In this document: in pieces, positions 1 through 64,000 of the stretch
Layout: each line of letters starts with the position of its first letter
How positions within the stretch are numbered: the stretch's first letter is position 1
Source: Megalonaias nervosa
Lineage: Eukaryota > Mollusca > Bivalvia > Unionida > Unionidae
Length of the DNA: 64,000 nucleotides
Direction: 5' to 3'
Assembly: GCA_016617855.1 (NCBI GenBank)
Contig: JAECUM010001098.1
Span: 1 to 64,000, forward strand
The notes under the pieces: model-generated
Seen by the model: only the letters and a program-made list of their open reading frames with translations
Database searches by the model: none
What the model was told of the DNA's origin: nothing
Translations under genes and position numbers: made by a program

Positions 1-800
1 GATAGGAATTAAAAGGAAAGCCCTTTTAATCAATATCTAGGTTTTTATCTAAGAAAAAAAAACTTAATGGCTACGTGTAACGTTATGCGCAGTTTTCATT
101 TCTTATTTAACAAATTAAAATGAACAATATATTCACATGATTAAGAACTGTGGATCAAGACTACACTGGATTGAGTAAAATCCGTACAAAGGATGCCTGT
201 ACACAAACACAAATAATAGGTAATGGTTTTATTGTTGATAAATCAACAAATTAAGTTTTTTTGTTTTTTTTAAGGAGCGGGAATCTTTTTTCAAAATAAG
301 TAAAAAGTTTTTTCAAAATAAGTAAAAAGTAGTGATCAAATATTTCTTTTCATAAAGAATACAACACATCTTACTAATTATTAAATAGAATTTTGATTCT
401 AACGCTAGTTAGTTCTACCTGAAATTGGTGAAAGTACTGCAATTTGGAAGTCATGCCACGACCATTCTGTGTCCAAATTTGTGTTACAGTGAAGCGTGTT
501 ATAGCGACGTTTCACTAAAAAGTACTTTGTCACGTCTTTATTTAGTACAAGAAGAAAATAATATCTAATTCTTGAACTTAAGGCTCTACAGGAAGAGTCA
601 AATATTCACGTCTGAAACCATTCATCCATTTTGATTTTCAAAATGAAAATATATCATGAATGATGTTTACAGAGTTTACACCAGCATAGTAAATATTCAT
701 GGAAAGTACTGGCAAAATATAAAACATACATGAATATAAAATATATCTGAAACTTTTCAACAAATTAGAAAGCAATTTGTTTATAGTTTTGAACTTTTTT
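1..800. other. gene-free AT-rich DNA
   Basis: I see no coding frame, RNA gene or clear repeat here. Around positions 283-330 a short direct repeat (TTTTTTCAAAATAAGTAAAA) occurs twice. Confidence 0.5.
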
Positions 801-2267
801 ATTATAAAATTGGGATGTAATCCAGGATATGTATAATCTAATCTACCGTAGCTTGATAGATTACGAAATTTTCAAATTGTTTAAAGTAATGACAATAAAG
901 GTTATGTAATTTTACATCATAGTATTCCAAATATTTCAGTATTATTCGATGGAGTAATTTTGTTGTTGACGTTATTGATGATGATGTTGAAATTGAATTT
1001 GACATAAATTTCTTATGTAGTATAACATAATAAATGCTTTAGACTAATAGACGTACATCGGCAATACACGAGGATGTTGTTTATATGCATTTGCGTTCGT
1101 ATGTGTCTGCTTGTCATTGTTTGTATGTATGATGACACTTGTCTTGCCTAAGTCATGCTATATTTGCTTCCACAAAGGGATACATTTGTCTGTGTGTTCA
1201 TTATTCTTTTCTCTTCATTTTCTTGATGGTGCTGCTCCTGATGACGATGAACACACTTCTTGTACACGATACATCAAGCGAATTACTTTGCTAATACAAC
1301 TTTGTATGAAGTCGAAGCAAGGCGACACATACGTTACGCCTATCGGGTTATGATTCCGGAGTCCTTGCCCATGGTCCTGGCGTAGTTGTAGGATGTACAG
1401 ATCGGGGGAGGGGTGAAGAGGGTATAAAAAATTGTTTCAAATTAGGCAATATGTACAAAGTGGGAGATGTATGATGTCAAGCCTTCAAGTAGTAGTAGTC
1501 GTAGAAGTAGTAACTATTATTATTACTGGATAGAAGTTGATTGGATCATCGTAGATGGTTAACGTGCGGAAGAAACAAAGAATGAAAAGAGCTGCAGGAT
1601 GCATCGTATGAAGAAAACACAAAACCCCACAAAACTGAGGTATATACGTCATTTCTTCAGTTTGGAATGAGAAAAATTATGATATTGTATTCAACAAAGC
1701 ACATTTATCATTGTTTATGTCATAGTTTATAACCATTTAGAATGCATCTTTGACGTACTAGCGGATCTTCATTTTACCGTATAAACTAGTTCTGATGTCT
1801 CTTCATTACAAAATTGTGTACAATTTCTTTTACAAATTGCTCTAACAAGTTGAAGCTCCTTGGTGTTATTTTATGTGTAAATTTACCAAATGTAACTACT
1901 GAAATCTAATGTTCCTTTTAAAACTGCATTTATTTCACACCAGTTTTATAATTTCAAACTGCCAAAATGGTATCTGCCTTCTGATCTCTTAAACAGCTGA
2001 AATGTTCGGCATAAAATGGAGAGTTTTTAACATTTATACTGCTTGGATGGCGACAATTAATTTGTTTAATAAAACATTGAGGATACAAATGATGCTATAA
2101 TATTACGAGTTAAATGGACTGTAACTTATTTATTCCTGCGAATTAATTTTTTGTCAAAGATTTTCGGGGTCTATGGTTTTCTTGTAGGTGAAATAAACCG
2201 GAAAATAGAAGAAAAATCGGATATCATTAAACCAAACTTTGCAAGTGGCACTCAAGTTACAAGATTT

Positions 2268-2535
2268 GTCATGGCTATTTATTTGGTAGATACTGTCATA
2301 TGGCTGTTATGGCTGTTTATAGGGTAGATACTGTCATATGGCTGTTATGGCTGTTTCTATTGTGAGACCATAATATGTCCTGTTATGGCTGTTTATAGGG
2401 GAGAGAACGTTTCATGTCTGTTACAGATGTTTACAGGAGAGAGAACGTCATATATCTGTAAAGGCTGTTTACAGAAGAAAGACTGCCATTTCTTGGTAAA
2501 TGGCTGTTTATAGGAGAGTGCCTGTCATATGTAAG
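2268..2535. repeat. minisatellite, about 38-40 bp unit
   Basis: About six or seven degenerate copies of a unit containing GTCATATGGCTGTTATGGCT and TGTTTATAGGGGAGA. The matching place in the second segmental copy (8480-8545) holds only about two units, so the array expanded or contracted after duplication. Confidence 0.75.
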
Positions 2536-2772
2536 CATATAATGCACCCCAGTTTAATAAAGACTGACAACAAATATCAAAGGGACTTATAAAAGCAGTT
2601 GCATTAAAAAAGATTACGACTCGTGCGTAATTACTACAGAGGAAGATCCTGGTTCAAGTTGATGACCCTTAAATTTCATTTGCAATGAACATGTATGAGT
2701 GTATTTAAGCTGTCAGCGACTATGAACGTACACACTAGGAATTGTAATTACACACTTCGGGATAGAGACGAG

Positions 2773-2812
2773 GTATGTATGTATGTATGTATGTATGTAT
2801 GTATGTATGTAT
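2773..2812. repeat. (TATG)n microsatellite
   Basis: About ten uninterrupted GTAT repeats. The sequence that follows (ACTTGGGGAT...ATAGGCTCGATG) resembles that following the (TATG)n at 35620, immediately outside the Polinton right end, so both belong to one repeat family. Confidence 0.8.
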
Positions 2813-2860
2813 GCATGAACGGTAGACTTGGGGATTTAGTATAGGCTCGATGCGCCCTCC

Positions 2861-4950
2861 TGCACGTCGGCAGTGGCGACTATGAAAGGGAACAACCTTT
2901 TAGCAGTAGGATGTTCTGTGACTTTATTCCAAGCGAGGATTTGGACCTTTCTAGAAGAGTCCGGTCGAATGAGAAAATTAATTTGTATGTTATGCATTTT
3001 ACCCGTTCTTTTTTGTAGTCATCCTCGCTAAGTTTGTCTTCTGAGAGTTTTTGCAATATCTTTACCTGTTGTCTTGTGATTCAAGGTGAATATTTACTGT
3101 TGGTTGGAGGAGTTCGTCTTCCTACGGATTTTAACAAGGCTATTGTCTTTACCATCTTTGCTACCTAGCTTTTGTTCGGTACTAAATAGCCAGTATTATG
3201 CTGATGTGTTATCAAATTCTATACATACACTTATTATATTTTGATTTTTTTCTCTTGACACTGTCAGAATCGTGCAATATTTTTTCCATACTACACGGCT
3301 TTATACTGCACGATAAGTGGGTCTAAAAATAGTATCGTGTATTAGGAACTACTTTGTAAACAAACAATGTACTCTCAGGTAGTAGATGCTTTAGCTTTTG
3401 CTTTATTAGATTTGTATATGGATAAACAAAACGAAATGATGTGATATAGCATCTTTTGGGTAATTTTAATTTTAAAAAACATTCATATTTCTCCCAGACT
3501 TGGATTCCAAACAATAAATGACAGAAAAGAAACACAGGTACAATTGATTCAACTCCTCAAATCACATGTACATCGTACGAAATTGACCCTATAAATCTAG
3601 TCCATCATAAGCAGAAAAGCAGAATAGAGTTGGATCGACAGAGAAACAAAATCGATCCATTCAAGACCAATAGGAAAAGTTGTTTCAATGCGCATTAATT
3701 CTCAATATTACTCTAGATTTTAATTTTATGTAGACCAAAACGATAATTTTTTTAAAACTATTGTTGAGCGCGAGACGAAGTTCAAAGGTCGCTGAATGGT
3801 GTAAATAATATTGTTACTATGTATTGATTAATCCAAGGTTGTGTATTTATCTTTGGAATACAGCATAAATTCAATGACTTTTTTCTTGTAGCATAATCAT
3901 TTTACTATTATTATCTTATGGTAGAATTATTTAGAAAAACTCGTTCCTATTTTCCCCATACAAACGCAGTAACCTGTAGATGCATGTGTATGTAGATTAC
4001 CGCTTATTGTTAATACAAATAACAAAACATGACAGAATTCCTTTTGTCATGGACAGTAGTAGTCATATAATACAAAGCGATTTGCAAGATGGACAAAATT
4101 CGTAAATGTGATTTTTAAATCAAAGTAAAACGTGCAACAGTCTATTCATGTTGACTGCTTGAGTTAGTTGCTTTTATGAATGAATAGCAAATATCAGCAG
4201 CCATCGTTGTTGACAGAATTGTTCCACTAACTTTAAATCGCACAACCCTTTCATGCCGAATTTGTTTCAAACGATAATGCACGAGATATACAAACCTTAA
4301 TAAAATAAGTCCAGAAAGTTCTCACACTATTCTCTATGTGTACTAAAATATAAGCCCAGACAGACTGAACGATGTCGTATATAAGAAATATACTTCCTTT
4401 TTATATCATATTTAGTTTTATCTTCTTCGAATAATGTTGCTTTCTCTTAGATTGTGATTATTACATTTTATTAATGATGTGATTGCACTGTGACAAAATG
4501 TATCTTCGTGGCTACCAGTATGTTATTGCAAAGCGTTGACAGGTGTTTTATTTGATATTTTATGATTATTGGTTCTTTGAAATACTTTATCTATACGAAA
4601 TTACGAAAGATAAAGTTAAAAGTGAGCTATGCTCACTGAAATCTCTCAGCGTTTACAATGAGAATATTTTCCTCGCAGTTTCATAACATTATCAGTAAAT
4701 TCTAAAAGTATTGACTTTCTTAAGTAAAATGGTTAACTTTCTGAAATCTAGTTTTCGTTTGTGTTGACTTACTCAGTCTGCATGAACTTACTTGTATGCA
4801 TGTGTCTCTTAGTGTGCTCTAGAAAGAAGTTCTTCAGAATTAAGATCTTGTAATAAAATACAGAATAAAATTGATTTTGGATAACAAATTGAGTTTAGAG
4901 TTGGGAATTTTTATTTCATATTTTTTATTTTCTACTGAAGGACTATGTTT
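2861..4950. other. gene-free stretch
   Basis: Only short chance frames are present. I recognise no repeat or RNA gene. Confidence 0.45.
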
Positions 4951-4953
4951 TTC

Positions 4954-5259
4954 GACCGCTCCGATGGCCTAGTGGTAGAGCGTCCGCCTCGGATGCGGGA
5001 GGTCGCGGGTTAGAACCCCGGCCGAGTCATACCAAAGATTTAAAAAAAGGTACTAACAGCTGCCTCGCTTGGCGCTCAGCATTAAGCGGTTAGTGTTAGG
5101 ACTGGTCGGCCTCGTGTCAGGATAATGTGACTGGGTGGGACATCATGCTACATGCCTGCGGCATGATGCCCCGGTGCTAAACATCACTATAAACTGTCAT
5201 ACTGCAGACATCGCAGCGATATGACTGAAAAATTGTTAAAGCTACGTTAAAAATCCAAA

Positions 5260-5301
<42 letters not shown>
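4954..5301 (+). mobile_element. tRNA-derived SINE, family 1
   Basis: The head is tRNA-like: box A region TGGCCTAGTGGTAGAGCG, an anticodon arm with loop CTCGGAT, and box B region CGCGGGTTAGAACCCC. A body of about 250 bp follows, with the hairpin CATGCCTGCGGCATG, and the element ends in a (CA)n tail at 5263-5300. Nearly the same sequence occurs on the minus strand at 6401-6762 and on the plus strand at 62636-62973, with a fragment near 39330. Transcription would be by RNA polymerase III from the internal boxes, with mobilisation by a partner LINE. The anticodon loop reads CGG, which would fit a tRNA-Pro origin (inference). Confidence 0.85.
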
Positions 5302-5389
5302 TGTTTTTCAGCAAAATTTGAGTTGTGTGGTGCAACCTTTTAAAAATTTGTTTGGGTGGCCTCCGATTGTTCAGAAAACAAAACAAAAC

Positions 5390-5830
5390 AACAACGAAAC
5401 ATTTGGATGGATTATTGGTGACCTAAGATTGTCAGAAAACAATTTAATAGGGGTTGGTGGCCCATGATTTTCAGAAAAAAAGTTGCTAGGGGATTTGTGG
5501 CCAAGATTTTCTGGAAACAACTTTGGTTGCGGATTGGTGACCTAGGAATTTTCAAAAATAAATTCTGGTATGGTGGCATGGGATTGTTTTTAAAAAAATG
5601 GCGGAGTGTTGGTGAGCAGAGGTTTTCAGAAAACATATTTGGTAGGGTTGGCAGACTAGGATTTTCAGAAAACAAAATTGGTAGAATTGATTGAGGATTG
5701 GTGTCCCAGGATTTTCAGATAAAAATTTGGTAGAGGTTTGCTATACTAGGATTTTCAAAAAATAAATTTTGTGGAGCATTGGTAGTATAAGACTAAGTTA
5801 CAAATTTTGTGGGGGATTGGTTGCCTATGT
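5390..5830. repeat. degenerate minisatellite, about 45-60 bp unit
   Basis: Repeated blocks of the form GATTGGTG-CC-TAGGATTTTCAGAAAA followed by an A/T-rich piece and GGTAGGG. About eight diverged copies occur. Open frames across it on both strands are products of the repeat, not genes. Confidence 0.75.
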
Positions 5831-6397
5831 TTGGTATGTGACATAGGAGTTAAAAGATAAATATATTCGTGGTTTGTTGGGAGGTTTATGATTTTCAAGC
5901 AAAATTTAGATGTGCGTGTTCTTGTAAGGGGAGGACGTTACAGTTGTTTAAAAACCAAATTAATAAATCGGGGTGTAGTCCAGGACATGTATAACCTAAT
6001 ATACCGTAGCATGATCGATTACGAAATTTTCAAATTGTTTAAAGCAATGACAATAAAGATTACAACATATTCGAACATTTCTTAATTAAACTTTGTATGA
6101 CGTCACAACAGGGCGACATATAAGTTGCTCGTTTCGGGTTATGACTCTGGAGTCCTTACTTGTGGGATGGTGGTGGTTTTAGGTTAGAAATGTCGGGAGA
6201 GGGGTACAGTGGGTATATAAAATATTCTCAAATTAGGCCACATGTACAAAGTGTACTACTTCAAGTAGCAGTAGCTACAGAAGTATTCGTAGATGTAGCT
6301 GTAGTCCTAGAAGCAGCAGGACTGGTAGAAGTAGTGGTATTCGCAGATGAAGTTGTAGTCCTAGAAATAGTAGTAGTAGTAGTAGTAGTCATGGGAG

Positions 6398-6400
<3 letters not shown>

Positions 6401-6453
<53 letters not shown>

Positions 6454-6762
6454 TTTGGATTTTTAACGTAGCTTTAACAATTTTTCAGTCATATCGCTAC
6501 GATGGCTGCAGTGTGGCAGTATATAATGATGTCTAGCATTGGGGCATCGTACCGCAGACATGTATCATGATGTCCCACCCAGTCACATTATCCTGACACG
6601 AGGCCGACCAGTCCTAACACTGACCGCTTAATGCTGAGCACCAAGCGAGGCAACTGTTAGTACCATTTTTATAAGTCTTTGGTATGACTCGGCCGGGGTT
6701 CTAACCCGCGATCTCCCGCATCCGAGGCGGACGCTCTAACCTCTAGGCCACCGGAGCGGTCA
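6401..6762 (-). mobile_element. tRNA-derived SINE, family 1, inverted copy
   Basis: Reverse-strand copy of the SINE at 4954. The (GT)n at 6401-6452 is the CA tail, and the tRNA-like head ends at the right. The insertion sits inside the triplet tract, and similar sequence (GTCATGGGAGTAG on the left, GTCATAGAAGTAG on the right) flanks it as a likely target-site duplication with one or two changes. Confidence 0.85.
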
Positions 6763-8698
6763 TAGAAGTAGTAGTAGTAGTAGTTGTTGTTGTAACAGTA
6801 GTAGTTGTTGTAGAAATAGTAGTAGTTGTAGAATTAGTGATAGTCGTAGAAGTAGTAGTAGTCACAGAAGCAGTGACTGTCGTAGAAGCAGTGGTTTTCG
6901 TAGAAGCAGTAGTAGCTGTAGAAGAATCGGTAGTCGTTGAAGTAGTAGTTGTTATTGTCATTATTAATGGATAGAAGTTCACTGGACTATCATATAGGGT
7001 GATCGTGCAGAAGAAACAAGAATGGAAAGAGCTGTGGCAAGCTTCGTATAAAGAAACATACATAAAATCCGCACCATATTAGTATTTACGTAATTTCCCC
7101 AGTTTTGAATGAGAAAATTAATTACAAGTCATTGTTTAGACCTTTTGGCTGGCATCCTTGTCATAGAAACGGATGATCATTATATCGTATAAGCCAGTTC
7201 CGATATCTCTTATTTACAATATTGTATACAATGGTGGTTTTTTTATTATAAAAAAATTGCTCTTACACTTTGATGATCCTTTGTGTTATTTCATGGCTGG
7301 CATGAATGTAGGATTTGCAACATGTTATTATGTGTAAATTTACAAAATGTAACTACTGAACCTTTTAAAAATTATATTTATCTGACATCAGTTTTACAAC
7401 TTCAAACTGCGAAGACCGTAACCTGACTCCAGATTCACAAAACATCTGAAATATTCCTCTCCACACTGAGAATTTCGAATATTTATACTGCTTGGATGGC
7501 GACAAAGACGTTTTTTAATCAAACATTTAAACATTAAAATGCAGTCATAATATTACGAGTCAACTGGATCGTGGCTTGTTTTCTTCCTGCAAACTGCTTC
7601 TTTGTTTTTTTGCTAAAGTATTGTAATAAATTTGTAGTGGTTATAGCACCCCGTTTAAGGAATTCTTAGATTTGTGTGATTTTACTTGTTTGATTATTGG
7701 TATTCGGTGCAATGGAAATATTCCTTAGCCCGAAATAATTAGCCAATTACTAGGAGCAAACGTAACGGAGAGAAAGTGTTAGTGAGTTTCCATGATGCCA
7801 TGGTCAATTAGTAGTGAATTCAGACCTTAACAGCATGACTGTCCCTGAATAATGTAGTCCCTAATAAAATCTAGTAGTGTACCTTGGTGTTGTGACTGCA
7901 GTGGCAGTATTTACGGTAGGAAACCGGTAAATTACACAAGAAGGGACTCTGCAGATACCGTTTATGTCGCCATGTTGGCAAATGTGATGTAGTTGTATTG
8001 GCGTAATGTGCCTTGGAACCATGGATTGACTGGCCTAAGGTGGCGTAGTTAAAATAGTTCCCTGAGTTAGGGGATAGTTGTAGAGTTTCTACGGCGTGAA
8101 CTGCTGACGGTACGGAAAGTTGATGAAGGGAAACTATGCAAACGTGCGGTTGATAGATATTTGGATAGTTGGGAAATTTGTGGTTTTACATTAGAGTAAA
8201 ATTTATGCATAGAATGGACACGTCTGACTTTCTAACTTACAACTGAAGTTGTATAGAAGTCTTTGGAAATTTGGGGTAAACTTATGACTTCTAGCGGGAA
8301 TCGCGCCAGGGTTTGACACCGCTCGGTCAAGCAAAGACCCCTGGCTTGTAACAGTATTTTCAGTGTATGGTGTTTTTGTAGTTTAAATAAACCGGAAAAT
8401 CGGGAGAAAAAGAAATGGAGTTCATGTAACCAATTACGTGCCGCTCTAGTTAAAAGATTTGTATTCTTTTTTGCTGTTTATATGGGAGAAGCTGTCATTT
8501 GTCTGTTATGGCTGTTTATAGGGGAGAGAACGTCATATGTCGGAATATAATGCGCCCAAGTTCCATATAGGATGACGAGAGAAATATCAAAGTCACATAT
8601 AACGCCCTTGCATAAATATGACGAACTGTACGTAATTACCAGAAGGAAGATCCTGGTTTCGGTTGATGGCCCTTAATTTTCATTGGCAATGAATACGC

Positions 8699-8702
<4 letters not shown>

Positions 8703-8757
<55 letters not shown>

Positions 8758-8774
8758 TATATATATATATATAA
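8703..8774. repeat. (TA)n microsatellite
   Basis: About 35 TA units with one GATATA interruption. Frames reading YIYIYI through it are artefacts. Confidence 0.9.
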
Positions 8775-8860
8775 AAGCTGTCAGAGACTATTAACGTACA
8801 CACTGGGAGCTGGTTATAAATACACACTTCGTAGTAAAGATGGGGTATGTATTGTTACGT

Positions 8861-9767
8861 CCTAGGGGTTTAAACTGTGTAGAAAGAAAAGATAAAACCC
8901 AAAAAGAAATTTTCCAAAATATTTATTTATTTCCCTGAAATACAAAAAAAATCAAATAAAGTGAAAGAATTTAAAGATAAGTTACAGAATGGTATGAAAT
9001 CCTATAATATTTCCTAAATGTACTATCAATTTCACAGTAATGCGGAAACGATCCAAAGGTATTCCGAAATGAAGCTTCTAATGTGCCTATGTGCTAGTAC
9101 CACTGAATCAAATGAAGTAACTATCCCAAATGTCCTTGAATGTTTCACGTATTTTAACTAAAATAAGTATCCAAGTTCTTGAATAATTCACAACAATCCA
9201 GCAAGGTACTGTCTGTTTAGAATAAGTTGTTTCCTTTCTGTAATTTCAAGGAAAAAATGAGTAAATCAAATTTCATCTCCGACTCTTACAAGTCTGAAAT
9301 ATAACTGAAAATGAAACGCTGCATATTTAATTATTTTACACAGATACTACATACGCATCAAATCAATAATTCTGAATCACTTGAAAAGATTCCATGTATT
9401 TAAATTATTCTGTGTTACGAAATGTCTTTAACAGTCATTATTTCAATTTTTTAATAATTGAGCTAATCAGCGACTTGGGCATGCATGACAGCTCTAGAGT
9501 ACAGATGTTATCCTAGGGTCACGTGATGTTGACATGACCCCATTCACTATTTTGTAACGTACTTTGACCAAATTAGTTGTTGACTTGAGCTTGGTAATAA
9601 CATTGATTTATGAATGTGGAAAGTATATACATGTACTTCTCTTATAGTATAGGCCAGCCACAGAATTAAAGATTTAAAAAATATGTCATTAGCCCAAATG
9701 ACATTTTAAAAAAAAATATATATTATAAAATAATATATTATATAGAGATGTATGTATGTTTGTATGT
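8861..9767. other. gene-free flank left of the Polinton
   Basis: Nothing recognisable apart from A/T-rich sequence and a short TATG/TTTG tract (9749-9767) that abuts the left terminus of the Polinton. Confidence 0.5.
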
Positions 9768-9944
9768 AGTGAAGGGGGATACTTTAGGGCATATGAGACC
9801 AAAGAAGGAAAAATACCCTGGGACGATAAAGGGCAAAGATGGACAGGGACAAGGGGAATGAGCATGACAAGATCCCCCCTAGGACAATATAGGGACAAGA
9901 TGGATAGGGTTCATACACATATATGGCAAAGTGTTTTTGAATAT

Positions 9945-9953
9945 ATCTTTTCG
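9945..9953 (-). promoter_or_regulatory. purine-rich element downstream of the gene A stem-loop
   Basis: On the minus strand CGAAAAGAT starts about 12 nt after the stem-loop at 9966-9981. In metazoan histone genes a purine-rich site that pairs with U7 snRNA lies at this distance. The same GAAAAG core follows the stem-loops of genes B, C and E. Confidence 0.45.
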
Positions 9954-9965
9954 AGGCATATGAGT

Positions 9966-9981
9966 GGCCCTGAAAAGGGCC
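9966..9981 (-). terminator. histone-type 3-prime stem-loop, gene A / left TIR
   Basis: The minus strand reads GGCCCTTTTCAGGGCC: a 6-bp stem with loop TTTC, preceded by CCCAAA and followed by ACT. This fits the metazoan histone mRNA stem-loop pattern GGYYYUUHUHARRRCC at every position. It lies about 33 nt after the last likely stop of gene A. Confidence 0.7.
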
Positions 9982-10013
9982 TTTGGGTTCTTCTATTTTC
10001 TCCAGTTCTTCCA

Positions 10014-10573
10014 CTAGCTTCTCACTTTCTCTATGATTTCTTTCTTCTTCTTTTCCTTCTCTGGCATCCAGTCAGGATGTCCCATGGATCTAAATTTTTC
10101 TTGCACTTTCATCCAGTTTTGATTCAGTCTCTCAAACTCTTCTTTTTCTTTATGTTTTCTTTGTCCTTTCTCTCTTTTGCCCAGGTCTCTTTGATTTTCT
10201 TTACCTCTCTTTCCATCACCTTTCTCATCACGTCTTCAGCTTTCTTTTATTGGTTTAATCCACACTGGACAAAAGACCACTCTGTGAAATTTGCTAGGTC
10301 TTCTAAAATGCAATTCACTTGGATGACATTATCAAGGGCCTCCTTCAATGTCCCCACTCTCACATATTTAGGATGGATGAAGCCTCTTAATTTCTTCACT
10401 TCCTCCTCTATCATGCCTTTCACCAGATCCATGGCTACTTTCAGGCTGGTGACTTGACTTGTTACAAAGTCTTTGGTAACTGGATACCTCCATTCTTTTT
10501 CAAGTCTTTCCACCACGTAGGCTGCATCCACCATCCAGTACCAACTGTCTTTCAATTTATTAAACAAATCCAT
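10014..10573 (-). pseudogene. Polinton accessory gene A, helical/coiled-coil protein (broken)
   Basis: I do not recognise the family. The ATG at 10573 opens 108 codons (start MDLFNKLKDSWYW) that end in a TAA at 10247. An alternative frame then continues with a Lys/Glu-rich coiled-coil segment (for example KEIIEKVRS) to a stop at 10014, so one nonsense codon and one frameshift are likely. The start is favoured because a palindromic leader (10579-10592) like those of genes B and C lies just upstream. Its TATA box and upstream box are about 8.9 kb away at 19501-19540, beyond the nested LINE. A histone-type stem-loop follows at 9966. The role is unknown. Confidence 0.65.
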
Positions 10574-10578
10574 CTTGT

Positions 10579-10592
10579 GTCGACTAGTCAAC
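10579..10592 (-). promoter_or_regulatory. palindromic leader motif, gene A
   Basis: GTCGACTAGTCAAC (plus-strand text), a near-perfect GTTGAC-NN-GTCAAC palindrome 5 bp upstream of the ATG. Genes B (20743-20756) and C (21451-21464) have the same motif 8 bp upstream of their ATGs, followed further upstream by a shared CAGTCTGGCTA-like stretch. Confidence 0.6.
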
Positions 10593-10632
10593 GATGTGTA
10601 GCCAGACTGTACCTACTTACATTTGGATTTAA

Positions 10633-10750
10633 GTGGTGTGCGCCCGTTCGGGCATGTACCACTGGCTAATGTCCGCAAAGCGGACTGCTAAATTTTCCTG
10701 GGGGAAGGAATAGGAGCCTCATCCCCCAGGCTTTAATGTTCTCAAAGAGA
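10633..10750 (-). repeat. LINE 3-prime hairpin series, copy 1
   Basis: Four hairpins in a row: 10633-10662 (closing stem GTGGT/ACCAC, inner stem GCCCG/CGGGC on the minus strand), 10671-10685 (GTCCGC-AAA-GCGGAC), 10697-10730 (CCTGGGGG...CCCCCAGG) and about 10740-10750 (TCTC-AAA-GAGA). The same series, with compensating base changes, recurs at 10937-11057. Confidence 0.75.
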
Positions 10751-10936
10751 GCTGTTAGTTAGCCTACAGGTTGTGGGACAACTAAGTCCCAAACGACCTA
10801 CACTAGCTGGTGAATTGACTTGAATAATGAAGAGTAAAGTGCGAAACTTTTAACCTCATCAGCACACTCCTCAATGTAAGAGGAGACTCGTTGGCATACA
10901 GGTATTACCGACTGACTTACTTACTTTGAAATTATA

Positions 10937-11057
10937 GTGGCGTGCGCACATTTTGTGCATGTGCCACTGTTTAATGCCTGCATGGCAGGCTGTTAAATAT
11001 TCCTGGGGGAGGGTATAAGTGCCGCCTCCCCCAGGCTTTAATGCACTCAATGAGTGC
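10937..11057 (-). repeat. LINE 3-prime hairpin series, copy 2
   Basis: Hairpins at 10937-10967 (GTGGC/GCCAC with inner GCACA/TGTGC), 10976-10990 (GCCTGC-ATG-GCAGGC), 11002-11035 (CCTGGGGGAGG...CCTCCCCCAGG) and 11043-11057 (GCACTC-AAT-GAGTGC). Each matches one in copy 1 in place and size, but several stems differ at both paired positions. The GTAA/GTCA tail sequence follows on the minus strand at 10905-10925. Confidence 0.75.
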
Positions 11058-11509
11058 TTCTAAATGAGCCGTCAGGCAGCTGAACGGTATCTGGAATGTT
11101 CCATGCTCGCCTGATTGGTTGGCTTGTTCGAGTGGGAATAGACCCATTACACACTCATTTTTCAGTCACTTGTACCAATCGGTGAGTGGGATTTGAGGCA
11201 CGCACTCAGTTTTGCTATGAGAGTTTTAGTGCATGCACTGCACGCTGCTAAATGATTGTCCGGAATTGGAAAAGTGAGCTACAGTACAGTACAACGTCGC
11301 CCAAGAAGCCGGGAGAGGGCCGCCAAACCTCACCGGAAGGCTCTCGCAGTTGCTGGGTTATTGATCCGGGTTGAAGTTTTTTCGAATTTTGAATGTCCGG
11401 TAATTTAATGTCGAAAGATGAAGAATTTGGAGTATATTCTGTGCTGTTTATGAGGCGGAGATTTCTAAGTACCTCTGATGACAGTCATTAGTATGTTAAT
11501 TGTATATTT

Positions 11510-11850
11510 GTCACCTTGTGTGACTGGCCCTGATGGTCCTGGGCTTAGACCACCTTATAGTCTGATAATTTGGGGGTCTGTGAAACCTATTTTGTATTTG
11601 TTGAGGGCCTAACGGTCTGGGGTTTGTAACACATTGGTTTGGTTAAGTATCTGTATGTAAAAGGTTTTTTGTTTGCCACCTTGTGCGGCGGGGCCTGATG
11701 ATCGTTGGGATTTGATCACCTTATATGATACTATTTGGGGTCCTACTGTAGTTCATATGCTGCTTTACGTAGCCATTTGTGATGGCAGGCCCTGATGGTC
11801 TTGATCTTTGGATCATCTTATATCATCTAGGTATTTGGGGCATACATGAT
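11510..11850 (-). repeat. triplicated hairpin unit in the LINE 3-prime region
   Basis: Three copies of a unit with two adjacent hairpins, starting near 11510, 11675 and 11772. First stems: GTCAC/GTGAC, GCCAC/GCGGC (one mismatch), GCCAT/ATGGC. Second stems: TGGTC/GACCA, TGATC/GATCA, TGGTC/GATCA (one G-U pair). Each unit also holds GGCCCTGATGGTC-like and ATTTGGGG blocks. No coding frame is present. Confidence 0.65.
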
Positions 11851-12659
11851 TGTTGGTGGGATGACTGTCATCTTTGGTGGAGAGATTAGTTGGTGTTAGC
11901 AGGGTTAGTTTTGAGAAGAGTAGAGGATAAAGAGTAGTGGATTTTTTTTTAATTTTTTAATTTTTTTAAAAAAATCTATTTGGGGTGGGTTTGCATGCGG
12001 GATTGTTATTTAGTTCATCGTGAGGTCGCTACACAGTGAGGGGTGGGTGGGAGGCGTCATGCTGGTTATCTGGAATGTTATTGTGTTTTATTTGCGTGTG
12101 GTGTGATTATCCTCATTGCGTGATTGTGGGTAACTGAGATTTTTAACGAATGTCTTGTGTTTTGGTTGGTCATGCTGTGTGTTACCTTAAAATCCAGGTC
12201 TGTGAAGCCACGAGACCTGGAAGTGACAGTACTATACACAGCAGAGGGGTGGGCCGTAAACCGAAGCCCCCACCCCATCTCGCACCCCCTGGTTTGATTA
12301 TCAGTTTTTCCCAGAAACACCCGCGCAGTGTTTAAGGATGTTATTTGTTGGTTTGTGTGGTTTTATTGTTGATAATTTTTATATTTTATCCCTAAGTTTG
12401 GTCTCATTTAGGAATAGTAGGATATATTTATAAGTAGTAGCGATATTGGGTTTGTTTTTTCCTATTATTTCGGGGTATGTAGTTGGGGATCCAATTTCCT
12501 TCTGTTCTAGTTGTAGTTTGTTCCTAGCTTGTAGGTATTGAGTGCAGGTATTGAATATATGTCCGAGATCCTCGATTGTTTGGCAGTGGTAGCAGTTGAT
12601 GGTTGTGGGTTTAGGACCCAGGTGTCTTCCAAAGCTGCTTGCTAATTTTGTTTTGCCTG

Positions 12660-13316
12660 TTAGTATACGGTTGATGATTTTTGGTCCGAGCTGTTTGTAT
12701 TAGGTGGTTTTATGGATCTGTTAATTTCATTTAGGGTGGAATATAGTTTTCTTCCTTTATGTGTGGCATTCCATGTTTCCTGCCATTTAGCGTTGATGTA
12801 ATTTTCAGCAATGTTTAAGGTTTCGCTAGTGCTGTATTTAAGTGTGGCAGGGTTTGGGTCTTTTAGTTTTCTTTTTGCGACTCGATCTGCTTGTTCATTA
12901 CCGAGAATTCCTATGTGTGAGGGTATCCACATAAATTCTACTATTTGGTTTCTAGTGGATATTTCTTTTAATAGGCGGTAAGCCTCGGCAAGGAAGTTTT
13001 CTCTTGAATTAGTGTTTTTGTTTTTAATTGTTGTAATTACACTAAGCGAGTCGCTTATGATTACTGACTTTGGGGTGTTGTTATATTTGATCCATTTAAG
13101 TGATTCGATGATAGCCCAGAATTCTGTTGTATAAATAGAGCAGTGATCCGGTAATCTGGTTCCCATTTGTATATTGTACTCTGGGATAACTATCGCTGCT
13201 GCTGTTCTGGGTGGGTCCGGTGTTTTTGAGCCGTCGGGGTATATTTTTACGAAACCAGAGTAGGTATCTTGTATATTGCTTGCAATGATGGATTTTAGTT
13301 TGAGCTCTTGTTCCAA
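12660..13316 (-). pseudogene. LINE ORF2, RNase H domain
   Basis: Type I RNase H signature in order: YPDGSK (first Asp), TTEFWAI (Glu), ISDSLS (Asp) and GNEQADRVA (last Asp), spanning most of a 218-codon frame. In I-like LINEs this domain removes RNA from the cDNA hybrid. The frame is separated from the RT frame by a shift between about 13320 and 13560, so ORF2 is not continuous. Confidence 0.88.
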
Positions 13317-13560
13317 TTTGTTTCCATGTTCGGTGGCTTTGGTGTTTATCCTCGGTTTTGGGATGGTCCAGGGGGCTTGGTCGGGAGGTTAAGTGTATTC
13401 CTCCTGTTCTTCCAAAATTGGCATGTTTTTCCTAAGCTCTTGAATTTGTTTTCCGCCAGGAGTGTTTGGAACGAGTTTGCGACTAAAAGTTACATTGCAT
13501 TTGCTGATGGCCACCTTAGTAGGATGCGAGTTTGGGTGGCTGGATAATCGAATTGAGTAT

Positions 13561-15094
13561 CTAAGGAGCATTTCTTGCCTCCTTAATGGTAATGGCAATT
13601 GTCCAGTGAGTATGCATAGTTCGTCCAATGATGTGGAGGGTAGCTTGCCGGTGCAGATCAGCAGTGCCTTTCTTTGGATTTCGTCTAACTTTTTTCAGGT
13701 GAGCTTGAGCAGCGGAGTCATATACCTGACATCCATACTCTAGTTTCGATTTTATGAGAGCCCTGTAAATAGTTGTCAGAGTTTCTTGGTTGGATCCCCA
13801 TGTGGTGACCTTTAGGTTTTTTAGCAGATTGATGTCTTTGGTGCAATTTTTAATTAATTGTTCGATATGATGTTTCCAATTGAGGTGTTGATCGAAGAAC
13901 ATGCCTAGGAATTTGATTACTTTAACATACTTGATTATTTGATTTTGAATATAAAATTTGGGGTAATGAGGTTGTCTTTTTCTTTTAGGTGTGAAAATAA
14001 TCGCTACTGTTTTTTCCTGCGATATCTTAAACCCCCATTTATCTGCCCATCTCCTTATATTGTCAAGGCTTTGCTGGATTTCTGAGGTAACTTGATTGCT
14101 AGTGGGGTTACCGGCTCTCCATATTCCGCTATCATCAGCAAATTGAGAGATTTGTACTTTTGCTGAGATGAGGTTGCGGTCCAGGTCATTAATCATTAAG
14201 TTGAAGAGTGTGGGGCTGAGTACGCTCCCTTGTAGTGTTCCATTTTGTAAAGTTTACTCATCTGATAGGGTGTTTCCCCACTCTAGTGATGATTTTTCGC
14301 CCTGAGAGAAAGTTCTCAATCCAATTAAACATGCGTCCAGTAATGCCGATGCTGTTGAGTTTTGCAATCAGTCCTTTTGTCCAGACAAGGTCAAAGGCTT
14401 TTTCAAGATCCAGGAAAACAACTATAAGGTTTCTATCTCTTTTCCTTCTACAGTTGAATGCAAGTTTGATATCTGCTTCGAGTCTGAGTAATTGGTCAGT
14501 GGTGGACCGCTTGTTGCGAAAGCCGCACTGGTTTTCCGATAGGAGGCTATTGTGTTCTAAATGATGCTTTAATCGGTTGGCAAGGATAGTTTCCATGATT
14601 TTACATATGTTGTTGGTGAGGGAGATGGGTCTATATGAGCTAATTTCATTAGGGTCTTTTCCGGTTTTTGGGATGGGTATGACAATGGCTTGCTTCCAGC
14701 TATCAGGTAATTGACCGGTATTCCAGATTTGGTTTAGTAATTTGATGATAGTTTTGGTGATATTGACCGATAGATTTTTATAAATAATATAGCCAATGTC
14801 GTCCTTTCCTGGTGTTGTTTCTTTTTTAGACCCTAAGGCTGCTTCCCATTCGAATAGGGTGATGTCGCTATTTAACTCAGATTCTTTGGTTGCTAGGTCT
14901 TTGAATAAATGTTTAAGGGAGTTTTCTACTTCTTTCCTATGTTCTTGGAATTTTTGAGTGTGATTGGAATTGCTGCTTATTTTAGGGTAATGGTTGGCGA
15001 GCAGATTTGCTTTGTCGTTATTGCTATTTGCACCTTTAAGTTTATGGTTGATGCTAACTGTTTTTCCCCGTATAAGTTTTATTTTGTCCCACAC
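13561..15094 (-). pseudogene. LINE ORF2, reverse transcriptase domain (frameshifted)
   Basis: Two frames, 15094-14258 and 14196-13561, cover the RT. The first has the SYRPISL and FLDLEKAFD motifs (catalytic Asp of block A) and KRSTTDQLL. The second has QFADDSGIW, the FADD catalytic pair. The junction near 14200-14260 is a frameshift. Upstream, between 15095 and 15424, another frame contains a stop and a shift before the endonuclease. Target-primed reverse transcription would not be possible from this copy. Confidence 0.9.
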
Positions 15095-15424
15095 TTGCTT
15101 GGAATTTTTTTAAATATTTAGTTGGGTACAAAAATGTTGCCATGATTTTTCTTTGGCTTCTTTGATGATGTGCTTAAGGCTTTTTTCTTTGTTTTTGTAG
15201 CCTTGGAAATCTAGTGAGTTTTTTGTGTGTTTGAATTTATTGAAGGCTTTTTTCTTTTCTTTATGGGCCATTTTGCATTCATCTGTCCACCAGGGTACCT
15301 TTTGTTTGGTTTGGGTATTTTTGCCTTTTGGTATATTTAAGATGGCCGCCTCATGAACGGTTTTGGTGATATTGTTGTTGAAGGTATTAATGTTTGAGTT
15401 TTCTATTTCACTAGTGTTTATTTT

Positions 15425-16255
15425 TTAAAGGTAGTCTTTAAAATGTTCCCAGTCGGCTTTACTACATTTCCATCTCGGTGGAACCTCAATGGGGTTGTGT
15501 TGTACGGTCATCTGAAGGGAGATGATGATGGGGAAGTGGTCGCTACCTGACGTGCTGTCGTGGTCTACCCGCCAGTTGGTTAGCTGTGCTAGCTTGGGTG
15601 CACAGATTGTTAGATCGATAGCTGATAGGGAGCCATCCTCAGGGTCTAATCTAGTTTTGGAACCGTCGTTGAGGATGACTAGGTTGGATTCAGCTGTCCA
15701 AGCTTCTACCAACCTGCCTCTGTTGTCCGTTTTTCCCCCTCCCCAGAATTCACTGTGTGCATTGAAGTCTCCACAGACTATGAAGTTTTCTGTTGGTGGT
15801 TGTGATATTTGCCGGTAAGTGTTTAAGTTAATTGGGTTGGCGTTGCCTGGGTCGTAGATGTTGAAAATTTTTATGGTGATGGGTCCTAGGTTGACTGGGA
15901 CTGTCATCATCTCAAATGTTTGGCTAGTGCCTATTTGTGTTGGAACTGTTACCATCTCAGTATTGGGGAGGGTGTTTACAATGAATATTGCCAACCCTCC
16001 CCCTTTTTTCCCATTGGCTCGGTGTTTGAAAGTGCCTGGGAAATATCCTGGGATGTTAGGGATGTAGTTGGAATTTTCTGGTATGTGTGTTTCTTGGAGG
16101 CAGATAATATCTGGTTTTGGTTCTTTTTGGCTTAGTTTGTATTTTAATTCCGACAGGTTGCTGTTTAATCCCCTGCAGTTCCATTGCCAGATAATCATAT
16201 TTTTGGGGACTGTACTATCCATTCTTGTTGTTGGTTTTAATAGTGTGATTGACAA
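15425..16255 (-). pseudogene. LINE ORF2, apurinic-type endonuclease domain
   Basis: An intact 276-codon frame, the N-terminus of ORF2. Motifs of the endonuclease/exonuclease/phosphatase fold appear in order: QWNCRGL (Asn), CLQETH (Glu), VCGDFNAHS (Asp, Asn), AIDLTI (Asp) and SGSDHFPI (Asp-His). It would nick the target for priming. The frame ends at a stop before the RT domain, whereas ORF2 should run on. Confidence 0.92.
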
Positions 16256-16479
16256 TTTCGATGTAACTTACATGTGTTTGGTCAGAATTTGATTAATTTG
16301 AGCAATTAGTGTTTCTATTGTTGGTGGCCTTTTTAGGTCTAATGGTAATATTGCCTGAAGCACTTCACCAATAATGGGGCATGTTATTGTTTGTTGGCCT
16401 GAATTGGTTCGTGGTGTTACTGCTGTTTGTTTTCTCTGGTTTTGTTTAGCTGGTTCCTGATTTGATTTGGATTTATTTA

Positions 16480-18548
16480 TCAGTGGGTTTGTCTGGCTAG
16501 TTTTTGAGGGTTTTTGGGAGTCAGTTGTGGGGTGGGTGGGTCTGTTTTTTGATTACTTTTGGGCTTAGGGTGATTGTTTTGTGCTGAGTGGGTCTGTTGC
16601 ATTTTGGTTTGATTAGTTTCTAGGTTTATCTTGGTTAAGGCTTCTTTATATGGAATTAATTGTGAGTTCATCAGTTCTATCACTTTCTTTTCTTTTATGG
16701 TGTATGGGCATTCTTCTGCCCTGGGGTGGTGTTGTCCCCGGCAGTTGGCACATTTGATTGTGGTTCGTTTGCATGTGCCTCGATGTTAGCCCCCGCAGTT
16801 GGGGCATCTATGGGGGTGTCGACATTGACGGGCATAGTGTCCCCATTGTTGACATTTGGCACAGAACCGTGGTTTGTTTATGAACGGTTCAAGTCTGTGT
16901 AGTACCCCATACGGGCTTAGTTTGACTAGGAGTGGGAGTGGTGTGTCAGATTCCAATACAACTTTTGAGGTGTTTTGATTCTTGTTATTCCTAAGTCTAT
17001 AAGTTTTTGTGATCTTGTTGCCATTAGTTTTAAATTTGTTTTCCAGGGTGTTTGTGTTCATATCTTGATTGTATCCTTTTAGTGTTAATACTGCCTTGAA
17101 TTTAGTGATTGGCGGTGTATTGGGGTGTACATGTGTGGCTTTATTTTGGTTGTCAGATGTAGTTTTGGAAGTTTGCGAATATATTGCATTTTGGGTTCCT
17201 ATGCCTAGTGACCTTAAACTTTGATGTGTCCTATGTGCTCAATTTGAATGAATTTTTCTACTTGGTTTAGAGTGCTACAGTGGACAATTAGGTAGTTCGT
17301 GTGAGGTCTAATTAGTTTGAATTGCCCTTGATGTACTTTGTTCAGGGCACCTACAATGCTGGTGGTGCTTAAATAAGGCAGCCGACTACTATGGCTGTTT
17401 ATAAAGATTGTGTGGTTAGGAGAGTGGAATTTGTGGTTAGGTTTCTGATTTATTGAAGCTTGTTTTTGCCTTGCTTGGGTTTTGCATGCTTGTTTTGTTT
17501 CCTCTGGTTTTGTGGGATTTGTTAGGTTTGGGGTAGTTTCTTTGGTTGTCATGGGTAGTTTCCCCTTACCTTTGTAGCTTTTTTTGCTTATGCGGGTGTT
17601 GGTCGGGGTGGTTATTTTGGCGGTTTGTTTTTTGGGTTTTGTGTGGTTATTTGATGTTCCTGATGGACCAGGTATTTGACTGTAGTGGAACTGTTCCTTG
17701 TTTGCTATTGGTTGACTGGTTCCGGTTTGTTTTAGTGGAGGGGGTGGTTTACTAGATGGGGGGGGGGTATTTTCCTGTTTGTTGTTTGTTTGCCCCCCTG
17801 ATGTTTGTCCTGAGGGCCCAGGTGTTTGGCTGTTGTGTATTGTTACCTTTTTGTTTTTTCCTACTTCCCTTATTTGATTTTTAGTTGGGTGTCCGGAAGT
17901 TATATTTTCCCTTGGTTGGTGGTTGGTGGTGGTTGTAATCTGGGGGGGGTTGGTTGTTAATTTTGGGCGCATTTGTTACTTCAGGTTGGGTGGGGGTAGA
18001 GACTAAAGCGTCTGCGTAAGTCTTTTGGCTCATGTTAGGTGCGCATGCTGGGAGTATTGTGTTGCTAGCTCCGGCAAGATCGTTTGGCGGGGGTGGGTGG
18101 ACAACACACCCGCTCGAAACTTTCTTCTGGGGGTGTGCCTCTAGTAGTGAGAAGTGGGGGGGGGGGGCATAGTTGTGCGGGTAACCGCATTTTCTTCTGG
18201 TAGAGTGGGCACGGTATCATCTAAATCCGCATCAGATTCAATGGTTTTGTTTGGGTCTCTAAAGATTATCGGGGAGCCTGCATGGAATATTTCTTGTTGT
18301 TCTCGCAATGGTAGATTTGTTGGGGTGCTGGTCTAGAGCCCCACCAATATGGGGGTTCTTTGTTTAATTCCCAAGTTTGCACTGAAATCAAAATGCCCTA
18401 TTATTAACGGGTGGGGTGGGGTGTTAGCGTTAGCAAAGTGGTTTACAGATTGATTTTTCGGGGTCTGTTGTATACTTTTGCTCCTTTTCCTGGCTAGATG
18501 TATTCTATTAGTGAATGCCTTTTTGGTTATGCTCCAGTTTTGAACCAT
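16480..18548 (-). pseudogene. LINE ORF1 (gag-like, CCHC knuckles), broken
   Basis: Frames 18548-18333 and 17972-17214 share one register; 17061-16480 is in another. The middle part is Pro/Thr/Lys/Gln-rich and disordered. The last part carries zinc knuckles: CAKCQQWGHYARQC (C-x2-C-x4-H-x4-C), then CPNCGG and CANCRGQHHPRAEEC. A TAA at 16786-16788 splits the second knuckle. The protein would coat LINE RNA. At least one frameshift and two internal stops are present. Confidence 0.8.
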
Positions 18549-19362
18549 TTTTGGGTGGTTTAATTTTGTTTTGGTTTTGTTTTGGTTTTAATCAGTAATT
18601 TCTAACTTATTGTTTTGAGTAAAAAGGGGTTGGGGTTTCGAGCTTAATGTTTTGAGTAAGAGAGGTTGGAGTAGCAGTAATTAATGAATTAGTAATAGAG
18701 AGGAAGAAATTCTCTCCTATGACAGGAAATCTAGTCAGAGGTTTTCAAGTGCCCGAAAACTTGCTTGGATCCTGTCCAGGTGTTCACTAGTGTGTTTCCT
18801 AGTATGTTTTCGGTAGAGAATTTTGTTAATACGAGTTGTTATTTTAGAAATAGAATAGGAAAGATGGTTTGGCGTGGATGATTTTTCTTTTGACTGTGAA
18901 TCTCGCAGACTTTCCAGTGTTAGATAATCTGAAAGGACACAGTCCAGGTATACTCTAGTATATGACCTAGAACCTGTTTGTAGAAAATGGCGCCAATTGT
19001 TAACAGACAAAGGAGAGATAGAATCTGGTTAAATAGGCAGTTTTGTAGGGTAAAAAGCTAAGAAGTAATCTGTAAACAGCACAGAATATTTTGCCCGCAG
19101 GCTTAGTGCAAATCTTTCTTACCTTAATGTTGATTTACAATAAAGATTAAGCGTGGTCTGCTGGGCTATGGATCCTTGTTCTTTGTCCTGTTGTGTTTTC
19201 CAGTTTTGTTTTACGCCAGATGTTTCTTTGTCCTGTTTAGATGTTTCGCCAGGGCTGGTGCAGCATTTGTTTTCACAGACAGCTATTTGGTATGAGGCGT
19301 CACTTCTTGCGAGCGACGGGAACCCTCTTGTCGGTATAGCGGCTGTGACTCGAATGACCCAC
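18549..19362 (-). other. probable LINE 5-prime untranslated region
   Basis: No coding frame that I recognise; a 91-codon frame at 19010-18735 is low in information. It lies between ORF1 and the repeat-like sequence at 19363-19487, where an internal promoter would sit in an I-like LINE (inference). Confidence 0.4.
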
Positions 19363-19487
19363 TGACTGACTGACTTAAGGATTATAGTCGCTCTTGCACT
19401 TTTGTGCTTCTGCGACTGGTTGTGGCCCCAGGCTGGGCGATAGCCCCTTCAGGAGGCACTTGGCCCCTGGTTGGGCCTTTACTTACT
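19363..19487 (-). repeat. third copy of the LINE 3-prime terminal hairpin, at the LINE 5-prime border
   Basis: On the minus strand it ends with a hairpin at 19416-19387 (closing stem GTCGC/GCGAC, inner GCAC/GTGC), then TATAATCCTTAAGTCAGTCA. This matches the last hairpin and tail of the copies at 10633 and 10937. Other GC-rich hairpins precede it. It is either a truncated relative inserted in front of the LINE or a SINE using the same tail. Confidence 0.6.
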
Positions 19488-19500
19488 GACGACTGCTATG

Positions 19501-19540
19501 ATTTATATACTTGAAGCACGGACGTGAAGGAAAACATCCC
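19501..19540 (-). promoter_or_regulatory. orphaned promoter of accessory gene A
   Basis: On the minus strand an upstream box (reverse complement of GACGTGAAGGAAAACATCCC, 19521-19540) is followed by TATATAAATCATAGCAGTCGTC. The 20-bp box is identical to that of gene B (20806-20825). The LINE interrupts the leader about 15 bp after the TATA, so gene A at 10573 lies 8.9 kb downstream. Confidence 0.65.
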
Positions 19541-20046
19541 TTACTCTCACTTCACATATTATATACTATCCACACAGAAGGGAAGAGAAGAAAAAACACC
19601 ATATTTACTATCAAAAACCCCAATATTTACTATCCACACAAAAGGGAAGAAAAGAATAAAACGCACCATATTTACTATCCACACAGAAGGGAAGAGAAGA
19701 AAAAACACCATATTTACTATCAAAGACCCCAATATCTACTATCCACACAGAAGGGAAGAGAAAAAAACACCATATTTACTATCAAAATCCCCCAATATCT
19801 ACTATCCACATAGCAGGGAAGAGAAGAAAAAAAACCCCACACCATATCTACTATCCACACAAACGTAGGCGAACGCATAAAACACTTACTCTACTATGCG
19901 CACAAACGTACGCGAACGCCTACAAACACACACTCTACTATCCACACAGACGTGAAGAGAAAAAAACCCACACCATATCTACTATTCACACAAACGTACG
20001 CGAACGGATAAAACACACACTCTACTATCCACACAAACATACGCGA

Positions 20047-20097
<51 letters not shown>
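19541..20097. repeat. minisatellite and (CA)n between accessory genes A and B
   Basis: Two interleaved unit types: ACTATCCACACAGAAGGGAAGAGAAG with ACCATATTTACTATCAAA (about 60 bp, five or more copies, 19560-19860), and CACACAAACGTACGCGAACG with CTCTACTAT (19855-20050). It ends in (CA)n at 20049-20096. Repetitive open frames here are artefacts. Confidence 0.8.
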
Positions 20098-20098
<1 letters not shown>

Positions 20099-20183
20099 CA
20101 GTAAAGGAATGTTTATAGTCACACTACTCCACAATGACACAAATTGGCAACTTGAATAGTGTCTCTTTTCTAGAGATCTGGTT

Positions 20184-20199
20184 AGCCCTGAGAAGGGCT
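20184..20199 (-). terminator. histone-type 3-prime stem-loop, gene B
   Basis: The minus strand reads AGCCCTTCTCAGGGCT, a 6-bp stem with loop TCTC, followed by AACC and then TCTAGAAAAGAGAC (20174-20161), the purine element. It differs from the histone consensus only at the basal pair (A-U instead of G-C). It lies downstream of the gene B stop. Confidence 0.6.
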
Positions 20200-20295
20200 G
20201 TTTTTTCTTTCGAACTTCAATTGCACCTGGCTAATGGTGGCACCTCCCAGGTCTGGCCCCACACACGCAACGTCTGCTCCAGTCACGCTCCCAAT

Positions 20296-20734
20296 TTAAT
20301 GTTGTGGCTGGTAGCGCAGAGGGGGGTTGACTGGCTTCATTCTCCCAGTCTTCACTCTGAGGGATAGTGAAGACTTGTTGTTCCCTCTATCTTCTGTGCC
20401 AGACCCGGGGATGATGATCTGGCCTCCTTGCCTCCTGTGGACGCTGTACTTGTTGTTGTTGTTGTGGCTGTGGCTGTAACTCATATTCCTGTGGTGGTGG
20501 TGCTATTGCCTGTGGAGGAGTACTGACCATTGACTTCACCTCACACAGAGGCCTTAGCATGAGGTGAGGTAGGATCCCTCTCTTCTTTTCCTCTTCTTCT
20601 ACCTTCTTTTCCCTCTCCTCTTCTTCTTCAACTCTGGCACTTTCCGCTATAGCCTCCATAGCCAGCTCGTCTAAAAGACGCCTGGCATATTCCAGGTGCA
20701 TCTGGAGTTCTAGAAGCTTGGCGAGTCTACTCAT
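20296..20734 (-). CDS. Polinton accessory gene B, coiled-coil / poly-Q protein
   Basis: The ATG at 20734 opens 115 codons ending at 20387. The N-terminus MSRLAKLLELQMHLEYARRL resembles gene C (SRLAKLNEAYVNL). A Glu/Lys coiled coil (residues about 30-50) and a Pro/Gln-rich linker (about 75-100) follow. A different frame stays open from the linker to 20296 with a basic end, so the true C-terminus is uncertain and a frameshift is possible. The promoter has the 20-bp box, TATAAA and palindromic leader; a histone-type stem-loop follows. Function unknown. Confidence 0.6.
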
Positions 20735-20742
20735 TCTTCAAT

Positions 20743-20825
20743 GTTGATACGTCAACGTTGGGTAGCCAGACTGACGATCGCTGTGCTTTATATCCCTGGA
20801 GCAAAGACGTGAAGGAAAACATCCC
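20743..20825 (-). promoter_or_regulatory. promoter and leader of accessory gene B
   Basis: Reading the minus strand: upstream box (20825-20806), TATATAAAGC near 20795-20787, GTCAGTCTGGCTACC, and the palindrome GTTGACGTATCAAC (20756-20743), then ATG at 20734. The TATA lies about 55 nt upstream of the ATG. Confidence 0.65.
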
Positions 20826-21035
20826 CTGACACCAAAACTGACAATACCCATATTACCATCACATGGAACGAGCGGACCTAAAAGAAACACTCACGTTGAC
20901 TTTTTACTTACAAACACAGACACACACTATCGGACAAGACAGAAACGAAGTGCTTATAGACACACTTCTATTTTTTAACATAAACACAAATTTTATGGCG
21001 ATTGGATTAGTATGTCTTTTCTAGAGTGTTGCGGT

Positions 21036-21050
21036 AGCCCTGAAAAGGCT
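21036..21050 (-). terminator. histone-type 3-prime stem-loop, gene C (one base missing)
   Basis: The minus strand reads AGCCTTTTCAGGGCT, followed by ACC. It matches the gene B stem-loop with loop TTTC but has lost one base of the 5-prime arm. TCTAGAAAAGACATAC (21025-21010) follows as the purine element. It lies 36 nt after the gene C stop. Confidence 0.55.
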
Positions 21051-21085
21051 TTTTTTTTTTGTTGACGGGGAGTAATGGTAATCCA

Positions 21086-21442
21086 TTAGCGTCTAAGATT
21101 GCGTCCCCGTCTGGCAGCAGGCTTTCCCACAGGATACGGTCTGCTTCTGCGGAAAGAGAAGGAGAACTCCTTCGTGTCCACACGACAGTCGACGAAACCT
21201 CTGTCTGGCTCCTGCTGCTGTTGCTGTTGCTTCTGTTCTCTCTGCTGCTTCTGAAGTCTGTACTTCTCTGCCCACACTTCTTGTTCTTTCTTGATTTCCT
21301 CTCTGAAGACCTTTTCTATCAGGTCTTCGGTCACTTTCAACATCCTGACATTCTCTATCTCTTCAGGCTTCGGTATCAGGTTTTGCCTGACACGATGTAA
21401 ATTCACATAAGCTTCGTTCAGTTTGGCTAGTCTTGAAGGCAT
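21086..21442 (-). CDS. Polinton accessory gene C, coiled-coil / poly-Q protein
   Basis: The ATG at 21442 (MPSRLAKLNEAYVNLHRVRQ) is chosen over an upstream frame start because the palindromic leader and TATA box lie just before it. About 118 residues: N-terminal SRLAKL motif, a charged helix (EDLIEKVFREEIKKEQ), a poly-Q stretch, then an Arg-rich C-terminus ending RRGRNLRR. The architecture parallels gene B, so they are likely paralogues. The frame is intact. I do not recognise a known family; the basic tail could bind nucleic acid (inference). Confidence 0.65.
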   Translation of the reverse strand: MPSRLAKLNEAYVNLHRVRQNLIPKPEEIENVRMLKVTEDLIEKVFREEIKKEQEVWAEKYRLQKQQREQKQQQQQQEPDRGFVDCRVDTKEFSFSFRRSRPYPVGKPAARRGRNLRR

Positions 21443-21450
21443 CTTCGTAG

Positions 21451-21533
21451 GTTGACGAGTCAACAATGGATGGCCAGGCTGGAGACTGCCTCGCTTTATA
21501 TGGTTCAAACGCGGATGCGATAGAAAACATCCC
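21451..21533 (-). promoter_or_regulatory. promoter and leader of accessory gene C
   Basis: Reading the minus strand: box (reverse complement of GATGCGATAGAAAACATCCC, 21533-21514), TATAAAGCGAGGCAGTC (from 21500), then the palindrome GTTGACTCGTCAAC (21464-21451) and ATG at 21442. Same layout as genes A and B. Confidence 0.62.
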
Positions 21534-21775
21534 TACGAGTTTTTTGTTGGGTCGGAACGTTATGATAGCTAATGTCATGGTGAGGGATAGAGAGAAGTCA
21601 AAGAGCACATATTCACAGTGGGTTTTTATCAAAACAAACGACAGACACATTTTTTTCAAAACACAACATTTTTTATTCAACAAACAACCAAGAACTAACA
21701 ATTAACAATAACATCAAATTTTTTTACTTCACTAACAAATTTTTACTTAACTCACAAATAACAATTTATATAACA
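21534..21775. other. spacer between gene C and the protease
   Basis: A/T-rich with repeated AACAAATTTTTAC/AACTAACAATTAACAA blocks. No coding frame is visible. Confidence 0.4.
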
Positions 21776-22339
21776 TCAAACAAACATTTTTGGACAAGGT
21801 TGACAACGTTGTGAAGTCAAGTTAGATTTCCACTGATGGAAGTCATGAGGCCATTGATGTACACTACGTTTCCTAGCTAAAGACAAAAGATAGCCATAAC
21901 GGTCATAAAACCATCGATCTACTTTCTCATCGTTTCTAGAAGAGTTATGATTAAAATAAGTCGCTAAATGTTCTAAAGAATATCCAAGACTGCGTTGATG
22001 AAAATACACACAATATTGTCCACACACCATGGAATCTGTGCCTTGTAATTTCACATTATTGAATCGTGTCGTCTGGGCATTTCTTCTCATAAAGTCGATG
22101 ATGTCGTCTTCTAAAGGAGGTAATCCATACGAATCAAAATACTCCACACAATCCTCTTTAGGGAAGTAGACGGCTACCCAGTGGGTTCCTGGGAGATGAC
22201 TATCGTCCGTGTTGATGACATAAGCTTGATGGTCTTGAGGTTTGCGATGAGGTAGTTCATCTTTAGCACACACGACAGGATTCCAAGAAGCAGTGTACGA
22301 ACTGTTGTTCAAAAGGTAATAAAGTTCCCAGGTATCCAT
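21776..22339 (-). CDS. adenain-like cysteine protease (capsid maturation)
   Basis: An intact 187-residue frame with an ATG start. The catalytic series of the adenovirus/Ulp1-like (C5/C48) proteases is visible: His in PGTHWVAVYF (about residue 52), Asp in EYFDSYG (about residue 68), Gln in KLQGTDS and Cys in VCGQYCVYFH (about residue 107). In Polintons this enzyme is thought to process virion proteins. It is one of the few core genes here without a visible break. The capsid and HPSQ genes lie immediately upstream on the same strand. Confidence 0.9.
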   Translation of the reverse strand: MDTWELYYLLNNSSYTASWNPVVCAKDELPHRKPQDHQAYVINTDDSHLPGTHWVAVYFPKEDCVEYFDSYGLPPLEDDIIDFMRRNAQTTRFNNVKLQGTDSMVCGQYCVYFHQRSLGYSLEHLATYFNHNSSRNDEKVDRWFYDRYGYLLSLARKRSVHQWPHDFHQWKSNLTSQRCQPCPKMFV

Positions 22340-22383
22340 TTTTTCTTGTTGTTTGTTTTCACAGGTAATGATAAGTCATCAAT

Positions 22384-22708
22384 TCAATTCTGACTTTTTG
22401 CTTGAAAATCTCTGACAAGTAACCATTTCTTCGCCTTGTCTAACAAGTCTGGGCTAAGAGAGCTTCGATGCCAAAGATCTATAGCGTAGTCAATGATTAC
22501 GCAAGCCTTTATACCACTCATGCAACACTGCTCCTTCCGAGATGAGACCACAAGCGTCGTCCAGATACTCGTCCAATTTTTCTTCTTGACTCATCATCAG
22601 ACATTTATCGTGTTGAATTTGACTGGGATGATTGTTTTGACATCCATAGCAATCTTTCTTGGTAAATTCCGTAACTGTATCAGCCAGGTGTTTGGCAAAA
22701 CAGGACAC
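22384..22708 (-). pseudogene. small conserved Polinton protein, CxxC/HPSQ motif (frameshifted)
   Basis: The ATG at 22708 opens 72 codons with CYGCQNNHPSQIQHDKCLM, a Cys/His motif that could bind a metal, then an acidic helix. The frame stops at 22490, but another frame overlapping the stop continues with a Trp/Lys-rich tail (DLWHRSSLSPDLLDKAKKWL) to TGA at 22384-22386, so a one-base shift near 22500 is likely. A protein with this motif downstream of the capsid gene is familiar to me from metazoan Polintons, but its function is unknown. Confidence 0.65.
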
Positions 22709-22729
22709 TAAATGTTGTTCTTGTTCTGG

Positions 22730-24169
22730 TTATCTGGACATGACCACCACATTCTCTTCGTCTTTGTCTTCGGGTTCTTCTTTCACGGTATCCTCCCATT
22801 CCATTTCAAAAGATTCTCCACCTTTCAAAGTGGGATAAGAGTCTTCCATAGTTTCTAATAGTCTGGCTTCTCTCAAACTGTTGATTTCTATGGTATTATC
22901 GAATTCGGCATACAGAATGACGTTCACCGTCTTGGTGAGAGCTTCTGCAAACTGAAGTTCCACACGCAGTTGACCGGATTTTATAGGGTGGAAATGTCCC
23001 TCGTCGCTGTCTTGGTTTGGAATGAAATCAAAAGCCCACAAAATTTAACATCCTGCATAATCTTCGTACGAAATGCCGTGACTGGTGTTGGTTCCTAGCT
23101 GTCCAGTAGCTTCCTACAGGGACAAGTACGATCTCAAGTAATTCTTCTGGGCAAAGTTAGGTTCGAAGGGTTTGGTACACAAGGTCTTGCCATCGCGACT
23201 GACTTTGATCTTGGACACTCTGTAGTGCTTAAACTCGAAGGGATTGGCAGTGACGGCTCCGTTGAGGGCTGCATTGCTCACGATACCAACGATTAAACGT
23301 TTGGGTAAATGTCCATGGATTAGATGATCTTCGATCTTAGATCGGAGTTCAGCAGCAATGGTGAAAGTTTTCACTTCCACGCGTCGTATCGGGTACTTGG
23401 CGGTCGTTCTGCTCAACGTGTGACTGATGTCGTTTCCCGCTTTAGGTAACACTTCTACGCGGCGCACGTAAAGTCTGGCTACTTGGATGATGGTTTTGTA
23501 CTCGTTGGCATGAGCCATCAAATAGAAAGCGATACTGCTGCGATTCAGTCACAGGTGGATATCCACTCCGTTTAGCAAATACTTGTCTTGCAACCACATG
23601 TCCAAATGCAAGCGATCCATTAGTTCTAAACTACGTCCTTGCGGGATTTTCTTTCTACGGTCGTTAAAGCCCACATTGTGAGGATCGTCATCTGCTGTCA
23701 GGGCTGTGTCATTAAATTTGTCCTCGCTTGCTGTGTCAGGTTTCCAAACCACGCAAGCATTCAGATGAGTGTTCTTGGCTTCTTTTCCGTACGTCAAGAG
23801 ATTTTCTAGGTACGCTCGGTAAGGGTAAGTATCCATGCTACTGCTGGCGAGTTTGTTATTCAAGTACAAATCCACTTCGCTGAACAAGGAATGCATGAAA
23901 CTGTTGACGGGAGCAACTCTGGCATCGGCTCCCGTATTGGTGTTGTCCGTTTTGATCACTTTCAGTTTCAGGTACAAGTAACTGCTATTCAGATCGATGC
24001 AATCTTTGAGCTGTCCTTTGATTTCAAACTCGATGGGAGCTAAATCCGTCAAAGAGGAGACGGGATGAAATTCTACCCATCGGGATTCTCGCATCGTCAT
24101 CATGGTGGGTGGCATGGCAAACAGATCCAGTTCCGACTTAGAACAGACGCAAGACTCTCGAAGCATCAT
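22730..24169 (-). pseudogene. Polinton capsid protein (F54H12.2-like family), three nonsense codons
   Basis: One register stays aligned for 480 codons from the ATG at 24169 to 22730, interrupted only by TGA (23549-23551), TAG (23114-23116) and TAA (23045-23047). Family-typical motifs include FHPVSSLTDLAPIEFEIKG near residue 35, YPYRAYLENLLTYGKEA near 120, YPIRRVEVKTFTIAAE in the second part and AEALTKTVNVILYAEFDN near the end. This is the protein often annotated F54H12.2-like and considered the jelly-roll major capsid protein of Polintons; the fold assignment is from family knowledge, not seen here. No frameshift is evident. Confidence 0.85.
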
Positions 24170-24190
24170 TTTCTTTCTTTCTTTCTCTCT

Positions 24191-24214
24191 GTTTGTGATT
24201 TAATAATCACAAAC
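24191..24214. promoter_or_regulatory. 10-bp inverted repeat between the integrase remnant and the capsid gene
   Basis: GTTTGTGATT and AATCACAAAC flank TAAT: a perfect 10-bp stem with a 4-nt loop. It includes the stop codon (24200-24202) of the upstream frame and lies about 20 bp before the capsid ATG. Confidence 0.5.
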
Positions 24215-24929
24215 GTCTAAGTCTCGGACGGTTCTTCTTTTCTTAGTCTTTCTAGCTCTGGGGGTGGGTGTGAAGTCCTCTGAAGGGGTGTCTTCGTCGT
24301 GTCTTTCTGCCTTGTCCTTGCTGTGGCGTCAAGGAAGTAGGAATGTCTGAGTCGGCAGCGTCCAGAGCATTCATAGGTTGGCCCAAAACGTTCCAAGATG
24401 CTGGCTTTGTTTCGGGATTCTCGGTGGTGAAAAAATGAATGTCACGTTTCTTTAATACATTTTGGAAAGCTTAGTTCAGAAATTCGGTGCCTTTGTCGGT
24501 TTGCCATCGAAGAGGGTGACGACCACTTTGTTTCAACACTAGTTTGAGGGCTCGCACTAACTCAGTGCTCGATTTGAAAGTCAATGGCAAGACCCATGCA
24601 AATTTGAAAAAAACGTCCATGACACAAAGGAAATATTTGTAGCCGCGATTGTAGGTTGCCAAATGAGAGACATCGGCTAAATCAGCTTGCCATTGATGAT
24701 TGATACCCTCTACTTAGGTGCGACTTCGGGAAAATTTTCGTCGAATGGGTTTGTGTAAGGTGTACGTGGCTTGTTCTTGTAACCATCGTTCTACTTGAGG
24801 TAAACGAACACTTTTCAGTCGAGTTTTGGCAGCACGATACAATTTCTGAACTCCTCCGTAAATGCAAGCTGGGATGGATCGTAGTAAATGCTGGCTAACA
24901 CCTTGTCCATTTTTTAATACGTTATCCAC
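24200..24929 (-). pseudogene. retroviral-type (rve) integrase, truncated
   Basis: The frame from about 24929 has the DNA-binding N-terminal part with TYTLHKPIRRKF (about residue 55), typical of Polinton integrases. The core follows in the frame to 24471: NRGYKYFLCVMDVFFKFAWV, and RWQTDKGTEFLN with the second catalytic Asp. A TAA at 24471-24473 follows. The region with the catalytic Glu (ILERF) lies in yet another frame. Downstream of it the expected C-terminal part is missing; instead an unrelated basic tail (FTPTPRARKTKKRRTVRDLD) runs to 24200. So the gene is broken by a frameshift, a stop and a deletion. Confidence 0.82.
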
Positions 24930-25580
24930 TCTTCACGGATGCTACTCTGGATGAGGTGAGGGGGTGGTTTGGAAACGGGTTTACGTGTCCGATGTGCCAC
25001 GGGAGTAGAAGTCGAAGGTAGTTTTGGTAGTGGTGGTGGTGGTGACGGTAATGGGATGGCTTTGGTCTTTTTTTCTTTTGTCACTTCTGGTTTCCCTTCT
25101 TTCTTTTTGACTTCTGTCGAAGGAGGAGTGGACATCATCTTTTTACCCAAACTTTAAGTTCTTCTCGTTGGGGTGTAGGGGAAGGGGTCAACAAGGACGC
25201 TGAAATCTTACTAGGGATGGGAGCTGCTGACGCTGTTTGAAAGACTTCTCGTGCCTCTTCTTTCCTCAGACACCCGTGGGGATGCGTCTGTCTTGACTGC
25301 TGGGGGTTGTGGTGGTGGTGGCGATGGACTCTGCATCAATGACTTATAATCTTTCAGAGTTGGTAGAGCTGTTTCGTCTAAAGTTTTCTGATGAAAGAGT
25401 AGCAGTCGTTGCAACAGTTGACCGTACCTTTGCGATTTTTCCGTGTCTCACAAATCTCTGCGATCCATCAACGATTGCAATTCGTGTTGTAACTGGGACA
25501 TCTCGGTCAAATGAGGATTGGGAGGTAAATGCGGGTTCCGTTGCTCTTGCCAACGATGCTATTCCATCCATCATTTGTAA
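24914..25580 (-). pseudogene. Polinton Pro-rich / helical protein between PY and integrase
   Basis: The first part shows a helical segment with RYGQLLQRLLLFHQKTLDE (around 25400-25350) in a frame cut by a TGA near 25447. A Pro-rich linker (SPSPPPPQPP) follows. The last part (25150-24914) is Lys/Pro-rich and ends IREEWITY. A helix-plus-linker protein in this position next to integrase is common in Polintons as I know them, with no known function. At least two breaks are present. Confidence 0.5.
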
Positions 25581-25671
25581 GGTACTAAATTTTCGTCCTT
25601 CCATCAGATTTCAATGGTCACGTCTGAGATCTTTTGACTCCAGAGTCCTCCTTTTATGTTCTTGGACCTTT

Positions 25672-26102
25672 TTATCTTTTACCCATTCCTTGTGAAGCAG
25701 CTCCCTGCATAACTCCCATAATCGTTGTTCCCAATACTCCTTTCAGCACGGGTGCTAACAACATGGGTAAAAAGGGCAAAAATCTTCCGCGTTGTACCAA
25801 CTTTTTCTTTTGACCAATGGGTATTTTCTTTTGGACCATTTGATGAAGAACGTGTCGATGTTTGGCTAAGCATTCTTTCTGGTGTTTAGACAAAGGTATC
25901 GTTCCTTTCAAGACATTCAGGCAAGATTCGCACACGGTATCGATGACGTCTTTGGAGGTGGTTTGAATGAGTTGTTTTCGCATGGATGGAGAAACTTTGG
26001 ACAGGACGGACAACACGTCCCAATGTTTGGTTAAACGATGAGGCAGTCCTTTCCTTTTCTTTTCATTGGGGTAGAAGAAGACTTTCTTTTGGGGGGTGAC
26101 AT
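25672..26102 (-). pseudogene. Polinton PY-like small virion protein (frameshifted start)
   Basis: The main frame ends at 25672 with a hydrophobic, Gly-rich C-terminus: RGRFLPFLPMLLAPVLKGVLG (near residue 110), preceded by KKKIPIGQKKKLVQ and a helical HWDVLSVLSKVSP segment. An ATG at 26102 (MSPPKRKSSSTPMKRKGK) is the best start but lies one register away, so a one-base shift near 26045 is likely. The conserved Lys-rich then hydrophobic tail is a hallmark of this Polinton family and may be a membrane-active minor virion component (inference). Confidence 0.7.
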
Positions 26103-26126
26103 CTTTGCTTGTTTGTTTGCTCCGGG

Positions 26127-26130
<4 letters not shown>

Positions 26131-26222
<92 letters not shown>
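26131..26222. repeat. (CA)n microsatellite in the PX-PY spacer
   Basis: About 46 CA units immediately upstream of the PY-like ATG. Open frames reading CVCVCV or THTHTH through it are artefacts. Confidence 0.95.
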
Positions 26223-26225
<3 letters not shown>

Positions 26226-26455
26226 TACACTGACATCAATGACTTGGCACACGCCCTTTTACCTTTTTGCGACTATCGCTTGTTGAGAGGGTGACGTTGA
26301 TGCTTGGCTAAGTGTTTTTTTTTTTTCGGATGACGTGATTGTTCTTTTCGTTTTCCTTTTCCTTTTTGCAAAAAAGAACGACGATGGGGGGGGGACACCT
26401 TTGTGCATTCAGGACCACAAAAATATTGATCCCCATCGTTTACCTCAGGTCTTTT

Positions 26456-27100
26456 TTATACTGGAATGCGTCGCCACTGATTGTCTTTACGTCGTATCAA
26501 CTTGATGACAGGCATCACTCGACGTTGAGGAGTTCGCAACGGACTAAATCGGGACAGTTCTTGCTTGGACAAATCCATTAAACTCTGTAACATGCCCGAT
26601 CTCTCTTGGACTTTGATTTTAGGGGCAGGTACTTTGAGAGTAGCGGCCACTGCCGCTAAAGAGGAGGAGGGTGTCATCGCAGGAGGAGAAGTTTTGTTGA
26701 CGCGGGTTTCCAATTTTTCATCAAATTAGGAAGAACATGTGTCAAGTCGGGTGTGGCTGGCATCATCAGCAACGGAGAAGTGGAAGAACCTGAGGCTACT
26801 GAAGACGCGGTCACCGTTGCGGTAGGTCCTGGTTTGCGAATGTAAGGTTGTGTCAGGGTGGCTGTGCCTCTTGCGGGTAGAAGCTGTTTTCTGTGGGGTT
26901 TCCTTTTTCTTTTTCTAGGAACTTTTCTTTTTCTGGATGTGACCTGGTCTTGACACCGTTGCTCTTTTTTTTTTCTTCTGGGTACCTTTGGGTCGGGGAG
27001 TGGCTTTTTTCTTGGGGAGAACTTTGGGAGCATTAGGATTCCATTTTAAGAGGGAGCGAATGATGACACCTCCTAGAGAACCGCTACCTCCACGTTTCAA
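26456..27100 (-). pseudogene. Polinton PX-like basic protein (broken)
   Basis: Starts just after the previous gene's stop with LKRGGSGSLGGVIIRSLLKW; the first codon is TTG, possibly a mutated ATG. A very Lys/Arg/Pro-rich stretch follows (KPLPDPKVPRRKKKEQRC), then a Ser/Thr/Pro region, then a helical end (SGMLQSLMDLSKQELSRFSP) and RRVMPVIKLIRRK. The parts lie in three overlapping frames, implying two shifts. A Gly-rich N-terminus followed by a basic body suggests a DNA-binding virion core protein (inference). Confidence 0.55.
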
Positions 27101-27106
27101 AATGGA

Positions 27107-27367
27107 TTACTTTTTGGTTTGAGTGTCGATGCGAGGATCGGCCAGTTGCGTCAAGGCTACTTTGTTTCTCTCAAAAAAGCGTTTGGTTTGATGTGGAATG
27201 TGAATGATGCCTTGCAGCAATTGACGAGCTGTCACCGTAAACCATCGTAAGACTTCTTTGAGACTGGCTTCTAAGACAGGAGCACGTATTTGTGGATTTT
27301 TTTTCGCGACTGATGCCGTACAAGGCACAATCAATTTGACGGGAAGATGAGACTGAAGGGACGTCAT
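27107..27367 (-). CDS. small basic Polinton protein upstream of PX
   Basis: The ATG at 27367 opens 86 intact codons (MTSLQSHLPVKLIVPCTASV...). It is Lys/Arg-rich with a helical middle (ASLKEVLRWFTVTARQLLQG). A longer frame extends upstream, but a TATA box (27406-27413, TATAAAAA on the minus strand) about 40 nt before this ATG favours the short form. It ends 6 bp before the PX-like frame. I do not recognise the family. Confidence 0.55.
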   Translation of the reverse strand: MTSLQSHLPVKLIVPCTASVAKKNPQIRAPVLEASLKEVLRWFTVTARQLLQGIIHIPHQTKRFFERNKVALTQLADPRIDTQTKK

Positions 27368-27405
27368 GTTGACGCTGTGTGAGACAGACCTAAAGTGACC
27401 GAGAT

Positions 27406-27413
27406 TTTTATAG
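27406..27413 (-). promoter_or_regulatory. TATA box of the small basic gene
   Basis: TATAAAAA on the minus strand, about 40 nt upstream of the ATG at 27367. Similar spacing to the TATA boxes of the ATPase, polymerase and accessory genes. Confidence 0.45.
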
Positions 27414-27507
27414 ATTTTTTTGGTTGTTGTTGTTAAGTCGACGAAGGAGATGTGTACACGACAGACCCACCATCTTGGCACCAGTGGTGAAACAGATGGG
27501 TACGAAA

Positions 27508-28158
27508 TCACAAATAATCATGGTGGGTGGGTTTTAAATCCACGAGTAAATAGGTGTGTGGGGTTTGAGTGGTATTGTCGAACGCATGAGTCAACCAAGG
27601 TGTTCCTAACTGTTTGGCTAACACTTGCACTTGCGATTTATCTCTAGGGCTTTTAAACAACACCACGTAATGAGCATTGAGACTGATGGTGCGATGGGCT
27701 TTACTTTGTTGAAACAAATTTTGGGTGATATAAATGACACTGGCATTGCGATGATGCCCTTTGCGCGTAAACCACAGTTTAATTTCTTCTTTGTCTTCTC
27801 CTAACATGTCGTCAAGGATGACCAGATGTGTTTGACTGGTGTCAGACACGATCCCGTCGTCTTCGCCAGGAATGCCTTCCACAAACACGATGGAATCGCC
27901 TTGACTTTCTCGCAGAAGGCTATACCCCGATTGCCACTCTTTGTAACACCACAGATCTGTTGAGGTGGACGATCGATCAAATGATGTTTATGTTCGATCA
28001 AACGTTTGACAAATTCGGTTTTGCCTGAACCGCTGGGTCCGGCAATTAATATGTTAAAGGGATGCCGAAGATACAAGGCGTCCCAACTGGCACGATCTAC
28101 ATTTAAGTCAATGACTTTGAAAGTGGAGGAAGAAGGAGCAGACAGTAAAGGTACCCAT
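27508..28158 (-). pseudogene. FtsK/HerA-type (A32-like) packaging ATPase, frameshifted
   Basis: Walker A is clear in the upper frame: FNILIAGPSGSGKTEFVKRL (about 28050-28000). Walker B is in a different frame: HLVILDDMLGE (about 27830-27800), followed by SVIYITQNLFQQ, the sensor-type motif, and a C-terminal part ending at 27508. A shift lies between, near 27930. The best ATG (28158) is also in another register than Walker A. The family pumps DNA into capsids in related viruses. A TATA box lies about 50 nt upstream of that ATG. Confidence 0.87.
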
Positions 28159-28207
28159 AGTAGTACAGGGAATGTCACTTTTGAAACGAAGACAGACAAG
28201 ACAAGAG

Positions 28208-28215
28208 TTTTTATA
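28208..28215 (-). promoter_or_regulatory. TATA box of the packaging ATPase
   Basis: TATAAAAA on the minus strand, about 50 nt upstream of the ATG at 28158. Confidence 0.45.
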
Positions 28216-28244
28216 CTTTTTTCAGGACACGTTTATTGCAATCT

Positions 28245-28540
28245 TTAATTGTGAACAACACGAAAGATAAAAATACATAATAACCAAATGGTTAAGTACA
28301 TGAATAAAAGACACATCAAAACGATCATAGTGGAATATGAACAAGTCTCTGTACAACATTTTTCGTGACGAAGGTGTGGTGTCCTAGGGACACTGTGTAA
28401 TGTTCTTAGAGTCTCTACACTGGGCACAGTCACACAGGCATGGTCTTTCGGGGATGTCGATGACAGTCCTGTCCTGATGGGAGTGGTTTTCCTCGGTGAC
28501 GGGTTCTTCTTCTGGTACTGTCACTAACACAGGTTTAAAA
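28245..28540 (-). pseudogene. small single-pass membrane protein
   Basis: The frame ending at 28245 has a strong hydrophobic segment (MIVLMCLLFMYLTIWLLCIF, 28327-28268) near its C-terminus and no ATG. Another frame just upstream (28540-28380) has a Cys-rich stretch (RPCLCDCAQCRDSKN). Together they suggest a short Cys-rich ectodomain plus a membrane anchor, split by a shift near 28400. Unknown family. Confidence 0.4.
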
Positions 28541-28572
28541 GTTATTTTGTCACTGAACGTTGGAAGTCAGGA

Positions 28573-28818
28573 TTACAAATCTTGGGCATAGTGTGCCACT
28601 TCTTTTGTCCAAGCCTCGAAACCCGAACTTTTCCAGTCACGTACATCTTTCCAGTGAAGGTGTAAGTCATAAGCTACACACACATCGTCGTACACATCTT
28701 CAGTACCTAAAAGCTGACGAATCTTTTTTTCCCGCAGAGGTCGAGAAGTATCGAGATGAAAGCGCAAAGCTTTTCACAGAATGAGTTTCTCGTGTACATT
28801 TAAAGGGACCACTTTCAT
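28573..28818 (-). pseudogene. accessory gene D0, possible third LPxEL paralogue
   Basis: The ATG at 28818 is followed by an in-frame TGA at codon 15, then an open frame to 28573 ending WKSSGFEAWTKEVAHYAQDL. The first residues (VPLNVHEKLIL) weakly resemble the LPxELxEKIY motif of D1 and D2 just upstream. It is helical and charged. Function unknown. Confidence 0.4.
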
Positions 28819-29428
28819 GCTTTTTTGAGTGGTATGTACTGTTCGGAAAGAGTCCACAAGGAATCGGCTGGTAAACGAAATCCCATAAAACAAGTCACTA
28901 AGACACACACTACACGGCGACCCCAATTCAATAGACACAATTCTAGTAAAATGCGATGGTAATCCTCCACCGTTTTTATACCCTCTTTTTTTGTCGAAGG
29001 TAATAAGTGTACCTTTCGCACAGAGCTAATCGTACTTCAGTAGCGAATCCAAATTTTTTAGTCACTAGTTCACAAACTACACACTGCACAGAATTTTCCT
29101 CTACAGACAAAATTTGGTAGCGTAAGTGATTTTGGTAATCTTGTAACTCTTCCTCTGGAATTCGTTGTAGCATGGCCACCTTGTAAATAGAAGGATGAGT
29201 AGCAACCAAAGTCTTCTGGTCCTGGTTGAGTTTAACAATGTCTGACCATTGGAACGCTTTCACATGAATCAATCCTCTTATAGCATTTAGGTACCAGTGG
29301 TTCAAACATTGATGACGTAACGGATGCAATTGTTCTTTGCGTTTCACTTGTATTTTGACCAACTCTCGGTAAATGCGTTCCCTCAACTCCACAGGCAAAC
29401 CACAAATGTTCTCTTGTAAAGTATCCAT
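28815..29428 (-). pseudogene. accessory gene D1, LPxELxERIY protein (frameshifted)
   Basis: The ATG at 29428 begins MDTLQENICGLPVELRERIY. The LP-x-EL-x-E-x-IY pattern at residues 11-20 resembles the first helices of an F-box or similar ubiquitin-ligase adaptor motif, but is too short for assignment. The frame runs to 28976. A second frame from about 29021 continues with a helical, hydrophobic segment (EDYHRILLELCLLNWGRRVV) to 28815, so one shift is likely. D2 shows the same two-part layout. Possible role: recruiting host ligases (inference). Confidence 0.5.
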
Positions 29429-29489
29429 GACCATGTCAGTCAGTGTTTATACTCACGTTGAGGGTCACTTCTAATTGTCCTTATTTTAT

Positions 29490-29875
29490 TCAACAACTTC
29501 TCCTAGAGCGAAAGTGACGGACGAAGTGAGTAATTTCTGGCCACTGCCATTCCAGGAAACGGTCAAGAATGATAATAAAAGCTTCTGATGTAAAAGGTCT
29601 AAAGCGGAATATTCGGAAGAATGCACACTTGATCAGAGAAATCTGACTTGTTTGTTGACTTTTGTCACTTTTGTCCTGTGAATTTCTCGATACAAAAGTT
29701 CCTCAGTCACCAATTGAGATTTTGCTCTGGCAAGTCCCTGCCATATTTCCTTGTAGATCTTCTCTTGCAGTTCGTTTGGTAATCTTTGAATATTATTTTT
29801 TAAATAGGGTTTAAATACTTGTCTAGGTGTTGTCCAACGTTTGACTCCTAGCCAGGCTGGTTTCTTAAACGACAT
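29490..29875 (-). pseudogene. accessory gene D2, LPxELxEKIY protein (frameshifted)
   Basis: The ATG at 29875 (MSFKKPAWLGVKRW) leads to NNIQRLPNELQEKIYKEIWQ, closely matching D1 GLPVELRERIYRELVK. This frame stops at 29633. Another frame continues with FTSEAFIIILDRFLEWQW, matching in position the D1 segment TVEDYHRILLELCLLNW, to TGA at 29490-29492. AATAAA overlaps the stop on the minus strand (29485-29490), a candidate poly(A) signal. D1 and D2 are therefore tandem paralogues over their length. Confidence 0.5.
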
Positions 29876-29886
29876 GGTATGACACT

Positions 29887-30508
29887 TCAATGACTAGGTC
29901 CCACTAAAGGCAGGTAGTGACAATCCGGAGACCATCGAGCATGTTCCAGGTAAGCGGAATCTTTTTGCTACCACTCGTGAAGTGACACACCGCAACTGAA
30001 GCACTTGACTTTATCACCTCACGTTTCGGCACAAGTAGATAAATCCGGCTCTGGCAAATTCTTTGGGGGTAGGTCCTCCCAGATATTTTGGCCATTTTCT
30101 TCGGAAGGTTTGGAATCGACTTTCAAAGCCGCAGTATTCAGGCAAACGCACAGGGAATGAATATTCTTCTTTCACAGGTTCATTTCGATGAGGGTACAGT
30201 GAAATCCGCAGGAGTTTGATCAGTTTTGGATGACATCCGTAGGGTGGTAGCCGCATGGCTTCATGATGATATTCACCATGAAAACCAGTAAAGTGAAAAG
30301 GTGTACGATAACGAGTGGCATCGCTTTCGCATCCGTCAGGTTTGACACGCACAGCATCACTTTCCATGGTAGGTATTGTCATAGCAAAATTCCCATCAAG
30401 TGGTACTGAATCGCTGAGGTCACAGCGTACGGCATCCTTGCAATCGCAAGGCACAGCATAGCACTCGAGTTTGCTCTCGCTAGATACTTGCTGTTTGAAA
30501 GGATTCAT
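29887..30508 (-). pseudogene. BIR-domain (IAP-like) gene 2, frameshifted
   Basis: The ATG at 30508 opens 164 codons. After an unrecognised N-terminal region comes a BIR domain: SRFQTFRRKWP (Arg, Phe, Trp) and EFARAGFIYL. The frame then breaks at 30014, and the zinc-binding half lies in another frame: CFSC, then His and Cys in LEHARWSPDC, giving C-x2-C-x16-H-x6-C once a TAG at the linker is counted. BIR domains bind caspases or other apoptosis regulators. No RING finger is seen. One frameshift and one nonsense codon are present. Confidence 0.82.
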
Positions 30509-30530
30509 CTTTCTCGCTTGGTGTTGGCAG

Positions 30531-31010
30531 TCACAATGAACTATCGGTCTTGGACGTTGTCCCTTTTAATACTAGTCGTAATGAAGTCTCGAGCTTGTAC
30601 ATCGTTCCTTTTTTATGCCACGTTTTGGAAGTCTTCCTGTTTTTCTTCCTGGACAACGGTACTACCTTCTCTAAGGTACCGTCATACCTGAACCGTAGTG
30701 TGATGGGTGGAAAGGCCATAGAAAGGTAAGGACAGTGCGGAGACCATCGAGTATGTTCCAGAATAGCTGAATCTTTATAGATACATCGATCCATACGCAA
30801 CCTCAGACCGCAACTGAAACACTGTACTTCGTATTCCAATCCAATCTCAGGTCCCAAGTAGACAAATCCTTTTCTAGCTAAAACATTCGCAGTAGGTAAT
30901 TCTTCCCTATCCGTGGGTCATTTATGAAACGTTTCCAATCGACTGGCACAATTACTACAATCAGGCAAGAAGACAGGAAAATGGTATAGTTTGAACTTGA
31001 GTACTCAGTG
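30531..31010 (-). pseudogene. BIR-domain (IAP-like) gene 1, 5-prime truncated
   Basis: A BIR domain with SRLETF, a TGA where the conserved Trp is expected, LARKGFVYLG, then CFSC and HTRWSPHC (C-x2-C, H-x6-C) near 30750-30830. The C-terminal extension is Lys-rich, ending at 30531. Upstream, only about 100 bp separate it from the polymerase stop and no ATG is in frame, so the N-terminus is missing compared with gene 2. The segments before both BIR cores share FPV-LP, showing a tandem duplication. Confidence 0.8.
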
Positions 31011-31016
31011 GGTCTC

Positions 31017-34000
31017 TCACTCGATTGTTGCTGTGTCGAAGTCATCCTTCTTGTTGGTGACTATCGACTTGGAACCATTCTTTTTTATACCAGCGTGTCC
31101 GTACGGTAAAGTAAAGTGGTTGAGAAGCCGTACTCGCTTTGTAAATACTCGATTTGATAGACCTTTTTCAAAGGGTCCACTGACGATTTGGTGTGTGGGT
31201 AAACGTACAATCTTGTGAAGTTCGTAGGTGGTCACTTTAAAATTTCGATCCTGTCCAGACTGCAAGGCTTCTTTCAATACCCCAAAGTTTATCAATCGAT
31301 CGGTGCCATAATTGAGAGTCAATCCTTTCACTTTACACTCCGTGTGCACTTCTCCTTGTGGGTCCCGGTATTTGTAACCGTAAATTTTAGGACCGCCACT
31401 AGCAAAACTTAGAATCTTGTCGTTGGGGTGCTCGTCCGTCCAGGCTCCTAAACGGTCTCCTTCGATGTCAGGGTGTCGGTGACCCAGACGATCGATGTAG
31501 ATGCAACTGTCCGTGTCAAAATACAGTACACGATCTCCTAATTGGTGTAACGCTTCGTACAGTTTTAAGCGAGCATGGGCTGTCACGTAGGCCGCAATGA
31601 TGACATTTCCAAATTCGTCAGCTTCTCCAGTTCTTCTTCGTAATTGACAAGATCAATTCCTCACGAACGACTTCCACGTGTTTCATGTATTTGGTTTTGT
31701 CGTAAATCATCTGGAAGTAGCGGGAAGGTTCCGTCAAATATTCCGTCTTGGGTAAACACGGTCGTTGTGCCATTTTGCCCCACAATCAATTCAACATTAC
31801 TTTGGCAAACAATCTCCTTCGTTTTTCTCGATGTGGTCTAAAGTGATGCCTTCCTGCTCCCAGTTTTTCTCTCTCAATTTCTTTTGGTCTTCGGGAGTCT
31901 GGCACCAGGAAGGATATCCACTGGCTTCTTGTTTCAGTTTTAAAAAGGCATCCACGTAGTCTGCGAAAATGCTTTTCTGAGTCTCGTCGCCCTTGTGGAA
32001 TTTTTTTCTTTTTTTTTCTTGGGAAAGTGGTAAATTTCGTACACTGCTAACAGTTGGTATCCCAAGTCCAGAGCTTTGAACAATTCCACGCTGACCCACG
32101 TTCCCGTTAAGGCGCGTTCTTCCTGAGTGTGCTGACAAGGTCGGTCTTGGTTGCACGTTTCGGCACAAGTACGACACAAGGGAAACATCAGTTTTCCTTG
32201 GCAATGGTGAGGTAAAACGGGATGGTACAAGTCCGTGGGAGGCAAGACTTTGCACTTGATCAATTCTTCGTATTGTCGAATGTTGTCCAGGTCGATGTGT
32301 TCCGTCAGCAATTGAGGGTGCCCTGCGAAAAAGTGACAATATTTGCACACGTAAGGATACAGCCAACACACCGTCCAAGTATTTGATTTCTTCTCCTTTC
32401 CCCTCATCGGCTTGGTACAGCAAACAGGTGCCATTTGTCCGTCCTCCGTACAAACTGTCCATCGGGTTCAGTGGGTCCACCAGCTTGTAACTTTCCACGA
32501 TGCGTTTAAAGTCGGGATCGGTTTTCAATCGCTGATCGTACTCGTGTTCCCACATTTCCACCACTTGGTATCCTTGCTCTTCTAACTTCAATCGCCGGTG
32601 AGAAGTGGCCTGATAGAAGTCTTCCATAGTCCGTTGTAAAAACTGATTTTTAGTGCCACGTTGAGGGTAACAGATGGGACATCCGTGAAATAAGCACCCG
32701 TTAAACTCGTAGACGATCTTAGGGTTTTCGAAGTCCCAACCATCCACTGAATACGTTCGGATGGGTTTTTCGCCTTCTCCGTTGAGAGCGTGTTGGATCT
32801 ATTTGTCTTCCTTGTCGCACAAGTAATGTAACCAGCGTAGGGCTTTCACCGAATATTGACGTTTGACAAAGTACGTCGTTTGAGGGCTTATGACAGCTAG
32901 GGTGTTTTCGGGCATGAATCTTTGGCGGTACACTAAGGAACACGCTTTGGCAATGGTGCAGGCTTCTTTCAAAGGATCGATCCCTCCGTGCTCCATGAAC
33001 AGTTCTCGAAAGTTTCCACAGCAACGCCGTAAAATGTCCACGTCGGAACGACAATACTTTAACATTTCTTCATGGAAGTCGAAGTGGTCCGAGGCGTGAG
33101 TCTGGTACCAAGCGTAGAATGCTTCTCGTTGTTCGGTACGCATGTTGTCGGGGTCGTAGTAGTGATCATCAGGCAAATGGGGTAGAACGGCGTGTTGATT
33201 GGTTTCGGTATTGAAAAAGTGCGGAAATAGACTTTGGTCATTTCTATCATTCCAAACGTTTTAGGCATTCGACTCAATGGCATGGGTAAGTTACTCATCG
33301 AATCTTTAAACTGCACTTGTCCCACTTGCATGGAAATGATTTTGGCTCCGTTCAAAGTCACTTTAGGACGTTCGTTACTTTGTTCCGTATAGTATCTGAG
33401 AAGAAATTGCCCATCGTATCCCGAGAAATTGTGAGCCATCACCGTGGCATAGCGATGGTAATCTCCGTAATGTTCGATGTCCCCTTGGCTACAAGTCTCG
33501 TCGATGGGGTATAAGATCCATTGGGCGAAATCGGCTAAAGATAGGCACTTGGATGCACTTCTCGCACGCTCGATAAGCCACGCAGAAATTAGGAATGTGA
33601 ATACCGGTCTCTTGCATGCATTCAAAATCGAAAAAGATGAAATTCCCCTTCTTCTTCTGGTCATCTTCCTCTTCATGTTTGGAATGGTATTTCTGAATGT
33701 AGCATTCGTGTTCCAAGACCAAGATTGGGTGACAAATGTGACATCATTTCTTTCCTGAACATACGTGAGCCTTCGTATTATTGGCACGTATCACTTGTCC
33801 ACACGTTGGGCACAATCTCAGGAGTTGACAAGCACATTTCTGCTGTGAACCTTGAATTTTCAGATGTTGTTGGTAACAGGCAGGGCAGACAAAAGTGAAT
33901 TGGCAAGCTGGGCAATGCACTCGTTCTTGTCTTTCGTCCAGACAGGGTTTAGAGGCCAAACATCCCTCACATTTCGATCCACAATGCTTGTGTTGCTCTC

Positions 34001-34858
34001 GATTGTTATAGCCATAGTCACATTTCTCAGAGTTATAATCGTATCCCAGGAACCCGGTGATACTGGCAATGGTATCAAAATGTTCATTGTGATGATAGAC
34101 GTGAATGTATTTTCCGTCTTTGAAATCTTTGCCTCGAAACAACAGAGGTCCGCGCACTTCTTGAGCATGCACTTTCAAGGTGTAGCGTGGAGCTAAGACA
34201 TCTTGCATTTTTTGCAATACAGGAATGCCACAGGGTGTGTCTTTGGATATCCCCGCTTGCTGTAACAGGAGTTCTACTTCTCTTTGTTGTTTGGTTCGGT
34301 TAGATTTTCGAATGTTCTCCCACTCTCTTTTCCATTCTACCGTGTCGTTCTTGTCGGCATACGTTCGTCCTACGATAATGGCACGGGCTAAACACATCTT
34401 GTCTTGAGGGTTAATTCGGACGAGGTTCTTTTTGGTGCTGAGAAGGTCGTCCACCAATAACACCGTTTTGCGTCCGGTCCCTTGGGGAAGAGAAATGTGG
34501 GTCATGAACAGTATTCTTTTCCGTCGGTGATGTGAAACTTGTCGTTGGATTGTTGCATGTGTTGCATCTTGTCGATGACTTTGGAAGGTGTCAATTCTGT
34601 TGGGGTGCTAAACTCGATCCAAATGGGGGATTTCAAACTGTCGTAATGAATGGGAAGTCTCAGGCGATCGTCTTCTTTAGCTTCACATTACTGTTTCAAT
34701 GTGGTTAACAAGGAAGAGAGAAAATCCACTAAATCCCAATTAAAATCGACCTCTTCTGGAAGTAGACTTGTGCTGACTTTGGTAACCACTGCTATATCAT
34801 CGCTTCTCGTCTCCACGGCCGGTGCACCCCAATTCATCGTCTTCTTAGGTTCTGTCAT
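31017..34858 (-). pseudogene. protein-primed type DNA polymerase B, heavily frameshifted
   Basis: About 1,280 codons, in the family range. The ATG at 34858 (MTEPKKTMNWGAP) is followed by a TAA at 34688-34690, then a frame from 34505 with a Cys/His-rich zinc-like region. The exonuclease motifs lie in separate frames: FFDFECMQE (Exo I), VMAHNFSGYDGQFLLRY (Exo II) and the RSDVDILRRC type (Exo III). Polymerase motif A (LYPYVCKYC, near 32380) and motif C (YFDTDSCIYIDR, near 31520) are recognisable. At least seven register changes separate the pieces. It would replicate the element by protein priming if intact. Confidence 0.92.
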
Positions 34859-34909
34859 GTTTCAAAAACAATGTGGCATCGATTCACTGCGCAGAGACGC
34901 TAGCGCACC

Positions 34910-34916
34910 TATATAG
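34910..34916 (-). promoter_or_regulatory. TATA-like box of DNA polymerase B
   Basis: CTATATAGG on the minus strand about 52 nt upstream of the ATG at 34858. The promoters of polymerase B and gene E face away from each other within about 230 bp. Confidence 0.4.
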
Positions 34917-35038
34917 GGAATGTGACATCACAGGCAGCTCTCTTCAGATTGGAAGACAGACTCCGCGCTGTGGCTGAATTTTGCAACGCGTGTTTGGATT
35001 GGTGAAAGATCTCAATCCGTTTCGATCCGCTCTTCCAC

Positions 35039-35044
35039 TATAAA
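35039..35044 (+). promoter_or_regulatory. TATA box of gene E
   Basis: TATAAATCAACGCAGTT at 35039-35055. It parallels gene A (TATAAATCATAGCAGTC) including the CAGT start-like motif 5-6 nt further on. A CCAAT-type motif in reverse (GGATTGG) lies about 40 bp upstream. Confidence 0.5.
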
Positions 35045-35088
35045 TCAACGCAGTTCACTTCGTTCCCTTCACCTGTTCTCGTCACAAG

Positions 35089-35336
35089 ATGTGGACAAAC
35101 GTTCAATCATCTACTCTCGTATCGTCGATGCTGTTCCGTACGGACTTACCCATGTATGTTAAATCATCATGGACAATCATCCGGATCACCGAGACGACTG
35201 TTTGGAAAAGAAGGATCCCTGTGGAGAGACAAGGCTGTTTGAAGTGAGCCCTCATCTACAGAGTAGAGGTTAGACGAAGTCTGAGGAAGAAAAGAAGATC
35301 TATGCGATGAACTCTAAGTTAACGGAATGGTGTTAA
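35089..35336 (+). pseudogene. small divergent Polinton gene E (broken)
   Basis: The only plus-strand gene of the element. The ATG at 35089 opens a short frame; a second ATG at 35169 (MDNHPDHRDDCLEKKDPCGE) gives a charged frame with one TAG at 35271-35273 and a stop at 35334-35336 (ending NSKLTEWC). The stop lies 16 nt before the histone-type stem-loop at 35353, and the TATA box 50 nt before the first ATG, so a compact transcription unit is likely. Unknown family. Confidence 0.45.
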
Positions 35337-35613
35337 CAAAAAAGAACCCAACGGCCCTTTTCAGGGCCACTTATATGCCTCGAAAAGGTATATTAAAAAA
35401 AAATTGCCATATATGTGTATGAACCCTATCCATCTTGTCCTAGGGAGGTCTTGGCATGCTCATTCTCCTTGTCCCTATCCATCTTTGCCCTATATCATCC
35501 CAGCGTGTTTTTCCTTCTTTGGTCTCATAGGCCCTATAAATTTTTGCCCTATATTGTCCCAGGCCAATTTTTCCTTCTTTGGCCTCATGTGCCCTAAAGT
35601 ATCCCCCTTCACT
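35337..35613. repeat. Polinton right terminal inverted repeat
   Basis: Inverted match to 9768-9994, ending TAAAGTATCCCCCTTCACT. It is about 50 bp longer because CCTTCTTTGG...CTCATAGGCCC-type sequence is present twice (near 35511 and 35571). Confidence 0.9.
35353..35368 (+). terminator. histone-type 3-prime stem-loop, gene E / right TIR
   Basis: GGCCCTTTTCAGGGCC on the plus strand, preceded by CCCAAC and followed by ACTTATATGCCTCGAAAAGG, the purine element starting 11 nt later. Mirror image of the left-TIR stem-loop; both face outward. Confidence 0.7.
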
Positions 35614-35619
35614 ACTGAT

Positions 35620-35670
35620 GTATGTATGTATGTATGTATGTATGTATGTATGTATGTATGTATGTATGTA
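35620..35670. repeat. (TATG)n microsatellite at the Polinton right border
   Basis: About 12 TATG units starting 6 bp outside the right TIR. A shorter TATG/TTTG tract abuts the left TIR, so the element apparently inserted into this simple repeat. Confidence 0.85.
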
Positions 35671-35790
35671 GGCTTGGGGATGTAATATAGATTCTATGTG
35701 CCTTTCAAGTTCATCATTCTACCAAATTTGAACAAATTCAACTGGAAAATTTTTAAAACACCTGAGCAGTTCATGGTTTTTCTTTTTCTC

Positions 35791-35792
35791 AG
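35791..35792 (+). other. probable 3-prime splice site before the TLR coding start
   Basis: A pyrimidine-rich tract (TTTTTCTTTTTCTCAG) ends 6 bp before the ATG at 35799, the layout of a 5-prime UTR intron acceptor. If so, the Polinton lies in the intron or promoter of this gene. Confidence 0.5.
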
Positions 35793-35798
35793 ATTTGA

Positions 35799-37875
35799 AT
35801 GGCAAGGGAAGGATTTCGGCCGTATGTTCTGCTTCTAATTATGGCCTTTACAAGAGTCCATACACAAGACATATACGATCCTTTACCTAAGGGATGGGAA
35901 AAGTTCTGCTCAATCGATGGCACGAGGACTTACAGATCAGAATTTACTCCTAACTTGGTTATGACACTGATGAGATGCAACATAATATCGGAACATTCTG
36001 GAATATGGAGGTTAGACACATTAAGAGAAACAATGAAAAATGCAACCGACAAATATGCCGTTGATCTTCACTGTGCGGGTGAAGCCAACGTCTCTTTACC
36101 TTGGCCGATCAAAATTCTTCGTGTGCATGAGCTGAACGTGTACGGATGCATATTGACAGACTATCTGGAGGAGCACGATAGTAATGTTATCAACATTATA
36201 CCGGATTCCTTGAAAGTTTTAAGACTAATTGACACTGAAATATCTGTAAGAGTTAAGACATTCATAAAAACTATGCAGAATGTGAAAAACATCTCGAAGG
36301 AGTTCGACTGCGGACATGAAGACACGATTGAGAAACTCACGAGAAGCAATGTCTCATACACCTTCATCGAAGATATGGACACTGTGATTGTAGGTTTGTC
36401 AGAATTAGGGGCCCAGTTTATGCAGGACAGCAAAGAAGTGAAACACAAGTGTATCTTTAGCCGACTAACTGTGCTACAAGAGGTCCATGAATCAAGCCAG
36501 TCTAAATATCATCTCAAACTGTTGTTGGACAACTCAATCCATCGCGAATTACGCATGTACAATTTATCTCATAACTATATCTCGGACCTCGATGGGTACA
36601 TCTTGGAATGGTCCACACATTTCCCTAAACTTGAAATGCTAGACCTTTCCCACAATGATATTTCTCAGCTTTACAAATTCAAAATTCCTCTAACTTCTCA
36701 TGCGACGACCATCAATTTACAGTATAATAATATTAGTATGGTAACAGTAGAGGATCTCAAACATCTGAAGAAAATGTCAAATGTGATGATCGACTTGCAA
36801 AATAATCCTTTGGTCTGTAACTGCGACCATAGAGTCAAGGATCTGATTTCATTCATCAACAGTGACGAAGATCTCGATACACCGGAATTTAGCTATTATC
36901 AATACATCAAATATATGGAATGTTCGAGTCCAAAAACACTGGAAGGAACTAAACTGTATAAACTTCGAATTAACGACTTGGAGTGCGGATCAAGGCAGAA
37001 AAAAGAATACTTCATGATACCTGTAATTTGCCTGACTGTTTTTGCAGTTGTTTGCCTGAGCATCATCGTTATTCTTGTAAAATATCGCCAAAAAGTGAGA
37101 ATCATTATGTTCACAAGGTTCCATATAATCCTACCTTGTCAGTCAGCATCAGTTTTAGAAGAAAAGTTTACGATGCATTCGTATCCTGTAGCAGTGTGGA
37201 TGAGCAATGGGTCGATATCATCATTAAAAAAATAGAACTATCACCGGATGGGGAGGAAGACGCTGATAATTCGCAAACTAAAAATAATCAAATTTTGTCT
37301 CCATCACAGAGACTTTATTCCTGGAAAGGCCATCTTTGACAATGTTATTAAATGTGTGAAATATGTCCTATTATCTCCCAACTTCATTCGTAGCGAGCAT
37401 TATCTGTACGAATTTTAGGAGGCTTTTCAGCAAAGCATCTTGGAGAAGAAACGTTATATAATTATAGTGATGATAGAAGTTCCAACAAAAGAGCTTCGAA
37501 AGGAGTTTCAAAGATGTCTGAAGACCTTTACCTACATAAAAAAGGGATGACTTCCTTTTTTGCACAGACTTTTTACCTATGCTTTTTAAAAATGCAAGGA
37601 GTGGAGAAGAAATTTTACAGTAAATCAAATGGACTTCTAACAAGCCAGTGTACGGAAACCAATACAAATGCAACCATTGAGACCAAGAAACAGGACTCTC
37701 GCTGCAAGTTGTAAGGATTTCTAAAAAGCATAAGTATCTAAATAAATCGAAGAAGCCATCAAAACTTAAGATAACTAAAGGGAAAAATTCAGAGATACGT
37801 CCAGATACTTATGATCGATCAGTCAGTATATGGTCAACTGATACTGGCTATGGCAGTGAAAAAGCCCATCTATAA
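35799..37875 (+). pseudogene. Toll-like receptor (LRR-TM-TIR), frameshifted in the TIR
   Basis: The first 478 codons from the ATG at 35799 hold a signal peptide (YVLLLIMAFTRVHT), LRR units with LEMLDLSHNDIS and TTINLQYNNIS, an LRR C-terminal cap (NPLVCNCDHRVKDL, then MECSSP and DLEC), and a membrane segment (MIPVICLTVFAVVCLSIIVI, about residue 405). After MFTRFHIILP the frame departs. The TIR box 1 (VYDAFVSCSSVDEQW) is in another frame near 37170; the box 2 region (RDFIPGKAIFDN) in a third near 37310; a TAG interrupts at about 37417. A C-terminal tail frame ends at 37873-37875. The extracellular part has few LRRs for a TLR. It would sense microbial ligands and signal through MyD88 if intact. 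Confidence 0.85.
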
Positions 37876-38497
37876 ATCAACTGTAAATGGAAACCCCATC
37901 TTCAGATTCCTCTGTCATCAGCTACTGATTGTGTAAAGATAAATGTGAAGAACGTGTAGAATGAAGTGGCTAACAGGATTGCTGTAAACTATCTCATAGC
38001 TATACTTCAAAGGTAACAAGAGCATACAAATGTGAAAAAAACAAGATTTGTATACATGGTGCATGCCAAAATATATTCTGAATAACCCTAGAAAAGATTT
38101 TACTAGATGCATAGATGGCTGGACAATCAGTAACCTTTCATTCCACATCACTGTTGTTCGTATATGGCCACTTCAAGATGCAGCAAGGTGCTTTTATATT
38201 ATGGTGCTCTTTCATCTCATATGAAGATAATCCTATGGTTGTAGTTGCCGAAGTGAGTGCATTGAAACAAAAATTTTAATTGTGAAACACTTATACTTAA
38301 TAATTGGCACTTATTTTGAATCCCAAAAGCCATAACTTGAACATTATTTGCAAAATACGAAAATGTGTTCACAGCATACTGTATTCATCCCATGATGAGC
38401 CTCGCTTTTTTCGTTTACAAATTGTTGGCAAATACAAAGGATACGTTTGTCAGAAAACAAGCCCAGTCCTACTTCTTGGCATGCATACATACATACA

Positions 38498-38533
<36 letters not shown>

Positions 38534-39310
38534 TTAGTCCCTTGGTCTTGACACCTGAAAAATAAATACGGTATATAGGCGATGAATAACAACTCTTCTA
38601 AGTTTCATTTATATGTGTTACGTGGAATTTAAATGATTTTGCAAATAAGGTAACAAGCCATATTTTGTTTCATGAACAAATTTTTAAAACCAGAAATAAT
38701 GCCATAAATACAAAAAGAATTTAAAAACAAATTATTAATGTTTGTAAAGGTCAGTAACATATGATTTTGAAACACTTCATTCATCTGCATAATCGTTCAG
38801 TTAGGACAGGTCTACATCTGCACCTAAGAAACAGATGGAGGAATCAGTGTACTCTAAGTACTGCAGTGTCTTAGTCTCATGAGAGGGTCAGATCTCAGTC
38901 TATGATAGTGTTAGGTCCTTTGAGAATTTCAGGTAATGGATAACTGCATTTTTTACGCTACCACATGTGTGCAAAATTATTTTTCATCTTCGAAATAATT
39001 TCCAGAAATTAATTAATTCTTTGAAACATGTTTGCTGTCTTTGCCTCGAATATGCAGTATTATAAAAAAAGACCCTGCTTTGCCTTGTGACATAGATACA
39101 AAACTAAACCAAAGTGAAACCAAATGTACAAAATAATATCACAGAGATTTTGATCTTGTCTAATAGTTCCTAATAAATCTCCGCACTACCGGTATCTGTT
39201 TTTAATCCATTCACATGTCACTGAGGACCAGAAAGTGTTACTGGATAATTTATAGTGCCTCGTACATGTCTCGTACTAGCTAGTGTTATTGAATAATGTA
39301 CACTGCCTCA
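37876..39310. other. gene-free stretch with (CATA)n
   Basis: No recognisable coding frame. A (TACA)n microsatellite of about 12 units lies at 38479-38530. The rest is A/T-rich without clear structure. Confidence 0.5.
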
Positions 39311-39317
39311 TACATCT

Positions 39318-39390
39318 AGCTTATGAACCCACGACCTCCTGTATCCAAGGCAGATGCTCTAACCACTAGGCCACTGGAGCGGTCGGCTGA
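39318..39390 (-). mobile_element. family-1 SINE head fragment
   Basis: The reverse strand of CACTAGGCCACTGGAGCGG and CCACGACCTCCTGTATCCAAG matches the tRNA-like head of the SINE at 4954. The body is missing. Confidence 0.65.
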
Positions 39391-41195
39391 AGGTGTATAA
39401 ATGGATGGATAAAGGTGTATGAATGGAAGGATAAAGGTGGAAAAATGGATGGACAAAGGTGGATAAATTAATGGGTAAAGGTGAATAAATAGACAAAGGT
39501 GGATAAATGGAAGGCTAAAAGTGGATAAATTAATGGGTAATGAGTAAAGGTGGATAAATTAATGGGTAATGGGTAAAGGTGGATAAATTAATGGGTAATG
39601 GGTAGAGGTGGATAAATTAATGGGTAATGGGTAAAGGTGGATAAATGGATGGACGAAGGCAGATAAATAAATGGCTCAAGGTGGATAAATGAATGACTAA
39701 AGGTGGAAAAATGGATGAATAAAGGTGAATAATGGATGGAAAAATTGGACAACTGAAGGATAAAGGTGGATAAACTGATTGCTACAGGTGGATAAATGGA
39801 TGGATACATGTGGACAAAATTGGCTAAAGGTGGATAAATTGATGGTTAAAAGGTGAACAAATGTGAATACATAAATGGCTAGAAGGTGGATAAATGGATG
39901 GATAGAAGTGGATATATTAATGGAAAAAGGTGGATAAATGCATCGATGGATAATATTGGATAAATGGACGGCTGAAGATGTATAAATGGATTGACGGATA
40001 AAGTTGGATAAATAGATAGATAAAAGTGGATAAATGAATGGCTAAAGATGGATAAATTGATGGCTGAATGTGAAAAAATTGATGGATACAGGTGGAAAAA
40101 ATGTGAGGGTAAAGGTAGATAAATGGATGGATAAAGGTGGATAAATGGATGGCAAAATGAGGATAAATTGATGGATAAAGATGGATAAATGGATGGATTG
40201 ATGGATGGATAAAGGTGGACAAATGGATGGTTAAGTTGGATAAATAAGATGGATAAATGGACGGATGGATGATGTTGGACAAATGGATGGCTAAAGGTGG
40301 ATAAATATGGGTGGATAAATGGATGGCAAAATGTGGATTAGGAGATGGATGAAGGTGTATAATGAATGGATGGATAAATGGATGGATAAAGGTGGATAAA
40401 TGGATGGACAAAGGTGGACAAATGGATGGATAAAGGTCAATAAATGGTTGTATAAAGGTGGATAAATTAATGGGTAAATGTGGTTAAATGGATGGACAAA
40501 GGTGGACAAATGGATGAATAAAGATTGATAAATGGTTGGATAAAGGTGGATAAATTAATTGGTAAAGGTGGATAAAATGGTTAAAGGTGGATAAATGGTT
40601 GGATAAAGGTGGATAATGGATGGATAAAGGCTGATAAATGATTTGCTAAAGGTGGATAAATGGATAGATAAAGGTGGATACATGGATGGCTAAAGTTGGA
40701 TAAACGGATGAATACATGTGGAAAAAGGTTGCTAAAGGTGGATAACTGATAGCTAAAAGGTGGGTAAATGGATGATTGGATAAAGTTGGATAAATGGATG
40801 GTTAAAGGTAGATAAATAAATGGATTATGGTGGATAAATAGATGGAAAAAGGTGGATAAATGAATAGACTGATAAAAGTGGATAGATGGATGGATAATGG
40901 ACAAATGAGATGGATAAAGGTTGATCAATGGATTGATGGATAAAGGTGGACCAATGAATGAATGGATAAAGGTGGATACATGGATGGCTAAAGGTGGACA
41001 ACTGGATGGCTAAAGGTGGATAAAATGGATGGTAAAATATGGATAAATGGATAGATGAAGGTTGATAAATGGATGGATAAAGGAGGACAAATGGATGGAT
41101 AATGGTGGATAACTGGATGAATGTGGATAAATGGATGGCTAAAGGTGATCAATGGCTGGATAAAGGTGGATAAACTGATGGCTAAAGATGGACAA
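39390..41195. repeat. minisatellite, about 20-bp unit, 1.8 kb
   Basis: Roughly 80-90 degenerate units around AAAGGTGGATAAATGGATGG. Minus-strand frames such as HLSTFIHPFIH are translations of the repeat, not genes. Confidence 0.92.
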
Positions 41196-43250
41196 GGTGG
41201 CACTCCAAAGTTTTGTATTTTGCATAGGGTTAGAATTTTAAAGAAAAAGAACTTCCCTACTTTTAATCATTGGTTATACTAGCTATTTAAAAAAGACCTT
41301 GTATGTCTTACGTATTGTTGAAAGAAAGTTTAATTCCCGTTAGTTTGGTATATGATTGATTGGTGTAGTATCGGTTATAGACTATAAAGCTTGGCCTTGC
41401 TTCAGATGTGTACCTCTCAAACCAACTGCTTGCTCCACATGGTCATTTATACTCCCTGGACTTCAGAGGTGAATTGTAAAAAAAGAGCCAATAACCTTTT
41501 TAATATTTTATATATTTGGTAATACATTCACTGCACTTTCAGAAGCTGGTATTGTCTAGTCAGACAAAATTCCATTTTCCTATTTTAATAACTGCTAAAG
41601 ATGGTGTACTTTAGACTAATTCAGGCTGATTTTTTTTTTTTTGCACAAGGAAGCAGTCATTTCAGTTAGCTGTGTGCTTAGATCATGTATAATTTCCACA
41701 AAGTACAATATCCAAAGACATTTCAGCCACAGTACATGCAAGTAACATAGTGAATGTTGCAAATGTAAGCAACTTTAATTATACCCAGTACTCTCTCAGA
41801 AGCTCATAATATCTGTAGAGTGTCCCTAAATGAATTTTTAAAGCTGGCTAAATGTGGATAAATGGATAGACAAGTAAGTTCAATAAAAAGACAGACACCA
41901 AGGTCTATTACCTATCCTAGTATTCTCTTTGGGGTATAATAAAAGTGTAAAAGTCAATAAGTTTTATTAGTTTTTATTTTAATATTAACATAGTCTAATT
42001 AAGACCATGAAAAAGTCTTTAATGTATTAAAATATCACATGCTCTGTTCCAATAATGAATAGCTCCTGGCACATTCCAATGATGGACTGCTTCTGGCACA
42101 TTCCAATGATGGACTGGTACTAGCACATTCCAATGATGGACTGGCACAATCAATTGTTGATGACAAATTCTTGACAATCACATTAATTAAGAAAAAAATT
42201 ATATTGATGAAAAATGTTAACAATGATGCTTATTAAAACCACATTTGATACAAAAATGAGCACAAACATATGATCTATATTTCACCAGAATCAGCAAATG
42301 CTGCACCATATTCATGTTGAAAATGTTATTTTCTCAAGAGGTACACAGTACCATATATAATTGCTTAAATGTCAACACCAACTGCAAACGCAGACCACGA
42401 TCTGCTTTTGTACAATGTGCCTGTAGACCAAGGTCTACAGTGTTTGTTCTACTGATTACTACTAGCAAACTACACAGACCCAGATCTGCCAGTCCATTAC
42501 ACAACAACAGATACGGGTCTTTTCAGTTTGCAGTTGGACTTCACTTATAAGTGGCGATAATAAACGGTGCTATGGACTAGAAATTTATAGCATCACTTAG
42601 CTAGCTTGTCTGATTTATCTCTCTCTAAAAATGTCTCCTGAGAATCAGACATCTTTTGAGTAGCTTATCCCAATGCTTTCAGGACAAGCATGGAAAATTG
42701 TGAAACCCAACATCTATCTGTCTACCGATCCATCTTCTTGTTACCATATTTCTGTTTAAATCACTGGGTGAAAATTTACAAAACTTGGTATTTATCTTGG
42801 CACTATGGTACTCATTTACAAAAAGGGGTATAGTTTTTTACTTGCTCTCCTGGGATCCCTGGGTAAGAGTGAAGGGTCAAGCTACAAAAATATCAATTAA
42901 CAAGTAACATCTTTAAAATATCTTTTGAACAAACTTTTTACATCCACGCAAAGCAGAATGACAAAATACATATTACAGAGATTTTTGGTTATAACCATTG
43001 GGTCTTAGTCCCCCAGAGGTTGGGTGGAGTTTGGGATCAGAGGAATATATGTAATAAAGTCGTCAGGGAAGCAGCCCTAGTTATCATTTGTGACAATGTA
43101 AGCTCATGCTAAGATGGATAAAATGTCCCATCAATAAGGAAATTGACCCAATAAATTGCCCAGGATGCAATACTTATTGATCACACCCAGAAATAGCTCC
43201 AAATGAAAATAAATTTTTGTGTGTGACCTTCACAACAATGAATGTAATAT
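41196..43250. other. gene-free stretch with a short 27-bp repeat
   Basis: At 42058-42140 the unit GGCACATTCCAATGATGGAC recurs about three times. Otherwise I see nothing identifiable. Confidence 0.5.
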
Positions 43251-43309
43251 GAGTTGAATAAACCTGAATGCAAAATATTACAACTGTTCATGCTGCTCAA
43301 ACTTACTGT

Positions 43310-43890
43310 GCTGTCATTATCCTCAGTAAATAATTATATACAGCTATCATTATCCTCAGTAAAGAATTGTATACAGCTGTCATTATCCTCAGTAAAGAAT
43401 TGTAAACAGCTGTCATTATCCTCAGTAAACAATTGTCTACAGCTGTCATTATCCTCAGTAAACAATTGTATACAGCTGTTCATTATTCTCAGTAAACAAC
43501 TATACAGCTGTCATCCTCAGTAAACAATTGTATACAGCTGTCATTATCTCAGTAAACAGTTGTATACAGCTGTCATTATCCTCAGTAAACAATTGTATAC
43601 AGCTGTCATTATCATCAATAAACAATTATATACAGCTGTCATTATCATCAGTAAACAATTATAAACAGCTGTCATTATCATCAGTAAACAATTTAAAACA
43701 GCTGTCATTATCATCAGTAAACAATTATAAACAGCTGTCATTATCATCAGTAAACAATTATATACAGCTGTCATCATCAGTAAACAATTATATACAGCTG
43801 TCATTATCATCAGTAAACAATTATAAACAGCTGTCATTATCATCAGTAAACAATTATAAACAGCTGTCATTATCATCAGTAAACAATTAT
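43310..43890. repeat. minisatellite, 33-36 bp unit
   Basis: About 17 copies of ACAGCTGTCATTATCATCAG followed by TAAACAATTATA. The first half has TCCTCAG and the second half TCATCAG variants, so the array shows two sub-blocks. Confidence 0.92.
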
Positions 43891-44354
43891 AAATAAACTT
43901 CCTCTTCCATAAGTCTATAAACTTCATATTATAATAAGTAAGTGGTGGTCTTTAAGAAGACTAGGTAAAATATGTGTGTTAAATTCATTTGAATCACATA
44001 TTAGAGTACTCAGCAGTTCTTCAATTTATCTCTCATTTCTGAAAGATATACTGAAACTAGTTAGTAAAATCTTTGAGGTTACAATGAAGATTGATTCTGC
44101 CAAATGCTGAGATCCCTATTTTAAAAGATCTCTTAAAATGAACTTTACAATATCCAATATATATTTTTCATTAGAATTTACAGTCTTTACAGAAATAAGA
44201 AAGAATGAATATGTTGAAATTCCCCTTCAATATGCCAAATGATAAACAGTAAAACAATGGCAGGTGGATGGGATTTTAATGGTCACCTGCTGAATGTGCT
44301 TCTGTACATCAATGCAGGCAAGATAATGACATTTTCCCACTGGTTTTAATATTG

Positions 44355-44648
<294 letters not shown>

Positions 44649-44689
44649 TCATTCATCTGATATATGCAATCAGATATTTAAAAAATCCT

Positions 44690-45870
44690 GTCTCTAACTA
44701 AATCATCAACCTTTCTATACCCACCAATCTTCTAGCTAACTAAATCATCAACTTTTCTATACCAACCAATCCTCTAACTAGCTAAATCATCACCTTTTGT
44801 AAACAACAAATCTTGTAACAAGCTGAAATCATCAACCTTTCTATACCAACCAATCCTGTAACAAGCTGAAATCATCACCCTTTCTATACCAACCAATCCT
44901 GTAACTAGCTAAATCATCACCCTTTCTATACCAACCAATCCTGTAACAAGCTGAAATCATCAACCTTTCTATACCAACTAATCCTGTAACTAGCTAAATC
45001 AACCTTTCTACACCAACCAATCCTGTAACTAGCTAAATTATTAACCATTTTATACCAACCAATCCTCAAAACCAACTGAAATCATCAAACTTTCTATATC
45101 AACCAATCTTCTAAGTAGCTAAATCATCACCCTTTCTATACCAACCAATCCTCTAACTAGCCGAAATCATCACCCTTTCTATACCAACCAATCCTGTAAC
45201 TAGCTAAATCATCACCCTTTCTATACCAACCAATCCTCTAACTAGCTGAAATCATCACCCTTTTATACCAACCAATCCTGTAACTAGCTAAATCATCACC
45301 CTTTTATACCAACCAATCCTGTAACTAGCTAAATCATCACCCTTTCTATACCAACCAATCCTCTAACTAGCTGAAATTATCACCCTTTCTATACCAACCA
45401 ATCCTCTAACTAGCTGAAATCATCACACCCTTTCTATACCAACCAATCCTGTAACTAGCTAAATCATCACCCTTTCTATACCAACCAATCCTGTAACAAG
45501 CTGAAATCATCAACCTTTCTATACCAACCAATTCTGTAACTACCTAAATCTTCAACCTTTCTAGACCAACCAATCACATAACTAGCTAAATGATCAACAT
45601 TTCTATACCAACCAATCCTCTAACTAGCTGAAATCATCAACCTTTTAATACAACCAATCCTGTAACTAGCTAAATCATCAACCTTTCTAAACCAACAAGT
45701 CCTGTAACTTGCTAAATCATCAACCTTTCTATACCAACCAATCCTGTAACTTGCTAAATCAACCTTTCTATACCAATCAACCCTGTAATGAGCTGAAATC
45801 ATCACCCTTTCTATGCCAACCAATCCTATAACTAGCTGAAATCATCAACCTTTCTATACCAACAGCAGTT
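44690..45870. repeat. minisatellite, about 40-bp unit, in a TANGO6 intron
   Basis: About 28 copies of CCTTTCTATACCAACCAATC with CTGTAACTAGCTAAATCATC. Variants GCTGAAATCATC and GCTAAATCATC alternate irregularly. Confidence 0.92.
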
Positions 45871-46479
45871 CACATGATTTGTTCAGTTCAATGCCATAAC
45901 TCCTCATGCATACAATCATTTCCATCAAGACCATCTTGTCTGTCATTGAAAGTGATCCCAAATCCCATTGCTTTACTTTATTTGTAATAGCTCATCACAT
46001 ATGGAGTTCTTCCTTCCACACAGGCATACATCTTTGGAACTGCTTGCCAGCAATAGCCATTACAGCACCTTCCATTGAAACCTTTAAAGTCTACATTGGC
46101 ACTGTAGGCCCCATGTCTTAGCTTATACTCCATGTGTTTTTTTAACCTTTTCTTAACTTGTACAAACAGTATTCCTTCACATATGTACATAGTTCAGCAC
46201 AGTGCGACTATACCTGCATGTGGACCAAGCACTTAACTGGAAAATGAAAATGAAGATAATCATTCAGGTACTTGAATACAACATTCTCAATCACTTTAAT
46301 GACACTGATAAAGAGAAGAGAACTTTGGCACGAAACAACTTTGCAAACAATACTCTGCCTGTAAAATCAATACTGCAGTCCATATTTTTGCAAATATTCT
46401 GTAGACATTTTGGTGAAATAACAGCAGTAAATAGGTCTGTATTTTAGTAACAGAAACCATACTGGATGAGTGAATGATA

Positions 46480-47480
46480 CCATTTGTACAAATCTGAAAT
46501 GACTTTAAGCCTGAACGATTTCTGTTCAAATTGATCAAATTCTGTCCAGTGATTTTTAACAAGCAGTAAAAGGTTTTCTGTTTTTAGTAATGGCAGCCAA
46601 GTCTGATTATGGATTAGCATGGCCCTAAAATCATTCACAGTACAATATCTGTTATCAAATTTGGTTGAATTCTGTTCAGCAGATTCTATGAAGTAATTTA
46701 TGGGTTCGTCTGGGGTTTTTTGTTAACTGCATCAATACCTGATGGTAAATCAGCATGATTTGTTAAAAAAAAACCCAATTGAATGGCCTTTGTTGTTTTG
46801 GGGTGAAAATGTTAAAATTTGTTTCCTATTTTTAGTATAGGTGGCCATGTTTGATGGTGAATAAACATCATTTGAAAAAAAACATTAAAGGCCTTTATAT
46901 GCTTTCTGCCAAATTTTTGGTCAAATTCTGTTCAGTGTTTTTTAAGAAGTCATTTCAAGGTTTTCTATTTTCAATAACAGTGATTACATCTGATGGTGAA
47001 TTGTCATCATTGGTAGAAATTTAAAAGGTCTTCTTGCCAGAATGCTTTGTGTCAATTTTCTGTTAAGCAGTATTAGAAAAAGTGTCATTTAAATGTTTCT
47101 CTATTTTAAGAAATGGTGGCCATATATGAAGTAAATAGGCATGAGTTTTACAAACTTGCAAGGCTTTTGTGCAAAGATGCTTTTTGTCAAATTTGGTCAA
47201 ACTGAATTGAGCTGTTTTTGAGAAGTCATTCAATGGTTTACTAGTCATAGCGATGGCAGAATTAATTGGCATTATCTGTAAAATTTTAAATGTTTTTCTT
47301 TTTTTAAAGCCAGGATGTTGTTAATTATATTTCATTAAATTCTGTCAGAGTTTTTGGTGAAGACATTTAAAGTTTTTATTGCTCCTTTTTAGTAAAAACA
47401 GATATGTTTCATGATGAATCAGTATTGTCTATATAAATATGAAAGGCCTTCAGACCAGGATGCTCTCAACTGTTGATGGA
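46480..47480. repeat. degenerate repeats of about 140-160 bp
   Basis: Recurring blocks: AATTCTGTTCAGTG, GGTTTTCTATTTTTAGTAA, GGTGGCCATGTTTGATGGTG, AAAGGCCTTTATGC. Five or six old copies; further copies at 48480-49170. Confidence 0.65.
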
Positions 47481-47973
47481 TGAACATGACATGCAATGGA
47501 TGATGCATGTTGGATGCAGGACAATGCCATATCCATGGTTGGCCATATAATCTGGTGAACTAGAGATTTGTAACTATAAAATTTTCATGCATTTAGCAAG
47601 CAAACTGAAGTTTTGAAAATAATATTTAATTTTAAAATGTTATTTAATGAATCTGTGCAAACTTCTGATGTGAATTTGTTGATCTTGTTTTAACAAACAG
47701 TGGACACCAAATATTAAAAGATATCAATAACTTGCTGTCTTCTTTTATTATCCACATATTTGATCCCTAAACAATAACTTGTAAGTCAATAAATGAGTTT
47801 GATATTTGTCTGAGCACACAGATTAGAGAGACAGAATGATATTTAAAAAGAGATTTAACACATTAGGCTCTGGGTAGCTTTTTAAACAACAACAGGATCA
47901 AATGAGCATGACATTTCAGAGTACACATCCTTGCATATTTCTGTTTCTATTTATGTAACATATGGTGACTAAC

Positions 47974-48087
47974 CTTCAAAGCATCTTGACCTAGACCTTG
48001 AAGCATTAGGGTCAAGGCCATAGCTCCTGCTTTTCTGACCTCCACATCCTTATCTGTCTTCAGCAGGCTGTTGCAGCACTCAAATAC
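47974..48087 (-). CDS. TANGO6: TANGO6, internal exon
   Basis: 38 codons between acceptor TTTCCACAG and donor AAG/GTTAGT, phase 0 on both sides. Translation contains DKDVEVRKAGAMALTLMLQG, a HEAT-like helix pair matching TANGO6 family sequence. Too short to appear as a long open frame, but its splice sites and phases agree with the exons on either side. Confidence 0.87.
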
Positions 48088-48479
48088 CTGTGGAAAGAGT
48101 ACTAAACTGAACACAGACTAGGCAGAAATTAAGAGGTATTCACCCCTCTCTATCTGATGTCCTCAATGCATTCTCCACATATCCAACCTTCTATTTTTAT
48201 TCCCCAGCTCACTGAAAGGCCTCCAAATTATTGAAACTTATTTTATCTTAATTCTTTCTATATTTTTCTTCAAAATTCAACAAGTTAAATCTTCTGTTTT
48301 AACAGCAACAAAATTAATATGTTAAACAAGAGGCCCAAGTAGGCATGAGAGCACTCATCTGGCTGACATTTTCCTAACAGCCAAACACAATAGCTGGCCA
48401 AGTAATCTGGGTAATTAGGATGCTTTCTGTTACAAAATTCTCCCAATGCTCTTCACTGCATGTTATGAAAACAACTGCT

Positions 48480-49170
48480 TTAAGGTTTCATTATTTTTGG
48501 CATCTTTATTCATATTTGATGACCCAACAGCATTGTTTATTCAATATTGAAAGACCTCTATACCATGATACTTTCTGTCAAATTTGATCATATTCTGTTA
48601 AGTGGTATTTATATAAGATTGTTTCAAATATTTTTCTGTTTTTAGAATGGGTGGCTGTATTTGATAGCAGATAAGCACAACAATAATGTAAAAATCTTAA
48701 AGACGTTTAGGCTAAATACTGTCCAATTTGGTCAAATTCTGTTCACTTATTTTTGAGAATGAACTGCAAAAGGTTTTACTATTTTCTGGTGACACCAGCC
48801 ATATTTGATGGTGGATCGAAATCATTTGTGTAAAACAGAAAGCTCCTCATATGAGGATGCTTTCTTTCAAATTTGGTCACATTCTTTTGACTACTTTTTG
48901 AAGTTATGCAAAGATTTTTGTTTTAAGTGTTCATATCTACCAGCAGATAAGTATCATTTGTATATTTACAGCTTTTATGCTAGGTTACTTTCTGTTAAAA
49001 AACATTCTGTTGCATGGGTTTCTTTTATGAAAATAAGTCATTTTTTTCTAGTTTTAGCAATGGCAGCCATGTTGGATAACGAATTAGCATCATTTCTAAA
49101 AGTCTGAAAGTTCTTCATGTCATTATGCTCTTCCCCAAATTTAGTCAAAATTTGTCCTTTGTTTTTGGGA
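48480..49170. repeat. degenerate repeats of about 140-160 bp, second block
   Basis: Same family as 46480-47480 (TTTGGTCAAATTCTGTTCA, GGCAGCCATGTTGGAT), in the intron between TANGO6 exons. Confidence 0.6.
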
Positions 49171-49564
49171 AGAGGTTTAAATTAGCAAATGATGAAGGAT
49201 GATAGATGATTCAAATTAGAAAACACAAGCTGTACCATGGGCTATACAATGAACTCAACATAACTAAGAAATATTGTTATCAATACTGCCTAATGCCACA
49301 AAATAATGGCCCTCTGTTAAAACAAACACTCTCATGGTTAAGATGCCCACTCCTTCACCTGTCTACAAGAAATTATTAGTTGGAGCACTGTTACATGTAA
49401 CAAGTAAAACAGACAGTTCCAAAATCAACAAAGAAGGAGAATATATGTAGTAACAAGTAAAACAGACAGTTACAAAATCAACAAAGAAGGAGAATATATG
49501 TGGTTAATAAACTTCGTTAGAAAGTATCAGGTATAAGGTTTGTGGGACAGCAGATAGTCATCCA

Positions 49565-50985
49565 TATTTTAATGTTTAATCTGGGTACTCCAATTGAACT
49601 CACCCATCACCCCAAGTATAATCTGGTTACTCCAACTGAACTCACCCATTACCCCAAGTATAATCTGGGTACTCCAACTGAACTCACCCATCACCCCACG
49701 TATAATCTGGGTACTCCAATTGAACTCACCCCTCACCCCAACTTTAATCTGGGTACTCCAATTGAACTCACCCATCACCCCAAGTATAACCTGGGTACTC
49801 CAACTTAACTCACCCATCACCTCAAGTATAATCTGGGTACTCCAATTGAACTCACCCATCACCCCAAGTATAATCTGGGTACTCCAATTGACCTCACCCA
49901 TCACCCCAAGTATAACCTGGGTACTCCAATTGAACTCACCCATCACCCCAAGTATACCCTGGGTACTCAACCTGACCTCACCCATCACCCCAAGTATAAT
50001 CTGGCTACTCCAACTGAACTCATCCATCATCCCAACTTTAATCTGGGTACTCCAATTGAACTCACCCATCACCCCAAGTATAATCAGGGTACTCCAAAAT
50101 GAACTTGCCCATCATCCCAACTTTAGTCTGGGTACTGGGTACTCCAACTGAACTCACCCATCACCCCAAGTATAATCTGGGTACTCCAACTGAACTCACC
50201 CATCACCTCAAGTATAATCTGGGTACTCCAACTGACCTCACCCATCACCCCAAGTATAATATGGGTACTCCAACTGACCTCATCCATCACCCCAAGTATA
50301 ATCTGGGTACTCCAATTGAACTCATCCATCACCCCAACTTTAATCTGGGCACTCCAGTTGAACTCATCCATCACCCCAAGTATAACCTGGGTACTCCAAC
50401 GAACTCAACCATCATCCCAACTTTAATCTGGGTACTCCAATTGAACTCATCCATCACCCCAAGTATAATCTGGGTACTCCAATTGAACTCATCCATCATC
50501 CCAACTTTAATCTGGGTACTCCAATTGAACTCATCCATCACCCCAAGTATAACCTGGGTACTCCAACTGAACTCACCCATCACCCCAAGTATAATCAGGG
50601 TACTCCAACTGAACTTGTCCATCATCCCAACTTTAGTCTGGGTACTGGGTACTCCAACTGAACTCACCCACCACCCCAAGTATAATCTGGGTACTCCAAT
50701 TGAACTCACCCATCACCCCAAGTATAATCTGGGCACTCCAACTGAACTTGCCCATCATCCCAACTTTAATCTGGGTACTCAGAATGGACTCACCCATCAC
50801 CCAACTTTAATCTGGGTACTCCAAATGAACTCACCCATCACCCAGCTTAAATCTGGGTACTCCAATTGAACCCACCCATCACCCCAACTTTAATCTGGGC
50901 ACTCCAACTGAACTTGCCTATCACCCAGCTTTAATCTGGGTACTCCAACTGAACTCACCCGTCACCCAACTTTAATCAATTCATA
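49565..50985. repeat. minisatellite, 42-bp unit, in a TANGO6 intron
   Basis: About 34 copies of ATAATCTGGGTACTCCAATT plus GAACTCACCCATCACCCCAAGT. Because 42 is a multiple of three, several frames stay open on both strands (for example 50099-50869), with the 14-residue repeat NSPITPSIIWVLQL. Absence of a start context or domain argues against a gene. Confidence 0.92.
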
Positions 50986-51344
50986 ATATTTTAACAGTTG
51001 CTATTAACTATGCAATTATGTGTGTCAGCAAAATGCATACATGCTTTTTTGTAAGCATAACACCTGATTAGCTTGTTTGCACTGGCTAAAATTACCATTA
51101 TTAAACAGCTAATCTAGTAACTAGTTTGTTCAGCTCAGTACAGCTAATTGTATCTGCATCTGTAGCCCAGCAAATTTTCATCGGTCTAGAAATGTTGATA
51201 AAATTGGATAATTTATTTCATGCACGAATGAGGATTTCAAAACCAACTGAACTGACATACAGAGCATCACCCAATTCATTCAATACATACTGAAATAGAG
51301 TGGTCTGTCTTACATGTAATCGACCATACTGGTCCTGGAGTTTT

Positions 51345-51598
51345 GGGGGGTCCCAGTGGCCGAGTGGTCTAAAGAGCTCTCTGTTACGGATCACTGCCAT
51401 CTCATTTCAGTCTGCGTGGGTTCGAGTCTCAGATTCAGCCAATGTGGGTATGTGAGAAAGCTTGCCAGTAGCTTCTTGTGGGTTGGCAGTTCTTTCCGGG
51501 GTTTTCCTGGGTTCTTCCTCCACCATTAATACTGGCCACCATGTATAGCCTATCATGTGCTGAAAAATGGCGTTAAATCCTACAACAACAACAACTGG
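51345..51598 (+). mobile_element. tRNA-derived SINE, family 2
   Basis: Head with box A CAGTGGCCGAGTGGTCTAAAG and box B GTGGGTTCGAGTCTC, a body with TTGCCAGTAGCTTCTTGTGG and TCCACCATTAATACTGGCC, and tail TTAAATCCTACAACAACAAC. The minus-strand copy at 58305-58566 matches throughout. Confidence 0.85.
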
Positions 51599-52444
51599 AG
51601 TTTTGGAAAAGTCCATTATTAATACAGGACAAAGCAGCAATGGCAGCTTTCATATGCCACATGTAAATAAATATCATCTGTGTCATCTAATTTCTTTAAA
51701 TTATTTTAAATTTCTACTTGATGTCTTTTTATGATAGGATCTGTCTAATGTGTAGTCACTGTGGCATGCAATGGCTGCCAAGACCTGTATCTAAAGTGGA
51801 TATCACATGTGATGCTGTGCTGAATGAACTAAAGTAACTACAGTTGCAACACTTCAGACACAATGCCAGCATTCCAAAATAAATCAAAATAAACAAACAA
51901 TGAGCAAAAAGAATGAAAAGAAATTAATTTCAATATTATAAATGAAAAATACTTTAATTTTAATAGTTACCAATTACTAAGCGATACATGTAATTTGCGA
52001 TTGTAATTTAAAAAAGGGAACAGCTCACTATAGCTCTTCTTATATTTTTTCCTTTATATTTCTTTTTCTTAAACTGTTTCAATCATGTTTATAATCTTGA
52101 AATTATGTTTCAAGTGATTAAGTCATTAATCTTCACCTCTGACCTTATATAAAGCTTTTCTCAAATGCATTTTTGCATGTTTTTTATTAGTAATATTTTT
52201 AATTTTAATCTGACAGAAAAGTTTCCAAGACAAATTAATTCAGGACAACTACTGCCAACATCTGAAAAGGTCTCATGTTAAAACAGAACATCAACCTAAG
52301 TTGTTGATCTGAACAAGTTTAAAAGAAAGTCTGAATGTAACAATACAAAAAAGTTTTTAAAAATTTGGGTGGCCATAGCAAGTTTCAAACTTGCAACCTC
52401 TTGTTTGGCAGTTGGGACACATAGACAAATGTGGGTGTTTATAT

Positions 52445-53370
52445 ATATATGAATTAGCCTTTCAATCTGACTGGCCATGAATTGACCTTTACCTGTCACT
52501 CTGGCCATGAATTAGCCTTTCAATCAGACTGGCTATGAATTGGCCTTTACCTGTCACTCTGGCCATGAACTGGCCTTTCAATCCGACTGGCCATGAATTA
52601 GCCTTTACCTATCACTCTGGCCATGAATTAGCCTTTCAATCTGACTGGCCATGAATTGTCCTTTACCTGTCACTCTGGCCATGAATTGGCCTTTCAATCC
52701 GACTGACCATGAATCAGCCTTTACCTATCACTCTGGCCATGAACTAGCCTTTCAATCAGACTGCCATGAATTGGCCTTTACCTGTCATGATGACCATGAA
52801 TTAGTCTTTTAATCAGACTGGCTATGAATTGGCCTTTACCTGTCACTCTGGCCATGAACTGGCCTTTCAATCAGACTGGCCATAAATTAGCCTTTACCTG
52901 TCACTCTGGCCATGAATTAGCTTTTCAATCAGATGAACCATGAATTAGCCTTTACCTGTCATACTGGCCATGAATTAACCTTTACCTGTCATTCTGGCCA
53001 TAAATTAGCTTTTCAATCAAATGAGCCATGAATTAACCTTTACCTGTCATACTAGCCATGAATTAACCTTTCAATCGGACTGGCCATGAATAAGCTTCTA
53101 CCTGTCAGACTAGCCATGAATTAGCCTTTACCTGTCATACTGGCAATGAATTAGCCTTTCAATCTGACTGACCATGAATCAGCCTTTACCTGTCAGACTA
53201 GGCATGAATTAGCCTTTACCTGTCAGCCTGGTAATGAATTAGCTTTTCAATCAGACTGGCCATGAATCAGCTTTTCAATCAGACTGACCATGAATTAGCC
53301 TTTCATTCAGACTGGCCATGAATTAGCCTTTACCTGTCAGACTGGCCATGAATTAGCATTTACCTGTTTA
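52445..53370. repeat. minisatellite, about 30-bp half-units
   Basis: Alternating TGGCCATGAATTAGCCTTTA-CCTGTCACTC and TGGCCATGAATTAGCCTTTC-AATCAGAC, about 30 copies, in a TANGO6 intron. Confidence 0.9.
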
Positions 53371-53394
53371 CATAGCTATGTTATTTAATCTTCA

Positions 53395-54350
53395 TTCAGG
53401 ATGAGTGGTGATAACATGTTCAAGATGGTGGGTGTGGTAACTATATTGAATATCAGATTGTCACAATATTTATTTCAGACGAACTAGACACCATAAGAAG
53501 TCTTCTTGTGAAAACCCAATGCTGATATATCTTTCCATTCAGAATGAGTAGCAATAACATGATTTTCAAGATGGCTGTCATGATGGCCATATTAGATGTC
53601 AGATCAATACCATTTTCATTCATGACCAACTAGACATAAGAAATATTTTAGTTAAACTCCATGTTGTCATGACAATCCTTTCAAGTGGAATAGTGATAAT
53701 AGTTTCAAAATGGCTGCTGTGGTGGTAATATTGATGGCTAGGTGGCACCATTTTCATTTCAGACTATTAGATATCATAAGAAGTCTTCTGATGAAGATCT
53801 CATGCTGATATGACTTTCGGTTCAGGACATGTAGTGAAAACAAGATTTTCAAGAGAGCTGCTTTGTTGGCCAGATCAACACCAGTTTCATTTAGACCAAC
53901 TAGGCACCCTAAGAAGCTACTGGGTGAAAATCCAATGTCAATATGACTTTCTGTTCTGGAGGAATAGCAATAATAACATTTTCAAGATGGTTGTCGTGGC
54001 AGCTATATTGGATGCCAGATTATTACCATTTTCATTTAGGACAAACTAAACATCATATGAAGTCTATTGATAATGATCATTCATTAATGAAGTGTGACAA
54101 TAACAAGATTTTCAAGATGGCTGCATTTGGATGCTCAAGCTGAACCATTTTCATTTAGGATCCAGTATACATCATTAAAAATCTTTCAGTGCAATCCCCA
54201 TGTTGATATGACCATCTATTTATGAGGAGTTGCAATAACAAGATTTTCATGATGGCTACTGCTACAGCCATACTGAATGACTGAGAAGCACCTTATCCAT
54301 TCTGGGTCAACCAGACCTTGGTAGGAATCTGTGTGTAAAGTGTCATGGCA
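53395..54350. repeat. tandem repeats of about 133-144 bp
   Basis: Seven copies marked by CAAGATGGCTG at 53421, 53562, 53706, 53850, 53983, 54113 and 54247, with ACCATTTTCATTT and AGACACCATAAGAAGTCTTC blocks between. Confidence 0.8.
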
Positions 54351-54845
54351 ATCCTCTAAGTAATTTAAAAAGATTAACAATAACAAACTTGTACTAACAG
54401 ATGGATGGATGGTGAACAATGGACAACAATCCAGCCCATAAGATCTTCCGTTTTATGACCAGACGCAGATGTATTTAATGTTGTGTCAGATTTAGTTTGA
54501 AATGAATCATTTATTTAAATTATTTATTGGCATTACAAAGTGCCCATATGACTGTTTGGACTAAATACTATTTGGGGATAATTATGAATTAATTCAAAGG
54601 AATTCTGGACAATGCCATTATTATACATCAAGAATGTTCACACCTCAGCACATTAAAAGCTATTGGTACATCAATACATTCAAGACCTGGAATTCACATA
54701 GCTGCCAACCCCGGACTACTAAAATACTGACTGCTTATGCCAAAAATACTGATTTTCAGGAAGAAATACTGATTTTTAAAATTTTACTGAATATATAACT
54801 ATTTACAACATCTACATCTGTCACTAAAGTAGGTCAGTAAGTTAC

Positions 54846-55406
54846 TTAATTATTTAATATCAAAGATACACATATTGCACTCTTGCACCTTCTTAGTAAG
54901 TCGTCAGACACAGGATGTTTATATGAGCCTTTTCCACACCTTATCTTTTCAATCATTATTGATTCCAATGTACCATCTTTCATGGATGATCTCAATTGTG
55001 TGCAATTTATTTTTACTGAACTAAAAATCCTCTCACAATCAGCATTAGAGTGTGGTAAAGAACGAAATCCTAACATAAAATAACAATCGTAAAGAAAGTC
55101 TCCACATAAATTCTTCATCTTAGACATCAGAATCCACACTCCATGAACAATATCGCAAGAGAATATTGTTTCAGTCAGGGAGCTGAGCTGGTATGAGGCA
55201 AACTGTGCTCTAAGCTTATCCTGAGCATCAGAAGAAGATTCACCATCTTTTTTCAGCAGTAACATGGAAAATTTCTTGAGAAAGAACCCGATGTCTGCAA
55301 AAGGGACCTCTAACCTTAAGCTAATATTTGCAACTCGGGCATGTGTCAGAACCTCATCCTTTAAGGGGAATTTAATAAAAGGTAATATTTTTATACAGCG
55401 TATCAT
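54846..55406 (-). pseudogene. hAT transposase, C-terminal part
   Basis: 186 codons to the stop at 54846. The hAT dimerisation region is clear: LPHSNADCERIFSSVKINCT (about residue 120) and RSSMKDGTLESIMIEK. The catalytic core and insertion domain that should precede it are absent, so it is inactive. Confidence 0.85.
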
Positions 55407-55838
55407 TGACCTCCTCAGAGAGGAAAGTTGAGTTTATGCAAGTTTTTGGTTGAACAGTATATCAAAACAAATTAGCACAGAAAGAAATGTTGAGAAAAAA
55501 TACTAATTTCGTGCAAGGGGGGAGAAAAAAACCCCTGCAAACATTCTGGCAATCAAAAACAAACTTGTCACAATTCACAGTTAAAATAAGAACGTAGAAG
55601 GTCTACAACTACGCACCTTTCAGTCTTTTCACAATGTAGTTATGCTCATTAATGATAGCCACTGTTTTCGTTCCAGCACATGAGTAATCCTTGGCGATGT
55701 TGCTGTCTGGAAAAAGTGTGTGAAATAAATCGCCAGCATCACTAGCAACTGAAAGAGGATGGTTTCTTTCTATAAGACATTTAGTAAAAAGAACGTCCGA
55801 TCTAATTACGTCAAGGTTCTCTCGGGTATGTATAAACT

Positions 55839-56091
55839 TCAGTTCCGGCTGTGTTGTTGATGATGAAACAGCAAGCTGATGTTTATTAGCTTTTCATGCT
55901 GTTTTATGTCATGGACGCCTCCATGCCCAATAGCGAAATCACAATTGCACAATTTGCAAAATGCAAAGTTTTCTCCTTTACGAGATGGTTTCACAAACTT
56001 AAAGATGATGGCATAGTTGTCCCTCCAATTATGTTTTCTTTTCTTTGCTGGAAAAAATTCTGGATCTTCTGCTTTTCTTTTCGACATCATG
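55839..56091 (-). pseudogene. hAT transposase, N-terminal BED zinc finger
   Basis: From the ATG near 56091 (MSKRKAEDPEFFPAKKRKHN) a BED-type finger follows: FCKLCNCDF (C-x2-C) and HDIKQHEK (H-x4-H type). The frame ends at 55839, well short of a full transposase. About 430 bp separate it from the C-terminal piece. Confidence 0.75.
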
Positions 56092-56599
56092 AAGACGAGA
56101 TACAATGATAGCAGCAGACACTCTGCACAATCAATATGGTGGCGGATGGCGGTTAAAATTTGGTATGGCAGCCTCGATTTCGAATGGACCAATCGCATTT
56201 TATATGTGCAACACATTTACTTTAAGAATGGAACAGATTCCGGTCAAAACGGAAACTTGCAAGGATTTTTTTAAAAACTTTTTTAATTGAAAAAATTGGA
56301 TTTTTAACAAAAAAAACTTACACCCGTATTCAGGTCCAAAATACGGGACAAATACAGAAAAAACGGGACAGTTGGCAGCTATGAATTCATTGGGAACACT
56401 CTATTCTTTTGGACTTGTGACTGAACATTTAGGATTAATTTGGATTTATTTCATAATATGGTAAATTTCTTTTAAAGTTTCATTTCATAATTTAGAGAAA
56501 TAAATTATTTGTTAAGTTTTACATAATTAAAAGGTTTTGCTTCTTTCTCTCACTTAATTTAAGATTACAGAGTCATATTACAGGTATGAATGACCTAGA

Positions 56600-57370
56600 C
56601 TTTTGGTCAAGGTATGTAATCTTGATGTCAACTTACAGTGCAGAAAGCATTATTTTCTCGTTAGACTTGCCATGACCATAACCTCTGACCTTTGGACCCT
56701 GAACGCTAAAGGTTTCCTTATTACCCTAAGCAATGACTTTGACCTTTAACCTTCTGACCCCAAATCCATAAACTACTTCCACACTTTAAATGCAAACCCT
56801 CCCAAATTGTTTGTCAACATACTAAGCCAGAACTAAAATTGCAATGCAAACAATATTTTTCTTCTTTTGGTCACAGTGAACTTGACCATGATCGTTTTTA
56901 TCCCAAATCAATAGGCTTCTTTTTACCCAATGTAAGTCCATAAGCTTTGGTAAAGGTAAATGGTCAAGAACTGAAATGTTTGTGCAGAAGCTGTTTTTCT
57001 TTTTCCATCACATTGGCCTTGAATTTTTGAACCCAAAAAATTAAACGGTTTCTTCCCTCACCAAGCGTAAGCCATCAACATTGTTTGATCCAGATATGTG
57101 ATGTAAAACTAATGTTACTGTGCTTCTTTCAGTCATACTGATCTTGATCTTTGACACTAATCAACAGGATTATTCCTTAACCCATATGTATACAAAGTAC
57201 TGTCCAGATCAATGGTGTAGAACTAATATTACTGAATAAAAAGTTGTTTTTTTCTTGTTTAGTCACAGTGACCTTGACATTTCACCTTTTGACCCCAAAA
57301 TCAATAGACTTTTCCTTATTACAAATACAAACCATCCAAAAAGGTTGGGTAATTATAGATTGTAGAGAAT
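56600..57370. repeat. dispersed repeats with TGACC motifs
   Basis: Copies of about 140-170 bp marked by GTCACAGTGACCTTGAC, TTGACCCCAAAATCAATAG, GTGTAAGCCATC and TGTGCAGAAACC. The same family fills 62360-63770. TGACCT half-sites recur within it. Confidence 0.7.
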
Positions 57371-57624
57371 AAATGTTATGTTATTGTTCAAAAATGAAGT
57401 TGGCAACAATGGCCCTGAAGAAAAACTGCATAACAAAATATGCTCCACCATGTAGAAGGCTTATAAAAAGGCTTTGATAGTTTAAACATTGCTGTAGCGG
57501 CCTAAATTCTACTCGCGTCACATACATATGGATACAAATATGCCCACCACATCTCACTGTCATATTTTTCATCAAAATTATCATTAATAGCTGTTAACAA
57601 ACTGAATGCAGTTCATTAAAAATG

Positions 57625-57765
57625 GTAAATTGGGGACTCTGGGCCAAGGGTTTGGCCTGCCTTTGTGTGTCTTTGGGAAAGGCACTTAGCTCCCATTTCC
57701 TTCACATAATATAGCCAATAATGTTTTGAAAGCACAGTTAAAAATGAACGGCCAACAACCAAGTC
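57625..57765 (+). mobile_element. SINE-like fragment
   Basis: The sequence TTGGCCTGCCTTTGTGTGTC and TTGGGAAAGGCACTTAGCTC resembles the conserved 3-prime part of invertebrate SINEs. No tRNA-like head is present. Confidence 0.35.
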
Positions 57766-58051
57766 CAAAAAGTGTAAAAACATGTTTAAAAAAACTGAAC
57801 AAAAAACTGTATGGCATAAAAATTTTATAGGTCATTTACTTATGACCTTGAAAAAGTATTTTATCGCTCTAAGTTTAATATCATGCTATAAAGGTTTCAG
57901 GGCAGATATCCTGACATGTCAGAATGCCAAAAAGGATACATTTTCTGTTGGAGAGTTAATTAGCCATAGTTATTTCATTTTATGAAAACACTGTGCTGCA
58001 ATGAAAATCTGGGATATTTTCCTATGCTATTTGAACTTTTTCTAGACTTAC

Positions 58052-58203
58052 TTCATGGACGACACCTCCAAGAGAAAAGTGTAAAAGTTTACAGACTTCA
58101 CCCAGGTTAGATAGACTACTTGCTCGGATGAATGGATCAACATCCTTACACCCAGACAGAATTGCTCTCAGCATCATCTCACGATACTTGGGCAGTGTTC
58201 CTC
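58052..58203 (-). CDS. TANGO6: TANGO6, internal exon
   Basis: Acceptor TATTTCCAG, donor GAA/GTAAGT; 152 nt, entering in phase 1 and leaving in phase 0. Translation includes TLPKYREMMLRAILSGCKDV and SSLSNLGEVCKLLHFSLGG, the most conserved stretch of the TANGO6/Rtp1 C-terminal region. Confidence 0.92.
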
Positions 58204-58304
58204 CTGGAAATATAAAGGATCTTGTAAAGGAAAATGATATATAATCATATAAATCAGACTTTACCACTGAGATAACAGTATAGCTGCAGCAAGCTGTCTT
58301 TTTG

Positions 58305-58566
58305 TTGTTATTGTTGTTGTTGTTGTCGTAGGGCTTAAAGCCATTCTTCAGCAGACTGTAGGTTATACATGGCGGCCAGTATTAATGGTGGAGGAAGAAA
58401 CCGGGAAATCTCCGGAAAGAACCACCGACCCACGAGAAGCTACTGGCAAGCTTTCTCACATATCCACATTCGCCGAATCCGAGACTCGTACCCATGCAGA
58501 CAGAGGTGAGATGGCAGTGATCCGTAACGGAGAACGCTTTAGACCACTTGGCCACTCGAGGCCCCC
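58305..58566 (-). mobile_element. tRNA-derived SINE, family 2, inverted copy
   Basis: Reverse complement of the element at 51345: (GTT)n tail at left (58305-58330), tRNA-like head at right (CACTTGGCCACTCGAGG on the plus strand). It lies in the TANGO6 intron only about 100 bp from an exon. Confidence 0.85.
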
Positions 58567-58774
58567 CTGTCTTTTTGCTTCTGCTAAGGAGATAGTAGCA
58601 TGAATGAAGTAGTCCTATCAAGTCTTTCACTGCCGCAACAATGATGATAATATGGATGACAGAAACTGACATTTAGTGATCTAGTCATGTCTTGATTTTT
58701 AAATGCTGAACATGAAATTTATTCTACCTACACAAGCATAATGATGATAATAATCACTACATAAATTATCATAT

Positions 58775-58777
<3 letters not shown>

Positions 58778-58827
<50 letters not shown>

Positions 58828-58828
58828 A
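58778..58828. repeat. (AAT)n-(ATT)n palindromic microsatellite
   Basis: About nine AAT units followed by about seven ATT units, able to form one long hairpin. Confidence 0.85.
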
Positions 58829-59032
58829 TGCAACTGTTATCTCATATTTCTATGTCTCATGTACTTTCTTTTCAATGAAAATGCCCAGTGCCCAGATTTC
58901 TTAAGACTACACTGTATTTGAACATTCAGATCATAAAAATGAACCCTACTATGTCAACTGAGTGCAAAAACAAAAACTAAGTTTTGTTTGAACTCATCCA
59001 AATTCTAGTGCTGAAAAGTATAATCAACTTAC

Positions 59033-59681
59033 CCAGTTTTCTACAAGTCTTAACAAGGCATTCTCCTAACTTCATTCTAAGTTCTGATGACCGTTTTATT
59101 TGAGACTGTGTAGCACCAAAATTGGCAAACTCTGAACACAGTTGTGGCACAATTACATCTGGGTTTTGGTCAGACAAAGCAACCAGTCCACTTACAGCAG
59201 CCAGGTATAAGTACGAATCAGGATGATCCAAATTTTCAGAAAATATTTTCAATATCACTTCAGTTTTTTCCAAAGCCTCAGGCTCCCTAGCATCTAAAAG
59301 CTTTGTGAGGGTGATTAATCCGTGACCTCTAACAGGAAGCAAAGGGTCGCACAGTTCCTCAAATGCCTTCTGCAATTTAGACTGATTCTTTGACGCTCCA
59401 TCTTCATCATCCTTTCTGACAGTGGAAACCACATCATCACCAGTCTCTTTTGTTTTCTCTTTCTGATTCACAGTGCTGGATTGGTTCTCAAGTTCTTTCT
59501 TTGATACAGTGCTTAATTGTAAATCTGACTGATACTCAGATGTTGTTTTTTTGGTATAAGTGTCCACGCTTGTTTTAGAAAACTTCTGATCAGTCTCTGA
59601 CAAAACCTCTATTTTGGGTCTATTTGATTTTCTAGCAGCTTTTGATTTATATTGCTCATCAGTTCTTGTTTTCTCTTTCAC
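59033..59681 (-). CDS. TANGO6: TANGO6, large internal exon
   Basis: Acceptor TTTACTTTGCAG/GTG (exon start 59681), donor CTGG/GTAAGT; 649 nt, 216 codons plus one base. The first half is Lys/Glu/Ser-rich and disordered; the second half is helical: DPLLPVRGHGLITLTKLLDA (about residues 118-137), then YLAAVSGLVALSDQNPDVIV and ELRMKLGECLVKTCRKL. This is the Rtp1-type C-terminal ARM/HEAT region. Upstream exons are not found up to 64 kb and presumably lie beyond the window. Confidence 0.92.
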
Positions 59682-60240
59682 CTGCAAAGTAAATGTCAAC
59701 ATAAAACAAGTGTAACAATACTAATGCCTGTCTATAACAAAATAAATTAAACCACTCATATTTAAATCAAAGCAGTGACTAAAGTGCAAATAAGCCTGGA
59801 TGTCTCTGGATTTCTTCTTATTTGAAATAAAATTCGATAAAAACAAGAAAATTTACCTGGTATAAATCATTATTAATTTGTTCCTTCAAGCACCAGTTTT
59901 ATCATCTAGGACAAAAATGGCATGATAAATTGTGCTGTAAAACCCCAAACAACAGCATTATTTTGATCACAAAATATCTCACAGTGCTTAAACCCCATCC
60001 CCAAATTTTACAAGTTAAAAGAGTGTAGTTTTATACTACCAAAAAACTCTGGAAAAATACTTTGCAAAGCTGTATTAAAAAAACATATATGTTTGAGGAA
60101 AAGTGGACCTCTTTATAAAATTCAACAGGCAAAACATTGTATCTGCTACTGAGTTCTGTATTTTTATGTAATATTTTCAAGTATGTGTAACACCCTATTT
60201 TTGTTGGTAAGTGTTAGCAAACATGTACATTTTTCTTGGT

Positions 60241-60272
<32 letters not shown>

Positions 60273-60819
60273 TTGTGAGAGACAGACAGACAGACACAGA
60301 TAGTTTGCACCTCTATCAATTATGATAGACAGTGTAAACTAGAATTCAGGACTTTAAACTATAATGTATAACATCTAAAACACTGCTTAAGGTGGTATTA
60401 AAGAGAATCTGTAAAATACTGACATTTGAACTGTCAAGAAAAAATTTTAAAAGTTTTTTTTACAACTTTTTTAATAAAGTATATCTAAGTCGCTAAAAAG
60501 AAAGGCTTAATTGATAAAACTGGTATTTAAATGATTTGATAGCTATTAACATTGAATTTAATGTTGAAGAATCCATTCTACATAAACTGTGTCATAATTC
60601 TTTACAATGGTCAGTCTGGAGTTGTATTACTGATATATCTAATTTGTAAAATTAAAATGAAATGGACTTATAGAAAGCACACACTGAATGTCCATGTATT
60701 TAATAGATATTGTTAACATTTAGGAAAACTTTTTTAATCACATTATAATCAGTCAAATGAAAATATTTCTTCCTATTTCAGGCAAATGACATTAGTATTA
60801 TATATTATTCTATTAAAGC

Positions 60820-60878
<59 letters not shown>

Positions 60879-62630
60879 ATACATAATACTGAAACATGAC
60901 TAATTTTCACCTATGCATCACACAGCAGGTTACCTCTCTTTGTAAGTATAAATACCCCTGCCACAATATTGTAAATCTGGTGGTAAAATGCCACCTTGTG
61001 AAAACTGTATGCTTAGATATCTGCATCACAATGGGTTTATTTTGTATCTTCTGTGACCTTTTCTCTACAATTGCTTTAGTGCAGAATGCGAAGTTTTACC
61101 CAATATGTAGTTGGAAAAAGTCAGAGGTTCTTTATTTGCAGAGATGGGGCAAAGCACTGATGAAGTTACAAGGTAGCACACAGCAGATGTTATGGTATAC
61201 AAATAACATGACAATGAAATGTATTGGGTCACCACACAAAGTCTGGTTTCTTATCCTTGTTTCTGATTTGATTTCAATCAGTGATGAGAGTAATAAGGCA
61301 GGATTCAGTCAATGTGCTCATGTACTAATACTCAGATATGTGGCATCCAAAGTGCTCATGTACTAATGCTCAAATATGTGGCATCCATATATTTTCTAGG
61401 AGTATGAGCTTTGAGGAGTGTGAATACCAAACAGCCCATTTTGATGCCAGCATGAATTTTGAATTGTAATACTGACACATTGCAATAACAATCACACCTC
61501 ACATTGACAATGCTTGATACTTTATCAACAGTCTTTTACAATGCAAGGGCAGACTAGCTAATTGCTAACTGGCTAATTGTCAAGTCTATATGAAAATAAC
61601 AATGCATTTTACTATGGTCTTGGTAGTGACTCTTTTACTGAGGAAATCTAAATTATGGAAGCAAAATTTTTTTTCTGTACAAAGTCTTCATGAGTCACTG
61701 ACAATCTCTTGTATTAAATGGAAACAATTTACAATTATAAATGGTGATTCATTTTGCCCAGTAGTTCTGATGACTGAACTTGATCTTCTCTGACAAGGAT
61801 TTACAAAATTGTTGTTTTAAAGTATATTCTTATTTGTAAACAACATTATTTGCCTAAAAGAACCAAAATCAACAGATGCAGACTAGAAAGAATCTGACTC
61901 AACTGTATCTACCTAACTGTAAATCAGCAGGCTCCAGATGTAACAACAGCAACAGATTAAGCTAATGCCACAAGTTTTCAGACAGATCTGAGGTACATTA
62001 TTTTCTTGGTGAAACTTCTGCACTTCAAAATAAATTTTTTTGGCATCCAGAAATATAGACATTAGTCAAAGTACCTCAGGAAATTTTATTACCAACAGAT
62101 TTCATTTTCAACAGGATTATTTGTCCCAGGTCATCCTTCCATTCCGATGGCAAAAATTACCAGAGTATTTTTTGTGAGATCCAAAGAACTATGAAACAAA
62201 AGTACCATGAACAGCTCATCATACACATGACCTGTGACTTTTTTGACCTCCATACCAATAGGCCTCTTCCACGCTATAAGTGCAAGCCCTCTGTAGACTT
62301 TGCTCATGGTACTAAAGTTATTATGCATAAATCACTTTCCTTCTTTTACTGAAAGTGACCATTTGATCATCTGATTCTGAAATTTATATGTTTCTTTCTA
62401 GCCAGATGTATAAGTCATCTAAAATCTTTCATAAAGGTACATGGTCAATAACTGAACTTTCTGTGCAGAAACCATTATTCTTTTTTCAGTCACAGTGATT
62501 TTGATTATTGACCCTCTGACACCAAAACTGACAGACTTCTTCATTACCAAAAGAGCAAGCCATGCACAAGGCTGGGTCAAGGTCAGTGATATAGAACTAA
62601 TGTTATTGTGCAGAAACCATTTTTTTCTTT
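59682..62630. other. TANGO6 intron, no exon recognised
   Basis: Contains (TG)n at 60239-60272 with GACAGACA repeats, and (GA)n at 60822-60877. A 156-codon plus-strand frame at 60896 has no recognisable motif. Confidence 0.5.
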
Positions 62631-62940
62631 TAGTCGTACTGCTCCAGTGGCCTAGTGGTTAGAGTATCTGCCTCGGATGTGAGTGGTCATGAGCCTGAAC
62701 CCCTGCCAAGTCATACCAAAGGATTAAAAAAATGGTACTAATAGTTGACTTGCTAGGCGCTCAGCATTAAGAGGTTAGTGTTAGAACTGTCAGTCTGGTG
62801 TCAGGATAATGTGACTGAGTGGGGCATCATGCTACATGCCTGTGGCATGATGCCCCAGTGCTAGACATCACTATAAACTGCCACACTGCCAACATTGTAG
62901 CAATATGATTGAAAATTTTTTAAAGCTACATTAAAATTCC

Positions 62941-62975
<35 letters not shown>

Positions 62976-63770
62976 CTTTTAGTCTATGACCTTAGACATT
63001 TGGTCTTCTGACCCCAAAATTGAAAAGCTCCTTAGTTACCTTAGGTGCAAGCAATCCACACCAATATAGCAGTGTAAATGGGGGAGAAAACAAGTTATTT
63101 TGCAGAAACCATTTTTCTTCTTTCAGTTACAGTTATCTTGACTTTGCTCATTTGACCCCAAAATTGACAAGACTCATCCTTGCCCCCATGTGCAAGCCAT
63201 CAATAAAGTTTGGGGACTGTGGATGGTGGACAACACAAATTATTTTGCAGAAATAAAATTGGTAACACAAAGATGGACAGATGTGCAGACATAACACAGT
63301 ACACTTCACCTTATGGTCGGAATATAACTTAATATTTCTTTTTACATAAAAATCTAACTTTTTAAAAAAGTCCAAGACCTCCATAGCATGAACATCATCA
63401 CAGGACACAATCCAGGTCAAAAAGGTTGCCTCCATTAGTTTGCTTATTATGGCATGCAGCAGGGTGCTTATTCTACATCTGTAAGAACACAGGGGCAGGT
63501 CTGTGATGTAGAACCCCATATTCAAAATTGTTCATCCTTACACCATCCATAGTATCTGATCCAGACCTTTCACATGTAAATTTTGTTAATTGTGGAAACC
63601 ATTATTCTTCTTCAAGCCACAGTGATCTTGAGCTCGTGACCAAAAATTCAATAATTTTCTTCTTTACCACAAGTGCAAGCCATCCATGAAATTTTACAAC
63701 TGTACATGTTGGATAATTTGAGTTACTATGCAGAAACAAAATCAGAACAGATAGACAGAAGGATATCATA
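62360..63770. repeat. dispersed repeats with TGACC motifs, second block
   Basis: Same family as 56600-57370 (CAGTCACAGTGA, TTTGACCCCAAAATTGACA, GTGCAAGCCATC, TGCAGAAACCATT), interrupted by a family-1 SINE. Confidence 0.7.
62636..62973 (+). mobile_element. tRNA-derived SINE, family 1, third copy
   Basis: Head with CAGTGGCCTAGTGGTTAGAG, a diverged box B, the CATGCCTGTGGCATG hairpin, and a (CA)n tail at 62943-62973. More diverged than the copies at 4954 and 6401. Confidence 0.85.
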
Positions 63771-64000
63771 ATATAACATGCATTTCCTTATGGTAGGTGT
63801 ATAATAATTTTTCTGATTTTTGTTCAAAAGATAAATTTTATTACATTATTATGTTTTATAATCTCAATTCAGAAACAAGGTAATGGAGTATGTCTGGAGT
63901 CACCAACAATGTAAATAGGCTCTGAAGGACTGATACAGATGCAGTCAGAGGTTAGAAAATTCCAATGAGAAATGCTATGGCAGCCAACCTAGGCTGGTGT

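Follow-up and report, generated by a model that had tools for sequence, protein, structure and literature searches.

Histone-type stem-loops at the 3' ends of small genes in a Polinton of Megalonaias nervosa

The Polinton and its genes

The window, i.e., the whole stretch of 64,000 nucleotides analysed, comprises positions 1-64,000 of Megalonaias nervosa contig JAECUM010001098.1 (assembly GCA_016617855.1). It holds a Polinton with long terminal inverted repeats. Inverted-repeat comparison paired the left repeat (9766-9999), which carries the gene A hairpin, with the right repeat (35335-35615), which carries the gene E hairpin; the arms 9766-9814, 9785-9878, 9893-9938 and 9929-9999 pair within 35335-35615 with an agreement of 87-96%. 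Both ends of the element adjoin simple repeats of the ATGT type, and no clear 6-bp target-site duplication was seen at them by eye.

The Polinton core set of family B DNA polymerase, rve integrase and adenain-like protease is present, on separate pieces. The adenain-like protease gene (21776-22339, minus strand) has 381 relatives, the best 120 of which were listed, several of them with a precomputed assignment to Pfam PF00770. The integrase core fragment (24471-24713, minus strand) matches Pfam PF00665 (rve) with an E-value of 2.8e-8. In the polymerase region (31017-33790, minus strand) the frames are broken; two pieces match PF03175 (E 8.4e-6 and 4.4e-4, both scoring below the PF03175 cut-off) and phrog_1907 (E 2.3e-16 and 3.2e-5). 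The putative major capsid protein gene region (23114-24169, minus strand) is split into several frames and yielded no match in a Pfam search; its N-terminal piece matches six of nine distant, protease-bearing Polinton fragments at 23-47% identity, and a putative packaging ATPase piece matches four of the nine, the names of both pieces having been given by eye.

Besides the core genes, the element carries five small genes, A to E, without a significant match to any known family. Gene A (10014-10573, minus strand), delimited by translation, is broken in this copy by a stop at 10247, with its last part in another frame; longer open frames exist in four other copies (L040, L048, L058 and L060). 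Gene B (20387-20734, minus strand) is an open frame of 115 residues without Pfam or PHROGs match. Its first in-frame stop (20387) lies 187 nt before the hairpin and the second stop of the same frame about 30 nt before it; in copy L032 an open frame stops 34 nt before the hairpin. Gene C (21086-21442, minus strand) is open and encodes 118 aa with predicted helices and a basic C-terminal tail. Its relatives (P0001-P0012) are 71-83% identical to the query across 54-100% of its length, and a fold model (pLDDT 77, pTM 0.32) showed helices and two strands but was not good enough to start a fold search from. Gene D is a remnant recognised by translation (34690-34858, minus strand, lower end approximate), its 3' part and hairpin being absent here; long D frames with a hairpin in copies L035 and L062 make it the fifth hairpin gene. 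The gene E region (35089-35337, plus strand) encodes 77 residues in open copies and a shorter frame here, and is preceded by TATAAA at 35039-35044.

In the window, the start codons of genes A, B and C are each preceded by a shared palindromic element (all on the minus strand). It reads GTTGACNNGTCAAC directly before the start codon of gene A (10579-10592, one mismatch) and recurs before gene B (20743-20756, one mismatch; TATAAA at 20787-20792) and gene C (21451-21464, no mismatch; TATAAA at 21495-21500). BLASTP detected no similarity between the B and C proteins, and none of the listed frames carrying A-E motifs contains an LxCxE motif.

Signals at the gene ends

The hairpins 3' of gene A (9966-9981, minus strand) and gene E (35353-35368, plus strand) both read GGCCCTTTTCAGGGCC, fit the histone stem-loop pattern GGYYYUUHUHARRRCC at every position, are preceded by CCCAA(A/C) and are followed by ACT. 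Their assignment to the histone type in the initial annotation was borne out by the covariance search it had proposed: against Rfam RF00032 (curated threshold 34 bits), A scored 40.1 bits (E 2.4e-8, match 9941-9986) and E 37.6 bits (E 2.2e-7, match 35348-35393). As the two lie inside the terminal repeat arms 9929-9999 and 35335-35405 (87%), they have one shared origin and do not count as independent.

The hairpins described for genes B and C are present as well. The gene B hairpin, AGCCCTTCTCAGGGCT (20184-20199, minus strand), can be aligned with seven other rows (six distinct copies), and the gene C hairpin (21036-21050, minus strand), one base short in the window copy, is intact in copies L025, L097, L098 and L105; the RF00032 scores of 24.3 bits for B and 12.7 bits for C (at 21012-21055) are below the threshold. 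Chance, which the initial annotation had kept as an explanation for B and C, is ruled out by the presence of both hairpins in other genome copies. A G-C pair opens the stem in A, D and E, an A-U pair in B and C.

A GAAAAG, the candidate histone downstream element, had been placed about 10-15 nt past each hairpin, and the measured distances agree: 13 nt past the stem for gene A (9947-9952, minus strand), gene B (20165-20170, minus strand, inside CTCTAGAAAAGAG and supported by alignment) and gene E (35382-35387, plus strand), and 14 nt for gene C (21016-21021, minus strand, inside CTCTAGAAAAGA, placed by the covariance-model alignment). All four window hairpins thus have a purine-rich downstream element at 10-20 nt. 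The window holds two matches to the strict pattern, three to the loose pattern and three to the loose pattern plus GAAAAG; 100 first-order Markov sequences of the same length averaged 0.01, 0.09 and 0, respectively. Each hairpin can be read in one frame as a P-F-(Q/S)-G peptide. A coding function was considered and rejected: the hairpins of B and C sit past the stops of their genes, and that of C is also off the gene's frame.

The protease gene ends differently from the hairpin genes. It is followed by an AATAAA poly(A) signal (21672-21677, minus strand in the window) in all six copies examined, a count that leaves out L102, where the match covers residues 1-22 only. In a stretch that begins 60 nt ahead of the hairpin start and extends 100 nt past it, by contrast, neither AATAAA nor ATTAAA occurs in any of eight gene B rows (seven distinct copies) or in four of six gene C copies. 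The other two gene C copies have AATAAA near the hairpin, one gene B copy (L096/L014) has it just past the examined stretch, and the window copy of gene E has ATTAAA 24 nt past the stem, where a fallback poly(A) site is therefore possible.

Other copies and histone genes in the host genome

A search of the host's own genome with RF00032 gave 75 scored matches, 66 of them above the threshold; none of the 75 loci carried core-histone peptide motifs. The exact A/E hairpin together with GAAAAG occurs 4,998 times in the host genome (reversed control, 0). On 15 of the 18 contigs with at least two listed places of the exact hairpin, an inverted pair lies 16.5-20.4 kb apart. Among 85 distinct hairpins, 71 were assigned to genes A-E via upstream peptides and 14 were not; AAAAG starts 14-16 nt past the stem in 78 of the 85, as compared to a background of 8.5% of randomly placed 30-nt segments in these loci that contain AAAAG. 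A-type hairpins elsewhere are followed by GAAAAG in 12 of 19 cases and by AAAAG in 17 of 19. Across the copies of A-E the stem-loop consists of a 6-bp stem and a 4-nt loop, with GAAAAG 13-15 nt past the stem, and the gap between stop codon and hairpin on the sense strand is typically 13-50 nt in open copies and larger where frames are broken.

Because the 75 loci were picked by the hairpin model, hairpin conservation among them is biased, and the Polinton copies are related rather than independent. Among copies not picked by their own hairpin, the hairpin is present for gene B in four of six (two of the four, L097 and L104, with an altered base; the other two, L098 and L103, in which it is damaged or missing, are partial matches) and for gene C in five of five (three intact, one degraded, one B-type). 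Leaving out matches that end more than 15 residues before the query end, it is present in six of nine such copies for gene D and two of four for gene E, and damaged or missing in the remaining three and two. The matching gene ends anticipated for related Polintons were thus found, hairpin and GAAAAG together, in other diverged copies within the host genome, including copies unselected by hairpin. Over five copies of gene B the identity is 95% in the stem-loop, 96% in the spacer and 100% in the GAAAAG block, as compared to 74% on both sides; over five copies of gene C the corresponding values are 78%, 75% and 87%, with 71% and 65% in the flanks.

The sole clear host comparison is the H2A gene L088, which is H2A.X-like (ending in SQEY). 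Its stem-loop is identical to the A/E hairpin and is followed by GAAAAGAT 12 nt on, as compared to 13-14 nt in the window. Genes of the H2A.X-like class can have both stem-loop and poly(A) 3' ends. Two H2B-like host loci (L085 and L090), which may be pseudogenes, have a similar hairpin and downstream signal pair. The SLBP domain is present in the host (PF15247, E 1.9e-15 and 1.2e-6 for two matches on one contig). The search for a host U7 snRNA gave a best score of 25.7 bits (E 1.8), below the cut-off, in a search that also yields matches in 12 of the 14 prokaryote genomes used as controls. Pairing of the GAAAAG regions with the U7 ends of human, fly and sea urchin exceeded shuffled sequences at the 5% level in one of 12 tests (gene B with human, 0.037).

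Outside the host genome, RF00032 matched none of the nine distant Polinton fragments; these also have no recognisable A-E genes, so the absence of matches there is no test of the signal. Eight fragments with a protease turned up among prokaryote MAGs in a scan of genome contigs; they probably stem from host contamination. Searches of IMG/VR with gene C, the capsid piece, two hairpin patterns and the protease alignment returned only one weak protease match (L001).

Interpretation and comparison with known systems

One class of Polinton genes probably uses the host pathway for histone 3'-end formation. That the element taps histone-type mRNA processing, as initially proposed, is supported by the signals themselves, by the matching gene ends in diverged copies, by the identity of the A/E hairpin with that of a host histone gene, by the host SLBP domain and by the contrast with the AATAAA of the protease gene. 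On this reading the element has two kinds of gene end: an ordinary AATAAA for the protease gene, and presumably for the other core genes, and a histone-type signal for the small genes A-E. In the likely mechanism, host SLBP would bind the stem-loop, U7 snRNP would pair with the GAAAAG element and the histone cleavage complex would cut between the two, leaving A-E mRNAs without poly(A). Through SLBP, these mRNAs would persist and be translated chiefly during S phase, the time at which the DNA of the element can be copied. We give an even chance to a more far-reaching two-class programme, in which core genes with poly(A) signals would be combined with five small genes disguised as histone mRNA and made, stabilised and translated only during host DNA replication; as the genome holds thousands of these hairpins, histone-type ends of the element may be more numerous than those of the host itself, and competition for SLBP and U7 snRNP could result.

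The hairpin might instead be a terminal-repeat element with another role (recognition by the integrase or terminal protein, replication, or a stop for outward transcription) that merely resembles the histone signal. The two strongest window hairpins do sit in the terminal inverted repeats, and the inverted hairpin pairs on 15 of 18 listed multi-place contigs point the same way. However, at a distance from the repeats, genes B, C and D are followed by the same signal in sense orientation; the first stem position of B and C is changed yet still paired; and hairpin and GAAAAG together match the host H2A gene. Recognition of DNA accounts for neither the sense orientation nor the GAAAAG spacing. 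We consider a terminal-repeat role very unlikely. About as unlikely is the view that the gene ends go back to a single capture from a host histone gene and have since been copied with the element as inert passengers. An inert passenger is expected to decay with its flanks, whereas the stem-to-GAAAAG block of gene B is 95-100% identical next to flanks at 74%, and five different gene ends, with spacers differing between genes, have retained both hairpin and GAAAAG. What this view does explain is the close likeness to the host H2A and H2B-like ends, and one capture with internal duplication would account for the likeness of the blocks that flank, on the 5' and 3' sides, proteins without detectable similarity. 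As the origin of the signals, capture from a host histone gene is likely, and it is no rival to their function.

It is also conceivable, if rather doubtful, that the genes have dual ends of the kind found in some histone variant genes, where the hairpin would serve during S phase and a poly(A) site farther downstream at other times. The absence of both poly(A) signals from the examined stretch in all gene B rows and in four of six gene C copies argues against this; the ATTAAA past the window gene E stem, the AATAAA near two gene C hairpins and beyond one gene B hairpin, and the dual-ended class of the H2A.X-like host gene are in its favour.

If the use of the histone 3'-end pathway holds true, this would be, to our knowledge, the first virus-like element to use a replication-linked, poly(A)-independent mRNA pathway, and Polintons would gain a direct route to S-phase expression. 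It would become possible to test how the expression of integrated Polintons is timed to replication of the host, a question of long standing. RNA-seq with poly(A) selection would miss such mRNAs, and Polinton transcripts could therefore be under-counted.

In the open-licence PMC literature, no paper was found that links Polintons with the histone stem-loop, SLBP or histone mRNA. A term search of PMC11071308 found neither histone nor stem-loop; one of PMC11071296 found no stem-loop or SLBP, and histone twice, for histone-like proteins.

The element resembles Polintons, Mavericks and adintoviruses in its terminal inverted repeats, family B polymerase, rve integrase, adenain-like protease and putative capsid-type protein, with relatives found via the protease and capsid pieces, and differs from them in its histone-type 3' ends, which were not found for them in the literature searched. 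We know of such ends from histone genes alone. With metazoan replication-dependent histone genes it shares the 16-nt stem-loop, the flanking bases, the position after the gene and a purine-rich element 13-15 nt past the stem; unlike these, A-E are small Polinton genes without known-family match, in a mobile element with terminal inverted repeats. The H2A.X-like histone gene of the host has the same hairpin and GAAAAGAT, but is a cellular gene of a class with a poly(A) alternative.

The decayed Polinton and its stem-loops

The window contains a decayed Polinton bounded by terminal inverted repeats (9766-9999 and 35335-35615), with pieces of polymerase, integrase and protease as well as capsid- and ATPase-type pieces, which were named by eye and match distant relatives. 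Retrotransposon-like frames on the minus strand (12660-18200, about 12.7-18.2 kb), with reverse transcriptase, endonuclease and RNase H recognised by eye, lie between the small genes A and B. Gene A is broken by a frame shift, and gene B meets an in-frame stop early and another about 30 nt 5' of its hairpin. Gene E falls short of the length seen in open copies, and gene D is a minus-strand remnant (34690-34858) that has lost its 3' end, runs into polymerase-side sequence and lacks the hairpin. The element also holds a BIR (inhibitor of apoptosis) domain gene (30531-30917, minus strand; Pfam PF00653, E 3.3e-10). Just outside it is a 478-residue open frame with leucine-rich repeats (35799-37235, plus strand), likely a host receptor-like gene, and two tRNA-like Rfam matches (4958-5029, plus strand; 6685-6757, minus strand) are possibly tRNA-derived SINEs.

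The initial annotation had read the hairpins ending genes A, B, C and E as histone-type stem-loops. In a search with the Rfam histone 3' stem-loop model (RF00032) those of genes A and E indeed scored above threshold; those of genes B and C were matched too, but B below threshold and C weakly. GAAAAG, the candidate downstream element, was found after all four stems as annotated, with a spacing of 13-14 nt. Because A and E carry the same terminal repeat in duplicate, their hairpins count as a single independent observation in the window, next to those of genes B and C. Markov sequences of window length contained the strict hairpin pattern 0.01 times on average, and none of 100 held the loose pattern plus GAAAAG.

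Stem-loops in other copies of the element

The RF00032 search of the Megalonaias nervosa genome (2.19 Gb, 54,709 contigs) reduced 423,121 first-look candidates to 75 scored matches, 66 of them above threshold, a choice that favours good hairpins and makes the set no measure of stem conservation; among 14 control genomes there was a match in one and none over the cut-off. The 75 loci (1.0-3.0 kb) contained no core-histone peptide motifs. They hold 87 hairpins (85 distinct), of which 71 distinct ones were given to genes A-E by upstream peptides, an assignment that is not blind because the motifs derive from copies already seen; 14 were unassigned. AAAAG starts 14-16 nt past the stem in 78 of the 85, against 8.5% of random 30-nt stretches from the same loci.

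Many copies chosen independently of their own hairpin also bear stem-loops at the matching gene ends. Reading 4 kb inward from ten loci picked through the gene A hairpin revealed a recognisable gene B in six, four of them with its hairpin; the B match extends to the query end in three of the four and to residue 73 of 111 in the other. One of the four hairpins has a changed stem base, still pairing G-U, and one a changed loop base. The two without were L098 (30 residues of B only) and L103 (84 residues, reversed). Five loci had a recognisable gene C, with the hairpin intact in three, degraded in one and replaced by a B-type hairpin in one. The gene D hairpin was present in 6/9 loci picked by the E hairpin, two of the six (L018, L019) with identical flanks and a mismatch in one pair, and the gene E hairpin in 2/4 loci picked by gene D. 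Identity in five gene B copies was 95% for the stem-loop, 96% for the spacer and 100% for the GAAAAG block (upstream 74%, downstream 74%); in five gene C copies it was 78%, 75% and 87% (flanks 71% and 65%). The stem opens with an A-U pair in B and C and with G-C in A, D and E, both sides being changed.

GGCCCTTTTCAGGGCCA followed by 10-14 free bases and GAAAAG has 4,998 exact occurrences in the genome, a count of hairpins, not of elements; the reversed control pattern has none. Among the places listed, 18 contigs carry at least two, with a minus/plus pair 16.5-20.4 kb apart on 15 and 24.0, 26.5 and 40.0 kb apart on the other three, which fits two terminal hairpins on an element of about 20 kb.

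Two apparent classes of genes

AATAAA lies 3-98 nt past the protease stop in 6/6 copies examined, whereas the interval from -60 to +100 nt relative to the hairpin start contained neither AATAAA nor ATTAAA in gene B (8/8 rows, 7 distinct copies; one copy has AATAAA just past this stretch) or in four of six gene C copies. Gene E of the window has ATTAAA 24 nt downstream of the stem. The palindrome GTTGACNNGTCAAC stands directly 5' of the start codons of A (10579-10592), B (20743-20756) and C (21451-21464), is absent elsewhere within the element at up to two mismatches, and recurs with two mismatches at 234-247, outside it; it is possibly a control element common to the three genes, in the promoter or the 5' UTR. 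TATA boxes lie upstream of B, C and E. The hairpin genes therefore seem to form one class, by promoter and by end; the B and C proteins have no detectable relationship.

Host processing and host histone genes

Use of the host histone 3'-end pathway by the hairpin genes is the simplest account. The host genome encodes the stem-loop-binding protein SLBP; its search yielded no U7 snRNA, and pairing of the Polinton's downstream element with U7 ends from elsewhere, not the host's, had no clear outcome. S-phase timing, the least certain step, would follow from the known behaviour of SLBP and histone mRNA. Probably a host histone gene end was captured and later spread among the small genes. Nine distant Polinton fragments had neither an RF00032 match nor genes A-E, so histone-type ends may be lineage-specific; gene C relatives in metagenomes show 71-83% identity.

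Host comparison and copy counts refer to one host genome, in which PF00125 gave 11 histone-like matches; the few core histone genes found may reflect absence from the assembly or missed genes. The comparison comprises one clear gene, the H2A gene L088 (H2A.X-like, since it ends SQEY), and two possible H2B-like pseudogenes; of the H2B-like loci L085, L087 and L090, at least L090 is broken, and the stem-loop persists in L085 and L090. L088 has a 16-nt hairpin identical to that of Polinton genes A and E, with CCCAAC 5' and ACC 3' of it and GAAAAGAT 12 nt downstream of the stem. In L085 and L090 the hairpin is of this kind too (last base changed in L090) and is followed by CTGTAAAAGAAAT and CTCTAGATAAGATG; the downstream element of L090 closely resembles CTCTAGAAAAGA, that of genes B and C. 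Good support exists for the Polinton signal being of the same type as the host's.
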